This document shows positions 1 to 64,000 of a stretch of DNA of 64,000 bases, in pieces; the stretch's first letter is position 1; every line of letters starts with the position of its first letter. Origin of the DNA: Ideonella oryzae (GTDB lineage Bacteria > Pseudomonadota > Gammaproteobacteria > Burkholderiales > Burkholderiaceae_C); the NCBI RefSeq assembly GCF_024055665.1, contig NZ_JAMXMC010000005.1, positions 248,001-312,000 on the forward strand, given 5' to 3'. The notes below the pieces were generated by a model, which did no database searches, was not told the DNA's origin, and was given only the letters and a program-made list of their open reading frames with translations. Position numbers and translations under genes: made by a program.

Positions 1-319
1 TCAGCACGGTGGCCCCCACGGCGGCGCTGTCGGGCACCGGCAGCGAGCGCCAGAACTCGATGCTGCGGTCCTGCCAGTCGCGCCGGGCCATGCCGCCGGA
101 CTGGATGTAGGCCACCAGCCAGCCCACGCCAGCCATCACCGCGGCATAGACGCCGGCAGTGAGCAGCAGGGTGGCCACGGCGTGATCCTCTTCGCCGACC
201 TGCACCTGGCCGAACTGCAGGGCCAGCAGGCTGATGGCCAGCGGGATCAGGGCGATCAGCCACCAGCGGCGGCCGTGCTGCATCCATTCACGCAGCAGCA
301 AGGTCTGAAAGGTCTGCAT
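1..319 (-). CDS. ABC transporter permease, 5' part (runs off the window)
   Basis: An open frame starts at ATG 319 on the minus strand and is still open at base 1, so 106 codons are visible and the C-terminal part lies outside. The N-terminus is short and basic (MQTFQTLLLREWMQHGRR) and is followed by a hydrophobic segment (about residues 19-36) and, after an acidic loop, a second one (about 50-75). This is the layout of an ABC-2 type permease subunit. It lies 15 bp downstream of the ATPase gene on the same strand and has a GGAG-type ribosome site, so it is probably the membrane partner of that ATPase. The substrate cannot be told from sequence. Confidence 0.7.
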   Translation of the reverse strand, partial: MQTFQTLLLREWMQHGRRWWLIALIPLAISLLALQFGQVQVGEEDHAVATLLLTAGVYAAVMAGVGWLVAYIQSGGMARRDWQDRSIEFWRSLPVPDSAAVGATVL

Positions 320-334
320 GGTCTGTTCTCCGGT

Positions 335-1219
335 TCAGCGCGGGATGGTGGGGTTGAGTTCGGGCGCGCGGGTGAGCGCGACGAAGAGGTCCACCAGGCT
401 GGGCCGCATGCGCTGGCCCAGGGCCTGCACCTCGGGCGGCGGCGTCCCGTCGAACAGTGCGGCCGACTGGCCCTGCTGGCGGTAGCGCAGGATGGGGTGG
501 GCTGCGGCCATCGCATCGGCGACCGCCGGGTCATGGCTGTAGGCCACGAAGCGCTCGTCCACCTCGGCCAGCGGGATGTTGAGCACCAGCTTGCCTTCGC
601 TGAGCATCAGCACGTCCGACAGCAGCGACTCCACCTCCTCCACCTGGTGGGTGGAGATCAGCACGCTGCGCTCGCCGTCGCACCACTCGTCGATCAGCAT
701 CTCGTAGAAGGCCTTGCGCGAAAGCACATCCAGGCCCAGCGTGGGCTCGTCCAGCACCATCAGCCGCGCGTCGATGGCTGCCACCAGCGCCAGATGAAGC
801 TGCACCACCATGCCGCGCGAGAGCGTCTTGACCTTGTCGTTCAGGCCGACGCTGGTGCGCTTGAGCAGCTGCCGGGCCCGCTCGGCCGAGAAGCGCGGGT
901 GCAGGCCGGCCATCAGCGTGATGAGCTCCGAAGCGCGGGCCCAGCGCGGCAGGATGGCCACGTCCGGGATGTAGCACAGCGACTGCAGCAGCGCAGTGCG
1001 CTGGCGCTGCGGCGACAGCCCCAGCACGCTGAGCTCGCCCTCGTGGCCGGTCAGGCCCACCAGGGCCCGCATCAGGCTGGTCTTGCCGGCGCCGTTGTGG
1101 CCCAGCAGGCCGACGATGCGGCCGGCCGGGATCTCGAAGTCCAGCCCGTCGAGCACGCGCTTGCGGCCGTACTGCAGGCCCAGGCCACGGGCCCGGATCA
1201 GGGGTTCGCCACTCATCAT
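335..1219 (-). CDS. ABC transporter ATP-binding protein
   Basis: A 294-residue ABC ATPase. Walker A (GHNGAGKTSLM, near residue 40), the signature-like LSRGM (near 135) and Walker B with the D-loop (LMVLDEPTLGLD, near 155) are all present, followed by the switch histidine (STHQVEEVE). It would power the permease encoded just downstream. The start lies in an ATG-ATG pair that overlaps the tga of the upstream GntR gene (TGATG-type coupling), so it is 1219 or 1216; an in-frame TTG at 1228 is less likely. Regulator-ATPase-permease is the usual order of YtrA-type operons, many of which respond to cell-envelope stress or antimicrobial peptides. That role is inference here. Confidence 0.88.
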   Translation of the reverse strand: MMSGEPLIRARGLGLQYGRKRVLDGLDFEIPAGRIVGLLGHNGAGKTSLMRALVGLTGHEGELSVLGLSPQRQRTALLQSLCYIPDVAILPRWARASELITLMAGLHPRFSAERARQLLKRTSVGLNDKVKTLSRGMVVQLHLALVAAIDARLMVLDEPTLGLDVLSRKAFYEMLIDEWCDGERSVLISTHQVEEVESLLSDVLMLSEGKLVLNIPLAEVDERFVAYSHDPAVADAMAAAHPILRYRQQGQSAALFDGTPPPEVQALGQRMRPSLVDLFVALTRAPELNPTIPR

Positions 1220-1560
1220 GCCTCCCAATCAAGTTCTTCCGGACGCAGGCCCAGCCGGCGCAGGCGCAGGCGCAGCTGGGGCCACTCCTGCTCAAGAAAG
1301 CGTTGCCGCTCCAGCATGCGCAGGTGATCGCGTGCCCCGGTCCGCACGTACAAACCGAGGCCGCGGCGATTCTCCAGCAGCCCGTCATCACTCAAGGCCT
1401 GCAGCGCCCGCCCCACGGTCAGCGGGTTGAGCAGATAGCTGCCGGCGAGCGCGCGCACCGAGGGCATGGCCTCGCCTTCGCGCGGCTCGCCGTCGAGCAG
1501 GCGGCCGGCCAGCTGGTCGGCCAGCTGGCGGTAGATCGGTTGGCGGTCATCCCAGTGCAT
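1216..1560 (-). CDS. GntR-family transcriptional regulator, YtrA subfamily
   Basis: A 114-residue protein. An N-terminal winged-helix domain (RQPIYRQLADQLAGRLLDGE, then PSVRALAGSYLLNPLTVGRA) is followed by only about 40 helical residues. That short tail, in place of a large effector domain, defines the YtrA subfamily. The start chosen is ATG 1560, preceded by AGGAG; an upstream in-frame start would give a long, unrelated leader. It is the first gene of an operon with the ABC ATPase and permease and probably represses it. A direct repeat just upstream (1576-1598) is a candidate operator. Confidence 0.85.
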   Translation of the reverse strand: MHWDDRQPIYRQLADQLAGRLLDGEPREGEAMPSVRALAGSYLLNPLTVGRALQALSDDGLLENRRGLGLYVRTGARDHLRMLERQRFLEQEWPQLRLRLRRLGLRPEELDWEA

Positions 1561-1575
1561 GGGCTCTCCTGAAGG

Positions 1576-1598
1576 CTGGTGACGTGTGCTGGTGACGT
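1576..1598. promoter_or_regulatory. Direct repeat, candidate operator of the GntR/ABC operon
   Basis: CTGGTGACGT occurs twice (1576-1585 and 1589-1598) with 3 bp between copies, 15 bp upstream of the regulator start. On the minus strand a TACAGT (-10-like) lies just upstream of the repeats. The position fits autorepression, but binding is not shown by the sequence alone. Confidence 0.4.
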
Positions 1599-1764
1599 AA
1601 CACACTGTAGGACTTGGGCCCAGCCAGGGCGAGCCCGATGCGACAGACTGCAGGGCGGGCCGATGAACTGCAGCCACGCCCCGGGCATGTCACCCAGGTG
1701 CGGGATGGCGGGCCCGGCGCGGCGCTGGCAGCATGCGCCCCGCAGAACACACCGTGGAGGAACC

Positions 1765-2334
1765 ATGAGCCTGAACATCACCCGCTTCGCCCTGCCCACC
1801 CTGCTGATCCCGCTGGCCCTGGCCGGCTGCGGCAAGGTGCAGGAAGCCGCCAGCGAGAAGGCGGCCGAGAAAATGATCGAAGCCACCATCAACAAGGACG
1901 GCAGCAACGCCAAGGTGGACATCCAGGGCGGTGGCGTGAAGGTGGCGGGCACCGACGAAAAGGGCCAGTCCTTCAACATGGAGATGGGCAACGCCAGCAT
2001 CAGCGAGAAGGACCTGGGCATTCCCTTCTACCCCGGTGCCACGCCGGTGGCCAACCAGAGCAGCCGCTTCGTCAATGGCGGCAACGAGATGCTGCAGGTG
2101 GAGCTGAACAGCCCTGACGACGCCAAGAAGGTGAGCGACTGGTACCGCGCCCAGCTCAAGGGCAGCACCGAGGGCAAGATGGTGATGGACCAGTCGGACG
2201 CCCAGGGCATGTCGATGACCATCACCGACAGCAAGACCGAGAGCAGCATGATCATCGGCGTCAAGGCCACCGACGGGCAGCCGGGCAGCACGATCAGCCT
2301 GGTCCACAGCCGCAAGGCCGCGGCCAAGGGCTGA
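1765..2334 (+). CDS. Putative lipoprotein of unknown function
   Basis: A 189-residue protein. The start ATG 1765 follows GGAGGA; longer frames upstream lack a signal. The N-terminus has a hydrophobic stretch ending in a lipobox (LALAGC, cysteine near residue 20), so it is predicted to be lipid-anchored. The next ~30 residues are charged and helical (QEAASEKAAEKMIEATI). The rest is polar, with a region resembling secreted stress-type proteins (IPFYPGATPV, then DWYRAQLKG). I do not recognise a named family. It is divergent from the GntR/ABC operon. Confidence 0.75.
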   Translation: MSLNITRFALPTLLIPLALAGCGKVQEAASEKAAEKMIEATINKDGSNAKVDIQGGGVKVAGTDEKGQSFNMEMGNASISEKDLGIPFYPGATPVANQSSRFVNGGNEMLQVELNSPDDAKKVSDWYRAQLKGSTEGKMVMDQSDAQGMSMTITDSKTESSMIIGVKATDGQPGSTISLVHSRKAAAKG

Positions 2335-2348
2335 GCTCGCCCACAACC

Positions 2349-2368
2349 CTTACGTAGATATGCGTAAG
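2349..2368. repeat. Short inverted repeat before the CoA-transferase gene
   Basis: CTTACG (2349-2354) and CGTAAG (2363-2368) form a perfect 6-bp inverted repeat with an 8-bp spacer, 22 bp before the downstream start. It could be a regulator site; nothing else supports this. Confidence 0.3.
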
Positions 2369-2390
2369 ACATTCCCCGTACCATCGGTGC

Positions 2391-3686
2391 ATGTCATGGC
2401 ATGAAGCTCAGGCCCGGCTGCGGGCCACTGTGGAGGACGCCATCGCCCTGGTGCGCGATGGCGACTGGATCGTGGTGCCCATCGGCTGCGGCGAGCCGCC
2501 GGCCTTGCTGGAGGGCCTGTCAGCCCGGCGCCAGCGCTTCCAGGGTGTGCGGGTGGTGCAGATGCTGCCGCTGCGCCGCTTCGACTACTTCGACCCGCAG
2601 ACGGCCGGGCACGTGCAGCCGGTGTCCATGTTCCTGGGTGGCCCGTCTCGCCCGGGCGCGCAGGCCGGCTGGCTGCCGCTGATCCACACCCACCTGTCGG
2701 AGGCACCCCAGCTCTTCGCTCGTGGCGAGGTGCCGGCCGACGTGGTGTTCGCCCTGGCCTCGCCGATGGATGCCGAAGGCTACTTCCACCTGGGCGTGTC
2801 GGCCGACTACACGCTGGCCGCCCTGGCGCGGGCCCGCACCGTGGTGCTGGAGGTGAACCCCAACGTGCCGCGCACGGCCGGCCCGGCGCGCGTGCATGTG
2901 TCCCAGGTGAGTGCCTGGGTGGAAGACGACCGCCCGCTGCCCACGCTGCCGGCGGCCGAGATCGGGCCGGTGCAGCAGGCCATCGCCTGCCATGTGGCGC
3001 CGCTGATCGAGGATGGCGACACGCTGCAGATCGGCATCGGCGGCATCCCGGATGCGGTGGTGGCCCAGCTGCAGGGCAAGCGCGACCTGGGCGTGCACAG
3101 CGAGATGATCGGCGATGGCCTGCTGAGCCTGATCGAGAGCGGCGCGGTGACCAACCGGCGCAAGAACTTCATGCCCGGCAAGATGGTGGCCACCTTCGCG
3201 CTGGGCTCCGAGAAGCTCTACCGCTTCCTGGACCGCTGCCCCGACTTCGAACTGCACCCGGCCGATTTCACCAACGACCCGTACATCGCCGGTCAGAACG
3301 ACCGCCTGGTGTCGCTCAACGCGACGCTGCAGGTGGACCTGCTCGGCCAGTGCGGCTCGGAAAGCCTGGGCACCCTGCCCTACTCCGGCACCGGCGGCCA
3401 GAGCGACTTCGTGCGGGCGGCCAACCGCTCACGCGGCGGCAAGGCCATCATGGTGCTGCCCTCCACCGCCAAGGGCGACACGGTCTCGCGCATCGTCCCC
3501 ACGCTGAGCCCGGGCACGCATGTGAGCACCGGCAAGAACGACGTGAACTACGTGGTGACCGAACATGGCGTGGCCCAGTTGCGCGGACGCCCCTCGCACG
3601 AGCGGGTGGCCGCCCTGATCGCCATCGCCCACCCGGCCTTCCGCGAGGAACTGCAGGCCCAGGCCCAGGCCATGCACCTGGTCTGA
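2391..3686 (+). CDS. Acetyl-CoA hydrolase/CoA-transferase family protein
   Basis: A 431-residue protein matching the acetyl-CoA hydrolase / 4-hydroxybutyrate CoA-transferase family in length and motifs. GIGGIPDAVVAQL is the conserved glycine-rich loop of the second half. GVHSEMIGDG carries the glutamate expected to form the CoA thioester intermediate. GTGGQSDFVRAANRS and VVTEHGVAQLRGR are typical C-terminal family motifs. It would be cytoplasmic and move CoA between short-chain acyl donors and acceptors; the substrates are not deducible. The start at 2391 has no good ribosome site. The gene stands alone between a lipoprotein and an ssuA remnant. Confidence 0.85.
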   Translation: MSWHEAQARLRATVEDAIALVRDGDWIVVPIGCGEPPALLEGLSARRQRFQGVRVVQMLPLRRFDYFDPQTAGHVQPVSMFLGGPSRPGAQAGWLPLIHTHLSEAPQLFARGEVPADVVFALASPMDAEGYFHLGVSADYTLAALARARTVVLEVNPNVPRTAGPARVHVSQVSAWVEDDRPLPTLPAAEIGPVQQAIACHVAPLIEDGDTLQIGIGGIPDAVVAQLQGKRDLGVHSEMIGDGLLSLIESGAVTNRRKNFMPGKMVATFALGSEKLYRFLDRCPDFELHPADFTNDPYIAGQNDRLVSLNATLQVDLLGQCGSESLGTLPYSGTGGQSDFVRAANRSRGGKAIMVLPSTAKGDTVSRIVPTLSPGTHVSTGKNDVNYVVTEHGVAQLRGRPSHERVAALIAIAHPAFREELQAQAQAMHLV

Positions 3687-3702
3687 AGACCGGGTGACGG
3701 GC

Positions 3703-4415
3703 TCAGCGGCCGGCCACGGTGCGCCCGGCCGACCACACCGCCTGCGCCACATCCACCGGCCGGGGAATCAGCCCCTGGCGGCTGAAGGTGTCGGCCACGC
3801 GCTGCTGGTCGGCCACATCGGCCGGGCCCAGCGGGCGCACCGCGCCGTGGCGCCGCCGATCCAGAAAGCGCACCGTGCCGGCCAGGGACACCCCGGTGGC
3901 GGCCGACAGGAACTGGGCCGTCTCCTTCAGGTGATCCTGGGTCCAGGCATCGGCCTCGCTGAGCGCGGCCAGCAGCGCCTGGACCTGTGCCGGGCGCCGG
4001 GTCAGCTCGCGCGAGGCCAGGTAGAAGCTGTTGTTGCTCGAGAGTCCCACACCGGTGGACAGCACCCGGGCCCGGCCGTCGATCTCGGCCACCGCGTAAT
4101 ACGGGTCCCAGATGCCCCAGGCATCGACCGAGCCACGCTCGAAGGCGGCCCGGGCATCGGCCGGCGCCAGGTAAACCGGTGTGATGTCCGACCAGGCCAG
4201 ACCAGCCTTTTCCACCGCCCGCAGCACCAGGTAGTGCGCACTGGAGCCCTTCTGGAAGGCGATGCGCCGGCCCTTCAGGTCGGCCAGCGTGCGCAGCGGT
4301 GAATCGGCCGGCATCAGCAGGGCCGAACTGGTGGGCTTGGGCGGCTCCAGGCCCACGTACCAGACGTCCTTGCCGGCGGCCTGGGCGAAGACCGGCGGCG
4401 GGGGGTGCGGTGCAT
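3703..4415 (-). pseudogene. Deleted sulfonate/nitrate-type ABC substrate-binding protein gene (ssuA-like remnant)
   Basis: The reading frame from about 4396 down to 3703 encodes the C-terminal two thirds of an SsuA-type periplasmic binding protein: PPPVFAQAAGKDVWYVGLEP, then LKGRRIAFQKGSSAHYLVLR, and WGIWDPYYA with SSNNSFYLASRE. Family members are about 310-330 residues and begin with a signal peptide and roughly 70 residues of lobe 1, all missing here. A well-placed start (ATG 4415, with AAGGAG upstream) begins MHRTPRRR, like a secretion leader. It is in a different frame and runs into the PPVFAQ segment after about eight codons. This looks like an internal deletion with a frameshift. No transporter ATPase or permease gene is nearby. 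A 249-residue frame from ATG 4452 also exists, but it would lack a signal peptide. Confidence 0.7.
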
Positions 4416-4503
4416 GCCTTGCTCTCCTTGCCTGTGTGGTGCGTCGATGCACCGCAGGATAGGAAAGCCGCCGCGCGGCCGGAACGAATTCGATCCGGCT
4501 TGC

Positions 4504-5529
4504 TTATCTGCTGCCGCTTGGGTCCTTGCGCTTGGCCCGCGGGTGGGCCGCGTCGTAGACCTTGGCCAGATGCTGGAAGTCCAGCTGGGTGTAGATCTGG
4601 GTGGTGCTGATGCTGGCGTGGCCCAGCAGCTCCTGCACCGCGCGCAGGTCGCCACTGGACTGCAGCAGGTGCGAAGCAAAGCTGTGGCGCAGCATGTGCG
4701 GGTGCACCGAGGTGGGCAGGCCCGCGGCCAGGGCCAGCTGGCGCAGCCGGCTGCGCACCTGGCTGTCCGACAGCCGGGTGCCGCGCTGGCTGACGAAGAG
4801 CGCCGGCTCGCTCGGGGCGGCCACACCACCACGCAGTGCGTCCCACGCGGCCAGGGCCTTCAACGCGTGCGAACCCACCGGCACGCTGCGGCGCTTGCGA
4901 CCCTTGCCCAGCACGTGCACGGTGGCGTCGTCGGCGTCCACCCAGCCGGCGGCCTCGGGGCCAGGCCGGGCGTCGAGCGAGACCAGCTCGCCCACCCGCA
5001 GGCCACTGCCGTACAGCAGCTCGACGATGGCGTGGTCGCGCGCCGCCAGGGCCGGGTCGCTGGCCTCGGGCACCTGGCTGGCCAGGGCCACGGCCTGGTC
5101 CACCGGCAGGGCCTTGGGCAGCGGTTTGGGCGCCTTGGGCGGGCGGATGCCATCCACCGGGTTGAGCGCCACGCCACCGCGCCGGCCCCACCAGCGGTAC
5201 AGGCCGCGCCAGGCCGAGAGCTGCAGTGCCAGGCTGCGCGGCGACAGGCCGGGCGCATGGTGCGACGACTGGCCGGCACCATGCAACTGGGCCAGCAGCA
5301 TGCGCACATGGTGGGGCTGCAGCCGCTCCAGCGGCACCGCCAGGCGGGCTGCACCGCGCACCAGGCGGCCCAGCGCATCGGTGTAGAGCACCAGCGTGCG
5401 CTCGGCCACGCGGCGCTCCACCCGCAGGTGCTCCAGGTAGCGCAGCACCGGGTCCGGAAGAGGCCGCCCGGCGTCCGGCGCATCCGGCGCATCCGCCGAT
5501 GGCTCGGCCGGCCCGGGGGCGCTCATCAC
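4504..5529 (-). CDS. xerC: Tyrosine recombinase XerC
   Basis: A 341-residue tyrosine recombinase with all catalytic residues visible: Arg in GSGLRVGEL, Lys in VLGKGRKRR, HMLRHSFASHLL (H-x-x-R), the His of LLGHASIS, and the nucleophile in TTQIYTQLD. The N-terminal SAM-like domain (about residues 25-120) follows a proline/alaninerich leader of about 25 residues. With XerD it resolves chromosome dimers at dif. The setting (dapF-DUF484-xerC, same strand, 4 bp after the DUF484 stop) is the housekeeping one, so this is not an integrase linked to the nearby flagellar set. The start is one of two adjacent ATGs (5529/5526). Confidence 0.93.
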   Translation of the reverse strand: MMSAPGPAEPSADAPDAPDAGRPLPDPVLRYLEHLRVERRVAERTLVLYTDALGRLVRGAARLAVPLERLQPHHVRMLLAQLHGAGQSSHHAPGLSPRSLALQLSAWRGLYRWWGRRGGVALNPVDGIRPPKAPKPLPKALPVDQAVALASQVPEASDPALAARDHAIVELLYGSGLRVGELVSLDARPGPEAAGWVDADDATVHVLGKGRKRRSVPVGSHALKALAAWDALRGGVAAPSEPALFVSQRGTRLSDSQVRSRLRQLALAAGLPTSVHPHMLRHSFASHLLQSSGDLRAVQELLGHASISTTQIYTQLDFQHLAKVYDAAHPRAKRKDPSGSR

Positions 5530-5533
5530 GGTG

Positions 5534-6229
5534 TCACTCGGCCAGCAGCAGGCGGCCCATCGCCGCGCTGGCGATGTCGCCCACCTGTTGCAGGAATTCG
5601 GTGCCCATGTCGTTCTGGTAGCGCAGCGCGTCGGGCGAGCCCAGCACCAGCAGGCCGAAGCACTCGCCGGCCGACTTGCCCAGGCGCAGCGGGATCATGG
5701 CCAGCGATTGCGCCGGCGTGGCGTCGCCCAGCCACTGGGCGGCCTCGAACTGGGCGTTCAGGCCGCAGTAGGGCTGGGACAGGCTGGCGGCAAAGGTCTT
5801 GACGTCCTCGCTGGCGCCCTGGGCCCAGGGCAGGTGGGCATAGGCCGGGGCCACGCCCCAGACCCGCACGGCCGCCTGCGGGATCAGGAACTCGTGCTTG
5901 AGCTCGGCCACCAGCACCTCGCCCAGCATCACCGCGCTGCGCGCCAGCATCACGGCGCAGGTCCAGCGGTGCATGCGCTCGGCGATCATCACGTTCTCCT
6001 GGCCCGCGCGGATCATCTCCATGATCTTGCGCTCCAGGCCCTTGATGCGCTCGCGCAGCATCTCCATCTGCCGCTCCTGCAGCGAGACGGCGCGCTGGCC
6101 GTGCGGGCTGGTGAGCTGGATGGTGGCCAGCAGTTCGGCCTGGCGCTCGAAGAAGCCGGGGTTGTTGGCCAGGTAGTTGGCGATGTCCTGTTCGGTGATG
6201 CCTTGCACCCCGTTCTCGTTGCTCGTCAC
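5534..6229 (-). CDS. DUF484 family protein
   Basis: A 231-residue protein of the DUF484 family, commonly encoded between dapF and xerC in proteobacteria. The N-terminus has the family pattern ([20 protein letters not shown]). A coiled-coil stretch follows (about residues 45-75, [20 protein letters not shown]), and then a GAF-like C-terminal region ([17 protein letters not shown]). Its biochemical role is unknown. Its ATG overlaps the dapF stop by 4 bp, which suggests translational coupling. Confidence 0.88.
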
Positions 6230-7095
6230 AGCTCGATCTCTCCTTCAAAGACGGTCACCGCGGGACCGGTCATGCGGACCGAATGGCCTTCCCCGGCCCA
6301 TTCGATGGTGAGTACGCCGCCGCGGGTGTGGACATCCACCGTGGCATCCAGCCAGCCCAGGCGGATGCCGGCCACCACCGCCGCACAGGCGCCGGTGCCA
6401 CAGGCCAGGGTTTCGCCCGCGTCGCGTTCGAACACGCGCAGGGCCACCTCGGTGCGCGAACGCACCTGCAGGAAGCCGGCGTTGACCTTGCGCGGGAAAC
6501 GCGGGTGGGCCTCGATCTTGGGGCCCCAGTCGGCCACCGGCGCGGTGGTCACGTCGTCCACCCGCAGCACGGCGTGCGGGTTGCCCATGGACACCAGCGC
6601 CACTTCAACCATGACACCGGCCTGCGCACCGCCGCCCAGGTCCAGCGGCCACAGCGGCATGCCGTTCACCTCGCGCGGCACCAGCCCGGTGGGGTCAAAG
6701 GGCAGATCGGCCGGAGCGAAGCGGGGCTGGTTCATGTCCACTGTCACCCGGCCGTCGGGCTGCAGGCTCAGCGTCAGCAGGTTGTTGACCGTCTCCACGC
6801 GGATGGCGGTCTTGTCGCTCAGCCCGTGGTCGTGCACATAGCGCACGAAGCAGCGCGAGCCGTTGCCACACTGCTCCACCTCGTCGCCGGTGGCACCGTT
6901 GAAGATGCGGTAGCGGAAATCCACACCCGGGGCCTGCGCGGCCTCGACGACCAGGATCTGATCGGCGCCCACGCCGAAGCGCCGGTCGCCCAGGAACTGC
7001 AGCTGTTCCCGGCTGAGCGCCAGCGGCGCGCGGGTGGCATCCAGCACGACGAAGTCGTTGCCGGCGCCGTGCATCTTGGTGAAGTGCAAACGCAT
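6226..7095 (-). CDS. dapF: Diaminopimelate epimerase
   Basis: A 289-residue enzyme that converts LL- to meso-diaminopimelate for lysine and peptidoglycan synthesis in the cytoplasm. It has two pseudo-symmetric halves, each with a catalytic cysteine motif: EQCGNGSRC (near residue 77) and LACGTGACA (near 230). The N-terminus [17 protein letters not shown] is diagnostic. It is the first gene of a minus-strand run with DUF484 and xerC. Upstream it now faces the first flagellin gene; in many Burkholderiales an LpxL-type acyltransferase gene precedes it. Confidence 0.96.
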
Positions 7096-7127
7096 GGTGC
7101 GGATTATCCGTTGTCAGCCCGACGGAT

Positions 7128-7153
7128 TTAAGTTCACGCCAGGCACGGTCGCC
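7128..7153 (+). promoter_or_regulatory. Late flagellar promoter element, flagellin 1
   Basis: TTAAG (7128-7132), 13 bp, then CGGTCGCC (7146-7153), ending exactly 57 bp before the flagellin ATG. The same two blocks with the same 13-bp gap occur before both other flagellin genes, fliD and flgK. It is likely read by the sigma28 encoded in this cluster. Confidence 0.65.
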
Positions 7154-7209
7154 TTTGCGGGGAAGAGGGCGTCATAACGACGACCCCGCAACCCCGCAGG
7201 AGTCCCCCG

Positions 7210-8115
7210 ATGCTCAGCCTGAACACCAACGCCGCAGCACTGTCCACCCAGACCGCCCTGGCCAACAGCCAGAAGGCCCTGACCGCCTCCATGACCCGCC
7301 TGGGCACCGGCTACCGCGTCAACTCCGCCATGGACGACGCCGCCGGCCTGCAGATCGCCACCCGTCTGAATTCCCAGACCCGTGGCATGGCCGTCGCCCA
7401 GAAGAACACCCAGAACGGCATCTCCCTGATGCAGACCGCCGAAGGTGCTTTCAGCGAGGTGACCGACATCCTGCAGCGCATGAAGGACCTGGCCACCGAA
7501 GGCGCCAACGGCACCTCGTCGACCGACGACAAGACCGCCATGCAGTCGGAATACGACGCGCTGGGCCGCGAGCTGAAGAACATCATGGACAACACGTCCT
7601 TCGGCGGCCAGAAGCTGTTCGCGACCGGCACCAACGCCGCGGCCGTGACCGGCGGCACCAGCACGCTGGGCAAGACCGGTGGCATCACGTTCCAGATTGG
7701 CGCCAGCGCCAGCGAAACGATGACCACCGACGTGTCGGCCGCCGTCTCCGGGCTGACGAACGACGGCGGCACCCTGGGCTTGGCCAGCGCCACCTACAAG
7801 ACCACGGCCACCGCCGCCACGACCGGCGCGGAGATCGGCTCGGCCGGCACCATCACGCTGCTGGAAAACGCGCTCAAGGATGTGGGCACGGTGCGCTCGG
7901 CGCTGGGCGCGGCCTCCAACCGCCTGGACCACGTCTACAACAACCTCGGCAACATGAGCACCAACACCGCCGCCGCCAAGGGTCGCATCATGGACGTGGA
8001 CTACGCCACCGAGACTTCCAACATGACCGCCAAGCAAATGCTCCTGCAGGCCGGCACCTCGATGCTCAAGCAATCGAGCTCCATGTCGCAGATGGTCCTC
8101 TCGCTGATGCAATAA
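7210..8115 (+). CDS. lafA: Flagellin 1 (lateral-type)
   Basis: A 301-residue flagellin, shorter than most polar flagellins. The N-terminal D0/D1 region (MLSLNTNAAALSTQTAL, about residues 1-140) and the C-terminal D1/D0 region (about 215-301, ending SSMSQMVLSLMQ) are complete and near-identical to flagellins 2 and 3. Only about 80 central residues differ (here TNAAAVTGGTSTLGKTGG and neighbours). It has its own late-type promoter element and its own terminator (8138-8163), so it is transcribed alone. The ribosome site is GCAGGAG. It would be exported by the type III apparatus encoded nearby and assembled under the FliD cap. Confidence 0.93.
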   Translation: MLSLNTNAAALSTQTALANSQKALTASMTRLGTGYRVNSAMDDAAGLQIATRLNSQTRGMAVAQKNTQNGISLMQTAEGAFSEVTDILQRMKDLATEGANGTSSTDDKTAMQSEYDALGRELKNIMDNTSFGGQKLFATGTNAAAVTGGTSTLGKTGGITFQIGASASETMTTDVSAAVSGLTNDGGTLGLASATYKTTATAATTGAEIGSAGTITLLENALKDVGTVRSALGAASNRLDHVYNNLGNMSTNTAAAKGRIMDVDYATETSNMTAKQMLLQAGTSMLKQSSSMSQMVLSLMQ

Positions 8116-8137
8116 GCCTGCGCGCCCCTCCCTGCAC

Positions 8138-8163
8138 AGGCCACCTTCGGGTGGCCTTTTCTT
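8138..8163 (+). terminator. Intrinsic terminator after flagellin 1
   Basis: AGGCCACC-TTCG-GGTGGCCT forms a perfect 8-bp stem with a UUCG-type tetraloop, followed by a T-rich run. The same hairpin follows metK, and a one-base loop variant follows flagellin 2. Confidence 0.85.
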
Positions 8164-8174
8164 TGGTCCGCCGT

Positions 8175-8200
8175 TTAAGCCAGCTCGCCCGCCGGTCGCT
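8175..8200 (+). promoter_or_regulatory. Late flagellar promoter element, flagellin 2
   Basis: TTAAG (8175-8179), 13 bp, then CGGTCGCT (8193-8200), ending 57 bp before the flagellin 2 ATG. Blocks, gap and distance match those of flagellin 1 and 3. Confidence 0.65.
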
Positions 8201-8256
8201 TAGTACAGCTGAGGGCGTCGTGATGAGGCCCCATCCACCCCACCAGGAGTTTTGCC

Positions 8257-9114
8257 ATGCTCAGCCTGAACACCAACGCCGCAGCACTGTCCACCCAGAC
8301 CGCCCTGGCCAACAGCCAGAAGGCCCTGACCGCCTCCATGACCCGCCTGGGCACCGGCTACCGCGTCAACTCCGCCATGGACGACGCCGCCGGCCTGCAG
8401 ATCGCCACCCGCCTGAACTCCCAGACCCGTGGCATGGCCGTCGCCCAGAAGAACACCCAGAACGGCATCTCGATGATGCAGACCGCTGAAGGCGCCTTCA
8501 GCGAAGTGACCGACATGCTGCAGCGCATGAAGGACCTGGCCACCGAAGCGGCCAACGGCACCTCGTCCTCCGACGACAAGACGGCCATGCAGTCCGAATA
8601 CGACGCGCTGGGCCAAGAGCTCTACAACATCATGAACAACACCACCTTCGGCGGCTCCAAGCTGCTGGCCGGTGGCACGTTGGGCAGCGGCGCGGTGACC
8701 TTCCAGATCGGCGCCAGCGCCTCGGAGACGATGTCGGTCGACGCCTCGACCTCGATGACCACGCTGGGCACCGACCTGCTGGCCGCCACGGCCAATTACG
8801 CGGCGGCCGGTTCGACCGGTACCGAGCTGACCGCCACGGCCAATGCCACCATCACCAAGCTGGAAACGGCGCTGAAGGATGTGGGCACGGTGCGCTCGGC
8901 CCTGGGCGCCGCCTCCAACCGCCTCGACCACGTCTACAACAACCTCGGCAACATGAGCACCAACACCGCCGCCGCCAAGGGCCGCATCATGGACGTCGAC
9001 TACGCCACCGAGACCTCCAACATGACCGCCAAGCAGATGCTGCTGCAAGCCGGCACCTCGATGCTCAAGCAATCGAGCTCCATGTCGCAGATGGTCCTGT
9101 CGCTGATGCAGTAA
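8257..9114 (+). CDS. lafA: Flagellin 2 (lateral-type)
   Basis: A 285-residue flagellin, the shortest of the three tandem copies. The first ~130 residues and last ~85 are almost identical to the other copies at protein and DNA level. The central part is the most compact (SKLLAGGTLGSGAVTFQIGA, then a Thr/Ala-rich stretch). It has its own promoter element upstream, a CAGGAG ribosome site and its own terminator. Near-identical ends around a variable middle fit duplication followed by gene conversion of the conserved arms. Confidence 0.93.
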   Translation: MLSLNTNAAALSTQTALANSQKALTASMTRLGTGYRVNSAMDDAAGLQIATRLNSQTRGMAVAQKNTQNGISMMQTAEGAFSEVTDMLQRMKDLATEAANGTSSSDDKTAMQSEYDALGQELYNIMNNTTFGGSKLLAGGTLGSGAVTFQIGASASETMSVDASTSMTTLGTDLLAATANYAAAGSTGTELTATANATITKLETALKDVGTVRSALGAASNRLDHVYNNLGNMSTNTAAAKGRIMDVDYATETSNMTAKQMLLQAGTSMLKQSSSMSQMVLSLMQ

Positions 9115-9149
9115 ACCCGCGACATCGCGCGCCCGCGCGCCACGCCGCC

Positions 9150-9174
9150 AGGCCACCCTCGGGTGGCCTTTTTC
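9150..9174 (+). terminator. Intrinsic terminator after flagellin 2
   Basis: AGGCCACC-CTCG-GGTGGCCT, an 8-bp stem followed by a T run. It is nearly the same hairpin as after flagellin 1. Confidence 0.85.
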
Positions 9175-9185
9175 ATGCCCGTCAC

Positions 9186-9211
9186 TTAAGCCCCGGCGGC
9201 AGCCGGTCGCC
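9186..9211 (+). promoter_or_regulatory. Late flagellar promoter element, flagellin 3
   Basis: TTAAG (9186-9190), 13 bp, then CGGTCGCC (9204-9211), ending 57 bp before the flagellin 3 ATG. Confidence 0.65.
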
Positions 9212-9267
9212 TAGTGAATGAGAGGGCGTCACGACGAGGCCCCACCACCCCACCAGGAGTCTTTGCC

Positions 9268-10143
9268 ATGCTCAGCCTGAACACCAACGCCGCAGCACTG
9301 TCCACCCAGACCGCCCTGGCCAACAGCCAGAAGGCCCTGACCGCCTCCATGACCCGCCTGGGCACCGGCTACCGCGTCAACTCCGCCATGGACGACGCCG
9401 CCGGCCTGCAGATCGCCACCCGTCTGAATTCCCAGACCCGTGGCATGGCCGTCGCCCAGAAGAACACCCAGAACGGCATCTCGATGATGCAGACCGCCGA
9501 AGGCGCCTTCAGCGAGGTGACCGACATCCTGCAGCGCATGAAGGACCTGGCCACCGAAGGCGCCAACGGCACCTCGTCGACCGACGACAAGACCGCCATG
9601 CAGGCCGAGTACGATGCGCTGGGCCAGGAGCTGTACAACATCACCGCCAACACCTCCTTTGGCGGCTCCAAGCTGCTGGATGCCGCCTCGGGTTCGCTGG
9701 CCGCCACCACCGGCGTGACCTTCCAGATCGGCGCCAGCGCCAGTGAGACCATGAAGGTGGACGTCTCGGCCAGCCTGAAGACCGGCGGCACGCTGGACGC
9801 CGCCCTCAAGGCGGTGAGCACCAACAACTACAAGGCCTCGGGCTGGACGAGCGGCACCGAAATCGGCGCCTCGGCCACCATCACCCTGGTGGAGACGGCG
9901 CTGAAGGAAGTGGGCACGGTGCGCTCGGCCCTGGGCGCGGCTTCCAACCGCCTGGACCACGTCTACAACAACCTCGGCAACATGAGCACCAACACCGCCG
10001 CCGCCAAGGGCCGCATCATGGACGTCGACTACGCCACCGAAACCTCCAACATGACCGCCAAGCAGATGCTGCTGCAGGCCGGCACCTCGATGCTCAAGCA
10101 ATCGAGCTCCATGTCCCAGATGGTCCTGTCGCTGATGCAGTAA
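9268..10143 (+). CDS. lafA: Flagellin 3 (lateral-type)
   Basis: A 291-residue flagellin with the same conserved ends as copies 1 and 2 and a different central block (SKLLDAASGSLAATTGVTF, then LKTGGTLDAALKAVSTNNYK). The start ATG 9268 has CAGGAG upstream and aligns with the other copies; an 18-codon extension is possible in frame but unlikely. Unlike copies 1 and 2 it has no hairpin terminator after its stop. The next gene begins 28 bp later on the same strand, so the late transcript may read on into the FliK-like gene. Confidence 0.93.
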   Translation: MLSLNTNAAALSTQTALANSQKALTASMTRLGTGYRVNSAMDDAAGLQIATRLNSQTRGMAVAQKNTQNGISMMQTAEGAFSEVTDILQRMKDLATEGANGTSSTDDKTAMQAEYDALGQELYNITANTSFGGSKLLDAASGSLAATTGVTFQIGASASETMKVDVSASLKTGGTLDAALKAVSTNNYKASGWTSGTEIGASATITLVETALKEVGTVRSALGAASNRLDHVYNNLGNMSTNTAAAKGRIMDVDYATETSNMTAKQMLLQAGTSMLKQSSSMSQMVLSLMQ

Positions 10144-10171
10144 ACCCACCGTACGCAGCCGGGCGGCCCCG

Positions 10172-11236
10172 ATGGCGCTGGAGCGCGTTGCCCCCGTCAG
10201 CCTGCCGCGCCCCGTGCTGGGCGCCGGCGGCTGGCCCCCCCCGGCCTGGCGTGCTGGCGATCTGGTGCTGCTGCGCCTGGTCGGGCTGCAGGACGGCGTG
10301 GCCCTGCTGCAAGGCGCCGGGGGCCACGTCTGGCGCTTGCCCGCCACGGATGCGCCGCTGGCCCACCTGCCCCTGGGCACCGCCCTGAGCTGGACCGTGG
10401 TCAGCACCCGTCCTCAGCTGGCACTGCAGCTGCAGGCCACCCCGCCCCCCGTCGCGGACCCACCTCCTGCACCAGGGAACGCGGACGCCCCCATCGACCG
10501 GTCCGCCCCCCCTGTGCCGGCGGCGCTGGCCGACCTCCGCCCCGACGCGGAGATCCTGCGACTGATCCACCCCCTGAGTGGCGAAGCCACGCGCCTGGCC
10601 TTCCAGTGGCGCCACCAGGTGCTGACAGGCTCGCGCGGCGGCGAGCGGCGCGAGCGCTGGCGCCAGCGCGCCGCCGACGGCGCGCTGCCCTGGGGCCTGC
10701 TGGCGACCTGGCTGGCCCGCGAAAACGAAGACGACGCGGACCCCGACGCCCCGCCGGGCGGACAGAAGCCGCTGCACTTTGAGCTGCGGCTGGGCGCGCT
10801 GCGCCTGGGGCTGCTGCTGGTGGAGCCGGCGGCCGCGCCACCGCAGCCATCCCCCCGCACGCACCTGCTGGCCCTGCGGCTGATGCTCAGCCCGCCGGGT
10901 TGGGGCCCGGTGGTGCTGCAGATCGAGCTGGGCGCCACGGGGCCGGGTGCAGAACCAGGCCTGCATCTGCGCGTGGCGGCCGCCGAACCCGAGGCGCTGA
11001 CGCGGCTGCAGCAGCAGCTGCCGCGACTGGCCGGCCCGATCACCCGACTGGGCCTGAGCCTGGAAGGCGGTCAGCTGGAACGGCTGCGACCGGGCATGGC
11101 CCTGTGGACACCGCCAGCCGGCCGCGTGCAACCCGCCCGGCTGCCGCCGCTGCTGTTCCGCGTGGCGACCGAGCTGTGCCTGGCACTCTGGGCCGACGAA
11201 ACGCCGGCCGCGGGCCCGCCAGCCTCAGCCCAGTGA
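10172..11236 (+). CDS. FliK-like (hook-length-control-type) protein, tentative
   Basis: A 354-residue proline/leucine-rich protein. Residues about 30-90 (LVLLRLVGLQDGVALLQGAG, then LPLGTALSWTVV and PQLALQLQA) have the beta-rich pattern often found ahead of FliK-type C-terminal domains. Residues about 240-310 (GPVVLQIELG, LHLRVAAAEPEALTRLQQQL, TRLGLSLEGG) follow the Flg_hook pattern of a beta hairpin, an amphipathic helix and a strand. The tail (PPLLFRVATELCLALWADE) is of unknown role. It follows flagellin 3 with no terminator between, and its 3' end overlaps convergent flhA by 12 bp. A canonical fliK is present at 26232, so this would be a second FliK-like protein. The family call is pattern-based, not certain. 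Confidence 0.5.
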   Translation: MALERVAPVSLPRPVLGAGGWPPPAWRAGDLVLLRLVGLQDGVALLQGAGGHVWRLPATDAPLAHLPLGTALSWTVVSTRPQLALQLQATPPPVADPPPAPGNADAPIDRSAPPVPAALADLRPDAEILRLIHPLSGEATRLAFQWRHQVLTGSRGGERRERWRQRAADGALPWGLLATWLARENEDDADPDAPPGGQKPLHFELRLGALRLGLLLVEPAAAPPQPSPRTHLLALRLMLSPPGWGPVVLQIELGATGPGAEPGLHLRVAAAEPEALTRLQQQLPRLAGPITRLGLSLEGGQLERLRPGMALWTPPAGRVQPARLPPLLFRVATELCLALWADETPAAGPPASAQ

Positions 11237-13315
11237 GCCGACGATGCTGACCTCGCGCTGCTCGGGCACCTCGTTGTAGGACAGCACGTTCAGGCCCGGC
11301 GCGAACAGCCGGGCATAGCGCGCCAGCAGCGGCCGGATCTGCGGCATCACCAGCAGCACCGGCGCGGCCGCCTGCTGCTTCATCTGCTCACGCACCGTGG
11401 GCATGTTCAGCTGCAGTTGCGACAGCAGCTGAGGATCGACCGGGAAGTTGTCCAGCGCCACCTTCTGATTGCCCTGGCGGGCCTGGTTGAGCGCCCCCAG
11501 CAGCAGGCTCTCCAACTCGCCGCTGAGGTTGAAGGCCTTGAGCTCGGCCGCCGGCCCGCACAGGCCGTTGACGATCTGGCGGCGCAGCGTGCAACGCACC
11601 TCGGCCGCCAGCATCAGCGGGTCCTTGGTGGCCTCGGCGTTCTCCAGCAGGGTGGTGGCCACCGGCACGATGTCGCGCAGCGACACGCCCTCGGTCAACA
11701 GCGCGCGGAAGACCTTCAGCAGCTGGCTGTGGTTGAGGGCCTTCTCCAGTGCCGCGGCCAGCTTGGGGGCCAGCGTGCCCAGGCGCTCCAGCAGCGCGGC
11801 CACGTCGTCGTGGCGCAGCAGCTCGGGCAGCTGCTCGCGCACCAGCTTCGAGAGGTGGGTGGCGATCACGCTGGACACATCCACCACCTGGTAGCCCAGG
11901 CCCAGCGCATGGGCCTTGTCCTGCGGGCTGATCCACACCACCGGCATGCGGTAGGCGGGGTCCACGGCGGGCAGGCCGTCCAGCTCGCCGTAGGTCTGCG
12001 GCGAGGGGATGGCCATCAGGCGGTCCGGATGGACCTCGCCACCGGCCAGCGGCGTGCCGTTGAGCAGCACGCTGTACTGGGTGGGCTTGAGACCCAGGTC
12101 GTCGCGCACGCCGATGGCCGGCAGCAACAGGCCCATCTGCTCGCTGAGCGTCTGGCGCAGGCCCTTGACCCGCTGCGTCAGCGGTGCGCCATGGGCCTGG
12201 TCGATCAGGCTCACCAGCCGGTAACCCACCGTCAGCGTCAGCGGCTCGACGACCGGCAGGCTGCGCCAGTCCAGCTCGGGCGGGCGCTCCACCACCAGGG
12301 CGCCCTGCAGGGCCTGGTCGGGCTCGGCCACCGGGCGGGGTTCGCGCTGATGCATGCGCCAACCGGCAAAGGCCAGCAGCGCGGCAAAGGCCAGGAAGGT
12401 CAGGCGCGGCATGCCGGGGATGCTGGCCAGCAGCGCCATCATGCCGGCGGCGCTGAACAACACGGCCGGGTTGGCCAGCAACTGTTCGCCCACCTGCTGC
12501 TCGAAGTCGCCCGAATCGCTGATGCGGGTGACGATGATGGCCGCGGCCGAGGACAGCAACAGCGCCGGGATCTGGGCCACCAGGCCGTCGCCAATGGTCA
12601 GCAGCGCGTACTGGCGGAAGGCATCGGCAAAGCTGAGGTCGTGCATCAGCGCGCCGATGGCCACGCCGCCCAGCATGTTGATCAGCAGGATCAGGATGCC
12701 GGCGACGGCGTCGCCCCGCACGAACTTGGAGGCGCCGTCCATCGCACCGTAGAAGTCGGCCTCCATGCCCACCTCCCGGCGGCGGGCCTGGGCCTTTTCC
12801 TGGTTGATGAGGCCGGCGTTCAGGTCCGCGTCGATGGCCATCTGCTTGCCGGGCAGCGCATCCAGCGTGAAGCGGGCCGACACCTCCGAGATGCGCTCCG
12901 CGCCCTTGGTGACCACCACGAAGTTGATGATCATCAGGATGACGAAGACCACCAGGCCGACGACGAAGTTGCCGCCGATCACCACGTTCCCGAAGGCCTC
13001 GATCACATGGCCCGCCGCCTGCGTGCCCTCGTGGCCGTGCAGCAGCACCACCCGGGTGGAAGCCACGTTGAGCGTCAGCCGCATCAGCGTGGTGGCCAGG
13101 ATGATGGTCGGGAAGACGGAGAAGTCCAGCGGCCGCTTGGCGCTCACGCTGACCAGCACCACCACCATCGCCAGCACGATGTTGAACGTGAACAACACAT
13201 CCAGCAGCACCGGGGGCAGCGGCAGGATGATCATGGCCAGCACGGCCATCAGGAACAGCGGCGTGGCCACCTTCTGGCGGCGGACTTCGGCAAGGAATCG
13301 GCTCAGCGCGTTCAT
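11225..13315 (-). CDS. flhA: Flagellar type III export gate protein FlhA
   Basis: A 696-residue integral membrane protein of the flagellar export gate. The N-terminal half holds about eight hydrophobic segments. The family signature is at ISEVSARFTLDALPGKQ, followed by the conserved cytoplasmic loop (DLNAGLINQEKAQARRREVG). The C-terminal ~350 residues form the cytoplasmic ring that docks substrates and chaperones. It is the last gene of the minus-strand operon fliM-N-P-Q-R-flhB-flhA and its ATG overlaps the flhB stop by 4 bp. Length is normal. Confidence 0.96.
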   Translation of the reverse strand: MNALSRFLAEVRRQKVATPLFLMAVLAMIILPLPPVLLDVLFTFNIVLAMVVVLVSVSAKRPLDFSVFPTIILATTLMRLTLNVASTRVVLLHGHEGTQAAGHVIEAFGNVVIGGNFVVGLVVFVILMIINFVVVTKGAERISEVSARFTLDALPGKQMAIDADLNAGLINQEKAQARRREVGMEADFYGAMDGASKFVRGDAVAGILILLINMLGGVAIGALMHDLSFADAFRQYALLTIGDGLVAQIPALLLSSAAAIIVTRISDSGDFEQQVGEQLLANPAVLFSAAGMMALLASIPGMPRLTFLAFAALLAFAGWRMHQREPRPVAEPDQALQGALVVERPPELDWRSLPVVEPLTLTVGYRLVSLIDQAHGAPLTQRVKGLRQTLSEQMGLLLPAIGVRDDLGLKPTQYSVLLNGTPLAGGEVHPDRLMAIPSPQTYGELDGLPAVDPAYRMPVVWISPQDKAHALGLGYQVVDVSSVIATHLSKLVREQLPELLRHDDVAALLERLGTLAPKLAAALEKALNHSQLLKVFRALLTEGVSLRDIVPVATTLLENAEATKDPLMLAAEVRCTLRRQIVNGLCGPAAELKAFNLSGELESLLLGALNQARQGNQKVALDNFPVDPQLLSQLQLNMPTVREQMKQQAAAPVLLVMPQIRPLLARYARLFAPGLNVLSYNEVPEQREVSIVGSLG

Positions 13316-14445
13316 GGCGTGATCTCGGAAAGATGGGCCGGCACCGGGATGTCGGTGGGCAGGACGGGCGCGGCGCCGCGCCGCCCCTGGTGGAAGGCCT
13401 GGAGCGCCAGCACGTGGTGCAGCACCAGGGCCACCGCCTTGTAGAGCGCGGCGGGGATCTGCTGCTGGACCTGGCTGGTGCGGTAGATGGCGCGCGCCAG
13501 CGGCGGGATCTCCAGCACCTCGACGCGGTGCTCACGCGCCAGCTGGCGGATGTAGAGGGCCATCTCGTCGATGCCTTTGGCCACCACGTAGGGTGCCTGG
13601 GCACGCTTCTCGTCGTACTTCAGCGCGACGGCGTAATGCTCGGGGTTGACGATGACCACATCCGCCGTGGGCACCGTCTTGCGCGCGCCCCGGCGGGCCA
13701 GCGCCATCTGCAGCTGGCGGATGCGCTGGCGCACCTCAGGCCGACCCTCGTTGTTCTTGTGCTCTTCCTTGAGCTCCTGCTTGCTCATGCGCTGCTGGCG
13801 CATGAACATCAGCCGCTGCAGCGGCAGGTCGGCCAGGGCGAACAGCACGAAGACCAGGGCCATCGAGAGAATGCCGTCCATCATCACGCCGGCGCCAGTG
13901 GCGATGGCCTGCCCCAGCGTGAGCGACTGCAGGTGCAACGATTCGGTCACCGAGGAGCGCACCACGTGCCAGAGCACGGCCAGCAGCACGCCGACCTTGA
14001 ACAGCGACAGGCCGAACTCGCTGAGGTGCTTGCCGGAGAAGAGCCGCCCCAGGTTGGACAAGGGATTGAAGCGCTCCAGCTTGGGCTGCAGGTTCTCGAA
14101 ACTGAAGATCCAGCCGCCCGGCCACAGCGAACCCGCGACGATGGCCAGCGGGATGACCGCCAGCGGGGCCACCATCTTGACCAGCAGCAGCATCACGGCC
14201 GGGAAGACCAGCGAACCCAGGTTGAGCAGGCCCGCCGGCCCATCCATCGGCGACAGGATGAGGCGGAACAGGGCCTCGAAGTCAGCCAGCCACAGCGGCA
14301 TCAGCAGCAGGGTCAGCTTGAGGCCGACCATCAGCCCGATGGCGGTGGCCACGTCGCGCGAGCGCACGACCTGGCCCTGCTCGCGCACCTTGCGCAGCTT
14401 CTGCTGCGAGGCCTGTTCGGTCTTGTCGCCGGCCTCATCCGCCAT
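13312..14445 (-). CDS. flhB: Flagellar export switch protein FlhB
   Basis: A 377-residue inner-membrane export component. The N-terminus (MADEAGDKTEQASQQKLRKV) and four hydrophobic segments (to about residue 215) are typical. The cytoplasmic domain carries the autocleavage site as NPEH (VIVNPEHYAVALKYDEK), where most flagellar FlhB proteins have NPTH; the cleaving Asn-Pro pair is intact. It switches export from rod/hook to filament substrates through FliK. It overlaps fliR by 11 bp and flhA by 4 bp. Confidence 0.95.
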   Translation of the reverse strand: MADEAGDKTEQASQQKLRKVREQGQVVRSRDVATAIGLMVGLKLTLLLMPLWLADFEALFRLILSPMDGPAGLLNLGSLVFPAVMLLLVKMVAPLAVIPLAIVAGSLWPGGWIFSFENLQPKLERFNPLSNLGRLFSGKHLSEFGLSLFKVGVLLAVLWHVVRSSVTESLHLQSLTLGQAIATGAGVMMDGILSMALVFVLFALADLPLQRLMFMRQQRMSKQELKEEHKNNEGRPEVRQRIRQLQMALARRGARKTVPTADVVIVNPEHYAVALKYDEKRAQAPYVVAKGIDEMALYIRQLAREHRVEVLEIPPLARAIYRTSQVQQQIPAALYKAVALVLHHVLALQAFHQGRRGAAPVLPTDIPVPAHLSEITP

Positions 14446-15232
14446 GCGGGGCCTCCTTGGCCTGCATCAGCCCCTGCTGCAGCAGGTCCAGCGTGTGCTG
14501 GGTGGCCTGCAGGTAGTGCGTGGGCAGGGCCGGGATCAGGGCCCACAGCATCAGCACGCCGAACAGGGTGACGACCGAGAAGCCCAGCGAGAACAGGTTC
14601 ATCGTCGGGGCCACCCGGTTCAGGAAGCCGAAGCCGATCTGCACCACCAGCGTGGAGAACACCAGCGGCAGGGCCAGCAGCATGGCCGCCGAGAAGACCC
14701 AGCCCACCTGCAGGGCCAGGGTCTGCAGCGACAGGCTGCCCCAGCCCGCGCCCACCGGCCAGGCCTTGAAGCTCGCGCCCAGCACGCCCGTCACCACCAG
14801 GTGCCCGTCCACCGCGAAGAACACCAGGGTGCAGAGGATGAAGACCAGGTTGGACACCGCGTCCGACGCGCTGCCGTTGAGCGGGTCGTTCATCACCGCC
14901 ATGGCCAGCCCCATCTGCGAGGAGGCCAGGTAGCCCAGCACCTGGAAGGCGGCCAGGGCCAGTTGCAGCGCCAGGCCGATGGCCAGGCCGATCACCGCCT
15001 GCTCCACCGTGGCCGCCAGGCCCTGCAGCGAGAAAGGGTCCACCGGCACGGCGCCCTGGGCGGCCACCGGCATCAGGATCACACCCAGCACCAGTGACAG
15101 CAGGATGCGCACGGTCACCGGCACCATCGCCTCGCCCAGCACCGGCGCCATGCTCAGCACCGCCAGGCTGCGGCAGAACGGCCACCACAGGGCCGTGAGC
15201 AGCGCGGGCAGCTGGAGCAGCAGGGGTTCCAT
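14435..15232 (-). CDS. fliR: Flagellar export protein FliR
   Basis: A 265-residue, very hydrophobic protein with about six membrane segments and the conserved central region (GYLASSQMGLAMAVMNDP). It forms the export gate core with FliP and FliQ in the inner membrane at the centre of the MS ring. It lies 12 bp downstream of fliQ and overlaps flhB. Confidence 0.94.
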   Translation of the reverse strand: MEPLLLQLPALLTALWWPFCRSLAVLSMAPVLGEAMVPVTVRILLSLVLGVILMPVAAQGAVPVDPFSLQGLAATVEQAVIGLAIGLALQLALAAFQVLGYLASSQMGLAMAVMNDPLNGSASDAVSNLVFILCTLVFFAVDGHLVVTGVLGASFKAWPVGAGWGSLSLQTLALQVGWVFSAAMLLALPLVFSTLVVQIGFGFLNRVAPTMNLFSLGFSVVTLFGVLMLWALIPALPTHYLQATQHTLDLLQQGLMQAKEAPHGG

Positions 15233-15244
15233 GGGGCGCCCGGC

Positions 15245-15517
15245 TCAGCCCACCAGGGCGGCGGCGCGGTGGAAGATGCTGACGCAGTAGTCCATCAGCG
15301 TGACCACCATCCAGCGCCCCGCCAGGCCCACCACCAGCAGGGTGACCAGCAGGCGCGGCAGAAAGCTCAGGGTCTGCTCGTTGATCTGGGTGGCGGCCTG
15401 GAACAGGCTGACCACCAAGCCCACCACCAGACCGGGCAGCACCAGCACGGTCACCAGCAGCATCACCAGCTTCAGACATTCGGCCACCAGGTCGGCGGCG
15501 ATCTCGGGGGTCAGCAT
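15245..15517 (-). CDS. fliQ: Flagellar export protein FliQ
   Basis: A 90-residue protein with two membrane helices (about residues 14-40 and 52-76) joined by the conserved loop (LFQAATQINEQTLSFLPRLL). It is part of the FliP-FliQ-FliR export gate. It lies 22 bp after the fliP stop and 12 bp before fliR. Confidence 0.94.
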   Translation of the reverse strand: MLTPEIAADLVAECLKLVMLLVTVLVLPGLVVGLVVSLFQAATQINEQTLSFLPRLLVTLLVVGLAGRWMVVTLMDYCVSIFHRAAALVG

Positions 15518-15539
15518 GGGCGGCCTTCCTCGGTCGGCA

Positions 15540-16310
15540 TCAGACGGGGTGCACGCTGCTGACCAGGGTCTGGACGGTCAACGTCCAGCCGTCCACCAGC
15601 ACGAACAGCAGCAGCTTGAGCGGCAGCGAGATGACCAGCGGCGAGAGCATCATCATCCCCATCGCCATGAGTACCGAGGACACCACCAGGTCGATGACCA
15701 GGAAGGGGATGAACAGCAGGCAGCCGATCTGGAAGGCGGTCTTGAGCTCGCTGAGCACGAAGGCCGCCAGCTTGACGGTGAAGGCGTGGTCTTCAGGCTT
15801 GGCCACCTTTGCGTCGCCGGCCAGGCCTGCCACCTGCTGCAGCGCAGCCTTGCTGGTCTGGGCCAGCATGAAGCGCGAGAGCGGCTGCGCAGCGCGCTCG
15901 AGCGCCACCTCCATGCTGATCTGATTTTGGTCGTAGGGCTTGAAGGCCTGGCTCCAGATCTGGTCGCCCACCGGCCGCATGACCAGCATCGTGAGGATCA
16001 GCGCCACGCCGGTGACGATGCGGTTGGGCAGGCCCTGCTGCAGGCCCAGGGCCTGGCGCAGCAGAGACAGGACGATCACGAAGCGGGTGAAGCTGGTCAT
16101 CATCAGCACCAGCGCGGGCAGCAGCCCGAGCAGGGTCATCAGGACCAGGATCTGCGACTTGACGGTCAGCCCGCCGGACGGGCCGGCCCCGCCCAGGTCG
16201 GGCAGCTTCAACTCGTCGGCCTGGGCCGCGGCCGCGCCGGCCAGCAGGGCCAGCATCAGCAGGGGACGCACCCAGGCCCGCAGGCCCGGCGATGGCCGCA
16301 GGGCGCTCAT
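15540..16310 (-). CDS. fliP: Flagellar export protein FliP
   Basis: A 256-residue protein with a cleavable signal peptide (about residues 1-31, ending GAAAAQA), as is normal for FliP, and then four membrane segments. Conserved stretches are LMTSFTRFVIVLSLLRQALG and FQIGCLLFIPFLVIDLVVSS. It forms the pentameric core of the export gate. Its ATG overlaps the fliN stop by 4 bp. A fliO gene, often found between fliN and fliP, is absent. Confidence 0.95.
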   Translation of the reverse strand: MSALRPSPGLRAWVRPLLMLALLAGAAAAQADELKLPDLGGAGPSGGLTVKSQILVLMTLLGLLPALVLMMTSFTRFVIVLSLLRQALGLQQGLPNRIVTGVALILTMLVMRPVGDQIWSQAFKPYDQNQISMEVALERAAQPLSRFMLAQTSKAALQQVAGLAGDAKVAKPEDHAFTVKLAAFVLSELKTAFQIGCLLFIPFLVIDLVVSSVLMAMGMMMLSPLVISLPLKLLLFVLVDGWTLTVQTLVSSVHPV

Positions 16311-16678
16311 CCCTGCAGGCGGTCCAGGTCCAGGCCGCTGAACTCGACGACCTTCAGGCCGTAGTTGTCCCCGGAAACCACCACCTCGGCCCGGCCCACC
16401 GGCGTGCCGTTGGCCTTGATGACCAGCGGCTCGCCGGCCAGCGCGTCCAGCTCCACCACCGAGGCCTCGCTCAGCTCGGCCAGGTCCTGCAGGCTGACGC
16501 GCGCGCTGCCCACCTCCAGGGTCAGCGTGATGGGAATGCGGCGCATCATCTGGGACAGGTCGCGGCGCGGCTTGGCCGGCGACGCGGCGGCCTGCGCCAC
16601 CTCGGGCATGTCCACGTCGATCAGGTCGGGACCATCGCCCAGCATCGGGTCCATCTCCAGCTTGTCGTTGGCATTCAT
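16307..16678 (-). CDS. fliN: Flagellar C-ring protein FliN
   Basis: A 123-residue protein. An acidic N-terminus (about 40 residues) is followed by a complete SpoA/FliN domain (IPITLTLEVGSARVSLQDLA, then PLVIKANGTPVGRAEVVV and YGLKVVEF). It forms the base of the C ring and binds FliH during export. The start is ATG 16678, 8 bp after the fliM stop; longer frames upstream run through fliM in another frame. Confidence 0.93.
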   Translation of the reverse strand: MNANDKLEMDPMLGDGPDLIDVDMPEVAQAAASPAKPRRDLSQMMRRIPITLTLEVGSARVSLQDLAELSEASVVELDALAGEPLVIKANGTPVGRAEVVVSGDNYGLKVVEFSGLDLDRLQG

Positions 16679-16686
16679 CGGGTGGG

Positions 16687-17553
16687 TCACTCCGCGTCTT
16701 GAAAGGAAGTCAGGCACAGCTTGCCCTGGCGCTCCGCCACCGTGGCGGTGAAGAGCCGGGCGTCGTCGATCAGCACATCGGTGGCGCCCAGGCGCACCGG
16801 CAGCACCTCGCCGACCTGCAAGTCCAGCAGGCGGCCCAGCGGCATCTCCTGCTGCAGCAGGCGGGCGGTCAGGGTCAGGCCCAGGCGGTGGGGAAAGGGC
16901 CGGGCCGATTCGCGCGGCTCGCGGCCACGGCGCGGGCGCAGGGGTTCGAGCCAGCGGAACAGGCGCTCCATCCAGACCAGGTCGAGCACCATGGCCCCCT
17001 GCCCGCGCACGCCGGATTCGAGGTCCTCCAGCGCGAAGCTCAGCTGCCAGCCGCTGACCGGGGCCGGGCCGGCCCCCAGGCAGCTGGGCTGCTGCAGCGA
17101 CTCCACCGAGGGGCTGCCCTCCAGCCCCTCCCGGCAGCGGGCCAGCAGCACGGCCAGCCACTGCGCGCCGAGCTGGCGCACCAGCCGCTCCTCGGTGCTG
17201 GTTTCGCCGACCTGGGCCGGGTCGCAGGCGGCGGGCAGCTGCTCGCGGCCCAGGCCGTAGCGGTAGCCCAGCACGCACAGGGCCGCGCTGCGGCTGAGCG
17301 TGAACTGCAGGGTCCCGTCGTCATCGGCGTAGGCCGCCCAACGCTCGGCCGAAGCCCGCACCGGGCCGAAGCTCAGCGCCTGCAGCGACAGGCCAGCATG
17401 GTGGCGCCGGTTGAAGGGCTGGATCCAGTGGCGCTCGAGATCGTCGTGCAGACGCCGGGCCACGTCGGCCAGGCGGTGGACCGGACGCCCCAGAAAGCGG
17501 GGATCGACCACCTGCACGGCAGTGGCACGCGCCGTCGAAGATGCATTGACCAT
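16687..17553 (-). CDS. fliM: Flagellar motor switch protein FliM (short, lateral-type)
   Basis: A 288-residue protein; polar FliM proteins are usually about 320-340. The C-terminal ~75 residues form a SpoA domain (LTARLLQQEMPLGRLLDLQV, then RLGATDVLIDDARLFTATVA). The middle part is a divergent FliM-like domain. The N-terminus (MVNASSTARATAVQVVDPRF) lacks the LSQxEIDALL-type peptide that binds phospho-CheY in chemotactic FliM proteins. It is the first gene of the export operon, divergent from fliE across a 0.9-kb control region. A longer in-frame start at 17757 adds only unrelated residues. Confidence 0.85.
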   Translation of the reverse strand: MVNASSTARATAVQVVDPRFLGRPVHRLADVARRLHDDLERHWIQPFNRRHHAGLSLQALSFGPVRASAERWAAYADDDGTLQFTLSRSAALCVLGYRYGLGREQLPAACDPAQVGETSTEERLVRQLGAQWLAVLLARCREGLEGSPSVESLQQPSCLGAGPAPVSGWQLSFALEDLESGVRGQGAMVLDLVWMERLFRWLEPLRPRRGREPRESARPFPHRLGLTLTARLLQQEMPLGRLLDLQVGEVLPVRLGATDVLIDDARLFTATVAERQGKLCLTSFQDAE

Positions 17554-17778
17554 GGAATGTGCAAAAAAGGATGAGGCCGCGTGATTTCGGCCTGAACAAA
17601 TCCTAATGAAGCACCCCAGCGGGCAATCGCTTGCACAACAGCTGTTTTTCTGCCGTATTTCACGTTGCATTGCAGCATCGGTCTGTCGCAGCGCCGACAT
17701 CGCGCTGGCAGCGGCCGCTGCGCGGATTTCCAGCGGGCATGCCCCGAAAACACACATCCCCGCGTCATAAAAGGTTCA

Positions 17779-17864
17779 TCCGATTCTGTGAACCAGGTCA
17801 CGGCGCCCGCTGTTGCACCGCAGCAATTCCGATTGCATTTCTTCACAAACCCTTCAGAATCGGA
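17779..17864. repeat. Widely spaced perfect inverted repeat upstream of fliM
   Basis: TCCGATTCTG (17779-17788) and CAGAATCGGA (17855-17864) are exact reverse complements, 66 bp apart, 225-310 bp upstream of the fliM start. They could be paired sites for a looping regulator or the stem of a long hairpin. Confidence 0.45.
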
Positions 17865-18339
17865 CCCATTCTTGGCACACCCGCACGAAAGTCGGGGTCG
17901 CAAAGCTTCCGGTCTGTCGCCCTGGACACAGGGCCACGATAGCGGGGCCGCCGAACCGGTTGTCGCCGGGTTTTTCCGCCCGTTGACAGACTTGGACGTC
18001 CATCCAGGCCGCCTGGCAGGGACCGGTTTGTCGTCGCCGTCACGCCCGTGACGGCGCTTGCGTCCTGGGCGCTTCGCGCGGTGCTGCCGCCCTGTCATCG
18101 CCTCCCCGGAAGGACGCCTCCATGCTGCCGACGCCCACCCGCCCGCCCCATCGCCGCCGCCCCGGCCGCAGCACGGTCGCCCTGGCCCGCCGGCCATGGC
18201 CCGCGCCGGACGCCCCTCGACCGAATAACTCGAAGAAACAGGGCAAGGACAGCCTTTACTTTTCTTTGAACTTGCCGTTACCACAGCGAAGATAGTTTTC
18301 AGAACGAAAACAGGGCGACCCGCCCGCCTCGCTTGGGAA

Positions 18340-18384
18340 AATCCTTACACGTGTCATCCCTGACTGAATATCAGGGTAAGGATT
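18340..18384. promoter_or_regulatory. Nested inverted repeats upstream of fliE
   Basis: AATCCTTAC (18340-18348) pairs perfectly with GTAAGGATT (18376-18384). Inside it CCCTGA (18358-18363) pairs with TCAGGG (18371-18376). The CTGAATAT in the loop (18364-18371) is also the reverse complement of ATATTCAG at 18465-18472, which abuts the fliE ribosome site (AGGAAG). The region may be an operator, or an RNA switch in the leader with alternative pairings. Which of these applies is inference. Confidence 0.45.
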
Positions 18385-18487
18385 CTCTTCGCTCGAATAT
18401 CTTTAATCTTCGGGCCAAACAAACCCAGGCCGCGGGTCACCTGATTCAGTATTCATCCCAAACAATATTCAGGAAGTTCTGACGAAC

Positions 18488-18832
18488 ATGGACATGTCGG
18501 TTGCACTGCAGCGCGAGCTGACAGATATTCAGTCAAACCTGACGTCCATTCGGAGCAATCCGATGGACACCTTGTCGGCGTCGGACGCCAGCCAGGCGGC
18601 GGGACCGGCCGGCAGCGGTTTCCTGGCCGAGATGCAGGGGGTGGTGCGCGCGGTGGATGCCCAGGAGCAGACCGCTGCCCAGAAGGTCGAGTCCGTCGAA
18701 AGCGGCCGCTCCGATGACCTGGTCGGCGCCATGCTCTCCAGCCAGGAAGCCAGCCTGTCCTTCTCCATGCTCATGCAGGTGCGCAACAAGGTGATGGGCG
18801 GCCTGGACGAGCTGATGAAGCTCCCGCTGTGA
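18488..18832 (+). CDS. fliE: Flagellar MS-ring/rod adaptor FliE
   Basis: A 114-residue protein whose C-terminal half has the family pattern (QKVESVESGRSDDLVGAMLS, then LSFSMLMQVRNKVMGGLDEL). It is the first rod substrate exported and links the MS ring to the rod. It is the first gene of the plus-strand operon fliE-F-G-H-I-J, 13 bp before fliF, with AGGAAG as ribosome site. Confidence 0.9.
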   Translation: MDMSVALQRELTDIQSNLTSIRSNPMDTLSASDASQAAGPAGSGFLAEMQGVVRAVDAQEQTAAQKVESVESGRSDDLVGAMLSSQEASLSFSMLMQVRNKVMGGLDELMKLPL

Positions 18833-18845
18833 GGCTGCGCACGCC

Positions 18846-20543
18846 ATGAACACGCTGCGAAGCCTCACCCCGCTGCTGGGCCAGTGGCGCAACCGCCTGA
18901 CCGGGCGCTCGCCCGCCCTGGCACCGCTGCTGCGCCACCTCGTGCCCCTGGTGCTGCTGGCCGCCGGCGTGACCGCGGTGGTGCTGATGCTGCTGTGGCG
19001 CGACGAATCCAGCTACAAGCCGGTGTTCGGCGAGCGCGAGCGCGTGGCCGTGGGCGACATGGTGGCGGTGCTGGATGCCGAGCATGTGCCCTACCGCCTG
19101 CACCCCGAGACCGGCCAGGTGCTGGTGCCTCAGGACAGGCTGGGCCAGGTGCGCATGATGCTGGCGGCCAAGGGCGTGACCGCCAAGCTGCCCGCCGGCA
19201 TGGAGCTGATGGACAAGGACGACCCGCTGGGCGTGAGCCAGTTCGTGCAGGACATGCGCTTTCGCCGCGGCCTGGAAGGCGAGCTTTCGCAGAGCGTCAT
19301 GACGCTGGACCCGGTGGCTTCGGCCCGGGTGCACCTGTCGATCGCCAAGTCCTCCTCCTTCGTGGTCAACGACGGCGAGAAGAGCTCGGCCTCGGTGGTA
19401 CTGGCCCTCAAGCCCGGCCGCACGCTGGGTCGCGAGCAGATCGCCGCCATCATCAGCCTGGTCTCCGGCAGCCTGGCCAGTCTGGACCCGCAGCGCGTGA
19501 GCGTGGTGGACCAGGCCGGCAATCTGCTGTCGGCCCATGTGGACCTGAGCGATGGCTTCGAGGCCGGCCAGGGGGGCGAGGCCGCCGGCCACTACCAGGA
19601 CGAGGTGCGGCGCAATGTGCAGGACCTGCTGGTCCCGGTGCTGGGCGCGGGCAACTACCGCTTGAGCGTCACCGCCGAGGTAGACAACGACAAGGTCAGC
19701 GAAACCCACGAGAAGTACGGCGAGACCCCCAAGGTGACGACCGAGGCCATGCGCCAGGAGACCGACCGCGACAGCCTGGCCGTGGGCGTGCCCGGCTCGC
19801 TGAGCAACCGGCCGGTGGCCGTGGCCGCCTCGGCGCCCGCGTCGGATGCGGCCACCGCCCGCAAGGAAGCCACCAGCCGCCAGTACGCCTACGACCGCAG
19901 CATCACCCAGATCCAGCGCAGCCGCGGCCGCCTGGCCCGCATGAACGTGGCCGTGGTGCTCAACACCGCCGTGGCCCCGGGCGGCAGCAAGACGGGCTGG
20001 AGCCCGGCCGACCTGGCCAACATCGACAAGATCCTGCGCAGCGGCCTGGGCATCGACGCCCAGCGCGGCGACAAGCTCACCGTCTCGGCGCTGGCCTTCC
20101 CCGCCGTGGCCACCCCCCTGCCCTGGTGGCAGGAACGCGACACGCTGCTGGACGGCGTGAACTGGGCCAGCTGGGCGGTGGGCGGCCTGCTGCTGTTCTT
20201 CCTGGTGCTGCGCCCACTGACACGCGCCGCCCAGCAGCGCCTGCTGCCCGCGACCACACCGGGGCTGACGCCGCTGACCGAGCTGGAGCGCAACGCGTCC
20301 CCGTCCCACGGACCCGCCGCCGCCCTGCCTGGCCGGGTCGGTGAGGCCGCGCCCGCGCTGCCCGGCGCGGCCCCCGGCGCCGAGATGCCCGTGGTGCCCC
20401 TGCTCGAGAACTACGACCTGCCGCCCGCCGGCTCCCCGGTGGACGTGCTGGTCGATCACCTGAAGACGCTGGCCGGCAAGGAGCCGGAACGCGTGGCCGA
20501 AGTCGTCAAGCAATGGATGCAAAAGCATGCCCAGCCCGAATGA
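18846..20543 (+). CDS. fliF: Flagellar MS-ring protein FliF
   Basis: A 565-residue protein that builds the MS ring in the inner membrane. It has an N-terminal membrane helix (about residues 35-56), a large periplasmic region with the YscJ-like ring-building motifs (YKPVFGERERV, DPLGVSQFVQDMRFRRGLEG) and a second membrane helix (about 440-460, WASWAVGGLLLFFLVLRPL). The C-terminal tail that binds FliG (VDVLVDHLKTLAGKEPERVA) is present. It overlaps fliG by 17 bp. Confidence 0.95.
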   Translation: MNTLRSLTPLLGQWRNRLTGRSPALAPLLRHLVPLVLLAAGVTAVVLMLLWRDESSYKPVFGERERVAVGDMVAVLDAEHVPYRLHPETGQVLVPQDRLGQVRMMLAAKGVTAKLPAGMELMDKDDPLGVSQFVQDMRFRRGLEGELSQSVMTLDPVASARVHLSIAKSSSFVVNDGEKSSASVVLALKPGRTLGREQIAAIISLVSGSLASLDPQRVSVVDQAGNLLSAHVDLSDGFEAGQGGEAAGHYQDEVRRNVQDLLVPVLGAGNYRLSVTAEVDNDKVSETHEKYGETPKVTTEAMRQETDRDSLAVGVPGSLSNRPVAVAASAPASDAATARKEATSRQYAYDRSITQIQRSRGRLARMNVAVVLNTAVAPGGSKTGWSPADLANIDKILRSGLGIDAQRGDKLTVSALAFPAVATPLPWWQERDTLLDGVNWASWAVGGLLLFFLVLRPLTRAAQQRLLPATTPGLTPLTELERNASPSHGPAAALPGRVGEAAPALPGAAPGAEMPVVPLLENYDLPPAGSPVDVLVDHLKTLAGKEPERVAEVVKQWMQKHAQPE

Positions 20544-21567
20544 ACCCCAGGACACCGGTGCGCCCCTGACCATGGGCGGCACCATGACACCGGTCGAGCA
20601 AGCCGCCATCGTGATGCTGAGCATCGGCGAGGAGCCTGCCGCCGCGGTGCTGCGCTGCCTGAGCCGCGAGGAGCTGCTGGAGCTCACCCAGGTCATGTCG
20701 CGCATGAGCGGCATCAAGGTGGATTCGGTGAAGACCGCGCTGCAGTGCTTCTTCGACGACTACCGGCAGCAGAGCGGCCTTCACGGCGCCTCGCGCTCCT
20801 ACCTCAAGCGCTCGCTGGACCTGGCGCTGGGCTCGGAGATCGCCAACAGCGTGCTCAACAACATCTACGGCGACGCCATCCGTCCCAAGATGGCGCGCCT
20901 GCAATGGGCCACGCCCAAGTGGCTGGCCGAACGCATCGCCCGCGAGCATGTGCGCATGCAAGCGGTGTTCCTGAGCTTCCTGCCCTCGGCCCTGGCCGGT
21001 CAGGTGATCGAGGCCCTGCCCGCCGAGAGCCGGGACCGCGTGCTGATCAACGTCGCCCGCCTGAGCGAGATCGACCACGAGCTGCTGCACGAACTGGAAG
21101 AACTGGTGGACCGCTGCCTGGAGGCCATGGGCAGCCAGAGCGCCACGGTGGAAGGCATCCGCCAGGCCGCCGAGATCCTCAACCGCCTGCCGGGCGACCG
21201 CGCCCGCATGGTGGAGCTGCTGCGCGCCCACGACCCCGCCGTGGTGGCCGAGATCGAGGTCAGCATGTACGACTTCTTCATCCTCAGTCGCCAGACCGAG
21301 GCCACGCTGCAGCGCCTGATCGAGGTCGTGCCACTGGAGCAGTGGGCCATCGCGCTCAAGGGCGCCGAGCCCGCCATCCGCGACGCCGTGCTGCAGACCA
21401 TGCCGCGCCGCCAGGCGCAGGGCTTCGAGGACATGATGCGCCGCAGCGGCCCGGTGCCGATGAGCCGCGTCAAGCAGGCCCGCGAAGAGATCATGGCCCA
21501 GGTCAAGGCCCTGGCCGAGGCCGGCGAGGTCGATGTGCAGCTCTTTGCCGAAGCAGTGGTCGAGTGA
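20527..21567 (+). CDS. fliG: Flagellar motor switch protein FliG
   Basis: A 346-residue rotor protein. It has the N-terminal FliF-binding domain (EQAAIVMLSIGEEPAAAVLR), the middle armadillo domain, and a C-terminal domain with the charged torque helix region (VPMSRVKQAREEIMAQVKAL). It contacts MotA and FliM. The start at 20527 overlaps the end of fliF; ATG 20584 (MTPVEQAAI) is an alternative. Confidence 0.93.
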   Translation: MPSPNEPQDTGAPLTMGGTMTPVEQAAIVMLSIGEEPAAAVLRCLSREELLELTQVMSRMSGIKVDSVKTALQCFFDDYRQQSGLHGASRSYLKRSLDLALGSEIANSVLNNIYGDAIRPKMARLQWATPKWLAERIAREHVRMQAVFLSFLPSALAGQVIEALPAESRDRVLINVARLSEIDHELLHELEELVDRCLEAMGSQSATVEGIRQAAEILNRLPGDRARMVELLRAHDPAVVAEIEVSMYDFFILSRQTEATLQRLIEVVPLEQWAIALKGAEPAIRDAVLQTMPRRQAQGFEDMMRRSGPVPMSRVKQAREEIMAQVKALAEAGEVDVQLFAEAVVE

Positions 21568-22268
21568 TGCTCAAGCACGCCCGCCCCTACCGCTTCCCGC
21601 CGCTGGCCCAGGTCCTCGCGCAGGCCCAGCCCGGTTCGGCCCCGGGCCTGGGGGATGTGCAGGCCGCGCTGACCCAGGGCTTCCAGGAAGGCCTGGACAA
21701 GGGCTACCAGGAAGGCCTGGCCAGCGGCCGGGCCGACGGCCAGGCCCACGGGCTGCAGGAGGGGTTGGCCCAGGGTCGCCAGCAGGCGCTGGACCAGGCC
21801 CGGGCCGAGGCCCGCGCCCGCTGGGCCGCGCTGGCCACGCCGGTGGACGCGCTGATGCAGGCGCTGCGCCAGCAGCGTGCCGAGGAACACGCGGCGCTGC
21901 GCCAGGACGTGGTGGACCTGGTGGCCAAGGTGGCGCGCCAGGTCATCCGCTGCGAGTTGACGCTCCAGCCCGTGCAACTGCTCAGTCTGGTCGAAGAAAC
22001 CCTGACCGCCCTGCCGCCCACCCGCGACGACGAGGTCGAGGTCTTCCTGAACCCGGAGGAACTCGAGCGCATCCGCGAACTGGACCCCACCCGGGCCGCG
22101 CGCTGGCAGCTGCGGGCCGACCCGGCGCTGGAAGCGGGCGAATGCCGCGTGCAGGCCGCCGGCCGCGAGGCCGACGCCGGCTGCCGCCAGCGCCTGGGGG
22201 CCTGCATGGCGCAGGTGCAGGCCCAGCTGGGCCCGGACGATGACGCCCCGCTGGAGGCCGCCGCATGA
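21567..22268 (+). CDS. fliH: Flagellar export ATPase regulator FliH
   Basis: A 233-residue protein with the glycine-repeat helix typical of FliH (GFQEGLDKGYQEGLASGRAD, about residues 38-65) and the C-terminal FliI-binding region (VAKVARQVIRCELTLQPVQL). It holds FliI inactive and docks the complex at the C ring. Its ATG overlaps the fliG stop (TGATG) and its end overlaps fliI by 4 bp. Confidence 0.92.
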   Translation: MLKHARPYRFPPLAQVLAQAQPGSAPGLGDVQAALTQGFQEGLDKGYQEGLASGRADGQAHGLQEGLAQGRQQALDQARAEARARWAALATPVDALMQALRQQRAEEHAALRQDVVDLVAKVARQVIRCELTLQPVQLLSLVEETLTALPPTRDDEVEVFLNPEELERIRELDPTRAARWQLRADPALEAGECRVQAAGREADAGCRQRLGACMAQVQAQLGPDDDAPLEAAA

Positions 22269-23575
22269 TCGGCGCCGCGCTGCGCCGGGTGGACCTCGAC
22301 CCCGTGCCCGTCGCCACACTGACCGGCCGCCTGGTTGGGGCCTCCGGCCTGCTGCTGGAAAGCACCGGCTGCCCTTTCCACACCGGCCAGCGTTGCCGCA
22401 TCGAAGCGGCCGACGGCCGCTGGATCGACGCGCAGGCGGTGGGCTTCCGCAACGAGGTCTCCTACCTGATGGCGCTCAAGCAGACCGATGGCCTGGCCAC
22501 CGGCGCACGGGTGCTGCCGGCGACAGACAACAGCACGCTGCGCATCGGGCCATCCTGGCTGGGCCGCATCGTCAACGGCCTGGGCGAGCCGATCGATGGC
22601 CTGGGCCGGCTCGATGGCGAGCAGGTTCTGCAGACCCGCCCTCCCAAGGTCAACCCGCTGAAGAAGACCCCGGTGCGTGAACGCCTGGACGTGGGCGTGC
22701 GCGCCATCAACGGCCTGCTCACGCTGGGCCGCGGCCAGCGCGTGGGCCTGATGGCCGGCTCCGGCGTCGGCAAGAGCGTGCTGCTGGGCCTGATCACCCG
22801 CCAGACCGTGGCCGACGTGGTCGTGGTCGGCCTGATTGGCGAGCGCGGCCGCGAGGTGCGTGAGTTCATCGACCTGTCACTGGGCACCGCCGGCCTGGCC
22901 CGCTCGGTCGTGGTTTGCGCGCCGGCCGACGAATCGCCCCTGATGCGCCTGCGTGCCACCGAGCTGTGCCATGCCATCGCCGCCCATTACCGCGACCAGG
23001 GCCTGCACGTGCTGCTGCTGGTCGACTCGCTGACCCGCTACGCCATGGCGCGGCGCGAGGTGGCGCTGGCCCTGGGCGAGCCGCCGGCCACCCGCGGCTA
23101 CCCGCCCTCGGTCTTCGGCCTGCTGCCGCAGCTGGTGGAAAGCGCCGGCAACGGCGAACACCCCGAGGGCAGCATGAGCGCGATCTACACCGTGCTGGCC
23201 GAGGGCGACGACCAACAGGACCCGGTGGTGGACACCGCGCGCGCCATCCTGGACGGCCACATCGTGCTGACCCGGGAGCTGGCCGAACGCGGCCACTACC
23301 CGGCCATCGACATCGCCCAGTCGATCAGCCGCTGCGCCGGCCTGGTGAGCCCCAGGCCGCAGCTGGAGGCCGCCCGCGCCTTCAAGGAACTGGCCGCCCG
23401 CCACGCCCAGGTGCGCGAGCTGCTGCCGCTGGGCGCCTATGTGGCCGGCGCCGACCCCGCGACCGACCGCGCAGTGCAGCTGTACCCGCGCATGGAGGCC
23501 TTCCTGAAACAAGGCACGACCGAAGCCGCCCCGATGGACGAGGTCGAACGCCAACTGCTGGAGCTGATGGCATGA
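22265..23575 (+). CDS. fliI: Flagellar export ATPase FliI
   Basis: A 436-residue F1-beta-like ATPase. It has Walker A (GLMAGSGVGKSVLLGL, near residue 160), Walker B (LHVLLLVDSLTRYAMARREV) and the family motif GEPPATRGYPPSVF. It energises entry of flagellar export substrates and works with FliH and FliJ, encoded on either side with 4-bp overlaps. Confidence 0.96.
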   Translation: MIGAALRRVDLDPVPVATLTGRLVGASGLLLESTGCPFHTGQRCRIEAADGRWIDAQAVGFRNEVSYLMALKQTDGLATGARVLPATDNSTLRIGPSWLGRIVNGLGEPIDGLGRLDGEQVLQTRPPKVNPLKKTPVRERLDVGVRAINGLLTLGRGQRVGLMAGSGVGKSVLLGLITRQTVADVVVVGLIGERGREVREFIDLSLGTAGLARSVVVCAPADESPLMRLRATELCHAIAAHYRDQGLHVLLLVDSLTRYAMARREVALALGEPPATRGYPPSVFGLLPQLVESAGNGEHPEGSMSAIYTVLAEGDDQQDPVVDTARAILDGHIVLTRELAERGHYPAIDIAQSISRCAGLVSPRPQLEAARAFKELAARHAQVRELLPLGAYVAGADPATDRAVQLYPRMEAFLKQGTTEAAPMDEVERQLLELMA

Positions 23576-24027
23576 CCCGCGAAGAACGACAGCTCAGGCA
23601 GCTGGGCACCCTGGTGGACCTGCGCGAGCGCGAGCGCGCCCGGCTGGAAGCCGCGCTGGCCGACCAGCGGGCCACCGAGCAGCGCTACCGCCGCAACCTG
23701 GAGCGGCTGCAGCAGCTGGCCCGCAGCGCGGGAGCGACAGCGCGCTCGCCGGCTCTGTCGCCCTCGCTGCTGCTCAACGCCGGCCACTACCGCGAGGCCG
23801 TGCTGGACCTGGCCGAACGGCATCGCGAGGACCTGGCCCGGCACGAGACCCAGCTGGCCCAGACCCAGCAGGCCCTGGTGGGCGCCACCCTGCGCCACCG
23901 GGCGCTGGACCAGGTGCACGACCGGCAACAGCAGCGCGTGGGCCAGGCCCAGGCCCAGCAGGCCCAGAAGCAGCAGGATGAGCTGGCCACCCAGGTCTGG
24001 TGGCGTGGCCGGGCGGCCGCGGGATGA
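23572..24027 (+). CDS. fliJ: Flagellar export chaperone FliJ
   Basis: A 151-residue protein, almost wholly helical and charged, predicted to form an antiparallel coiled coil (RERERARLEAALADQRATEQ, later HRALDQVHDRQQQRVGQAQA). These features and its place after fliI mark it as FliJ, the stalk-like general chaperone of the export ATPase. Sequence conservation in this family is low. It is the last gene of the fliE operon; fliD, with its own promoter element, follows. Confidence 0.85.
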   Translation: MTREERQLRQLGTLVDLRERERARLEAALADQRATEQRYRRNLERLQQLARSAGATARSPALSPSLLLNAGHYREAVLDLAERHREDLARHETQLAQTQQALVGATLRHRALDQVHDRQQQRVGQAQAQQAQKQQDELATQVWWRGRAAAG

Positions 24028-24045
24028 GGCCCGCCGCCATGACGC

Positions 24046-24071
24046 TTCAGTTCCGCGCCCGCACGGTCGCC
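24046..24071 (+). promoter_or_regulatory. Late flagellar promoter element, fliD operon
   Basis: TTCAG (24046-24050), 13 bp, then CGGTCGCC (24064-24071), ending 45 bp before the fliD ATG. It has the same two blocks and gap as at the flagellins, with one change in the first block. It would drive fliD through motB and probably on to flgM-flgN. Confidence 0.6.
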
Positions 24072-24115
24072 TATTGACGGTGTCACCCCCGTCAACCGAA
24101 CCAGGAATCCACACC

Positions 24116-25492
24116 ATGGGAACCAGCACCATCGATCCCGCCAGCATGGCCCAGCAGCTGGCCTCGGCCTATGTGTCGGGCACGCAGACCCTGCTGAGCA
24201 GCCAGTCGACCCAGGCCCAGAGCACGTCGACGGCCTTGACCAAGCTGCAGTCGGCCCTGAGCGCCTTCAACAGCGCCCTGGGCAGCCTGACCACCAAGAA
24301 GTCGGTGCTCAGCTACACCGCCAGCCTGAGCAGCAGCGGCTACGCCACCGCCACCGCGTCGGCGACGGCCACGCCGGGCAACACCAGTGTGTTCGTCGAG
24401 CAGGTCGCCACGGCCAACCAGGTGGCCTTTGAAGACCTGCCGGCCGTGCCGGTGGCGCTGGGCGGCCCGCTGGTGGTGCAGCTGGCCGATGGCAGCAACT
24501 TCAACGTCAACCTGGCCGGGGCCGACCAGGATGGCGACGGCACGCTGTCGCAGACCGAGATCGCCCGCGCGATCAACCAGGCCTCCGGCAACGGCGGTCT
24601 GGTCAGCGCCATGGTGGTCACCTCGGGCAGCCAGACCAACCTGGTGCTCAGCGCCAGCAAGACCGGTGCGGGCAGCGCCATCACGCTGGACACCAGCGGC
24701 CTGCCGGCCAGCACGCTCAAGACCGCGCTGAGCACCGGCGGCAAGCAGCTCGCGGCGGCGCAGGACGCCGTGATGTGGCTGGGGGCCCAGGGCACCGGCG
24801 TCAAGGTGCAGCAGGCCTCCAACACCTTCACCGCCATCGCCGGCGTGAGCCTGACGGTGACCCAGGCCCAGGCCACCGGCAGCACGCCGATGACGCTGAG
24901 CGTGGCCAGCGATCAGAGCGGCACCGCCGGCAACATCCAGAAGTTCATCGACGCCTACAACGCGCTGGACACGGCCCTGGACGGTCTGACGGCCATCAGC
25001 ACCAGCAGCAGCGGCAGCACCACGACCACCTCGGCCGGCGCCTTCGCCAACGACTCCAGCGTGCGCAGCCTGCGCAGCAGCCTGTCCAACATCCTGCGTC
25101 AGCAGGTGGGCGGCCTGCGCCTGATGGACTACGGCATCAACGCCAGCCGCGACGGCCAGCTCTCGCTGGACCAGACCCAGCTGCAGAAGACGCTGGCCAG
25201 CAGCCCCGACGGCCTGGACGCCATCCTGGGCAGCGCCAGCACCACCGCGCCCACGGGCGTGATGGGCAGCTTCTCGACGCTGATCAAGCAGTGGACCAAC
25301 AGCACCAACGGCCTGATCAAGAGCCGGCAGGACGCCGTTCAGCGTCAGCAGACCAACATCAGCGCGCGCCAGACCAAGCTGGAAGGCCAATACAACCTGA
25401 TGTACCAGCGCTACCTCACCCAGTTCACCCAGCTGCAGACGCTGCAGTCGAGCATGAGTGACAACAGCAGCCTGCTCAGCAGCCTGGGCTGA
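24116..25492 (+). CDS. fliD: Flagellar filament cap protein FliD
   Basis: A 458-residue cap protein that folds exported flagellin at the filament tip. The N-terminal D0 (STIDPASMAQQLASAYV), the FliD N-domain, and the C-terminal region with helical ends (YNLMYQRYLTQFTQLQTLQS) are complete. The start ATG 24116 lies 45 bp after the promoter element. An EF-hand-like acidic loop (GADQDGDGTLSQTEI, near residues 135-150) is unusual in this family and could bind calcium. Confidence 0.93.
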   Translation: MGTSTIDPASMAQQLASAYVSGTQTLLSSQSTQAQSTSTALTKLQSALSAFNSALGSLTTKKSVLSYTASLSSSGYATATASATATPGNTSVFVEQVATANQVAFEDLPAVPVALGGPLVVQLADGSNFNVNLAGADQDGDGTLSQTEIARAINQASGNGGLVSAMVVTSGSQTNLVLSASKTGAGSAITLDTSGLPASTLKTALSTGGKQLAAAQDAVMWLGAQGTGVKVQQASNTFTAIAGVSLTVTQAQATGSTPMTLSVASDQSGTAGNIQKFIDAYNALDTALDGLTAISTSSSGSTTTTSAGAFANDSSVRSLRSSLSNILRQQVGGLRLMDYGINASRDGQLSLDQTQLQKTLASSPDGLDAILGSASTTAPTGVMGSFSTLIKQWTNSTNGLIKSRQDAVQRQQTNISARQTKLEGQYNLMYQRYLTQFTQLQTLQSSMSDNSSLLSSLG

Positions 25493-25526
25493 GCGCCTCC
25501 CCGACCTCCCACCCCGAGAGACGACC

Positions 25527-25913
25527 TTGTACCAAGACGCCTACCAGAGCTATCAGACGGTCAACCTGGGCGCGCAGACCGCCCAGGCCTCACCGGTTCA
25601 GCTGGTGCTGATCCTGATGGACGGCCTGCTCGAAGAGCTGGCCCGCGCACGCGCCCACATCGAAGCCCGGCGCTACGAACTCAAGGCCCGCAGCCTGGAC
25701 AAGTGCATTGCCATCCTCAACGGCCTGTCCAGCGCGCTGGACACCGACCAGGGTGGGGAGGTCGTGGACAACCTGGGGCGGCTGTACGACTTCTGCGCCG
25801 ACCGGCTCTGCCGCGCCGGCATCGTGCTGGAGCCTGCCATGGTCGACGAAGTGACGCAGGTGCTGGGCACGCTGCGCCAGGGCTGGCAGGAAGTGCAGGC
25901 CCGCCATGGCTAG
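25527..25913 (+). CDS. fliS: Flagellin export chaperone FliS (TTG start)
   Basis: A 128-residue protein with the family start pattern (M)YQDAYQSYQTVNLGAQTAQA and the helical body (LVLILMDGLLEELARARAHI). It binds the C-terminal D0 of flagellin in the cytoplasm. The natural start is TTG 25527, with GAGAG upstream; no ATG or GTG fits, so translation is probably weak. It lies 34 bp after fliD and overlaps the next gene by 8 bp. Confidence 0.88.
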   Translation: MYQDAYQSYQTVNLGAQTAQASPVQLVLILMDGLLEELARARAHIEARRYELKARSLDKCIAILNGLSSALDTDQGGEVVDNLGRLYDFCADRLCRAGIVLEPAMVDEVTQVLGTLRQGWQEVQARHG

Positions 25914-26235
25914 GCAGGACCGGTTGCAACAACTGCAAGCCGAGCTGGCCCGCGGGCTGGCCCTGGCGCACGCGCATCAGGACTGGCGCGTCTTGATCCA
26001 GGCCGATGCGGCGCTGGCGCGCGAACTGCCCGCCCTCGCCCGCAGTGGCCCCTGGAGCCAGGCCGAGCGCGCGCCGTGGAACCGTCTGTGCGAGACCCAC
26101 GCCCGGGCCCGCGCGGCCTGCGAAGACGCGATGAACACGCTGCACGAGCGGCTGCAAACCCTGGCTGAACGCCGCGAAGGCTGGCTGGCCTATGCCATGG
26201 CCGACCTCGAGGACCCGCTGGAGACCCAACCATGA
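25906..26235 (+). CDS. Small helical flagellar protein, FliT/LafD-like position
   Basis: A 109-residue, mostly helical, Arg/Ala-rich protein. Its position between fliS and fliK is that of fliT (polar systems) or lafD (lateral systems), which act as chaperones for FliD. The sequence is not clearly conserved with FliT, so the role is inferred from place and size. It overlaps fliS by 8 bp and fliK by 4 bp. Confidence 0.55.
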   Translation: MARQDRLQQLQAELARGLALAHAHQDWRVLIQADAALARELPALARSGPWSQAERAPWNRLCETHARARAACEDAMNTLHERLQTLAERREGWLAYAMADLEDPLETQP

Positions 26236-27404
26236 ATGTCGCATCCGCCGCCGCCCCATCTGGCAGCCGGGCCACCCCCGACGCGGCCACACTCGGCCTG
26301 CCGGCCGACACGCCCCCCGCTTCCCCAACCGAGGCCGGCGCCCCCGAAGCCCCGGCGGCCGGCTTCCAGCAGGCCTTGCAGCAGGCCCAGGACCGTGCCA
26401 AGGCCCCGGCCGACGCGTCCACATCCCCCGAAAGCCTGGACTTCGCCCGTTGGCTGAACGCCCCCATGGCCTCGCCCGGCGAGGCCGCGGCAGGGCCGGA
26501 TGCCTGCGCGGCGACCTCGTCCCCGGCCACGGCCCCGGACGAAGCCCCGGCCCAGGCGCCCGCCCAGGACAGCCCCGCCTTGCGGCTGGACTGGACCCAA
26601 CTGCCTGCGGCAGTGGTCGCCGCGCTGGCGGATCCAGCCACGCTCCGCGCCGCCGGCAGCAACGCGGGGCCCGTCACGGTGGCCTCGTCCCGCGGCAGCG
26701 CCGTGCCGCCCGCACTGCCCGGCAACAGCCCGCGGCCGGTGGCCCGCACCGAGACCCCGCAGGCCCTTGTGCAGCAGCTCACGGACACCGCGGCCAGCAC
26801 CACGCCGCCCGCGGGATCGCCCGCGCCGGCCACGCCCGCCGCGGCATCCGCACCGGCCCTGGTCACCGACGCCGATGCCGACAGCGCCACGGCCAGTGTC
26901 CCCGCGCCGGCCCCGGGCAGCGCCCCTGCCCCGCTGCTGCAGGCCGATGCCGCCCCGGCCGCCAGCGGCCTGACCGCCCCCGACGTGCCGGGCCACCCGC
27001 TGCGCGCCCACAGCCCGCAGGCCCTGCGCGAGGCCCTGGGCGAGCGCCTGTCCTGGCAGGTGGACCAGCGCAGCGAACAGGCCACGATCCGCCTGAGCCC
27101 GGAGCGCCTGGGCCACATCGACATCCAGATCCGCCACGAGGCGGGCGGGCTCCAGGTCCAACTCGCCGCCAGCCACGGCGAAGTGGTGCGCCAGCTGCAG
27201 CAGGTCAGCGAGGGCCTGCGTCAGGACCTGGGCCTGCGCCATGGCGGTGACATCAGCGTCCAGGTGGCCGAGCGGCGCGAAGGGGCCAGCCTGGGTGAAG
27301 GCGGGGGCCGGCAGCAGCAGGGCCGCTCCTCCGAAGAACAACAGCCGGGGCGCGCCCTGGCCGAGACCGATGCCGACGACAGCACCCGCTTCGCCCTGGC
27401 CTGA
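26232..27404 (+). CDS. fliK: Flagellar hook-length control protein FliK (LafE-type)
   Basis: A 390-residue protein. The first ~240 residues are Ala/Pro-rich and low in complexity, as in FliK ruler regions. The C-terminal Flg_hook domain is clear (ERLSWQVDQRSEQATIRLSP, then LGHIDIQIRHEAGGLQVQLA). It measures the hook and switches FlhB specificity. It sits where lafE lies in lateral systems, before fliL. The tail (about 30 residues) is Gln/Glu-rich. Confidence 0.88.
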   Translation: MNVASAAAPSGSRATPDAATLGLPADTPPASPTEAGAPEAPAAGFQQALQQAQDRAKAPADASTSPESLDFARWLNAPMASPGEAAAGPDACAATSSPATAPDEAPAQAPAQDSPALRLDWTQLPAAVVAALADPATLRAAGSNAGPVTVASSRGSAVPPALPGNSPRPVARTETPQALVQQLTDTAASTTPPAGSPAPATPAAASAPALVTDADADSATASVPAPAPGSAPAPLLQADAAPAASGLTAPDVPGHPLRAHSPQALREALGERLSWQVDQRSEQATIRLSPERLGHIDIQIRHEAGGLQVQLAASHGEVVRQLQQVSEGLRQDLGLRHGGDISVQVAERREGASLGEGGGRQQQGRSSEEQQPGRALAETDADDSTRFALA

Positions 27405-27437
27405 GTCCCACTCCACCCTCACTCCTCCGCACATGCC

Positions 27438-27902
27438 ATGAGCAAGCTACAGAAACTCTTGATCGGCGGCGCACTCGCACTGCTGCTGGTGGGCGGAGCC
27501 GGTGCCGCCGCGTGGTGGAAGTTCAAGCGGCCTGCCGCGCAGGACCACCCGGCCGAGACCGCAGAAGCCGCCGTCGACCCGATCGAATACAAGTACATCA
27601 CGTTGGACAAGGTCATCGTCATGCTGCGCAATGGCGAGGGCGAGACCGGCAGCCACTACCTGGCCGTCGACCTGGTCTTCAAGACCCCGCCCAGGACCGA
27701 GAAGCTCACCAAGGAACACCTGCCGCTGCTGCGCAGCGTGGCCGTGCGCTCGCTGTCCAACCAGACCCGGGCTCAGGCCACCACGATGACCGTGGACCAA
27801 CTGGCCGAGCGGTTGAACCAGGCCTATGCGGCGTCCTACCAGGCCGAGCACCACGAGATGCCCTTCGCCGAGGCGATGATCGGCAAGCTCATCGTGGAAT
27901 GA
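27438..27902 (+). CDS. fliL: Flagellar basal body-associated protein FliL (LafF-type)
   Basis: A 154-residue protein with one N-terminal membrane helix (about residues 8-28) and a periplasmic domain with the family pattern (IEYKYITLDKVIVML, then HYLAVDLVFKTPPRTEKLTK). It rings the stator units and supports torque. It matches lafF in place, just before the sigma factor gene, with which its end overlaps or abuts. Confidence 0.88.
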   Translation: MSKLQKLLIGGALALLLVGGAGAAAWWKFKRPAAQDHPAETAEAAVDPIEYKYITLDKVIVMLRNGEGETGSHYLAVDLVFKTPPRTEKLTKEHLPLLRSVAVRSLSNQTRAQATTMTVDQLAERLNQAYAASYQAEHHEMPFAEAMIGKLIVE

Positions 27903-28642
27903 GCATGGACCTGCACGCCGGCTACAGCGAGATGGCGGCCTATGGGGTGGTCGCCGGGTCGGTGCCGTCCGAGGCCGCCGACCGCCGCAGCGAGCAGCAG
28001 CGGCTGCTCGAGCACGCACCGCTGGTCAAGCGGGTGGTGCGCCAGCTGCACGCCCAGGCCAGCGCCGTGCTGGACCGCGAGGACATGGCACAGATCGGCC
28101 TGATGGGGTTGCTGGAGGCGCTGCGCCGCTACGGGCCGCCCGACGAACGCTTCCCGGCCTTTGCCACGCTGCGCATCCGCGGCGCGATCCTGGACGAATT
28201 GCGGCGTCAAGACTGGCGACCGCGCGGCGTGCGCCAGGACAGCCACCGCCTGCGCGATGGCGTGCGCGAGCTGACCCGTCGACTCGGCCGCGTGCCGACC
28301 GAGGGCGAGGTGCTGCAGGCGCTGAAGCTCTCACCGCAGGCCTACCAGGATCTGCTGGCGGCAGAGAACGCCGAGCAGATGGACAGCTTCGACGAGATGG
28401 TCGGCGAGCTCTCGCAGCGCCCGGCCGACCAGTGTTCGCCCGAGGACCGGCTGGTGCTGCGCCGCAGCCTGGAGCAGGCCCTGGGCTGCCTCAATGAACG
28501 CGAGCAGCAGGTGATCCAGCTGTACTACGAGTACGAGCTGAGCCTGAAGGAAATTGCCGCGGTGCTGGCGCTCACCGAAGCCCGCATCTGCCAGATCAAC
28601 AAGGGGGCGCTGCAGAAGATGAAGCTGCGCCTGGCCGCCTGA
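27899..28642 (+). CDS. lafS: Flagellar sigma28 factor (FliA/LafS)
   Basis: A 247-residue sigma factor. Region 2 (LDREDMAQIGLMGLLEALRR, then FATLRIRGAILDELRRQDW) and regions 3 to 4 (LNEREQQVIQLYYEYELSLK, LTEARICQINKGALQKMKLR) are complete and of the sigma28 type. It should direct late flagellar genes; the shared element TT(A/C)AG-N13-CGGTCGC is its likely target. It lies inside the fliD operon, downstream of one such element, so it probably increases its own synthesis. The start is ATG 27899 (overlapping the fliL stop) or 27905. It sits between fliL and motA as lafS does in lateral systems. Confidence 0.92.
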   Translation: MSMDLHAGYSEMAAYGVVAGSVPSEAADRRSEQQRLLEHAPLVKRVVRQLHAQASAVLDREDMAQIGLMGLLEALRRYGPPDERFPAFATLRIRGAILDELRRQDWRPRGVRQDSHRLRDGVRELTRRLGRVPTEGEVLQALKLSPQAYQDLLAAENAEQMDSFDEMVGELSQRPADQCSPEDRLVLRRSLEQALGCLNEREQQVIQLYYEYELSLKEIAAVLALTEARICQINKGALQKMKLRLAA

Positions 28643-28666
28643 CCCCCCGCACCACGAGAGTCCACC

Positions 28667-29560
28667 ATGCAATCCCTCCTCGGCATCCTGCTCATCATTG
28701 GCTGCGTGTTCGGCGGCTACATGATCCACGGCGGCGAGATGAACGTGATCTGGCAGCCCACCGAGCTGCTGATCATCGTCGGCGCCGGCGTCGGTGCCAT
28801 CGTGCTGGGCAACCCGCGCCATGTGCTCACCGAGATGTGGCACCAGGTGCGCAAGGTCGCGCTGCGCAAGAAACCCGACGAGGAGTTCCAGCGCCAGCTG
28901 CTGCTGCTGATGTATGAGCTGCTGCAGACCGCCGCCGGCGGCCTCAAGGCCCTGGACGCGCACGTCGAAGCGCCGCAAGAAAGCGAGTTGTTCAAGCGTT
29001 ATCCGCTGATCCTCGCGGAGAAGAAGCTGCTCAACTTCATCGTCGACAACTTCCGGCTGATGGCCATGGGCAAGATCAACGCCCACGAACTCGAAGGCGT
29101 GCTGGACCAGGAGATCGACTCCATCCATGAAGAGATGACGCAACCCGCCAAGTCCCTGGGCAAGATCGGCGAGGCCATGCCAGGCTTCGGCATCCTGGCC
29201 GCGGTGCTGGGCATCGTGATGACCATGTCCGTGGTGGCCCAGGGCGCCGGGACCGGCGAGATCGCTGAACGCGTGGGCGCCGCGATGGTGGGCACCTTCA
29301 TCGGCATCTTCATGTGCTACGGCCTGCTCGACCCCATCAGCAACATGATGAAGCAGCTCGTCAGCGAAGAGCTGCAGGCGCTGGAGACCGTCAAGGTGGT
29401 GCTGGTCACCCATGTCGCGGGCAAGCCGCCGCTGCTGGCCATCGACGCCGGCCGCCGTCTGGTGCAGCTCAACCTCAAGCCCAGCTTTGCCCGCCTGGAA
29501 GGCTGGATCGACAAGCTGCAGAACCCGGACGCGGCACCGGCGGGAGGCCCGCGTGGCTAA
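28667..29560 (+). CDS. motA: Flagellar stator protein MotA (LafT-type)
   Basis: A 297-residue inner-membrane protein with four membrane segments and the long cytoplasmic loop that meets FliG. The proline-bearing segment (LGKIGEAMPGFGILAAVLGI) and the last helix (VGTFIGIFMCYGLLDPISNM) are conserved. With MotB it forms the ion channel. The gene ends 8 bp inside motB. Confidence 0.94.
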   Translation: MQSLLGILLIIGCVFGGYMIHGGEMNVIWQPTELLIIVGAGVGAIVLGNPRHVLTEMWHQVRKVALRKKPDEEFQRQLLLLMYELLQTAAGGLKALDAHVEAPQESELFKRYPLILAEKKLLNFIVDNFRLMAMGKINAHELEGVLDQEIDSIHEEMTQPAKSLGKIGEAMPGFGILAAVLGIVMTMSVVAQGAGTGEIAERVGAAMVGTFIGIFMCYGLLDPISNMMKQLVSEELQALETVKVVLVTHVAGKPPLLAIDAGRRLVQLNLKPSFARLEGWIDKLQNPDAAPAGGPRG

Positions 29561-30500
29561 GACCGAGTCCCACGAACCCACCATCATCAAGCGGGTCTCC
29601 GCCCGGGGACACGACGATGGCCATGGCGGCGCCTGGAAGGTGGCCTTCGCCGACTTCTGCCTGGCCCTGCTGTGCCTGTTCCTCGTGCTGTGGCTGCTCA
29701 ACGCCCGCGAGAAGGAAGAGATCGAGAAGACCATGCAGGCCGTGATGGGCAACCCCATGGAAGAAGGCAGCCAGGGCCGGGTCCCCGAGTTCGACGGCTC
29801 CCCCAACGGCAGCCTGATCTCGCGCGAGCCGGTGCCCGGCCAGGGCGGCCAGTCCACCGCCGATGGCAGCGACGCGCCGGCCCGCCAGCAGTTGGACAAC
29901 CCGGAGCAGTTGCGGGCACTGGCACAGCGCCTGTCGGACATGGCCGAGGAGGCCGGCCTGGCCGGCCACCTGGAGACCACCGTGACCGCCGAGGGCCTGC
30001 GCGTGATGCTGCACGACACCGAGGGCGAGGGCATGTTCGCCCGCGGCAGCGCGGTGCTCAACAAGCGCTTCTCGGGCCTGCTGCGCCAGATGGGTCCGAT
30101 CTTCGCGCGCATCCGCAACCAACTGCTGATCCTGGGCCACACCGACGCCACGCCCTACTTCAACGTGGACGTGGGTGGCTTCTCGAACTGGAACCTGTCG
30201 AACCAGCGCGCGATGGCCGCGCGCCTGACCCTGCTCAACGGCGGCATGCACCCGGACAGCGTGCTGCAGGTCATCGGCATGGCCGACAAGGCCCCGCTGG
30301 ACATGGAGCACCCGCGCGCCGCACCGAACCGCCGCATCGAGCTGGTCGTGCTGACCGGCCCGCAGGCCCGCCGCCTGGCCTCGGCCTTCGGCATGCCGGC
30401 CACGCCCGCGGCCAATGGCGGCGATGGCGGCGACAGCGGCACGCTGCGGCGTGCCCGCGAGCAGGTCAATCAAAGCCTGGCTCCCACCCAGGAGCCTTGA
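29553..30500 (+). CDS. motB: Flagellar stator protein MotB (LafU-type)
   Basis: A 315-residue protein with one N-terminal membrane helix carrying the ion-binding aspartate (WKVAFADFCLALLCLFLVLW), a periplasmic linker and an OmpA-like peptidoglycan-binding domain (LLILGHTDATPYFN, then NLSNQRAMAARLTLLN). The helix resembles the proton-type MotB of enterobacteria, so proton drive is likely. The start is GTG 29553 with GGGAGG upstream. It overlaps the end of motA. Confidence 0.93.
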   Translation: MAKTESHEPTIIKRVSARGHDDGHGGAWKVAFADFCLALLCLFLVLWLLNAREKEEIEKTMQAVMGNPMEEGSQGRVPEFDGSPNGSLISREPVPGQGGQSTADGSDAPARQQLDNPEQLRALAQRLSDMAEEAGLAGHLETTVTAEGLRVMLHDTEGEGMFARGSAVLNKRFSGLLRQMGPIFARIRNQLLILGHTDATPYFNVDVGGFSNWNLSNQRAMAARLTLLNGGMHPDSVLQVIGMADKAPLDMEHPRAAPNRRIELVVLTGPQARRLASAFGMPATPAANGGDGGDSGTLRRAREQVNQSLAPTQEP

Positions 30501-30531
30501 AATGCAGACGCGAACGACCCGAGGGGCCCGC

Positions 30532-30813
30532 ATGAAGATCACCCAACGCTCCACCGCCCTGACGCCGACGATCGGTGTCGGTGCCACCGAGGCTGCCGCA
30601 TCCGCACCGGCGCCCGCCGCGGGCGCCGCGGCCGAGGCCACGCCGCTGCAGGCCGGCACGCTGGCCCCCGCCCAAGAGGCCCTGGCCGCGATGCCCGAGA
30701 TCGACAGCGCCCGCGTGGCCGCGGTGCGTGATGCGCTGGCCCGCGGTGAGATCCGCTTCGACGCCCAGCGCCTGGCCGGCCTGATCGAGCGTTTCCATGG
30801 AGGTCGGGGATGA
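30532..30813 (+). CDS. flgM: Anti-sigma28 factor FlgM
   Basis: A 93-residue protein with the FlgM layout: MKIT start, disordered Ala/Pro-rich N-terminal half, helical sigma-binding C-terminal half (MPEIDSARVAAVRDALARGE, then FDAQRLAGLIERF). It holds the sigma factor inactive until it is exported after hook completion. ATG 30532 has GAGGGG upstream; ATG 30502 is an alternative that adds ten residues. It lies just after motB and overlaps flgN by 4 bp, so sigma factor and anti-sigma factor are in one run of genes. Confidence 0.87.
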   Translation: MKITQRSTALTPTIGVGATEAAASAPAPAAGAAAEATPLQAGTLAPAQEALAAMPEIDSARVAAVRDALARGEIRFDAQRLAGLIERFHGGRG

Positions 30814-31229
30814 CGCCGCGCGAAGCCGCCGAACAGCTGTTGCGCGACCTGCGCGCCGACCTGACCCAGGTCCACGAACTGCGCGATCTGCTGGAGCAGC
30901 AGTACCAGTGCGCGCTGCGCCACGACGCGGGCGCGCTGCAGACGCTGGGCGAGCGCATCGTCGCCTGCGTCGAAGTGATGGAGGGCCGCCGTGAGCGCCG
31001 CGTGGCCCTGGCCCAGCGCCTGGCCGGCCCGCAGGCCCGCATGGAGGCCGTGTTCCCGCGCCTGGGCCAGGGCTGGGGCCGCACCGGTCAGTCCTGGTGG
31101 CTGCGGCTGGAGGCCCTGGTGCGCGACTGCAAGGCCGCCAACCAACGCAACTGCGCCCTGCTCGCCGAGCAGCACACGCTGATGCAAGGCCTGCTGCAAC
31201 CGCAAGGGGATCTCTATGCGCCTGCCTGA
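30810..31229 (+). CDS. flgN: Flagellar chaperone FlgN
   Basis: A 139-residue helical protein (EQLLRDLRADLTQVHELRDL, LLEQQYQCALRHDAGALQTL) with the FlgN pattern. It is the export chaperone for hook-associated proteins FlgK and FlgL. It overlaps flgM by 4 bp and the following muramidase gene by 14 bp. Confidence 0.85.
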   Translation: MTPREAAEQLLRDLRADLTQVHELRDLLEQQYQCALRHDAGALQTLGERIVACVEVMEGRRERRVALAQRLAGPQARMEAVFPRLGQGWGRTGQSWWLRLEALVRDCKAANQRNCALLAEQHTLMQGLLQPQGDLYAPA

Positions 31230-31962
31230 GGCCCCCCTGTTCCCGTCCCTGGCGCCCACCCCGGCCACGGCGCCGGCGGCCGGCCTGGGCGCTGGCACGG
31301 CAAGATCCAGCGCCGGCTTCGGCGGCCTGTACCGCAGCCTCTCGCAAGAGGTGCAGGACTACATTGCCCACGGCGACGGTGGTCCGGTGGAAGGCAGCGC
31401 GAGCACGCTGAGCGCCGAAGCCCGCGCCCGCTGGGTCCCGCAGGCGCCCACGCCGGCCGACGACGCCGCGGCCCCGACCGCCAGCGTGGACGCACCGGCC
31501 CGTCAGGCCTTCCTGGACCAGATCGCGCCGATGGCGGCCGAGGCCGGCGCCCAGTTGGGCGTGGACCCGGCCATCTTGAGCGCCCAGGCGGCGCTGGAAT
31601 CGGGCTGGGGCCAGCGGCCGCTGCGCAACGCGGCCGGCGAGAACAGCCACAACCTCTTCGGCATCAAGGCCGGTGCCGGCTGGCAGGGCGCCGTGGCCGA
31701 GGCCGCCACCACCGAGGTGGAGAACGGCCAGGCCGTGGGCACCACCGCGCGCTTCCGGGCCTACGCGGATGCCTCGGCCTCGTTCCAGGACCTGGCCCAG
31801 CTGCTGCGCCACAGCCCGCGCTACCAGGCCGCGCTGAACACCGGCGGCGACGCCCAGGCCTATGCCCAGGCGCTGGCCCGCGGCGGCTACGCCACCGACC
31901 CGGCCTACGCCGCCAAGCTGACCGGACTGGCGCGCCAGATCCAGTCGCGCGGCGGCAACTAA
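31216..31962 (+). CDS. Stand-alone flagellar glucosaminidase (C-terminal half of FlgJ)
   Basis: A 248-residue protein. The first ~95 residues are Ala/Pro-rich with no cleavable signal peptide visible. Residues about 96-245 are a complete glucosaminidase domain like the C-terminal half of enterobacterial FlgJ (LSAQAALESGWGQRPLRNAA, NSHNLFGIKAGAGWQG, TARFRAYADASASFQDLAQL, GGYATDPAYAAKLTGLARQI), with the likely catalytic glutamate in ALESGWG. It would cut peptidoglycan so the rod can cross. The rod-cap half of FlgJ is a separate gene at 38763, so FlgJ is split. Lacking a signal, it is probably exported through the flagellar apparatus. Its end overlaps convergent flgA by 4 bp. Confidence 0.88.
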   Translation: MRLPEAPLFPSLAPTPATAPAAGLGAGTARSSAGFGGLYRSLSQEVQDYIAHGDGGPVEGSASTLSAEARARWVPQAPTPADDAAAPTASVDAPARQAFLDQIAPMAAEAGAQLGVDPAILSAQAALESGWGQRPLRNAAGENSHNLFGIKAGAGWQGAVAEAATTEVENGQAVGTTARFRAYADASASFQDLAQLLRHSPRYQAALNTGGDAQAYAQALARGGYATDPAYAAKLTGLARQIQSRGGN

Positions 31963-32678
31963 GGAGCCGACGGCGTGTCGACCTGCACCGGCTCCACCAT
32001 GCCCTCGCCGAGCACCCGCGCCCGGATCACCCGACCGGTCGCGCTGTTGCGCACCCGCAGGACCTGGCCCTCGCGGCCGGCCTCCAAGGCCTCGCCGGCA
32101 TTGCGCACCTCGACCGGGCCGCTGCGGACCAGGATGGCCACGGCGTCACCGCGCCGCACCAGCAGCGTGGCCGCCAGCATCCGCGTGCGCACCAGCTCAC
32201 CGGCGTGCATCGGCCGGCGTGGGCTCAGCGTGGCCAGCTGGGACAGGTCGGAGCTGGCGTCCGGCACGGTGCTGATGTCGCGCCGCGCCAGCTCCAGCGC
32301 CTGCTCGCCCAGCGGCTGGTTGGCCGGCGCATCGGCCACCAGCACCGCCACCTCGGCCGACAGCGTGGCGCGCAGCTGCACCAGCTGGCGCGCGGCCGCG
32401 CCGGTGGCCCCGGGACAGACCAGCGCCAGCCGCAGCCGGGCCGGGTTGCGCGCTTCGACCGTCTCGATCTGCGGCGCATCGCAGGCCATCGGCGTGCGCG
32501 GCAAAGCCACCACCGTGGCCTCGACCTGCACGCCCTGCAGGCCGCTGCGCGCGGCCTCCTCGGCCACGGCCTGCCGGCCGGCCGCCTCCAGCCGGGCCGT
32601 CAGCGTCGGCGCGGCCACCGCACCGCTGCCGAGCAGGCACCCCATCACCCCGAACGAAAGACCCGAAAGGAACCGCAT
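31959..32678 (-). CDS. flgA: P-ring assembly chaperone FlgA
   Basis: A 239-residue periplasmic protein. It has a signal peptide (MRFLSGLSFGVMGCLLGSG, cleavage near AVAA) and the C-terminal SAF/FlgA domain (RRPMHAGELVRTRMLAATLL, LEAGREGQVLRVRNSATGRV). It helps FlgI form the P ring. It is the only minus-strand gene between plus-strand flgN and flgB. Its stop overlaps the upstream gene and its ATG (32678-32676) overlaps the flgB ATG (32677-32679), so there is no space for a separate promoter. Confidence 0.88.
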   Translation of the reverse strand: MRFLSGLSFGVMGCLLGSGAVAAPTLTARLEAAGRQAVAEEAARSGLQGVQVEATVVALPRTPMACDAPQIETVEARNPARLRLALVCPGATGAAARQLVQLRATLSAEVAVLVADAPANQPLGEQALELARRDISTVPDASSDLSQLATLSPRRPMHAGELVRTRMLAATLLVRRGDAVAILVRSGPVEVRNAGEALEAGREGQVLRVRNSATGRVIRARVLGEGMVEPVQVDTPSAP

Positions 32679-33039
32679 GAGCATTGACTTCCACCAGGCG
32701 CTCGGGATCCATCCCCAGGCGCTGGAACTGCGCGCCCAGCGCACCCAGCTGCTGGCGGCGAACATCGCCAACGAGAGCACGCCGGGCTACCAGTCACGCG
32801 ACATCGACTTTGCCGCCGCGCTGGCCGGTGCCTCGTCGGAGGACGGCTCCGGCCTGGTGCTCGACAGCGACGGCGACGCGCACTACCGCGTCCCCAACCA
32901 ACCCTCGGCCGACGGCAACACCGTCGAGCTGGGGGTGGAGCAAGCCGCATTCTCCCAGAACGCGGTTGATTTCCAGACCAGCCTCACCTTCCTGAACATG
33001 AAGCTCAAGGGCCTGGCCAAGGCCATCGCAGGACAGTAA
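32677..33039 (+). CDS. flgB: Flagellar rod protein FlgB
   Basis: A 120-residue proximal rod protein. The family start (QALGIHPQALELRAQRTQLL, then ANIANESTPGYQSRDIDF) and the C-terminal helix (AVDFQTSLTFLNMKLKGLAK) are complete. It is the first gene of flgB-C-D-E-F-G-H-I-J. Its ribosome site (AAAGGAA) lies inside the flgA coding sequence because the two start codons overlap. No late-type element is seen in front of it. Confidence 0.92.
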   Translation: MSIDFHQALGIHPQALELRAQRTQLLAANIANESTPGYQSRDIDFAAALAGASSEDGSGLVLDSDGDAHYRVPNQPSADGNTVELGVEQAAFSQNAVDFQTSLTFLNMKLKGLAKAIAGQ

Positions 33040-33042
33040 GCC

Positions 33043-33453
33043 ATGCCATTCCGTGACATCGCGACCATCGCCGGCTCGGCCATGACGGCCCAGACCACCC
33101 GGCTCAACACCATCGCCAGCAACCTGGCCAATGCGCAATCGGCCGCCGGCACCGAGGACGGCGCCTACCACGCCCGCAAGCCGGTCTTCGCCGCCGTGAT
33201 GGGCCACGACAACGGTGCCGGTGCCCGCGTGCAGGTGCTGGACGTGGTGAGCAGCACCGAGCCGCTGCGCGAAGCCTATGAGCCCGGCAACCCGTTGGCC
33301 AACGCCGAGGGCAAGGTGTTCTACCCGAACGTCAACCCGGTGGCTGAAATGACCGACATGATGTCCGCCTCCCGCGCCTTCGAGACCAATGTCGAGGTGC
33401 TGGGGCGGGTCCGTTCCATGCAGCAGTCGCTGCTTCGCCTGGGAGACGCCTGA
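33043..33453 (+). CDS. flgC: Flagellar rod protein FlgC
   Basis: A 136-residue proximal rod protein with the N-terminal rod motif (TTRLNTIASNLANAQSAAG) and the typical C-terminus (YPNVNPVAEMTDMMSASRAF, then ETNVEVLGRVRSM). It lies 3 bp after flgB and 2 bp before flgD. Confidence 0.93.
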   Translation: MPFRDIATIAGSAMTAQTTRLNTIASNLANAQSAAGTEDGAYHARKPVFAAVMGHDNGAGARVQVLDVVSSTEPLREAYEPGNPLANAEGKVFYPNVNPVAEMTDMMSASRAFETNVEVLGRVRSMQQSLLRLGDA

Positions 33454-33455
33454 CC

Positions 33456-34115
33456 ATGACCACCGCCACCCTCAACGGCAGCAGCGCCGGCACCACCACC
33501 GGCACCAGCGCGCTGTCCAACGCGCTGGTCAGCGCCAACGGCAGCGGCAGTGACCTGTTCACCACCCTGCTGGTGGCGCAGATCCAGAACCAGAATCCGC
33601 TGCAGCCCAACGACCCCAGCGACTTCGTCAACCAGCTGACCCAGCTCTCGCAGATGGAATCGCTGCAGACGCTGTCCAGCCAGTCGGCCTCGACCAACAC
33701 CTTGCTCGACAGCCTGCAGACCCTGGCCCTGGGCAACCAGGTGGGCAACAGCGTGACGGTGGCCACCAGCCAGCTGCAGTTCGACGGCACGACGGTGCCG
33801 GCGTCCTACAGCCTGGACAGCGCCGAGACCTCGGTGACGCTGGTGCTGACTGGCAGTGACCAGCAGGCCCACCGCGTCACGCTCGGCAGCCAGGCCAAAG
33901 GCGAGCACAGCCTCACTCTCGACCCGACAGCGCTGGGACTGCCCGCGGGCAGCTACAGCGTGAAGCTGGAGACCGCCAGCGGCGCGACCCCGACCTTCGC
34001 GGTCACCGGCCAGATCCAGACCATCCGCCTGTCCTCCGGCGGCATGACGCTCAACGTCAGCCACCTGGGCGAAGTCTCGCCCGCCGACATCACCCAGTTC
34101 AACGGCAAGTCCTGA
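33456..34115 (+). CDS. flgD: Flagellar hook cap protein FlgD
   Basis: A 219-residue hook-assembly scaffold. The conserved N-terminal segment (LFTTLLVAQIQNQNPLQPND, then FVNQLTQLSQMESLQTL) is followed by the FLN/Tudor-type beta region (about residues 105-200). It caps the growing hook and is later replaced by FlgK. Confidence 0.93.
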   Translation: MTTATLNGSSAGTTTGTSALSNALVSANGSGSDLFTTLLVAQIQNQNPLQPNDPSDFVNQLTQLSQMESLQTLSSQSASTNTLLDSLQTLALGNQVGNSVTVATSQLQFDGTTVPASYSLDSAETSVTLVLTGSDQQAHRVTLGSQAKGEHSLTLDPTALGLPAGSYSVKLETASGATPTFAVTGQIQTIRLSSGGMTLNVSHLGEVSPADITQFNGKS

Positions 34116-34128
34116 AGGAGTCCTCCCC

Positions 34129-35316
34129 ATGAGCTTCGAAATCGCCCTGTCCGGCATCAACGCCGTCAACACCCAACTCGACACCATCAGCAACAACATC
34201 GCCAACACTGGCACCTACGGCTTCAAATCCAGCCGCGCCAACTTCAGCGCGGTGGTGGCCGGCAGCAGCCCCAATGGCGCCGAGATCGGTTCGCTGACCC
34301 AGTTCATCGGCGTGGGTGGCAGCACGCTCAACACCGGCCGTTCGCTGGACGCGGCCATCCAGGGTCGCGGCTTCTTCGCGTTGAAGGACAACGCTGGCGG
34401 CATGAGCTACAGCCGCGTGGGCAACTTCGTGGTGGACAAGACCGGCGTGCTGGTGGACAGCGCTGGCCGCAAGGTGCAGGGCTATGCCCTCACCCCGGGC
34501 AGCGCCACCCGCGGTGCGCTGGGCGACATCAGCGTGCCCAGTGGCCAGATCGCGGCCAAGGCCTCGACCCAGCTGGACTACGTGGCCAACATGTCGGCCG
34601 ACTGGACCACGCCCTCGGTGACCCCCTTCGACAAGACCGACGCCCAGAGCTTCAACAGCTCGATGGTCTCGGTGGCCTACGATTCGCTGGGCAAGCAGCA
34701 CACGCTGACGCAGTACTTCGTCAAGTCGGGCGCCAACCAGGTGAACGTGCATTACACGATGGACGGTGCGGACCTGGGCACCACCACCACGCTGCAGTTC
34801 AGCACCGACGGTGTGCTGACCTCCCCGACGGCGGCGGTCTCGCTGGCGCTGGGCACCCCTGCAGGCGCCAGTGCGCTGACGGTGGGCGTGAACTACACCG
34901 GCACCACGCTCTACGCCGGCGAGGCCACCAACAGCGTCAACAGCGCCGATGGCTATGCCTCGGGCACGCTGACCGGCACCACCATCGCCGAGGACGGTTC
35001 GGTGATCGCCCAGTACAGCAACGGCCAGAAGCAGGCCATCGCCCAACTGGCCCTGGCCACCTTCCCGGACGAGGACGGCCTGACCCCCACCAGCGACACC
35101 AGCTGGGTGGCTTCGCAAGCCTCGGGCACCGCGCTGTACGACGCGCCGGGGGTCGGCATGTCCGGCACGCTGGCCGTGGGCGCGCTGGAGCAGTCGAACG
35201 TGGACATGACCGGCGAGTTGGTCAACCTGATGGCGGCGCAGCGCAACTACCAGGCCAACACCAAGGTCATCTCGTCGGAGAACGAGATGATGCAGGCCCT
35301 GTTCCAAGCCGTCTGA
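34129..35316 (+). CDS. flgE: Flagellar hook protein FlgE
   Basis: A 395-residue hook protein with the N-terminal motif (ALSGINAVNTQLDTISNNIA, then NTGTYGFKSSRANF) and a C-terminal helix (LVNLMAAQRNYQANTKVISS). The central domains (about residues 150-320) are beta-rich and Thr/Ser-rich. It has a clear GAAGGAG ribosome site. Confidence 0.94.
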   Translation: MSFEIALSGINAVNTQLDTISNNIANTGTYGFKSSRANFSAVVAGSSPNGAEIGSLTQFIGVGGSTLNTGRSLDAAIQGRGFFALKDNAGGMSYSRVGNFVVDKTGVLVDSAGRKVQGYALTPGSATRGALGDISVPSGQIAAKASTQLDYVANMSADWTTPSVTPFDKTDAQSFNSSMVSVAYDSLGKQHTLTQYFVKSGANQVNVHYTMDGADLGTTTTLQFSTDGVLTSPTAAVSLALGTPAGASALTVGVNYTGTTLYAGEATNSVNSADGYASGTLTGTTIAEDGSVIAQYSNGQKQAIAQLALATFPDEDGLTPTSDTSWVASQASGTALYDAPGVGMSGTLAVGALEQSNVDMTGELVNLMAAQRNYQANTKVISSENEMMQALFQAV

Positions 35317-35326
35317 GGCCTGACGC

Positions 35327-36055
35327 ATGGACGCCCTGATCTACACCGTGATGAGCGGCGCGGAGCGCGCGCTGCATGCCCAGCAGGTGCACGCCAACAA
35401 CCTGGCCAACCTGGACACGCCGGGCTTCCGGGCCGACCTGGAGCTGGCGGCCAGCCAGGCCGTGAACGGCTACGGCTACGACACGCGCCACCTCAGCGAG
35501 CTCAAGGCCAATGCGGTCTCCACCCGCGAGGGCACGGTGAAATCCACCGGCCGCGAGCTGGACGTGGCCCTGCAGGGCCCGGGCTACCTGGCCGTGGAAG
35601 ACGGCACCGGCGAGGCCTACACCCGTGCCGGCACGCTGCAGGTCGATGCCGATGGCGCTGTCACCGTCAACGGCCGGCCGGTGCTGGGCCAGGGTGGCCC
35701 CATCGTGCTGCCGCCCTACACCCGCCTGGAGATCGGCAGCGACGGCAGCATCTCCGTGCAGCCGGCCGGCGAGACCGACATGCAGACGGTCGACCAGCTC
35801 AAGCTGGTCCAGGCCGATGGCAAGGACCTGACGAAGAACGCGGCCGGACTGGTTGTCACCCGAAGCGGCCAGCCACTGGACGCCGACGACAGCGTGCGCG
35901 TGCGCAGCGGCTTCCTGGAGGGCAGCAACGTTGGTGCGGTCGAGGAGATGGTCGCCACGATGACGATCAACCGCGACTTCGAGATGCAGATGAAGCTCTA
36001 CCAGGCCGCCGACACGATGACCCAGACCGGCAACCGCCTGATCCGCGGCGAGTAA
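35327..36055 (+). CDS. flgF: Flagellar rod protein FlgF
   Basis: A 242-residue rod protein. It has the N-terminal rod motif (YTVMSGAERALHAQQVHANN, then LDTPGFRADLELA) and the usual C-terminal segment (SNVGAVEEMVATMTINRDFE). It lies 10 bp after flgE. Confidence 0.93.
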   Translation: MDALIYTVMSGAERALHAQQVHANNLANLDTPGFRADLELAASQAVNGYGYDTRHLSELKANAVSTREGTVKSTGRELDVALQGPGYLAVEDGTGEAYTRAGTLQVDADGAVTVNGRPVLGQGGPIVLPPYTRLEIGSDGSISVQPAGETDMQTVDQLKLVQADGKDLTKNAAGLVVTRSGQPLDADDSVRVRSGFLEGSNVGAVEEMVATMTINRDFEMQMKLYQAADTMTQTGNRLIRGE

Positions 36056-36088
36056 ACCGCCTTCCCCCTCTTCCGAACGGAGCCCCCC

Positions 36089-36877
36089 ATGAACCCCGCC
36101 CTCTGGATCAGCAAGACCGGTGTCCAGGCCCAGGATGCCAAGCTGCAGACCATCGCCAACAACCTGGCCAACGTGAACACCGTCGGCTTCAAGCGCGACC
36201 GCGTGATGTTCGAGGACCTGTTCTACCAGGTCGAATCCCAGCCCGGCGCGCAGCAGGCTGACGGCACCCAGGCGCCCACCGGTGTGCAGCTGGGCACCGG
36301 CACCCGCGTGGTCGGCACGCAGAAGGTCTTCACCACCGGCAACCTGCAGACCACCGGCCAGAGCCTGGACGTGGCCATCGTCGGCAACGGCTTCCTGCAG
36401 GTGGCCCTGCCCAACGGCGACACCGCCTACACCCGCGCCGGCCAGCTGCAGGTCAACTCCGACGGCAAGCTGGTCAACGCGCAGGGCCTGGCCATCCAGC
36501 CGGAGATCACCATCCCGGCCAATGCCACCGGTGTCAGCATCTCCGAAAGCGGCCTGGTGACCGCCACGGTGGCCGGCGCCACCGCCCCCACCGAGCTGGG
36601 CCAGATCCAGCTGGCCGGCTTCATCAACCCGGCCGGCCTGCTGGCCCGCGGCGAGAACCTGTTCCAGGAGACCGTGGCCAGCGGCACGCCCACCACCGGC
36701 AACCCCGGCAGCGACGCGCTGGGCAAGCTCAAGCAGGGCGCGCTGGAAGGCTCCAACGTGCAGGTGGTCGAAGAGATGGTGGACATGATCGCGGCCCAGC
36801 GCACCTACGAGATGAACACCAAGGTGCTCTCGGCCGCCGACAACATGCTGCAGAACCTGGCGCAGGCCGCACGATGA
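36089..36877 (+). CDS. flgG: Flagellar distal rod protein FlgG
   Basis: A 262-residue distal rod protein. Diagnostic stretches are LWISKTGVQAQDAKLQTIAN, NVNTVGFKRDRVMFEDLFYQ and the C-terminal NVQVVEEMVDMIAAQRTYEM. It spans the P and L rings. It overlaps flgH by 4 bp. Confidence 0.95.
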   Translation: MNPALWISKTGVQAQDAKLQTIANNLANVNTVGFKRDRVMFEDLFYQVESQPGAQQADGTQAPTGVQLGTGTRVVGTQKVFTTGNLQTTGQSLDVAIVGNGFLQVALPNGDTAYTRAGQLQVNSDGKLVNAQGLAIQPEITIPANATGVSISESGLVTATVAGATAPTELGQIQLAGFINPAGLLARGENLFQETVASGTPTTGNPGSDALGKLKQGALEGSNVQVVEEMVDMIAAQRTYEMNTKVLSAADNMLQNLAQAAR

Positions 36878-37572
36878 TGCCGCGCGCCTTCCTGTCCTTC
36901 CCGTCCGTCCCCTCCGGGGCCGGCCTGCTGGGCCTGGCAGCACTGCTGCTGGGCGGCTGCGCCGTGGTCGAGCCACCGCGCCCGCCCGAACTGACCGCCC
37001 CCGATCCCCTGCCCCTGGTGCAGGAAAAGCCGCGCCACGGCAGCGCAGGCGGCGTGTACGTGCCGGACAACGGCTGGTCGCTGACCTCGGACGTGCGCAG
37101 CTTCCACCCGGGCGACGTGCTGACCGTGATGCTGAGCGAAACCACCCAGGCCAGCAAGAAGGCCGACACCAGCTTCGGCAAGAACAGCGATGTGTCGGTG
37201 TCGCCCGCGGTGATCGCTGGCAAGTCGGTCAAGACCGACATCGGCCTGAGCAACAAGACAGACTTCTCCGGCACCGCCGCCAGCACCCAGCAGAACACGC
37301 TGCAGGGCGCCATCACCGTGGTCGTGCACGAGGTGCTGCCCAACGGCCTGCTGCGGGTGCAGGGCGAGAAGAGCCTGTACCTGAACCAGGGCGAGGAGAT
37401 GATCCGCCTGGCCGGCTATGTGCGCGCCGCCGATGTGACGCCGGACAACCGCGTCTCGTCGCAGCGCCTGGCCAATGCCCGCATCGCCTACGCCGGCAGC
37501 GGCGCCCTCGCCGAGGCCAACAACGCCGGCTGGCTGACCCGCTTCTTCGCCAGCCCCTGGATGCCGTTCTGA
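36874..37572 (+). CDS. flgH: Flagellar L-ring lipoprotein FlgH
   Basis: A 232-residue outer-membrane lipoprotein of the L ring. The signal sequence ends in a lipobox (LLLGGC, cysteine near residue 29). Family motifs are present (YVPDNGWSLTSDVRSFHPGD, then TVMLSETTQASKKADTSFGK, and GEEMIRLAGYVRAADVTPDN). It starts with two ATGs overlapping the flgG stop. Confidence 0.94.
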   Translation: MMPRAFLSFPSVPSGAGLLGLAALLLGGCAVVEPPRPPELTAPDPLPLVQEKPRHGSAGGVYVPDNGWSLTSDVRSFHPGDVLTVMLSETTQASKKADTSFGKNSDVSVSPAVIAGKSVKTDIGLSNKTDFSGTAASTQQNTLQGAITVVVHEVLPNGLLRVQGEKSLYLNQGEEMIRLAGYVRAADVTPDNRVSSQRLANARIAYAGSGALAEANNAGWLTRFFASPWMPF

Positions 37573-37587
37573 CCCCCCCCGCCCCGC

Positions 37588-38760
37588 ATGCGCACCACAG
37601 GCCCCACGATGTCCACCGCCCTTCGCCTCCTGACCCTGCTGGCCGCCCTGGGCGGCACCCTGCCCGCCGCCCAGGCCGTGCCCCGGCCGGCCGCCCCCCC
37701 GGCGGGCGACACGCTGCCGGCCGCCCAGCCGCTGCGCAACCTGGTCAGCATCGAGGGCCAACGCGAGAACCAGCTGCTGGGCTATGGCCTGGTGGTGGGC
37801 CTGAACGGCAGCGGCGACAGCACGCAGGTGAAGTACGCCGGCCAGTCGGTCAACAACATGCTCAAGCAGTTCGGCGTCAAGCTGCCAGACAACGTGGACG
37901 CCAAGTCCAAGAACGTGGCCACCGTGATGGTCAGCGCCAGCTTCCCGCCGGGCTACCGCAAGGGCCAGACCATCGACATCACCGTGGCCTCGCTGGGCGA
38001 CGCCAAGAGCCTGCGTGGCGGCATGCTGCTGCTCACCCCGATGCGGGCGGCCAATGGCGAGGTCTATGCGCTGGCCCAGGGCAATGTGGTGGTGGGCGGT
38101 GTCTCGGCCCAGGGCGCCAGCGGCTCCAGCGTGACGATCAACACCCCCACCTCGGGCCGGGTGCCCAATGGCGCCAGCATCGAGCGCGAGATCGAGACCG
38201 ACTTCGACCAGGCCCCCACCGTGCGGCTGAGCCTGCGCCGGCCTCACTTCCAGACCGCAACCAACATCGTCGAGGCCGTCAACCGCCGCTTCGGACCGGT
38301 GGCCACGGCGCGCGACGCCACCAGCGTCGAGGTGCAGGCCCCGGCCGACCCGACCCAGCGCGTGGCCTTCGTCGCCGCGCTGGAAGCGATGCGCGTGGAC
38401 GCCGGCACCTCCACGCCGCGCGTGATCTTCAACTCCCGCACCGGCACCGTCGTCATCACCGAAGGCGTGCGGGTGCGGCCAGCCGCGGTGTCGCACGGCT
38501 CGCTCAAGGTGGTGATCTCCGAGAACCCCCAGGTCAGCCAGCCCGGCCCCTTCAGCCAGGGCCAGACCCAGGTGGTGCCACGTTCTCAGGTCAGCGTGGA
38601 GCAGGGCGGCGGCCGCATGTTCAAGTGGGCCCCGGGTGCCAGCCTGCAGGCCATCATCGACGCGGTCAACGCCACCGGCGCCACGCCCGACGACATCATG
38701 TCCATCCTGCAGGCCCTGGACCAGGCCGGCGCGATCGACGGCACGCTGGAGGTGATCTGA
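37588..38760 (+). CDS. flgI: Flagellar P-ring protein FlgI
   Basis: A 390-residue periplasmic P-ring subunit with a cleavable signal (about residues 8-30, [17 protein letters not shown]) and then [40 protein letters not shown] and the C-terminal [20 protein letters not shown], all diagnostic. ATG 37609 (MSTALRLL) is a possible later start with a better signal-peptide shape. Confidence 0.95.
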
Positions 38761-38762
38761 CC

Positions 38763-39134
38763 ATGACGGACCCCACCCTCGGCACCCCCGCGGCCGCCGC
38801 CGGCCCCGCCGATCCGCTGGGCCTGGGCAGCATCCGGCCTGCGCTGGACAGCCAGGCCGCCACCGAGCAGGCCGCCCGCAAGGCGGCCCAGCAGTTCGAG
38901 AGCCACTTCATCGCCCAGATGCTGCACGACATGCGCCGCAGCAGCCAGGCCCTGTCCGACCCGGATGGCAACCGGCACAGCCAGGGACAGGAGATGCTGG
39001 ATCTGGCCGACACGATGGTGGCCGACCAACTGGCCACGCAGGGCGCGTTCGGGATTGCCGACCTGCTGTTGCGCCAGGTGCTGCCGCAGGCGCCGGGCAC
39101 CCCCACCGCACCGCCCCCGGCCCAACCGGCTTAA
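38763..39134 (+). CDS. flgJ: Rod-cap protein FlgJ, N-terminal domain only
   Basis: A 123-residue protein holding only the rod-binding domain of FlgJ (AARKAAQQFESHFIAQMLHD, then MLDLADTMVADQLATQGAFG IADLLL split over a turn). Enterobacterial FlgJ has about 310 residues with a muramidase half; here that half is a separate gene at 31216. It scaffolds rod assembly. The first block of the flgK promoter element overlaps its stop codon. Confidence 0.9.
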   Translation: MTDPTLGTPAAAAGPADPLGLGSIRPALDSQAATEQAARKAAQQFESHFIAQMLHDMRRSSQALSDPDGNRHSQGQEMLDLADTMVADQLATQGAFGIADLLLRQVLPQAPGTPTAPPPAQPA

Positions 39135-39156
39135 GTGCCCGGCCCCGCCGGTCGCC
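39131..39156 (+). promoter_or_regulatory. Late flagellar promoter element, flgK operon
   Basis: TTAAG (39131-39135, overlapping the flgJ stop), 13 bp, then CGGTCGCC (39149-39156), ending 45 bp before the flgK ATG. It separates late flgK-flgL from the earlier flgB-J genes. Confidence 0.65.
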
Positions 39157-39200
39157 CTTCCCTGTTGAGCCCTTCCAGAAACGACACCGACGCCCCACCG

Positions 39201-40580
39201 ATGACCCTCCTGACGAATGCCCTCTCCGGTGCCGTGGCGGCGCAGACCGCGCTGAACACCACCAGCCAGAACATCGCCAACGTGATGACCGAGGGCTACA
39301 CCCGCCAGGGCGTGATGCTGCGCTCGGTGCAGCCTTCGCGCAGCGGCAGCACGGCCGCAGGCGACGGCGTGGCCGTGCCCTCGCTGTTCCGCTTCAGCGA
39401 CAGCTACAAGAACCTGCAGCTCTGGCAGTCCAACTCGACGCTGGGCCAGACCAGCGTGGCCCAGCCCTACCTGACCCAGCTGGAGCAGGTGATGGGCGAC
39501 GACACGGCCAGCATCGCCGACGGACTCGACAAGTTCTTCAATGCGCTCAACGCAGCCAGCGTGGAGCCCACCTCCAGCCCGCTGCGCGACAGCGTGATCA
39601 ATGCCGCCGACGCCCTGGCCCAGCGCTTCAACAGCCTGCGCCAGACGCTGTCGAGCCAGCAGCAGGCCTTGTCCCAGCAACGCAAGGACCTGGTGTCGCA
39701 GACCAACACCTACGCCGCCGACATCGCCAACCTGAACCAGCGCATCGCCGAGGCACAGGCCACCGGCGTCAACGCCTCGGGCTTGGTCGACGAGCGCGAC
39801 CAGAAGATCGACAAGCTGGCCTCGCTGGTGGGCGTGCAGGTCGTGACCCAGCCCGACGGCAGCGCCAACGTGTCGCTCAAGGGCGGTCAGCCCCTGGTGG
39901 TCGGCCACCAAGCTTCCACGTTGGCGGTCACCACGCTGGCCGATGGAAGCCAGCAGATGTCACTGACCTTCGCCAGCGAGACCTTTGCGCTCGGCAGCAC
40001 GCCCCTGGACGGGCAGCTGGGCGGCCTGGACACGGTGGAGCAGACCCAGCTCAAGCCCATGGTGCAGTCGCTGCAGGACATGGCCAGCGGCCTGGCCACG
40101 GGCGTCAACGGCGTGCTGAGCGCCGGCTACGCGATGGACGGCAGCGCAGGCCGGCCGCTGTTCGTCATCGACACCACCAGCGCCTCGTCGCTGCTGACCA
40201 TCGACCACAGCCTGAAGGCCGCCGACCTGGGCTTCTCCGGCAGCGCCACCGAGCCCGGCAACAGCGACCAGTTGCAGGCCCTGATCGCGCTGAAGTCGCA
40301 GCCGGTCAGCATCACCGGCCTGGGCAATGTGCTGCTGGGCGACGTCTACACCCAGCTGGTCGGCAAGCTCGGCATGGCCAGCCAGGCCAACCAGACCGCC
40401 ATGACCACCGCGCAGACCGTGCGCGACCAGGCCGATGCCAACTGGAAGTCCACCAGCGGCGTGAACGAGGACGAGGAAGCGGTGAACCTGATGCAGTACC
40501 AGCAGATGTACAACGCCAACATGAAGGTCATCACGGTGGCCAACGAACTGTTCGACGCCATGCTGCAGATGGTGGGCTGA
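39201..40580 (+). CDS. flgK: Hook-filament junction protein FlgK
   Basis: A 459-residue hook-associated protein 1. The N-terminal pattern (TNALSGAVAAQTALNTTSQN, then VMTEGYTRQGVML) and the C-terminus (NLMQYQQMYNANMKVITVAN) are complete. At 459 residues it is shorter than the ~550 of enterobacterial FlgK, mainly in the middle. It is exported with FlgN as chaperone and has its own late-type promoter element. Confidence 0.94.
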   Translation: MTLLTNALSGAVAAQTALNTTSQNIANVMTEGYTRQGVMLRSVQPSRSGSTAAGDGVAVPSLFRFSDSYKNLQLWQSNSTLGQTSVAQPYLTQLEQVMGDDTASIADGLDKFFNALNAASVEPTSSPLRDSVINAADALAQRFNSLRQTLSSQQQALSQQRKDLVSQTNTYAADIANLNQRIAEAQATGVNASGLVDERDQKIDKLASLVGVQVVTQPDGSANVSLKGGQPLVVGHQASTLAVTTLADGSQQMSLTFASETFALGSTPLDGQLGGLDTVEQTQLKPMVQSLQDMASGLATGVNGVLSAGYAMDGSAGRPLFVIDTTSASSLLTIDHSLKAADLGFSGSATEPGNSDQLQALIALKSQPVSITGLGNVLLGDVYTQLVGKLGMASQANQTAMTTAQTVRDQADANWKSTSGVNEDEEAVNLMQYQQMYNANMKVITVANELFDAMLQMVG

Positions 40581-40594
40581 GCCAGGAGACGACC

Positions 40595-41506
40595 ATGCGC
40601 ATTGCCAGCACCCAGTACCACACCACCATGAGCACCGCGCTGCAGCGCGCCCAGGCCCACCTGGAGCAGACGATGGAGCAGATGTCCACCGGCGCGCGCA
40701 TCCAGAAGCCCTCGGACGACCCGGTGACCAGCGTGCGCCTGTCGCGCCTGACGCGCGAAGATGCCGCCACCACCCAGTACCGCGACAACATCGCCGCGCT
40801 CAAGACCCGGCTGAGCAACAACGAGGCGCTGCTCGACGGCATGAACACCGACATGCAGGAAGTGCGCGACCTGCTGGTGTGGGCCCCCAACGGCAGCAAC
40901 ACCGCCGAGGACGTGGCCGCGATGGCCAGCTCGTTGACCACGCTGCGCGACAGCCTGCTCGACACCAGCAACAGCAAGGACCAGGAGGGCCGCTACCTGT
41001 TCTCGGGCACCGCGTCCACCACCCCCACCGTGAGCTACAACGCCGCCGCGCCGCTGGGCGCGCGCTACAGCTACACCGGCAACGGCCAGACGCAGCAGGT
41101 GGTGGTGGGCAACGGCGTGACCCAGGCCGCCAACGTGGCCCTGCCCGAGGTTGCCCCGCTGCTCAACCAGCTCGACCAGATGATCGCCACCCTGGGCACG
41201 GCGGGCGTGAACGTCAACGACAGCGCCGTGCAGGCCCAGCTGGCCGCCGGCCTGGGGCAGCTGGATGCGACCATGGGCTCGGTGACCGCCCGCATCTCCA
41301 AGCTGGGCGGCGCGCAGAACATGCTGGAGACCCTGGACACCGGCCACGCCAACGTCAGCCTGTCGAACCAGCAGGCCGCGCTGACGCTGGGCCAGCTCGA
41401 CTACAACCAGGCCGCCGTGCTGCTCAACGGCTACACCACCGCGGTGCAGGCCACGCAGAAAGCCTACGCCAAGGTCAGCACACTGTCGCTTTTCAACGCC
41501 TTGTGA
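40595..41506 (+). CDS. flgL: Hook-filament junction protein FlgL
   Basis: A 303-residue hook-associated protein 3 with flagellin-like ends (MSTALQRAQAHLEQTMEQMS, TGARIQKPSDDPVTSVRLSR, and the C-terminal NQAAVLLNGYTTAVQATQKA). It lies 14 bp after flgK and completes the hook-filament junction. Confidence 0.93.
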   Translation: MRIASTQYHTTMSTALQRAQAHLEQTMEQMSTGARIQKPSDDPVTSVRLSRLTREDAATTQYRDNIAALKTRLSNNEALLDGMNTDMQEVRDLLVWAPNGSNTAEDVAAMASSLTTLRDSLLDTSNSKDQEGRYLFSGTASTTPTVSYNAAAPLGARYSYTGNGQTQQVVVGNGVTQAANVALPEVAPLLNQLDQMIATLGTAGVNVNDSAVQAQLAAGLGQLDATMGSVTARISKLGGAQNMLETLDTGHANVSLSNQQAALTLGQLDYNQAAVLLNGYTTAVQATQKAYAKVSTLSLFNAL

Positions 41507-41533
41507 TCGGCGGTGCACGGCACACTGGGCGAC

Positions 41534-42571
41534 ATGCAGATCCGTTCGCTGGACCCTTCGCTGGCCCGGACCGCCGCCCCGGCGGGCACCGCCACGCAGC
41601 GCAGCAGCGCCACGCCCCTGACCGGGACGGTTCGGCCCACCGTGGTCTCCGCCGCGGCGCCGGGAGAGTCCCCCCTGCCCGGCCCCGGTGTGGCCCGCTG
41701 GGCCGCCGGCTGGCAGCGCCAGGTGGGCGGCGCCCAGCAGAGCCTGGACTACCTGGGCGCGCTGGGCCGCAACCTGGGTGAGCTCAAGACCGGGCTGAGC
41801 CGCACGCTGGCCCTGGGCACCGGCGCCCCCGCCTCGCTGCGCCAGCAGCGCGACGCCGTGGCCGCGCTGTGGGAGCAGCGCCGCCAGGCCACCGCCGGCA
41901 CGCTGGACAGCCAGGGCGAATGGACGGCCGATGGCGGCGCCCGCCGCAATGTGCAGATCAAGGGCCTGGACCAGACCAGCCTGCAAAGCCCGGAGCGAGA
42001 GGCGCTGAGCTTTTCGGTGCCGGGCACGCGCCAGCCACTGACCTTGCTGCTGGGGGGCAGCCGCTCGCCCGCCGAGGCCCTGCGGGCCCTGGACGACGCC
42101 CTGGCCCCTGCCGGGCTGCAGGCCCGGCAGGACGAGGACGGCACCGTCTGGTTCTCGGTGGCCGAGGACCAATGGCCCGCGCTGCGCGACGGGTTGACGG
42201 TGCGCGGCGGCGGCCAGCGCTTCCCGGCCGGCCAGCCTGCGCGGCCCCGCATGGAAGCCCAGCCCGACGTGCTGCAGGCCCGCAGCTGGGGTCTGGAGAG
42301 CACGGCCGACCAGCGCGCAACGCTGCAGGCCGTCGTGCGGGCCCAGGACTGGGTACGGCGCCAGTCGGACACGCTGCGCCAGCGCCTGGCAGAGTGGGAG
42401 GACGCGCTGCCCCCGGCCGCCACCACCGAGGCGCCCGAGGCCCTGGCACAGGCCGAGCAGACCGCCCGGCAGCTGGGCGAGGCCGCCGGTTTCGGCGCCT
42501 GGGCCACACTGTTGCCGGCCCTGGGCACGCTGCGCCGCGAGCGCGTCGAGGCGGTGCTGGCCCCGCGCTGA
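41534..42571 (+). CDS. Unrecognised protein at the end of the flgKL operon (LafW position)
   Basis: A 345-residue protein (ATG 41534; a GTG at 41513 would add seven residues) that I cannot assign. The first ~60 residues are Ala/Pro/Thr-rich and look disordered. Two helical stretches are predicted (about 65-115, QQSLDYLGALGRNLGELKTG; and about 255-345, rich in Arg, Glu and Ala) around a central beta-rich part (QPLTLLLGGSRSPAEALRAL, then LQARQDEDGTVWFSVAEDQW). There is no signal peptide or membrane helix. It follows flgL by 27 bp on the same strand; in E. coli Flag-2 the gene after lfgL is lafW, annotated as hook-associated. A filament- or hook-linked export substrate is possible. Confidence 0.5.
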   Translation: MQIRSLDPSLARTAAPAGTATQRSSATPLTGTVRPTVVSAAAPGESPLPGPGVARWAAGWQRQVGGAQQSLDYLGALGRNLGELKTGLSRTLALGTGAPASLRQQRDAVAALWEQRRQATAGTLDSQGEWTADGGARRNVQIKGLDQTSLQSPEREALSFSVPGTRQPLTLLLGGSRSPAEALRALDDALAPAGLQARQDEDGTVWFSVAEDQWPALRDGLTVRGGGQRFPAGQPARPRMEAQPDVLQARSWGLESTADQRATLQAVVRAQDWVRRQSDTLRQRLAEWEDALPPAATTEAPEALAQAEQTARQLGEAAGFGAWATLLPALGTLRRERVEAVLAPR

Positions 42572-42600
42572 GGCCGAGGACGGCGCTGCGCGCCGCCCGC

Positions 42601-43491
42601 TCAGTAGATCCTGGCCTCGCCCTCGGGCCGGGTCTTGAAGCGGCGGTGGACCCAGTAGTACTGGGCCGGCTGCTCGCGGATGCGGGCCTCCAGCCAGCGG
42701 TTGAAGGCGGCCGCAGCCTGCGGCAGGTCGGGGTTGTCGAAGCCCTCGGGCGCCTCGCAGAAGCGCACCACATAGCCCTGGCCGCGCGGCAGCATGGTCA
42801 CGACGATGGGCTGCACCAGCATGTGCATGGACTGGGCCATGCGCGCCGGCGCCAGCAGGGTGGCGGCCGGCACGCCGAAGAAGGGCACGAAGGCCGCGTC
42901 CTTGGTGCCGAAGTCCATGTCCGGCAAATTGACGAAGCCGGCGCCTTCCTTCTGGATGGCCCGCAGCACCGGCCGGATGCCGGCCTGGCGGTCGAACAGC
43001 CGGGCCTGTCCGAAGCGGGCCCGGGCCTTGAGCAGGGCCTCGTCGAAGACGGCGTTGCTCTGCCGCTGGTAGATGGTGATGGCCGGCTTGCTCTGCTTGA
43101 GCATCAGCGCCGGGGCGGTGTAGTCCAGCCCGACGAAGTGCGGCAGCAGCCACATGACCGGCCGGCCGGTGCGCTCGGCCAGGTGGATGTCACCCTCGAT
43201 GCGCACCATGCGCAGGAGGCGCTCTTCCGAGGCGAACCAGAGGTAGCTGTGTTCCAGGAAGCCGCGGGCCACGGCACCGAAGTGCTCGCGGGCCAGGCGC
43301 CGCCGCGCAGCCTCGTCCAGCTCCGGAAAGCACAGGGCCAGGTTCTTGAGCACCACCTTGCGGCGCGAGCCGGCCAGGCGCCACAGCAGCGCGCCCACGC
43401 CCTCGCCGATGGCCGCCAGCAGCGGCAGTGGCAGCCAGTGCAGCAGCCACATCAGGAAGACGATGGCCTGCGATCCCCAACGCTTGATCAT
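42601..43491 (-). CDS. Lysophospholipid/lipid A acyltransferase, LpxL/HtrB family (second copy)
   Basis: A 296-residue acyltransferase with one N-terminal membrane helix (about residues 8-30) and the HX4D catalytic motif (LLPHFVGLDYT, near residue 120). Later family blocks are present (NLPDMDFGTKDAAFVPFFGV). It acts at the cytoplasmic face of the inner membrane, adding secondary acyl chains to lipid A or related lysolipids. It is the second of two paralogues whose genes overlap by 4 bp. Related operons usually continue into dapF, which here is 35 kb away. Confidence 0.88.
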   Translation of the reverse strand: MIKRWGSQAIVFLMWLLHWLPLPLLAAIGEGVGALLWRLAGSRRKVVLKNLALCFPELDEAARRRLAREHFGAVARGFLEHSYLWFASEERLLRMVRIEGDIHLAERTGRPVMWLLPHFVGLDYTAPALMLKQSKPAITIYQRQSNAVFDEALLKARARFGQARLFDRQAGIRPVLRAIQKEGAGFVNLPDMDFGTKDAAFVPFFGVPAATLLAPARMAQSMHMLVQPIVVTMLPRGQGYVVRFCEAPEGFDNPDLPQAAAAFNRWLEARIREQPAQYYWVHRRFKTRPEGEARIY

Positions 43492-44357
43492 GCTTTGGCT
43501 TCTCCGGCGCTCGCTTCGACGCGGCGCGGCTTCTTGTAGCGGTTGTAGCCCCAGAGGTACTGGTCCGGGCAGTGGCCGATGACCCATTCCATGGCCTGGT
43601 TGACGAGGGCGGCCGACGCCTCCTCGCCGCTGTCGGGCAGGGGCTGGGGCAGCGCCCGGTAATGAATGGCGAAGCCCTGCCCGCGCGGCAGGCGCTCGCA
43701 CCAGGTCAGCACCACCGCGCAGCCGGTCTGCTGGGCCAGGCGGGCCGCCAGCGTCATGGTGTAGGCGGTGCGGCCGAAATACGGCACCCAGACGCCCTGC
43801 CCATCCGGCGGCACCTGGTCGGGCAGCAGGCCCACCGTTTCGCCCTTGCGCAGGGCCCGCAGCATCTGCCGCACGCCGGAGAGGTTGGCCGGCGCTGCCT
43901 GCATGCCCGGGGCGGTGCGGGAATAGGTCTGCCACTCGGCCAGCATGGCCTGGCGAGCCGGGCGGTACAGCACGGTGATGGGCTGGCGATGGCCAAAACG
44001 CTCGGCGTAGCCACGGGCCGCAAACTCGAAGGCACCCAGGTGGGGCGTGAGCAGCAGCAGGCCCTTGCCGGCCTGGATGGCCTGCTCCACCAGTGCCTCG
44101 CCGTCCCACTGGATCAGCTCGCCCAGCGGGCGGTTGGCCGTGCGGAACCACAGCCAGGGCACCTCGGCCGACATGCGGCCGGCCTGGGCCACCGCGGCCC
44201 GGGCCTGGGCGGAGGTGAGCCCGGCCTGGCGGGCATTGGCCGCCAGCCGGCGGCGATAGCTGGGCGAAGCCGCCCAGACGACCCAGCCCAGGACCGCTCC
44301 ACAGAACTGCACCAACCCGAGGGGCCAATGCGACACCCAACGCAGCAACAACATCAT
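43488..44357 (-). CDS. Lysophospholipid/lipid A acyltransferase, LpxL/HtrB family (first copy)
   Basis: A 289-residue member of the same family with an N-terminal membrane helix (about 12-32), the HX4E motif (LTPHLGAFEFAARG, near residue 105) and the block LLPDQVPPDGQGVWVPYFGR. It probably acts in series with the paralogue downstream. It is divergent from metK across 191 bp. Confidence 0.88.
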   Translation of the reverse strand: MMLLLRWVSHWPLGLVQFCGAVLGWVVWAASPSYRRRLAANARQAGLTSAQARAAVAQAGRMSAEVPWLWFRTANRPLGELIQWDGEALVEQAIQAGKGLLLLTPHLGAFEFAARGYAERFGHRQPITVLYRPARQAMLAEWQTYSRTAPGMQAAPANLSGVRQMLRALRKGETVGLLPDQVPPDGQGVWVPYFGRTAYTMTLAARLAQQTGCAVVLTWCERLPRGQGFAIHYRALPQPLPDSGEEASAALVNQAMEWVIGHCPDQYLWGYNRYKKPRRVEASAGEAKA

Positions 44358-44442
44358 GCTTCAGCTAAGATTCCGGCATCGCCGAGTTAACAGGACAACT
44401 TGCGGGGCGATTGGCACGGTTCTCCACCGTTGTCTGCAGATC

Positions 44443-44458
44443 CGATTCTCCAGAATCG
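44443..44458. promoter_or_regulatory. Palindrome between the acyltransferase genes and metK
   Basis: CGATTCT-CC-AGAATCG, a perfect 7-bp inverted repeat with a 2-bp centre, about 90 bp before the metK start. It shares GATTCT/AGAATC with the long-range repeat upstream of fliM. Beyond this I see no riboswitch in the 191-bp metK upstream region. Confidence 0.4.
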
Positions 44459-44548
44459 TCTGACCAAATGCCGCTAAAGCGTTCGCCGCTCCCATGGTTG
44501 CCGAGTTGGACGACGCTCCCTTGATACGCAACCGAAAGTAGAACCACA

Positions 44549-45736
44549 GTGGCGAACGATTATCTCTTCACCTCCGAATCGGTTTCGGAAGGCCACCCCG
44601 ACAAGGTCGCCGACCAGATCTCCGATGCCATCCTGGACGCCCTGCTGACGCAGGATCCCTACGCCCGCGTGGCCGCCGAGACGCTGACCAACACGGGTCT
44701 GGTGGTGCTGGCCGGTGAGATCACGGCCAAGGAGGGCACCAACGTCGACTACATCCAGGTCGCACGCGACACCATCAAGCGCATCGGCTACGACAACACC
44801 GAGTACGGCATCGACTACAAGGGCTGCGCGGTGCTGGTGGCCTACGACAAGCAGAGCGCCGACATCGCCCAGGGCGTGGACCGCGCCAGCGACGACTACC
44901 TGAACATCGGCGCCGGCGACCAGGGCCTGATGTTCGGCTACGCCTGCGACGAGACGCCCGAGCTGATGCCCGCGCCGATCTACTACGCCCACCGCGTGGT
45001 GGAGCGCCAGGCCCAGTTACGCAAAGACGGCCGCCTGCCCTTCCTGCGCCCGGACGCCAAGAGCCAGATCACGATGCGCTACGTGGACGGCAAGCCGCAC
45101 TCGATCGACACCGTGGTGCTGTCCACCCAGCACAGCCCGGACCAGTCCGAGACCGCCACGAAGATGAAGGCCAGCTTCTACGAGGCCTGCATCGAGGAAA
45201 TCATCAAGCCGGTGCTGCCGCAGGAATGGCTGCAGGACACCAAGTTCCTGATCAACCCGACCGGCCGCTTCGTCATCGGTGGCCCGCAGGGCGATTGTGG
45301 CCTGACCGGCCGCAAGATCATCGTCGACACCTACGGCGGCGCCTGCCCGCATGGCGGTGGCGCCTTCTCCGGCAAGGACCCGACCAAGGTGGACCGCTCG
45401 GCCGCCTACGCCGCGCGCTACGTGGCCAAGAACATCGTGGCCGCCGGCCTGGCCCGCCAGTGCCAGATCCAGGTGAGCTACGCCATCGGCGTGGCCCGCC
45501 CGATCAACATCACGGTCTACACCGAGGGCACCGGCCTGATCTCCGACGAGAAGATCGCCGCCCTGGTCCACGAGCAGTTCGACCTGCGGCCCAAGGGCAT
45601 CATCCAGATGCTGGACCTGCAGCGCCCGATCTTCGCCAAGACCGCGGCCTATGGCCACTTCGGCCGCGAGGAGCCCGAGTTCACCTGGGAGCGCACCGAC
45701 AAGGCCGCCGCCCTGCGCGCCGCGGCCGGGTTGTAA
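44549..45736 (+). CDS. metK: S-adenosylmethionine synthetase
   Basis: A 395-residue enzyme that makes S-adenosylmethionine from ATP and methionine. Signature stretches are [14 protein letters not shown] at the N-terminus and the [19 protein letters not shown] region near residue 265. The start is GTG 44549 ([12 protein letters not shown]); no ATG fits. With ahcY and metF further on it forms the methyl cycle. Confidence 0.97.
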
Positions 45737-45765
45737 GCAGCCGCTGCCGGCCACCTTGCCCATGC

Positions 45766-45789
45766 AGGCCACCTTCGGGTGGCCTTTTT
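45766..45789 (+). terminator. Intrinsic terminator after metK
   Basis: AGGCCACC-TTCG-GGTGGCCT followed by a T run; the same 20-base hairpin as after flagellin 1. Confidence 0.85.
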
Positions 45790-45897
45790 CATGCCCGAGG
45801 GACACAGCTGGTAGCACATGCGCCGTCCGCGGGCCCTTCAAGCAGGGGCAGGATGACCGAATTCCAGGCATCCCTGCCGCAACCCTGGAGGCATCCC

Positions 45898-46281
45898 ATG
45901 CGCCCGTCCACCGATCCCGCCGCCTGGCTCGCAGAGGCCGATCCCTGCTCGGCACGAGAGGCCTGGGACCTGTTCGCCGCCGCCGCCACACTGCGCAATG
46001 TAGGCCTCTACCGTTGCCAGTCCACCTCCAATGGACGGACCGTGAGGCTGATGGCGGGCCATGTGCGCCAGGCCTTGGTGATGCGTGGCCCCTCTGGTCG
46101 CCAGCGCCTGCTGGACGCCCTCATCGCCTGGTGCCAGGCGCAGCTGCCCCAGGTGACACTGCCCGAGATCGTTCTCCAGCCGGGCTCCCTGTCCACGGCG
46201 TCTGGGTGGCAGGGCACAGCGCCTGTGCGGCAAGCCGGTGCCGCCACCCCGGGTATCGTCTTCAGGCCACCCGCGGCTTGA
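45898..46281 (+). CDS. Small protein of unknown function
   Basis: A 127-residue soluble protein, not recognised. ATG 45898 has GGAGG 7 bp upstream; ATG 45853 is possible. The central part looks helical ([20 protein letters not shown], then [20 protein letters not shown]). Its 3' end overlaps convergent purT by 20 bp. It lies between the metK terminator and purT and seems to be a single-gene unit. Confidence 0.55.
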
Positions 46282-47485
46282 CCTTGCTGGCCGCCAGCTT
46301 GGCCTGGGTCCGGGCCACCTCGATGTCGGCGTCGTGCACCAGGGCCACGCCCATGCGGCGCTTGGTGAAGCTTTCGGGCTTGCCGAAGAGGCGGATGTCG
46401 GAGTTGGGCACTTGCAGGGCCTCGGCCACGCCGTCGAAGACGATGCCTTGCGCGTCGACGCCGCCGTAGATCACCGCGCTGGCGCCGGGGCTCTTGAGCG
46501 AGGTGTCCACCGGCAGGCCCAGGATCGCGCGGGCGTGCAGCTCGAACTCGTTCTGCCACTGGGTGATCATCGTCACCATGCCGGTGTCGTGCGGGCGGGG
46601 GCTGACCTCGCTGAACCACACCATGTCGCCCTTGACGAAGAGCTCGACACCGAACAGGCCCTGGCCGCCCAGGTTGGCGGTGATGGTCTGGGCGATGTCG
46701 CGGGCCTTCTGCTGGGCCAGCGGGCTCATCGGATGCGGCTGCCAGCTCTCCACGTAGTCGCCGCTGACCTGCACATGGCCGATCGGGTCGCAGAAGTGGG
46801 TCTCGACCTGGCCCGAGGCGCCCACGGCGCGCACGGTCAGCTGGGTGATCTCGTAGTCGAAGTCGATGAAGCCCTCGACGATGATGCGACCGGTGGCCAC
46901 GCGGCCGCCGGCCATGGCGTAGTCCCAGGCCTTCTGCACGTCGGCGGGCGAGTCGATCTTGCTCTGCCCCTTGCCGGAGCTGCTCATCACCGGCTTGACG
47001 ATGCAGGGGTAGCCGATGGCAGGGTGGCCATCGCTGCCGTCGATGGCGGCCTGCAACTCGGCCATCGAATCGCAGAAGCGGTAGGGGCTGGTGGGCAGGT
47101 CCAGCTCTTCGGCGGCCAGGCGGCGGATGCCCTCGCGGTCCATGGTCAGGCGTGCGGCGCGGGCGGTGGGGATGCAGCGGATCTTGCCCTCGGCCTCCAG
47201 CGCCTCCAGCACCGGGGTGGCGATGGCCTCGATCTCGGGCACCACCAGGTCAGGCCGCTCGGCCTCGATCAGCGGACGCAGTTGCTCGGGATCGCTCATC
47301 GCGATGGTGCGGGCATGGTGGGCCACCTGCTGACCGGGGGCATTGTGGTACCGGTCCACCGCAATGGTTTCCACGCCCAGACGCTGCAGCGCAATCAGCA
47401 CTTCCTTGCCGAGCTCGCCGGAGCCCAGCAGCATCACGCGGGTGGCAGACGGGGACAGCGGGGTACCCAGGGGGCGGACAGCCAT
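46262..47485 (-). CDS. purT: Formate-dependent GAR transformylase PurT
   Basis: A 407-residue ATP-grasp enzyme that uses formate and ATP to formylate glycinamide ribonucleotide in purine synthesis. Diagnostic stretches are [38 protein letters not shown] and [20 protein letters not shown]. The start at ATG 47485 has GAGG upstream; ATG 47497 is also in frame. Confidence 0.95.
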
Positions 47486-47625
47486 GGCAGACCTCATGCA
47501 TTGGTGGAGAAGGCCGATATTGTCACCAAGCGCGCTGACCGCAACCTTGGCCTCGACTTGACTTCGCTCAAGTCACACCCTGGTCAAAGTTTCATGATCA
47601 GTCCATTGCCCCCACCCAGAACACC

Positions 47626-48798
47626 ATGGCACGACAACAACCCACCCCCGCTCCCGAAACCCCGGCCGCCATCGAAACCTCCGTTCCCCGCCAGCGCAAG
47701 ACCCGCACCCCGGCCCCCGTGGCCGTGGCCGTGGGCAGCGTGCGGCCCAAGGCCAGCGCCCGCGCGCTGCAGAAGCTGGAGGTGGAGGCGGCCCGCGAGG
47801 CCGCCCAGGTGGTGCAGGCTGAAGTGGTGGGTGGGCTGCTGCAGACCGGCCTGTCGACCGACCCGCTGCGGGCCCTGCTGGACGGCGCCTCGCCCGATGA
47901 CCTCAAGGCCCTGCGCCGCGAGATCAACGCGCGCCGCAAGCCGGCCCCCACCGGCATCGACCCCGACCTGGAGCTGGCCGTCGGCTGGCGCGAAGGCCAC
48001 TATCCCTACAAGAACCTGCTCTCGCGCCGCAGCTACGAAGAGCAGAAGTACCGCCTGCAGGTGGAACTGCTGAAGCTGCAGGCCTGGGTCAAGGAGACCC
48101 GCCAGCGTGTGGTGATCATCTTCGAAGGCCGCGACGCGGCTGGCAAGGGCGGCACCATCAAGCGCTTCATGGAGCACCTGAACCCCCGCGGTGCCCGCGT
48201 GGTGGCACTGGAAAAGCCCAGCGAGGTGGAACAGGGTCAGTGGTACTTCCAGCGCTACATCCAGCACCTGCCCACCCGCGGCGAGATCGTGATGTTCGAC
48301 CGCAGCTGGTACAATCGTTCTGGCGTCGAACGGGTGATGGGCTTCTGCTCCGACAACCAGTACCAGGAGTTCCTGCGACAGGCGCCGGAGTTCGAGCGCC
48401 AGCTGGTGCGCGACGGTGTGCACCTGTTCAAGTTCTGGTTCTCGGTCAGCCGCAGCGAGCAGCGCCGCCGCTTCAAGGAGCGCCAGCTGCACCCGCTCAA
48501 GCAGTGGAAGCTCAGCCCCATCGACATGGCCAGCCTGGACAAGTGGGACGACTACACCCGCGCCAAGGAGGCCATGTTCCTGCACTGCGACACCTCCGAT
48601 GCGCCCTGGACGGTGATCAAGTCCGACTGCAAGAAGCGCGCGCGCCTGAACGCCATGCGCTACGTGCTGCACCGCCTGTCCTACGGCAAGAAGAGCCTGG
48701 AGGCCATCGGCCCGGTGGACCCGCTGATCGTGGGCCGCCCCTCGCTGGTGCCCAGTCTGAGCGAGGACCAACTGGCCACGATGGACAGCCAGGCCTGA
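47626..48798 (+). CDS. ppk2: Polyphosphate kinase 2 family protein
   Basis: A 390-residue protein. The first ~105 residues are an Ala/Pro-rich extension. The PPK2 core follows, with Walker A (IFEGRDAAGKGGTIKRFMEH), Walker B and lid (EIVMFDRSWYNRSGVERVMG) and the C-terminal block (SDAPWTVIKSDCKKRARLNA). It transfers phosphate between polyphosphate and nucleotides; which nucleotide is preferred cannot be told. A strong terminator follows. Confidence 0.93.
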   Translation: MARQQPTPAPETPAAIETSVPRQRKTRTPAPVAVAVGSVRPKASARALQKLEVEAAREAAQVVQAEVVGGLLQTGLSTDPLRALLDGASPDDLKALRREINARRKPAPTGIDPDLELAVGWREGHYPYKNLLSRRSYEEQKYRLQVELLKLQAWVKETRQRVVIIFEGRDAAGKGGTIKRFMEHLNPRGARVVALEKPSEVEQGQWYFQRYIQHLPTRGEIVMFDRSWYNRSGVERVMGFCSDNQYQEFLRQAPEFERQLVRDGVHLFKFWFSVSRSEQRRRFKERQLHPLKQWKLSPIDMASLDKWDDYTRAKEAMFLHCDTSDAPWTVIKSDCKKRARLNAMRYVLHRLSYGKKSLEAIGPVDPLIVGRPSLVPSLSEDQLATMDSQA

Positions 48799-48819
48799 GC
48801 GCCTCTCGCATCCTGACAC

Positions 48820-48851
48820 GACAAAGCGGGCCCAAGTGCCCGCTTTGTCAC
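48820..48851 (+). terminator. Intrinsic terminator after ppk2
   Basis: GACAAAGCGGGC (48820-48831) and GCCCGCTTTGTC (48838-48849) form a perfect 12-bp stem with a 6-base loop; the descending arm ends in a T-rich stretch. Confidence 0.75.
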
Positions 48852-48896
48852 ATCTGGCGCCGGGCCGGAAGCTGCGCGCTGCGGCAGACCCACTGC

Positions 48897-48902
48897 TACA
48901 CT
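48897..48902 (+). promoter_or_regulatory. Candidate -10 box of the ahcY transcript
   Basis: TACACT lies 13 bp before the first paired base of the SAH riboswitch, so the transcript would begin just ahead of the aptamer. No good -35 box is seen. Confidence 0.45.
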
Positions 48903-48914
48903 GGCTGCCTGCTT

Positions 48915-48987
48915 CCGAGGAGCGTTGCAAGGCCCGTCGACTGACGGACCCCAGGCTCGGAACCCCTTCTTCTGCAACGGCGCTCAC
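48915..48987 (+). ncRNA. S-adenosylhomocysteine (SAH) riboswitch
   Basis: The conserved aptamer blocks are in order: CCGAGGAGCGTTGC (48915-48928), a variable hairpin (about 48931-48948), CCAGGCTCGG (48951-48960) and GCAACGGCGCTCAC (48974-48987). CCGAG pairs with CTCGG, and GAGCG-TTGC pairs with GCAACGGCGCTC. This is the SAH-sensing class known upstream of ahcY in beta- and gammaproteobacteria, where SAH raises expression. It ends about 107 bp before the ahcY ATG. Confidence 0.92.
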
Positions 48988-49094
48988 CCGCACTTCCTGG
49001 TGCCGCGGTGAGCCCTGGGCGAACGTCTGAACCGTTCGCCTCCCGGTCCTCCTTCGGTCCCGCGTGCGGGCTTGTCGAACCGATGGAGCAACCG

Positions 49095-50537
<1,443 letters not shown>

Positions 50538-50578
50538 GCGGCCCCCGCACCCTCCTTGCCACCCCACCACCCCACCCC

Positions 50579-51337
50579 ATGCGTCTCGACCAACGAATCC
50601 TTCAACTGGGCCTGGCCCCGACCCGCTCGGCGGCCCAGCGACTGATTGAGACCAAGGGGGTGCGCTGGCTCGGCCCGAAGGGCTGGGTGGTGCCCAGCAA
50701 GGCGGGTGAGGCCGTGCCCGAGGACGCCCAGGTCGAAGTCACACGCCAGGACGAATTGCGCTTCGTCTCGCGCGGCGGGCTGAAGCTCGAAGGCGCGCTG
50801 CAGGCCTGCGGCATCGACGTCAGCGGCCGCCACTGCCTGGACCTGGGCCAGAGCACGGGCGGCTTCACCGACGCACTGCTGCAGGCCGGGGCGGCCAGCG
50901 TGGTGGGTGTGGATGTGGGGCACGGCCAGCTCAGCGCCAAGCTGCGAACCGACCCGCGGGTGCGTGCCTACGAAGGCATCAACGCCCGCGATGTGGAGGG
51001 GAGCGTCTTTGCGGCCGAACAGGCGCCGCACAGCTTCAGCTTCGTCACCGCCGACCTGTCCTTCATCACCTCCACCCACGTGCTGCCGACCATGGTCGAG
51101 TATCTGGCGCCGGGCGGTGACCTGCTGCTGCTGGTCAAGCCACAGTTCGAGCTGCAGCCCGCGCAAATCGGCAAGGGCGGCATCGTGCGCGACCCCAAGC
51201 ACTTCATTGAAGTGGAAAACCGCCTCTGGCAGGCCTGCAAGGCCCACGGCCTGAAGGTGCGCAAGTACTTTGAAAGCCCGATCAAGGGCGGCAACGGCAA
51301 CACCGAGTTCTTTGTCTGGGCCCAACAGCCGGCCTGA
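50579..51337 (+). CDS. tlyA: TlyA-family rRNA 2'-O-methyltransferase
   Basis: A 252-residue protein with an N-terminal S4 RNA-binding domain (RLDQRILQLGLAPTRSAAQR) and an FtsJ-type SAM domain (HCLDLGQSTGGFTDALLQAG, then VVGVDVGHGQLSAKLRTDPR). It probably methylates rRNA; some homologues are called hemolysins, which is likely a misnomer. It follows ahcY by 41 bp and precedes metF, so all three may share the SAH-controlled transcript. Confidence 0.88.
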   Translation: MRLDQRILQLGLAPTRSAAQRLIETKGVRWLGPKGWVVPSKAGEAVPEDAQVEVTRQDELRFVSRGGLKLEGALQACGIDVSGRHCLDLGQSTGGFTDALLQAGAASVVGVDVGHGQLSAKLRTDPRVRAYEGINARDVEGSVFAAEQAPHSFSFVTADLSFITSTHVLPTMVEYLAPGGDLLLLVKPQFELQPAQIGKGGIVRDPKHFIEVENRLWQACKAHGLKVRKYFESPIKGGNGNTEFFVWAQQPA

Positions 51338-51354
51338 GCCCTGCGAGCATTCCC

Positions 51355-52185
51355 ATGACCCCCATCAGCCTGGAATTCTTCCCTCCCAAGACCCCTGAAG
51401 GCGTCACCAAGCTGGCCGCGGCCCGCCAGGCGCTGTACGCGCTGCGGCCCACCTTCTGCTCCGTGACCTACGGCGCGGGCGGCTCCACCCAGGACGGCAC
51501 GCTGCAGACCGTGCAGGCCATCCTGGCCGAGGGCCATGCCGGCGCACCGCACTTCAGCTGCATCGGCGCCAGCGAGGACGCCATCCGCGCCCAACTGCAA
51601 CGCTTCGCCGAGATGGGCGTGCAGCGCATCGTCGCACTGCGCGGCGACCTGCCCAGCGGCTACGGCGGCTTCGGCCAGTTCCGCTACGCCAGCGAGCTGG
51701 TGGCCTTCATCCGCGCGGAAACGGGCGACCGCTTCCATCTGGAGGTGGCCGCCTACCCCGAGATGCATCCCCAGGCCCGCAGCCCGCAGGCTGACCTGCA
51801 GGCCTTCGCGGCCAAGGTGGCCGCCGGCGCCAGCTCGGCCATCACCCAGTTCTTCTTCAACGCCGACGCCTACTTCCGCTTCGTGGAAGAGGCGCGGGCG
51901 CTGGGTGTGAACGTGCCCATCGTGCCGGGCATCATGCCGATCACCAATGCCAGCGGCATCCTGCGCTTCGCCGACAGCTGTGGCGCGGACATCCCCCGCT
52001 GGATTCGGCTGCGCCTGCAGAGCTTTGGCGACGACAGCGCCAGCATCAAGGCCTTTGGTCTGGAGGTGGTGGGCGCGCTGTGCGAGCGCCTGCGCGCCGG
52101 GGGCGCCCCGGGCCTGCACTTCTACACGATGAACCAGAGCGGTCCGACGCTGGCCCTCTGCCAGCAACTGGGCCTGGTGTCCTGA
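51355..52185 (+). CDS. metF: 5,10-methylenetetrahydrofolate reductase
   Basis: A 276-residue FAD enzyme that makes 5-methyl-THF for methionine synthesis. Motifs are LEFFPPKTPEG at the N-terminus, VTYGAGGSTQDGT, RIVALRGDLP and the FAD-side block GITQFFFN-like (SSAITQFFFNADAYFRF). It lies 17 bp after tlyA and closes the methyl-cycle cluster. Confidence 0.95.
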   Translation: MTPISLEFFPPKTPEGVTKLAAARQALYALRPTFCSVTYGAGGSTQDGTLQTVQAILAEGHAGAPHFSCIGASEDAIRAQLQRFAEMGVQRIVALRGDLPSGYGGFGQFRYASELVAFIRAETGDRFHLEVAAYPEMHPQARSPQADLQAFAAKVAAGASSAITQFFFNADAYFRFVEEARALGVNVPIVPGIMPITNASGILRFADSCGADIPRWIRLRLQSFGDDSASIKAFGLEVVGALCERLRAGGAPGLHFYTMNQSGPTLALCQQLGLVS

Positions 52186-52244
52186 GCGTTGGGCGGGTGA
52201 CCCAACAGACTGTTGCGCGGTGGCGTCACCCTCACCTCAGCGAT

Positions 52245-52258
52245 CTGACTTGGATCAA
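52245..52258. promoter_or_regulatory. FNR/ANR-like box upstream of the OmpW gene
   Basis: CTGAC-TTGG-ATCAA has a perfect right half and a 3-of-5 left half of the FNR consensus (TTGAT-N4-ATCAA). The same site includes the inverted repeat GACTTG-GAT-CAAGTC. It lies about 140 bp before the ompW start. Oxygen control is known for ompW elsewhere, but here it is inference. Confidence 0.4.
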
Positions 52259-52399
52259 GTCCATCGCGAGGTCCGACCCGCGGATGCAGGCAGCTTGCGC
52301 CGACTCAGCTTGACTTCGGCTACTTCACGTTGCAATAGCGCCAGACCAAACGAAATGGTCACCCCTTTGCAACCTGAAGAGAAGAGACGGAGTCCCCAC

Positions 52400-53014
52400 A
52401 TGCGCAAGCAACTGATCGCCCTGGCCGCCGTGGCCGCCCTGGCCCCCCAATTCGCCGCCGCCCAGGATTCTGGCAACTGGCTGGTGCGTGGTCGTGCGCT
52501 CTATCTGCAATCGGACAACGGTGGATCCACCACCCCGGACCTGAAGCTGTCGACCAACGACAAGGCTTTCCCGGAACTGGACATCAGCTACTTCTTCACG
52601 CCGAACATCGCGGCTGAGCTGATCCTGACCTATCCGCAGTACCAGGAAATCAAGTCGGACGGCGTCAAGATCGGCGCTTTCCGCCACCTGCCCCCGACCC
52701 TGACCGCCCAGTACCACTTCACCAACTTCCAGGGCTTCCGCCCCTACGTCGGTGCCGGTATCAACTACACCAGCATCACCCAAGTCCACTGGACCAACGC
52801 CGATGTGGCGGCCCTGAAGCCCAGCATCTCCGACAACAGCTTCGGCTGGGCGGTGCAGGCCGGTGTGGACATCCCGGTCGGCAACGGCTGGCTGGTGAAC
52901 CTGGACGTCAAGAAGGTCAAGATCGGCGTGGACGTCAAGGTCGATGGCACCAAGATCGGCGACTTCAACGTCGACCCGCTGCTGTTCAGCGTGGGTGTCG
53001 GCTACCGCTTCTGA
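52400..53014 (+). CDS. ompW: OmpW-family outer membrane protein
   Basis: A 204-residue protein with a signal peptide (MRKQLIALAAVAALAPQFAAA) and an eight-stranded beta-barrel pattern. OmpW motifs are present (LDISYFFTPNIAAELILTYP, RPYVGAGINYTSIT) and it ends in a strand with C-terminal phenylalanine (LFSVGVGYRF), as outer-membrane barrels do. It probably passes small hydrophobic molecules. A strong terminator follows. Confidence 0.92.
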   Translation: MRKQLIALAAVAALAPQFAAAQDSGNWLVRGRALYLQSDNGGSTTPDLKLSTNDKAFPELDISYFFTPNIAAELILTYPQYQEIKSDGVKIGAFRHLPPTLTAQYHFTNFQGFRPYVGAGINYTSITQVHWTNADVAALKPSISDNSFGWAVQAGVDIPVGNGWLVNLDVKKVKIGVDVKVDGTKIGDFNVDPLLFSVGVGYRF

Positions 53015-53062
53015 TGAAGCCGGGGCCCCTCGCGGGGCTCCTTTCGAGGGTCCATGTTTTGA

Positions 53063-53090
53063 GGGGCTGCCGCAGGGCAGCCCCTTTTTT
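53063..53090 (+). terminator. Intrinsic terminator after ompW
   Basis: GGGGCTGCC and GGCAGCCCC form a stem with a short loop, followed by six T. A second GC-rich hairpin without a T run lies just before it (53024-53040). Confidence 0.88.
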
Positions 53091-53139
53091 CATGGCCGGC
53101 GCACTGCAGCGCGACGATGCCGCCAGGCGCAGATTGCAG

Positions 53140-53748
53140 TCAGTCCTCGCCGCGCTGCCAGTGCACGCCCTCGTCGGTGAGGATGGCGTCCAGCGGGATG
53201 TCGTGCGGTTCGGCCTGCAGCCAGGGCACGTAGCCGTGGGTGTAGCCCACTCCGGCCGTGACCGGGCGGGGCTGCAGCGCCGCCAGGGTGCGGTCGTAGA
53301 AGCCGCCGCCGTAGCCCAGGCGCACACCGCCAGGGCCGTAGCCCACGCAGGGCACCAGCAGCAGTTCAGGGTGAAAGGCCTCGGTGTCCTTGGGCTTGGG
53401 AATGCCGTAGGCATCCTCTTCCATCGGACAGCCTGGATACCAGACGTGGAAGGTCAGCTGCTTGGTCTCGCGGTTGATCACCGGCAGGCCGATGCGGCGT
53501 TCCTCACCCGCCTCGGCCGCTTCGCTCCAGCGGTAGAGCGCCGGCAGCGCATCGAACTCGCCCTTGATCGGCCAGTAGGCGCCGATCGTCTTCTCGGGCC
53601 GGCTGATCAGCCAGACCATCAGCACCTCCTGGAGGTGCGCGGCCCGCTGGTGGCGATCCAGCAAGGCCATGCGCTCGGCCTGCAGCTGCTTGCGCAGCAC
53701 GGCCTTGTCGCGCGAGGGTTCGAGGTTGAGCTTGAACGGCAGGGTCAT
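53140..53748 (-). CDS. 5-formyltetrahydrofolate cyclo-ligase
   Basis: A 202-residue enzyme converting 5-formyl-THF to 5,10-methenyl-THF with ATP. The family signature is clear (LLLVPCVGYGPGGVRLGYGG, then GFYDRTL). The N-terminal basic part (SRDKAVLRKQLQAERMAL) is typical. It ends in about 30 residues with the DAILTDEGVHW pattern common in betaproteobacterial members. Confidence 0.92.
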   Translation of the reverse strand: MTLPFKLNLEPSRDKAVLRKQLQAERMALLDRHQRAAHLQEVLMVWLISRPEKTIGAYWPIKGEFDALPALYRWSEAAEAGEERRIGLPVINRETKQLTFHVWYPGCPMEEDAYGIPKPKDTEAFHPELLLVPCVGYGPGGVRLGYGGGFYDRTLAALQPRPVTAGVGYTHGYVPWLQAEPHDIPLDAILTDEGVHWQRGED

Positions 53749-53843
53749 GGCGTGGGGCGGGTCACCGTCAACAACACGCCTCGATTGTGCGCCCACTGTG
53801 TGCGCTGACACCGCCGGCCCTGGGCCATGCCCGGGCAAGCCAC

Positions 53844-54188
53844 TCAGGCGGCCGACAGATCCCCCGCCCAGGCCTGCAGCCGACGGGCTGCGCGCTCGAG
53901 CTGGCCCGCCAGCAGCCGCGCTCCGGCACGCAGCACCGCCCGCACCCCGTGCAGGCGAGCGGGCACCTGCCAGACCAGCACCGGCGCACGCCCCGGCGCC
54001 CAGGGCTCCAGCGTGATGCGGTCGCCCGCCGCCAAGCGCAGGCGATCGCCCGCGGCCAACACATGGTCGGCCAGATCGCCGTCCCGGGTCAGCCACACGC
54101 GGCCGGTGGCCACCAGCAGTTCGCCTGCCTGCCCCGCCCGACCGCGCCAGACGCCATCAAGGCTCATCGTGGAATGCAGCTTCATCAT
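53844..54188 (-). CDS. DUF2917 domain-containing protein
   Basis: A 114-residue protein of the small DUF2917 family (GRVWLTRDGDLADHVLAAGD, then LRLAAGDRITLEPWAP), a cupin-like beta pattern followed by a helical tail. The function is unknown. The start is ATG 54188 (or 54185) with GAGGAG upstream. It is divergent from a LysR gene, a pairing common in Burkholderiales, and is probably regulated by it. Confidence 0.82.
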   Translation of the reverse strand: MMKLHSTMSLDGVWRGRAGQAGELLVATGRVWLTRDGDLADHVLAAGDRLRLAAGDRITLEPWAPGRAPVLVWQVPARLHGVRAVLRAGARLLAGQLERAARRLQAWAGDLSAA

Positions 54189-54234
54189 CAATCTCCTCAA
54201 AGGTGGCAGTTCCCAGAACCTGTCCACAGCCCGT

Positions 54235-54260
54235 ATCTTCGGCTTGTCGACGTCGAAGAT
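54235..54260. promoter_or_regulatory. Inverted repeat between DUF2917 and LysR genes
   Basis: ATCTTCG (54235-54241) and CGAAGAT (54254-54260) are perfect reverse complements with a 12-bp spacer, centred in the divergent control region. Position and size fit a LysR binding site. Confidence 0.5.
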
Positions 54261-54298
54261 CCAATGACGAGTACGCCCTGGATTGATACCATCCGCGC

Positions 54299-55288
54299 AT
54301 GAATCATCTGAGCCACCGCCCCCTGACCCTGGACTGCCTGCGCAGCTTCGAGGCGGTGGCCCGGCGCCTGAGCTTCAGTGCCGCGGCCGAGGAGATGCAC
54401 CTCACGCAGCCCGCCATCAGCCGCCAGATCAAAGGCCTGGAACAGGAACTGGGCGCCCCACTGTTCACCCGCGGCACCCGCAAGGTCGAACTCACCGCCG
54501 CTGGCCAGGCCCTGCTGCGCACCGTGGCCCCGCTGCTGACCCGGCTGGACGTCACCGTCCGGCAGATCCGCCTGGCCCGCTCGCGCCACCAGGTGAGCCT
54601 GACCACCTTCCCCTCCTTCGCCTCGCTGTGGCTGATGCCGCGACTGGTGGAGTTCGAGCGTGCCCACCCCACGGTGGACATCCGCATCTCGGCCTCCGAC
54701 CGGTTGGTGGACGAGGACGACCCGGAGCTGGACCTGGCATTGCGCCAGTGCCGGCCGGAACGGGCGCCGGCCTCGGCCATCCGGCTGTTCGGCGAGGTGC
54801 TCAGCCCCGTCATCGGCGCGGGCCTGGCCGCGGCCGTGGCCCGGGGCGATGCCCCCCCGCTGAAGCAGCCTGCCGACCTGGCCCAGCACACCTTGCTGGA
54901 GATGGACGACGGCAGTGCCCACTCCAGCGCCCTGGCCTGGCCGGCCTGGCTGGCCGCCCAGGGCCTGGACCGGCTGCAGCCCAAGCGCTGGTTCAGCACC
55001 AACTACACCCACCAGCAGATGCAGGCGGCCCTGGCCGGCCAGGGCGTGGCCCTGGCACGGCTGGCCCTGGTGCATGACGGGCTGGCGCGGGGGGAACTGG
55101 TGGAGCCCTTCGGCCCGGCCTGCCGGCTCTGGAGCCAGCACGATTACTGGCTGGTGCCCTTGGGCGGCAGCCAGCCCCCGCGGCCCGAGCAGCAGGCCTT
55201 CACCCGCTGGGTGCTGGACCAAGCGGCCGCCACCCGCCAGGCCATTGGCGACCACGCCGACCCCGACAGCCTGGCCCACGCCGACTGA
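54299..55288 (+). CDS. LysR-family transcriptional regulator
   Basis: A 329-residue regulator with an N-terminal winged helix (LDCLRSFEAVARRLSFSAAA, then EMHLTQPAISRQIKGLEQEL) and a periplasmic-binding-like effector domain. The arrangement resembles GcvA-type LysR proteins (SLTTFPSFASLWLMPRLVEF). The effector is unknown. It is divergent from the DUF2917 gene. Confidence 0.92.
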   Translation: MNHLSHRPLTLDCLRSFEAVARRLSFSAAAEEMHLTQPAISRQIKGLEQELGAPLFTRGTRKVELTAAGQALLRTVAPLLTRLDVTVRQIRLARSRHQVSLTTFPSFASLWLMPRLVEFERAHPTVDIRISASDRLVDEDDPELDLALRQCRPERAPASAIRLFGEVLSPVIGAGLAAAVARGDAPPLKQPADLAQHTLLEMDDGSAHSSALAWPAWLAAQGLDRLQPKRWFSTNYTHQQMQAALAGQGVALARLALVHDGLARGELVEPFGPACRLWSQHDYWLVPLGGSQPPRPEQQAFTRWVLDQAAATRQAIGDHADPDSLAHAD

Positions 55289-55387
55289 ACCAGCCATGAC
55301 GGCCGCGCATGGCGGCGATGCAGGGAATTCACCCCGGCCGCGTGGGCGGGCCCGTAGCATGCGGCCATCCCATCCCGAGGTCGCCTC

Positions 55388-56074
55388 ATGCAGCTCTACA
55401 TCGGCAACAAGAACTACTCGTCCTGGTCCATGCGCCCCTGGGTGCTGATGACCCACTTCGGCCTGCCCTTCGAGGAGGCCCTGGTCCGCTTCGACAGCTT
55501 CGACCCCGGCTCGCGCTTCAAGACCGTGGTTGGCGCCCTGGCGCCCACCGGCAAGGTGCCGCTGCTGGTGGAGGGCGATCTGATCGTCTGGGACTCGCTG
55601 GCCATTGCCGAGACCCTGGCCGAGCGCTTCCCGCAGCACCCGCTGTGGCCCGCCGACCCAGCCGCCCGGGCCCGCGCCCGCAGCCTGTGCGCCGAGATGC
55701 ACAGCGGCTTTGGCGCCCTGCGCAACGCCTGCCCGATGAACATCGAGGCCAGCCTGCCCGAGGTGGGCGCCCAGGTGCTGCGCGAACAGCCGGCTGTGGC
55801 CGCCGACCTGGCCCGCCTGCAAACCATGTGGACCGAAGCCCTGGCCGCCAGCGGCGGGCCTTTCCTGTTCGGCGACTTCGGCATCGTCGACGCCTACTAC
55901 GCCCCAGTGGTGGCCCGGCTGCGCAGCTACGCCCTGCCGGTCAGCCCGGCCGTGCAGGCCTACATGGACCGCATCTGGGCCAGCCCGGGCGTGGCGGCCT
56001 GGGTGGCCCAGGCCTTGGTGGAGCGGGATTTCCTGGGCTTCGAGGAGCCCTACCGCCGGGCCCCGGCCGCCTGA
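55388..56074 (+). CDS. Glutathione S-transferase family protein
   Basis: A 228-residue protein with a thioredoxin-like N-terminal domain (LYIGNKNYSSWSMRPWVLMT, then PTGKVPLLVEGDLIVWDSLA) and a helical C-terminal domain. The Ser-rich SSWSMRPW at the active site is typical of one GST subgroup in proteobacteria. The substrate is unknown. Confidence 0.88.
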   Translation: MQLYIGNKNYSSWSMRPWVLMTHFGLPFEEALVRFDSFDPGSRFKTVVGALAPTGKVPLLVEGDLIVWDSLAIAETLAERFPQHPLWPADPAARARARSLCAEMHSGFGALRNACPMNIEASLPEVGAQVLREQPAVAADLARLQTMWTEALAASGGPFLFGDFGIVDAYYAPVVARLRSYALPVSPAVQAYMDRIWASPGVAAWVAQALVERDFLGFEEPYRRAPAA

Positions 56075-56165
56075 ACACCAGGCGGCCCGACGCTCCCCAG
56101 AACACCCGATGGGGGCCGGGTTGTCCCTCGGGTGCGCGGCGGGGCTGCGGTACAGTGCTTGAACG

Positions 56166-58193
56166 ATGCGCTCCTTCCTGTTCCGCCCCCTGGCCGCCCT
56201 CACCCTGGGCCTGCTGGCCGGCGCGGCCGGCCTGCTGCCCGCCGCCTCGGCCCAGGACCTGGACGACACCCTGATCCGACAGGCCAAGGAGGCCTTCCAG
56301 AAGCGCGACAAGGACCGGCTCTCCGCGCTGAAGACCGCGGCACAGGACGCCCGCTATCCTCTGACGCCCTGGATCGACTACTGGGATCTGAACAGCCGGC
56401 TCAGCGAAGTCTCCGCCCCCGAGGTCGAGGCCTTCTACGCCCGCTGGCCCGGCAGCTATGTGGAAGACCGGCTGCGTAACGACTGGCTGCTGGAACTCGG
56501 TCGACGCCGCGACTGGGCCGGCGTGGCGCGCGAATACCCGCGCTTTCGCATGGACGACGACCGCGAGGTCACCTGCTATGCCCTGGTCGCGGCGCAGCAG
56601 TCCGGCCAGCCCGTCACCGACGCGGCCCGCAAGGCCTGGATGGCCCAGAAGGAAGCCGACAACGGCTGCCAGCTGCTGGCCCAGACCCTGCTCGACGCCC
56701 GCCAGTTCAGCGACACCGATGTCTGGCGCAAGCTGCGCCAGGCGGTGGAGGCCAACCGGCAGAAGCAGGCCCGCGCCGTGGCCGGCCTGCTGGGCGACGG
56801 TGTGGCCAAGCCGCTGGCCGAGATCTTCGACAACCCCGCCCGCTACCTGGCCCGCAAGGCCGGCAGCGGCAACCGGCGCGAGGACGGCCTGACCGCCTTG
56901 GCCCTGGCCCGTCTGGCCGCCGGTGATCCGGCCATGGCCGCCAAGCAACTGGAAGACCGCTGGAGCCAGCACCTGGATGCGGAGGCCGCCGCCTGGGCCT
57001 GGGCCGTCACCGCCCGACAGGCCGCCTTCGCCCTGATGCCCGAGGCCCTGGACTGGACCCAGAAGGCCTGGGGCCGCCTGAAGAAGCGCGAGGCCCGCGA
57101 CCCGGACTGGAGCGACGACACCCTGGCCTGGCAGGCCCGCGCCTGGCTGCGCCTGGGCAGTGGCGAGGAGCGCTGGAACGGCGTGCTGCGCTGCATCGAC
57201 GCCATGGGCGTGGACGAGCGCAACAACGCGGTGTGGCAGTACTGGCGGGCCCGCGCCCTGCTGGCGCTGGCCAAGCCCGGGGCAGCCGGCGAGGCCCAGC
57301 GCCAGGACGGCCAGGCCCTGTTGCAGGCGCTGGCGCCACAGCTGGGCTACTACGGCCAGCTGGCCGCCGAGGACCTGGGCAGCCTCCAACCCCTGCCGCC
57401 CCGCCCCGCGGCCCTGAGCCCTACCGAGCGCGACGCGATGCGCCGCCACCCCGGCCTGCAGCGCGCGCTGACCCTGTTCGGCATCGGCATGCGCTCCGAA
57501 GCGGTGCGCGAATGGAATTTCTCGCTCATCGGCCTGAGTGACCGCGAGCTGCTGTCGGCCGCCCAGCTGGCCTGCGAACGCGAGATCTGGGACCGCTGCA
57601 TCAACAGCAGCGAGAAGACCCGCGCCGAATTCGACCTGGCGCAACGCTTTCCCACCCCGCACAGCGACGAGTTGCTGCCCCGGGCGCGCGAGATCGGCCT
57701 GGACGCGGCCTACGCCTACGGTCTGGTGCGGCAGGAATCGCGCTTCATCACCGATGCCCGCTCCGGCGTGGGCGCCAGCGGCCTGATGCAGGTGATGCCT
57801 GCCACCGCCAAGTGGACAGCCAAGAAGATCGGCATGGGCGACTACAAGCCCACCATGCTGGCCGACCGCTCGGTCAACCTCAAGCTGGGCACCGCCTACC
57901 TCAAGCTGGTGCTGGACGACATGGACGGCTCGCAGGCCCTGGCCGCGGCGGCCTACAACGCCGGGCCCAACCGCCCGCGGCGCTGGCGCGACGGCCCGGC
58001 GCTGGAACCGGCGATGTGGGTGGAGAACATCCCATTCAACGAAACCCGGGATTACGTCAAGAAGGTGCTGTCCAACGCCACCTACTATGCCGGCCTGATG
58101 GGCGGAAAGCCCGCGTCGCTGAAGGCCCGGCTGGGTCCCAGCATCGGGCCGCGCAACACGCCGGTTCCGGCCCTGGACGCGGACCTGCCCTGA
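56166..58193 (+). CDS. Soluble lytic murein transglycosylase, Slt70-like
   Basis: A 675-residue periplasmic protein with a signal peptide (about residues 1-30, ending AASAQ), a long alpha-superhelical ring and a C-terminal transglycosylase domain with the catalytic glutamate in AYGLVRQESRFITDARSGVG and the blocks GLMQVMPATAKWTA and AAAYNAGPNRPRRW. It cleaves peptidoglycan with anhydro-muramic acid formation. A TACAGT 10 bp before the ATG suggests a very short leader. Confidence 0.92.
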   Translation: MRSFLFRPLAALTLGLLAGAAGLLPAASAQDLDDTLIRQAKEAFQKRDKDRLSALKTAAQDARYPLTPWIDYWDLNSRLSEVSAPEVEAFYARWPGSYVEDRLRNDWLLELGRRRDWAGVAREYPRFRMDDDREVTCYALVAAQQSGQPVTDAARKAWMAQKEADNGCQLLAQTLLDARQFSDTDVWRKLRQAVEANRQKQARAVAGLLGDGVAKPLAEIFDNPARYLARKAGSGNRREDGLTALALARLAAGDPAMAAKQLEDRWSQHLDAEAAAWAWAVTARQAAFALMPEALDWTQKAWGRLKKREARDPDWSDDTLAWQARAWLRLGSGEERWNGVLRCIDAMGVDERNNAVWQYWRARALLALAKPGAAGEAQRQDGQALLQALAPQLGYYGQLAAEDLGSLQPLPPRPAALSPTERDAMRRHPGLQRALTLFGIGMRSEAVREWNFSLIGLSDRELLSAAQLACEREIWDRCINSSEKTRAEFDLAQRFPTPHSDELLPRAREIGLDAAYAYGLVRQESRFITDARSGVGASGLMQVMPATAKWTAKKIGMGDYKPTMLADRSVNLKLGTAYLKLVLDDMDGSQALAAAAYNAGPNRPRRWRDGPALEPAMWVENIPFNETRDYVKKVLSNATYYAGLMGGKPASLKARLGPSIGPRNTPVPALDADLP

Positions 58194-58225
58194 CCTCCTG
58201 GCCCCTGGCTTGCTTCAGGCCTGAC

Positions 58226-59179
58226 ATGACCTTGCGATCGGTGCTCATTCTTGGCGGCAGCGGCTTTGTCGGCCGCGCCCTGTGCGAAACCCTGGTGGAC
58301 CGCTGGGAGGCCGGGCCACGCCTGCGCGTGCCCACCCGCCGGCTGGCCAACGCCCAGGTGGTGCAGCCCCTGCCCCTGGTGGACGTGCTGCAGGCCGACG
58401 TGCATGACGACGCCCAGCTCGACCGCCTGCTGGCCGGCTGCGACGCGGTGGTCAACCTGGTGGCCATCCTGCATGGCAGCGAAGCCGCCTTCGAACAGGT
58501 GCATGTGGCCCTGCCGCGCCGACTGGCCGCCGCCTGCCGGCGCCAAGGCGTGCGCCGCCTCGTCCATATCAGCGCGCTGGGCGCCGACCCGGCCGGCCCC
58601 TCGCGCTACCTGCGCAGCAAGGGCCGCGGCGAAGCCGCGCTGCGCGAGGCCGAGCTGGACCTGACGCTGCTGCGGCCCTCGGTCATCTTCGGTGCCAACG
58701 ACCGCTTCCTCAACCTCTTCGCCCAGCTGCAGGCCCTGTTCCCCGTCCTGCCCCTGGCCGGGGCGGACGCCCGCTTCCAGCCGGTGTGGGTGGACGACGT
58801 GGCCGCGGCCATCGCCGCCTGTCTGGAACGGCCGGACACCATCGGCCAGGTCTACGAATGCGCCGGCCCCGAGGTGAAGACCCTGGCCGAGCTGGTGCGG
58901 CTGGCTGGCGAGGCCAGCGGCCACCCCCGCCCCATCCTGCCCCTGCCTGGCCCGCTGGCCACGCTGCAGGCCCTGGCCATGGAATTCGCCCCGGGCAAGA
59001 CGCTGATGAGCCGGGACAACCTGGCCTCGATGACCGTGCCCAATGTGGCCACCGGCCAGCACCCCGGCCTGGCGGACCTGGGCATTGCCCCCAGCCCGCT
59101 GCTGGCCGTGGTGCCGGGCTATCTGCAGCCCGGGCAGCGCTGTGCCCGGCTGGACAGCTGGCGTGCGCGCCACCGCTGA
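58226..59179 (+). CDS. NAD(P)-binding SDR-type protein, NDUFA9-like
   Basis: A 317-residue atypical short-chain dehydrogenase. It has a Rossmann motif ([20 protein letters not shown]), then NLVAILHG and [20 protein letters not shown]; the Tyr-x3-Lys pair is present as YLRSK. It is close to complex I NDUFA9-like proteins, which often bind NADPH without turnover. It lies between slt and cca on the same strand. Confidence 0.87.
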
Positions 59180-59202
59180 ACGCTGATCGGACCAGGACCC
59201 TT

Positions 59203-60423
59203 ATGAAAGCCTATGTCGTCGGCGGCGCGGTGCGCGATGCCCTGCTCCAGCGGCCAGTGAACGACCGCGACTGGGTGGTGGTGGGCGCCACGCCCGAAGA
59301 CATGCTGGCCGCCGGCTACACCCCGGTGGGCAAGGACTTCCCGGTCTTCCTGCACCCGCAGACGCACGAGGAATACGCCCTGGCCCGCACCGAGCGCAAG
59401 ACCGCGCCGGGTTACCACGGCTTCGTCTTCCACGCCGCGCCGGACGTGACGCTGGAGCAGGACCTGCAGCGTCGTGACCTGACCATCAACGCCATCGCCC
59501 GCGCCGAGGACGGCTCGCTGATCGACCCCTGCGGCGGCCAGCGCGATCTGGCCGCCCAAGTGCTGCGCCATGTCAGCGCCGCCTTCGCCGAGGACCCGGT
59601 GCGCATCCTGCGCCTGGCCCGCTTCGCTGCCCGCTTCCCCGATTTCTCCGTCGCGCCCGAGACCCTGGCCCTGATGCGCCAGATGGTCGACGCCGGCGAG
59701 GTGGATGCCCTGGTGCCCGAGCGCGTCTGGCAGGAGCTGGCCACTGGCCTGATGGAGGTGCGGCCCAGCCGCATGCTGGAGGTGCTGCGCGACTGCGGCG
59801 CCCTGGCCCGGCTGCTGCCCGAGGTGGACCGGCTCTGGGGCGTGCCCCAGCGCGCCGAGTTCCACCCCGAGGTGGACACCGGCGCCCACCTGCTGCTGGT
59901 GCTGGACCAGGCCGCGCACCTGCAGGCGCCGCTCGCCACCCGCTTTGCCGCGCTGTGCCACGACCTGGGCAAGGGCACGACCCCGCCCGAAGAGTGGCCC
60001 CGCCACATCGCCCATGAGGCGCGCAGCGAGCGCCTGACCCGCGAACTGTGCAGCCGGCTGAAGCCGCCCAGCGAATGCAGCGAGCTGGCCCTGGTGGTCG
60101 CGCGCGAGCACACCCACATCCACCAGGCCGCCACCTTCGGCGCCGCCGCGGTGCTGCGTCTGCTGGAACGCTGCGACGCCTTTCGCCGGCCGGAACGCTT
60201 CGAGCTGGCCCTGCTGGCCTGCGAGGCCGATGCCCGCGGCCGCCTGGGCCTGGAACACGCCGACTACCCCAGCGCGCCGTTGCTGCGCCAGGCCTTGCAG
60301 GCCGGGCTGGACGTGAACACCGCCCAGGTGGCGGCCGAAGCCCAGGCCCGCGGCGCCAAGGGCCCGCAGATCGGCGATGCCATCCACATGGCGCGCGCCA
60401 ACGCGGTGGCCATGGCCATCTGA
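59203..60423 (+). CDS. cca: CCA-adding tRNA nucleotidyltransferase (multifunctional)
   Basis: A 406-residue enzyme that adds or repairs the tRNA 3' CCA. The class II head is at the N-terminus ([20 protein letters not shown], with the DxD as DRDW), then [11 protein letters not shown] and [16 protein letters not shown]. An HD domain ([20 protein letters not shown]) gives the phosphatase/phosphodiesterase activities of the multifunctional type. A terminator-like hairpin follows. Confidence 0.94.
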
Positions 60424-60519
60424 GCTGGTTCTCCGCAGGAAGTGTGGAACTCCGCACTTTCCGGTGCATCCATGTGACACTGGGTTTGCTGGCGCTCGAT
60501 CCGCCAGGCCTTGCTGCCA

Positions 60520-60560
60520 GACCCCGTCGGCATCACCTGCTGCGCGGGGTCTGTTGTTTT
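60520..60560 (+). terminator. Likely terminator after cca
   Basis: GACCCCG (60520-60526) and CGGGGTC (60545-60551) pair across an 18-base loop and are followed by a T-rich run. The 161-bp gap before the S46 gene shows no other clear signal. Confidence 0.5.
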
Positions 60561-60584
60561 CCGCCTCACAAAGGACCTCTCCCG

Positions 60585-62681
60585 ATGCCCGTGTTCCGGC
60601 ACCGCCCCAGCATCACCCCGCTGCTGGGCGTCACCCTCTTGTGCGCATTCACCTCCCTGACCGCCTCCGCCATGGAAGGCATGTGGACCCTGGACAACCT
60701 GCCCAAGGCCACCCTGGCCCAGAAATACGGGTTCACCCCCGACGACGCCTGGGTGAACAAGGTGATGCACTCGGCGGCCCGCATGGCCAGCGGCTGCTCC
60801 ACCTCCTTCGTCTCGGCCGGCGGCCTGGTGCTGACCAACCACCACTGCGTGGACAGCTGCCTGGGTGACCTCTCCCGCCCTGGCCAGGACCTGCGCCGGA
60901 GTGGCTTCATCGCCCAACGGCCCGAGGAGGAACGCCAGTGCCCCGGCATGGAGCTCAACCGGCTGGAGCAGATCACCGACGTGAGCGCGGCCTTTGCCCA
61001 GGCCACGGCGGGCAAGACCGGCCAGGCCTACACCGAGGCCGCCAACGCCACCCGCGCCCGCCTGGAGTCGGCCTGTGTCAACGGCCAGGACGCCACCGTT
61101 CGCTGTGACGTGGTCACGCTCTACCAGGGCGGAGCCCGCCACCTCTACCGCTACCACCGCTACCAGGACGTGCGACTGGCCTTCGCGCCGGAGGTGTCCA
61201 TCGGTGCCTTCGGCGGCGACCCGGACAACTTCGACTTTCCCCGCTACGACCTGGACATGGGCCTGCTGCGCGTGTACGAGAACGGCCGGCCCGCCGCCAC
61301 GCCCGAGTTCTTCCCGCTCAACCCGCACGGCCCGGAGGCCGGCGAGCTGGTGATCACGGCCGGCAACCCCGGCAGCACCCAGCGTCTGCTGACCGTGGCC
61401 CAGCTGGAAACCCTGCGCGACGTGGACCTGCCCGGTCGCCTGTTGCGCGAGGCCGAGCAACGCGGCCTGCTGAACCAGTACGGCAGCGAAGGCACCGAGC
61501 AGAACCGTCTGGCGCAAAAGACCCTGCGCTGGATCGAGAACGGCTTCAAGGTGCAATACGGCCAGCTGGAAACCCTGCGCGACGCCGAGGTGATGGCCCG
61601 CAAGCGCAGCGAGGAAGCTGCGCTGCGCCAGTTCGCCGCCAGTCGGCCGGAACTGAAGGACACGCTGGGCGCCTGGGACGACATCGCCCGCGCCACCCGG
61701 GTCTACCGCGAGATCCAAGCCCACCTGAGCTACACCGAAGGTGCCCAAGGCTACTGGACGGACTACTACGGCTGGGCCCGCACGCTGGTGCGTGCGGCGG
61801 CCGAACGCAGCAAGCCCAGCGGCGAGCGCCTGCCGGAGTTTGCCGACGCCGCCCTGCTGGCCACCCAGCGCCATCTGCTCGCGCCCCGGCCGGTCGATCC
61901 CGCCTTCGAAAAGGTGAAGCTGGCCTGGTCGCTGGCCCAGATGCGCCAGTGGCTGGGCGCGGACGATCCGCTGGTGCGCCAGGTGCTGGGACGCCAGTCA
62001 CCGCAGACGCTGGCCTCGGCGCTGGTGGATGGCACGACGCTGGGGGACCCCAAGGTGCGCCAGGCCCTGTGGGACGGGGGCGCGGCAGCCATTGCCGCCT
62101 CCCAGGACCCCTTCATCCGCCTGGCCCTGGCCACCGATGCCGAAGCCCGCGCCCTGCGGGCCCGCCACGAGAACGAGGTCAAGGCAGTGGAGACCCGCGC
62201 GGCCGAGCAAATCGCCCGCGTGCGCTTTGCCCGCACCGGCACCTCGGTCTACCCGGACGCCACTTTCTCGCTGCGCCTGAGCTTCGGCGAGATCCAGGGC
62301 TTCAAGAAGAACGGCCAGCCCGTGGCTCCGTTCACCGAGATCGGCGGCACCTTCGCCCGTGCCACCGGCGAAGACCCGTTCGCCCTGCCCCAGAGCTGGC
62401 TGAGCGCCCAGAAGGCCCTCAACCCGGCGCAGCGCTTCAACATGGTCAGCACCAACGACATCATCGGCGGCAACTCGGGCAGCCCGCTGATCAACCGCCG
62501 CGGTGAGCTGGTGGGCCTGATCTTCGACGGCAACCTGGGTTCGCTGGGCGGCGCCTACTGGTACGACGAAGCCGACAACCGTGCGGTCAGCGTGCATGCC
62601 GGCGCCATCCTGGAGACCCTGGACAAGGTCTACCACGCCAACCGGCTGGTGAGCGAACTGAAGGCTGGCGCCGTCCACTGA
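60585..62681 (+). CDS. S46 family dipeptidyl-peptidase (DPP7/DPP11 type)
   Basis: A 698-residue secreted serine peptidase with a signal peptide (about residues 1-29, ending LTASA). The catalytic histidine is in GGLVLTNHHCV (His 86/87) and the serine in IGGNSGSPLINRR (Ser 631). It removes dipeptides from the N-terminus of peptides in the periplasm. The residue setting substrate choice (Gly in DPP7, Arg in DPP11) falls in FDGNLGS, so Gly, which points to the DPP7 class that prefers hydrophobic residues. It stands alone between two terminator-like hairpins. Confidence 0.92.
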   Translation: MPVFRHRPSITPLLGVTLLCAFTSLTASAMEGMWTLDNLPKATLAQKYGFTPDDAWVNKVMHSAARMASGCSTSFVSAGGLVLTNHHCVDSCLGDLSRPGQDLRRSGFIAQRPEEERQCPGMELNRLEQITDVSAAFAQATAGKTGQAYTEAANATRARLESACVNGQDATVRCDVVTLYQGGARHLYRYHRYQDVRLAFAPEVSIGAFGGDPDNFDFPRYDLDMGLLRVYENGRPAATPEFFPLNPHGPEAGELVITAGNPGSTQRLLTVAQLETLRDVDLPGRLLREAEQRGLLNQYGSEGTEQNRLAQKTLRWIENGFKVQYGQLETLRDAEVMARKRSEEAALRQFAASRPELKDTLGAWDDIARATRVYREIQAHLSYTEGAQGYWTDYYGWARTLVRAAAERSKPSGERLPEFADAALLATQRHLLAPRPVDPAFEKVKLAWSLAQMRQWLGADDPLVRQVLGRQSPQTLASALVDGTTLGDPKVRQALWDGGAAAIAASQDPFIRLALATDAEARALRARHENEVKAVETRAAEQIARVRFARTGTSVYPDATFSLRLSFGEIQGFKKNGQPVAPFTEIGGTFARATGEDPFALPQSWLSAQKALNPAQRFNMVSTNDIIGGNSGSPLINRRGELVGLIFDGNLGSLGGAYWYDEADNRAVSVHAGAILETLDKVYHANRLVSELKAGAVH

Positions 62682-62689
62682 CGGTGCCC

Positions 62690-62716
62690 GGGGCGGGCGT
62701 GCGGAACGCCTGCCCC
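62690..62716. terminator. Terminator-like hairpin between convergent genes
   Basis: GGGGCGGGCG (62690-62699) and CGCCTGCCCC (62707-62716) form a 10-bp stem with one G-T pair, in the gap between the convergent S46 and DUF2905 genes. There is no T run. Confidence 0.4.
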
Positions 62717-62734
62717 GCCTTCAGGCCGAGGGCC

Positions 62735-62926
62735 TCAGATCAGCAGCCCGATCACGCTGGCGATCAGCCCCAGCACCACGCTGCTGGCCAGCGGCAGGAA
62801 GAGTTCACGGCCGAACAGGCGCAGGCGGATGTCGCCCGGCAGGCGGCCCAGGCCGATCTTCTGCAGCCATTCGCCGGCGCGGTTGAAGATCAGCAGGGCG
62901 ATCAGGAAGACCAGCATCCAGCGCAT
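62735..62926 (-). CDS. DUF2905 family small membrane protein
   Basis: A 63-residue protein with two membrane helices (about residues 2-14 and 42-62) around a polar loop with the family motif (KIGLGRLPGDIRLRLFGREL). The role is unknown. It lies 12 bp after the methyltransferase gene on the same strand. Confidence 0.85.
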   Translation of the reverse strand: MRWMLVFLIALLIFNRAGEWLQKIGLGRLPGDIRLRLFGRELFLPLASSVVLGLIASVIGLLI

Positions 62927-62938
62927 CGGGTTCTTCCT

Positions 62939-64000
62939 TCAGAGGCGGTGGGTGCGGTCACCCTCGGTGAAGCCGATGGGGTCCAGGTCCAGCCCCGGCG
63001 CACCCAGGGCGATCACCTTGAACAGCTCGCCCATCTCGTGCTCGTCCACCAGCTTGAGCGCCATGGTCTTGGTCTTCAGGTCGGCGCCAGCCATCAGATC
63101 CAGCAGGCCGCAGTTGAAGAGGAAGCGGGCCTGGCTGGTGTAGCCCAGCACCTGCAGCCCGGCGTCCTGCGCGGCCAGCGCGATGCCGGTGAAGTTCACA
63201 TGGGCGGTGATGTCCTTCTCGCCCGGGCGGTCCAGCGGGTCCGGGTCGGCCCGGTGGGCGGCGTGGCACATCAGCGTGCCCTGGTGGCGCTGCGGGTGGT
63301 AGTACTCGGCCTCCGGGAAACCGTAGTCGATGAAGAAGGCTGCACCGGCCTTCAGGTGGCCCGCCAGGCTGCGCACGAAGGCCTCGGCCTGGGGGTGGAT
63401 TTCCGTGACCGTGCCGGGCAGCACCGGGCCGTCGAAGGGGATGGCGAGTTCGGTGGGCCGGTCGGCAAAGACCAGCCGGCCCTCGTGCCAGACCACGCCA
63501 CGCTCCAGCCACTGCGTGCCATCGTCGCTGCGCACCAGCAGTTGCACCGGCATCGCGTCCAGCACCTCGTTGCCCAGCACCACGCCGTGCAGCTCGGCGG
63601 GCCAGGCGTCCAGCCAGCGCACCGTGTCGCCAAAGCGGGCCAGGCGCTGGGCCTGGCGCTCGCGCAGCGTGCCCGAGAGGTCCATGATGCTGTAATGGTC
63701 CAGCGCCACGCCGGCGGCGGCCAGGGCGTCCAGCACCTGCTCGGCCAGCGCGCCGGAGCCGGCGCCGAACTCGAAAATGTCACGCGTGCCGCTGGCCTGC
63801 AGGGCCTGCGCCACCTGCAGTGCCAGCGCGCGGCCGAACAGCGGCGACAATTCGGGGGCGGTGACGAAATCACTGCCGCTCTCGGGCAGCCAGCCGAACT
63901 TGCGGCTGGCATTGGCGTAATAGCCCAGGCCCGGGGCGTACAGGGCCTCGGCCATGTAGCGGTCGAAGGGCAGCCAGCCCCCTTCGGCTTCGATGACCGC
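62939..64000 (-). CDS. MidA/NDUFAF7-like SAM-dependent methyltransferase (5' end outside the window)
   Basis: An open frame of 353 codons running past the right edge. It has the SAM motif (IFEFGAGSGALAEQVLDALA), GNEVLDAMPVQLL and FIDYGFPEAEYYHPQRHQGT, all typical of the MidA family (complex I arginine methyltransferase NDUFAF7). Translation continues in frame through base 64000, so the first tens of residues are missing. An internal ATG at 63955 is not the true start. Confidence 0.88.
   Translation of the reverse strand, partial: AVIEAEGGWLPFDRYMAEALYAPGLGYYANASRKFGWLPESGSDFVTAPELSPLFGRALALQVAQALQASGTRDIFEFGAGSGALAEQVLDALAAAGVALDHYSIMDLSGTLRERQAQRLARFGDTVRWLDAWPAELHGVVLGNEVLDAMPVQLLVRSDDGTQWLERGVVWHEGRLVFADRPTELAIPFDGPVLPGTVTEIHPQAEAFVRSLAGHLKAGAAFFIDYGFPEAEYYHPQRHQGTLMCHAAHRADPDPLDRPGEKDITAHVNFTGIALAAQDAGLQVLGYTSQARFLFNCGLLDLMAGADLKTKTMALKLVDEHEMGELFKVIALGAPGLDLDPIGFTEGDRTHRL

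Follow-up and report, generated by a model that had tools for sequence, protein, structure and literature searches.

The window, i.e. the whole 64 kb stretch of DNA that was analysed, contains a lateral-type (Flag-2) flagellar cluster, the second of the genome, which encodes a LafS-type sigma-28 factor and an FlgM of its own. Five sites in it are very probably sigma-28-type class III promoters of this lateral system that are read by its own LafS (27899-28642). Judged from the sequences, the best reading is that they form a variant sigma-28 promoter class, which LafS would recognise and which may be insulated from the primary system.

The second flagellar cluster and its sigma factor

The primary flagellar system is located on another contig. 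In all, the genome has two FliA proteins that score over the cut-off, and its flagellins come in two sets of three. The window order fliD-fliS-lafX-fliK-fliL-sigma-motA-motB matches the laf gene order given in PMC6993521. All the genes given here with coordinates are on the + strand. The NCBIfam flagellin scan covered lateral flagellin 1 (LafA-like, 7210..8115), whose two best models are both lateral flagellin LafA (314 and 242 bits, below the cut-offs of 365 and 440); flagellins 2 (8257..9114) and 3 (9268..10143) are 80-81% identical to it. The fliD (lafB) gene (24116..25492) is below the cut-offs of NCBIfam FliD, flgK (39201..40580) is over that of TIGR02492, and flgM (30415..30813), which encodes the anti-sigma-28 factor, is over that of Pfam PF04316, with the FlgM domain at residues 81-121; the flgM start probably lies inside this frame.

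The sigma factor that the preliminary description had placed at 27899 is indeed a second sigma-28 (27899..28642), over the TIGR02479 cut-off, and scores 252 bits against NF009091, below the cut-off of 339. It falls on the LafS side of a tree of 42 rows, in which a 100/100 branch separates the 18 LafS from FliA; the placement of the two gamma LafS rows, which sit on long branches, is uncertain. The cluster resembles the lateral/Flag-2 systems of Vibrio, Aeromonas, Plesiomonas and E. coli in its gene order (fliD-fliS-lafX-fliK-fliL-lafS-lafT-lafU), in-cluster FlgM, putatively LafA-like flagellin and LafS-side sigma. It differs from them in being betaproteobacterial, in that its three tandem flagellins lie 14 kb away from fliD and flgM-flgN immediately follows motB, and in that its late promoters are spelled out.

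R89 and Q95 are present in all 88 LafS sequences and H98 and K226 in 87 each, whereas R89, H98 and K226 occur in none of 52 other FliA sequences and Q95 in 9. Both E. coli Flag-2 and Vibrio campbellii, whose rows were drawn from a plasmid collection, have a LafS that carries the four residues as well. D81, R84 and R91, reportedly the residues reading GCCG (work attributed to Koo et al. 2009), are found in 140/140 sigmas. The LafS differences R89, H98 and K226 lie partly next to these residues and partly in the -35 helix. We note that such fixed differences are inherited from a common ancestor and are not necessarily what determines which promoter is chosen.

The five sites and their counterparts in relatives

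The motif TTMAG-N13-CGGTCGC has exactly five matches in the window, at 7128, 8175, 9186, 24046 and 39131, each of them on the + strand, versus a mean of 0.01 and a maximum of 1 in 100 dinucleotide shuffles of the window. The sites stand upstream of late genes, i.e. the three lateral flagellins, fliD and flgK, and the end of CGGTCGC is 57 bp from the ATG at each flagellin (7210, 8257, 9268) and 45 bp at fliD (ATG 24116) and flgK (ATG 39201). The exact 13-bp gap, the gene associations and the start-codon distances of the preliminary description are thus all confirmed. The three flagellin sites are not mutually independent, because the flagellins are tandem duplicates.

Genome-wide, exact TT(A/C)AG-N13-CGGTCGC occurs seven times, the five window sites included, and all four genome copies of the TTAAG form are inside the window. 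The two outside copies scored 7.5 and 0.2, as against 22 to 31 for the five sites, with a promoter matrix built from 19 sites, the five window sites among them. A genome search with zero or one mismatch had been proposed earlier; allowing one mismatch gave 70 more matches, 77 in all versus 199 in the reversed-pattern control, so that the single-mismatch matches are noise and were rejected as extra regulon members. The best match outside the five sites scored 11.7 among the 30 of 77 listed with flanking sequence.

The register of the predicted LafS-type promoter of flagellin 1 (7127..7157, + strand) was set by column conservation in relatives: -35 TTTAAG at 7127-7132, a spacer of 15 and the -10 region GTCGCCTTTG at 7148-7157, with a putative start near 7162. 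The other predicted promoters, likewise on the + strand, are those of flagellin 2 (8174..8204, putative start near 8209), flagellin 3 (9185..9215, near 9220), fliD (24045..24075, near 24080) and flgK-flgL (39130..39160, near 39165). That of fliD would also serve fliS-lafX-fliK-fliL-lafS-motAB downstream. The matrix scan found no site at flgM of the window. The promoters at 8174..8204 and 9185..9215 lie directly 3' of terminator-like stems (8138-8157 and 9150-9169, respectively).

The element was present upstream of a lateral flagellin in all 26 of the other LafS genomes that were examined, with the same spacing in 24 and one base less in 2. A matrix from 7 genomes was applied to 35 lateral flagellin upstreams of 26 genomes outside the training set; 32 of the 35 scored at least 10, versus 2/27 rows of the primary type and 0.8% of windows matched for GC content. 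These counts leave out one of 39 lateral rows as a primary gene (L203) and three more from training genomes, as well as 4 of 31 primary rows scoring at least 17, whose sites are those of lateral rows at a shifted start. Strict TTAA-N16-GYCGY was found in 30/35 lateral rows; in 2 the spacing is one base shorter, and in 3 one or both blocks are imperfect.

A site precedes flgK in 7/7 genomes (6/6 relatives read) and fliD in 44/71 loci; no site at threshold was found at fliD in 27/71, and none at fliD of the four relatives in family f8. When spacings of 8-21 were compared in 80 loci, 15/16 matches to TTAA...GGTCG in the cluster direction had one spacing, versus 11 matches with scattered spacings in the opposite direction. 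Matrix matches of at least 15 in these loci numbered 49 in the cluster direction and 8 in the opposite one, versus 2 and 7 in the reversed and complement controls. Five of the eight opposite matches (L118, L133, L149, L158, L163) are where homology places flgA and were for this reason treated as coding chance, the in-gene position being worked out for L158; two stand upstream of flagellins.

A class-level search for gamma LafS with the beta profile and NF009091 gave one further clear genome, G671, with the motif at flgK (23.6) and fliD (13.1); the 60 kb examined there yielded no flagellin. By eye, i.e. with no statistics, the lafA upstreams read TTAAG-N14-GTCGTTTT in E. coli Flag-2 and TTAAT-N15-ACCGCCTC in Vibrio campbellii.

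Promoter register, -10 spelling and alternative explanations

PMC2859248 gives the sigma-28 (FliA) promoter consensus as TAAAGTTT-n11-GCCGATAA. The register in relatives is TTTAAG-N15-GTCGCCTTGT. The resulting spacing, TAA-N16-GYCG, equals that of two of the genome's own primary flagellin promoters (TCAAG-N15-TCCGA) and is within one base of the published one. The sites share with sigma-28 promoters the A-A of the -35 (within a T-A-A core), this spacing, late flagellar targets and a CG, usually with G before it, at the 5' edge of the -10. A logo of 32 lateral flagellin sites, all of them from genomes that were not used for training, gives 1.4 to 1.7 bits to each of the four columns G[TC]CG that follow the leading CG of the preliminary description.

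The claimed different -10 tail was borne out: the second half of the -10 is YCTTGT, not ATAA, and the second base of GCCG is mostly T. In the 32 logo sites the letters after CG are C/T, C/T, T/C and T/A, and A never follows. The -35 TTTAAG, which is without the GTTT tail, is a second departure from canonical sigma-28 promoters. We call the sites variant, and not plain sigma-28 members, because ATAA after GCCG is missing. Promoters of the genome's own primary system are canonical, at flgM (TAAAGTCC-N11-TCCGAAAC), motA (TCAAGGCG-N11-TCCGATAT) and flagellins (TCAAGTTC-N12-TCCGATAA and TCAAGTCC-N12-TCCGAAAT); one primary flagellin scores 12.0, from a chance-like place 268 bp upstream.

If LafS reads the sites, its domain 4 would bind TTTAAG, and G(T/C)CG would be bound by its domains 2 and 3 at the very position that GCCG has in promoters bound by FliA. 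Promoter melting would begin in CYTTGT instead of ATAA, and the transcript would start about 7 bases after GTCGCCTT. Completion of the hook would lead to export of the cluster FlgM (30415-30813), and LafS freed in this way would turn on the flagellins, the cap and the hook-junction proteins, while primary FliA would be excluded from the lateral sites.

An unlikely but not negligible alternative is that FliA and LafS use the sites alike, the -10 having merely drifted in a G+C-rich lineage, with no insulating function. The identity of D81, R84 and R91 in both sigmas and the spacing common to lateral and primary sites are consistent with it, as are three relatives in which a primary flagellin is preceded by a LafS-like -10 and a FliA-like -35 (G269 GTCGTCTA, G298 GTCGTCAA, G354 GTCGTTTA); because of these the variant -10 may not be entirely exclusive to LafS. 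A second candidate is closer to the gene in two of them, canonical in G269 (TCCGTTAC) and weaker in G298 (CACGTTAC). However, numerous genera of betaproteobacteria show the difference, as do, judged by eye, E. coli Flag-2 and Vibrio campbellii, and several of the genomes with variant lateral sites retain NCCGAWA-like sites at primary genes. Moreover, the variant -10 has C/T where AT-rich letters aid melting, so drift alone seems unlikely.

It is very improbable that the element is an activator binding site or an mRNA leader element. A pair of rigidly spaced blocks ahead of co-regulated genes would be equally in keeping with a site bound by a protein, but the blocks are at the -35/-10 distance and have AA and CG in common with equally spaced sigma-28 sites. 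TTAAG of sites 2 and 3 comes 17 and 16 bases after a terminator-like stem, a search of 7000-10300 gave no sigma-70-like site, and the motif keeps its form while leaders vary from 49 to 90 bp.

Least probable, and strongly disfavoured, is the truly shortened spacer of the preliminary description (TAAG-N11-GCCGGTCG, 4 bp tighter, with an unrelated -10 tail): GCCGGTCG can be aligned with GCCGATAA at 8175, 9186 and 39131, but this is a mis-registration, as the leading CG columns carry just 0.13 and 0.06 bits in the 32 sites and relatives have e.g. TTGTCGC, CTGCCGT or CAGTCGC at that place.

Possibly separate late regulons in one cell

To our knowledge, how two-flagella cells stop similar sigmas from firing each other's genes has been little tested. 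Tentatively, and with slightly more doubt than belief, we consider LafS and FliA an ancient pair whose -10 ends (YCTTGT versus ATAA) split before the beta and gamma lateral systems diverged, with R89, H98 and K226 setting the choice, which would result in two mutually insulated late regulons.

The available part of PMC11242183 reports that FliAL drives class III lateral genes in Plesiomonas shigelloides, and flagellin, flgK and fliD of that regulon are the genes marked in the window; unlike for the window sites, no promoter consensus is given there, and binding of FliA or FliAL to a flagellar promoter is stated not to have been observed. A LafS consensus was likewise not found in the literature searched, including the available parts of PMC11242183, PMC4481668, PMC2859248 and PMC6993521; this coverage, which does not extend to the subscription literature on the Vibrio, Aeromonas and E. 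coli Flag-2 systems, does not by itself prove novelty. The consensus allows lateral-flagellar late genes to be predicted in betaproteobacteria, for which no description was found in the literature searched.

If the ancient split is true, the late regulons of two-flagella cells differ by a few base pairs. The contrast comes down to some four bases and a handful of residues, so that insulation is testable by single-letter swaps, and the two sigmas and their promoter sets are all present in one genome. With the different -10 word, a single cell may be able to operate its two flagella independently.

The second flagellar system and its promoter-like sites

The window carries a second flagellar system. 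Two FliA proteins in the genome score above the family cut-off, one on the contig of the primary system (C2) and one in the window (LafS, 27899-28642, + strand), and the two sets of three flagellins are divided in the same way. The gene run fliD-fliS-lafX-fliK-fliL-sigma-motA-motB has the laf order (as given in PMC6993521); flgM and flgN lie downstream of motB, with flgA on the opposite strand. The top models for the window flagellin are those of the lateral flagellin LafA, with scores below the cut-offs of these models. The closest relative in the named genome collection, from which nearer records may be absent, is Ideonella benzenivorans (LafS 89%).

The element noted in the preliminary description, TT(A/C)AG-N13-CGGTCGC, is present in five copies on the + strand (7128, 8175, 9186, 24046 and 39131), against 0.01 expected by chance, and its distances were confirmed, i.e. 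57 bp for each of the three flagellin genes in tandem, 45 bp for both fliD and flgK. On a promoter matrix trained on 19 sites from seven genomes, these five included, they score 22 to 31 and the runner-up in the window 7.5; the same scan of the window gave no LafS-type site for its flgM. Of the seven exact copies in the whole genome (4.70 Mb), five are the window sites; the remaining two have matrix scores of 7.5 and 0.2. Matches with a single mismatch are noise (77 in all versus 199 for a reversed-pattern control). Near-identical terminator-like stems close flagellin genes 1 (8138-8157) and 2 (9150-9169), and the TTAAG of flagellin sites 2 and 3 lies 17 and 16 bases downstream of them, so each flagellin looks to be transcribed separately.

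Register and sequence of the probable lateral promoters

The logo of 32 lateral flagellin sites reads TTTAAG-N15-GTCGCCTTGT. The two bases ahead of GTCG, i.e. the leading CG of CGGTCGC, which the preliminary description counted into the -10 box, carry 0.13 and 0.06 bits, so TAA-N16-GYCG is the proper form to compare with the published consensus for sigma-28, TAAAGTTT-n11-GCCGATAA (PMC2859248). In the source genome, two of the three primary flagellins have TCAAGTTC-N12-TCCGATAA and TCAAGTCC-N12-TCCGAAAT, primary flgM has TAAAGTCC-N11-TCCGAAAC and primary motA TCAAGGCG-N11-TCCGATAT; the third primary flagellin (C2, 55764-56612), unlike its two neighbours, has no clear sigma-28 site within 300 bp upstream. 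The lateral spacing is that of the two primary flagellin promoters and, depending on the placement of the -35 T, at most one base from the other sigma-28 spacings. The 4-base contraction proposed earlier is an artefact of aligning GCCGGTCG to GCCGATAA where the spacer ends so by chance.

The claim of a different -10 tail holds: after CG the lateral sites have C/T, C/T, T/C, T/A, mostly G and mostly T, whereas most primary sites have A/T, T/A/C, A. The lateral -35 is TTTAAG and lacks the GTTT tail of the consensus. The lateral element is best read as a variant sigma-28 promoter. Past the -10, at a distance of about four bases, a weaker GGTG (columns 34-37 of the logo) is common to the lateral flagellin promoters, and judging from the usual -10 distance the transcript would start there.

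Sites chosen by eye and without statistics upstream of lafA read TTAAG-N14-GTCGTTTT in E. coli Flag-2 and TTAAT-N15-ACCGCCTC in Vibrio campbellii; inspection by eye of their fliD upstreams gave nothing similar. We found no prior description of the variant promoter in the open-access library searched. Plesiomonas FliAL is reported to act on the lateral flagellin, flgK, fliD and flgM genes, and the portion of that account consulted gives no promoter consensus (PMC11242183).

Conservation in relatives

In 399 genomes of the order, six LafS orthologues (56-66%) are well separated from the rest of the matches listed, none of which exceeds 44%. Each of the six genomes has a second FliA, their clusters are syntenic, and the element is upstream of flagellin in 6/6, flgK in 6/6 and fliD in 2/6. 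From a public-genome scan the best 80 of 540 LafS loci were retained; among the 71 with fliD, the element is directly upstream in 44 and no site reaches threshold in 27. Pairs of TTAA and GGTCG (spacings 8-21) share one common spacing in 15 of 16 cases in the cluster direction, whereas the 11 in the opposite direction are scattered.

The genomes of 26 of the 80 loci gave 35 lateral flagellin upstreams, 32 of which score at least 10; among the 27 rows of primary type 2 do so, and among windows matched for GC content 0.8%. TTAA-N16-GYCGY is found letter by letter in 30, shortened by one base in two (Rubrivivax L240 and Chromobacterium L258) and with one or both blocks imperfect in three (L252, L254, L259). 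Per genome, the top flagellin site scores at least 10 in 24/26, the remaining two having the one-base-shorter form. The element also occurs in the more distant genome G671, upstream of flgK (23.6) and fliD (13.1). At the flgM position, loci L132, L139 and L160 have a site upstream of a small candidate frame ahead of a flgN-like gene, and genomes G392 and G027 have one about 330 bp upstream of flgN.

High-scoring minus-strand copies also occur in the flgA region, opposed to flgMN, in loci of Pseudoduganella, Massilia and Duganella (L118, L133, L149, L158, L163). They are probably a coding chance; an antisense promoter is possible.

LafS and its proposed insulation from FliA

From the order and class we compared 88 LafS proteins with 52 further FliA (E. 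coli residue numbering, checked on 6pmi_F). D81, R84 and R91 are invariant in both groups. Koo and colleagues reportedly found in 2009 that these residues recognise GCCG through its GC and its CG; LafS is therefore expected to recognise GYCG as well. Close to them lie R89 (LafS 88/88, other FliA 0/52), Q95 (88/88, 9/52) and H98 (87/88, 0/52); region 4.2 adds A219 and N225 (each 88/88, 0/52) and K226 (87/88, 0/52). Numerous further positions separate the groups, so these six are candidate determinants. The LafS of E. coli Flag-2 and that of V. campbellii also have R89, Q95, H98 and K226, but the V. campbellii protein has P219 and H225. In the tree a 100/100 branch divides LafS from FliA; the two gamma LafS sequences have long branches, so the precise placement of these two is unsure.

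Most likely, LafS under its own FlgM reads the variant lateral sites and FliA the primary ones. LafS would be kept inactive by the cluster's own FlgM until hook completion; once freed, it would bind TTTAAG and GYCGYYTTGT and turn on the lateral filament genes, while FliA would read NCCGAWA at primary genes, the two being predicted to be insulated from each other.

Two observations speak against strict insulation, namely the 27 of 71 fliD loci without a site at threshold and hybrid candidates, FliA-like at the -35 and LafS-like at the -10, about 190 bp upstream of the primary flagellin in genomes G269, G298 and G354 (upstream rows L211, L214 and L215). These read TAAAGTTC-N11-GTCGTCTA, TAAAGTTC-N11-GTCGTCAA and TCAAGTTT-N11-GTCGTTTA, respectively. 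A second candidate lies nearer, about 100 bp upstream, in G269, where it is canonical (TAAAGCTT-N11-TCCGTTAC), and in G298, where it is weaker. Either LafS reaches the primary flagellin in these genomes or FliA tolerates a LafS-like -10; the lateral sigma factor may cross-control the primary filament.
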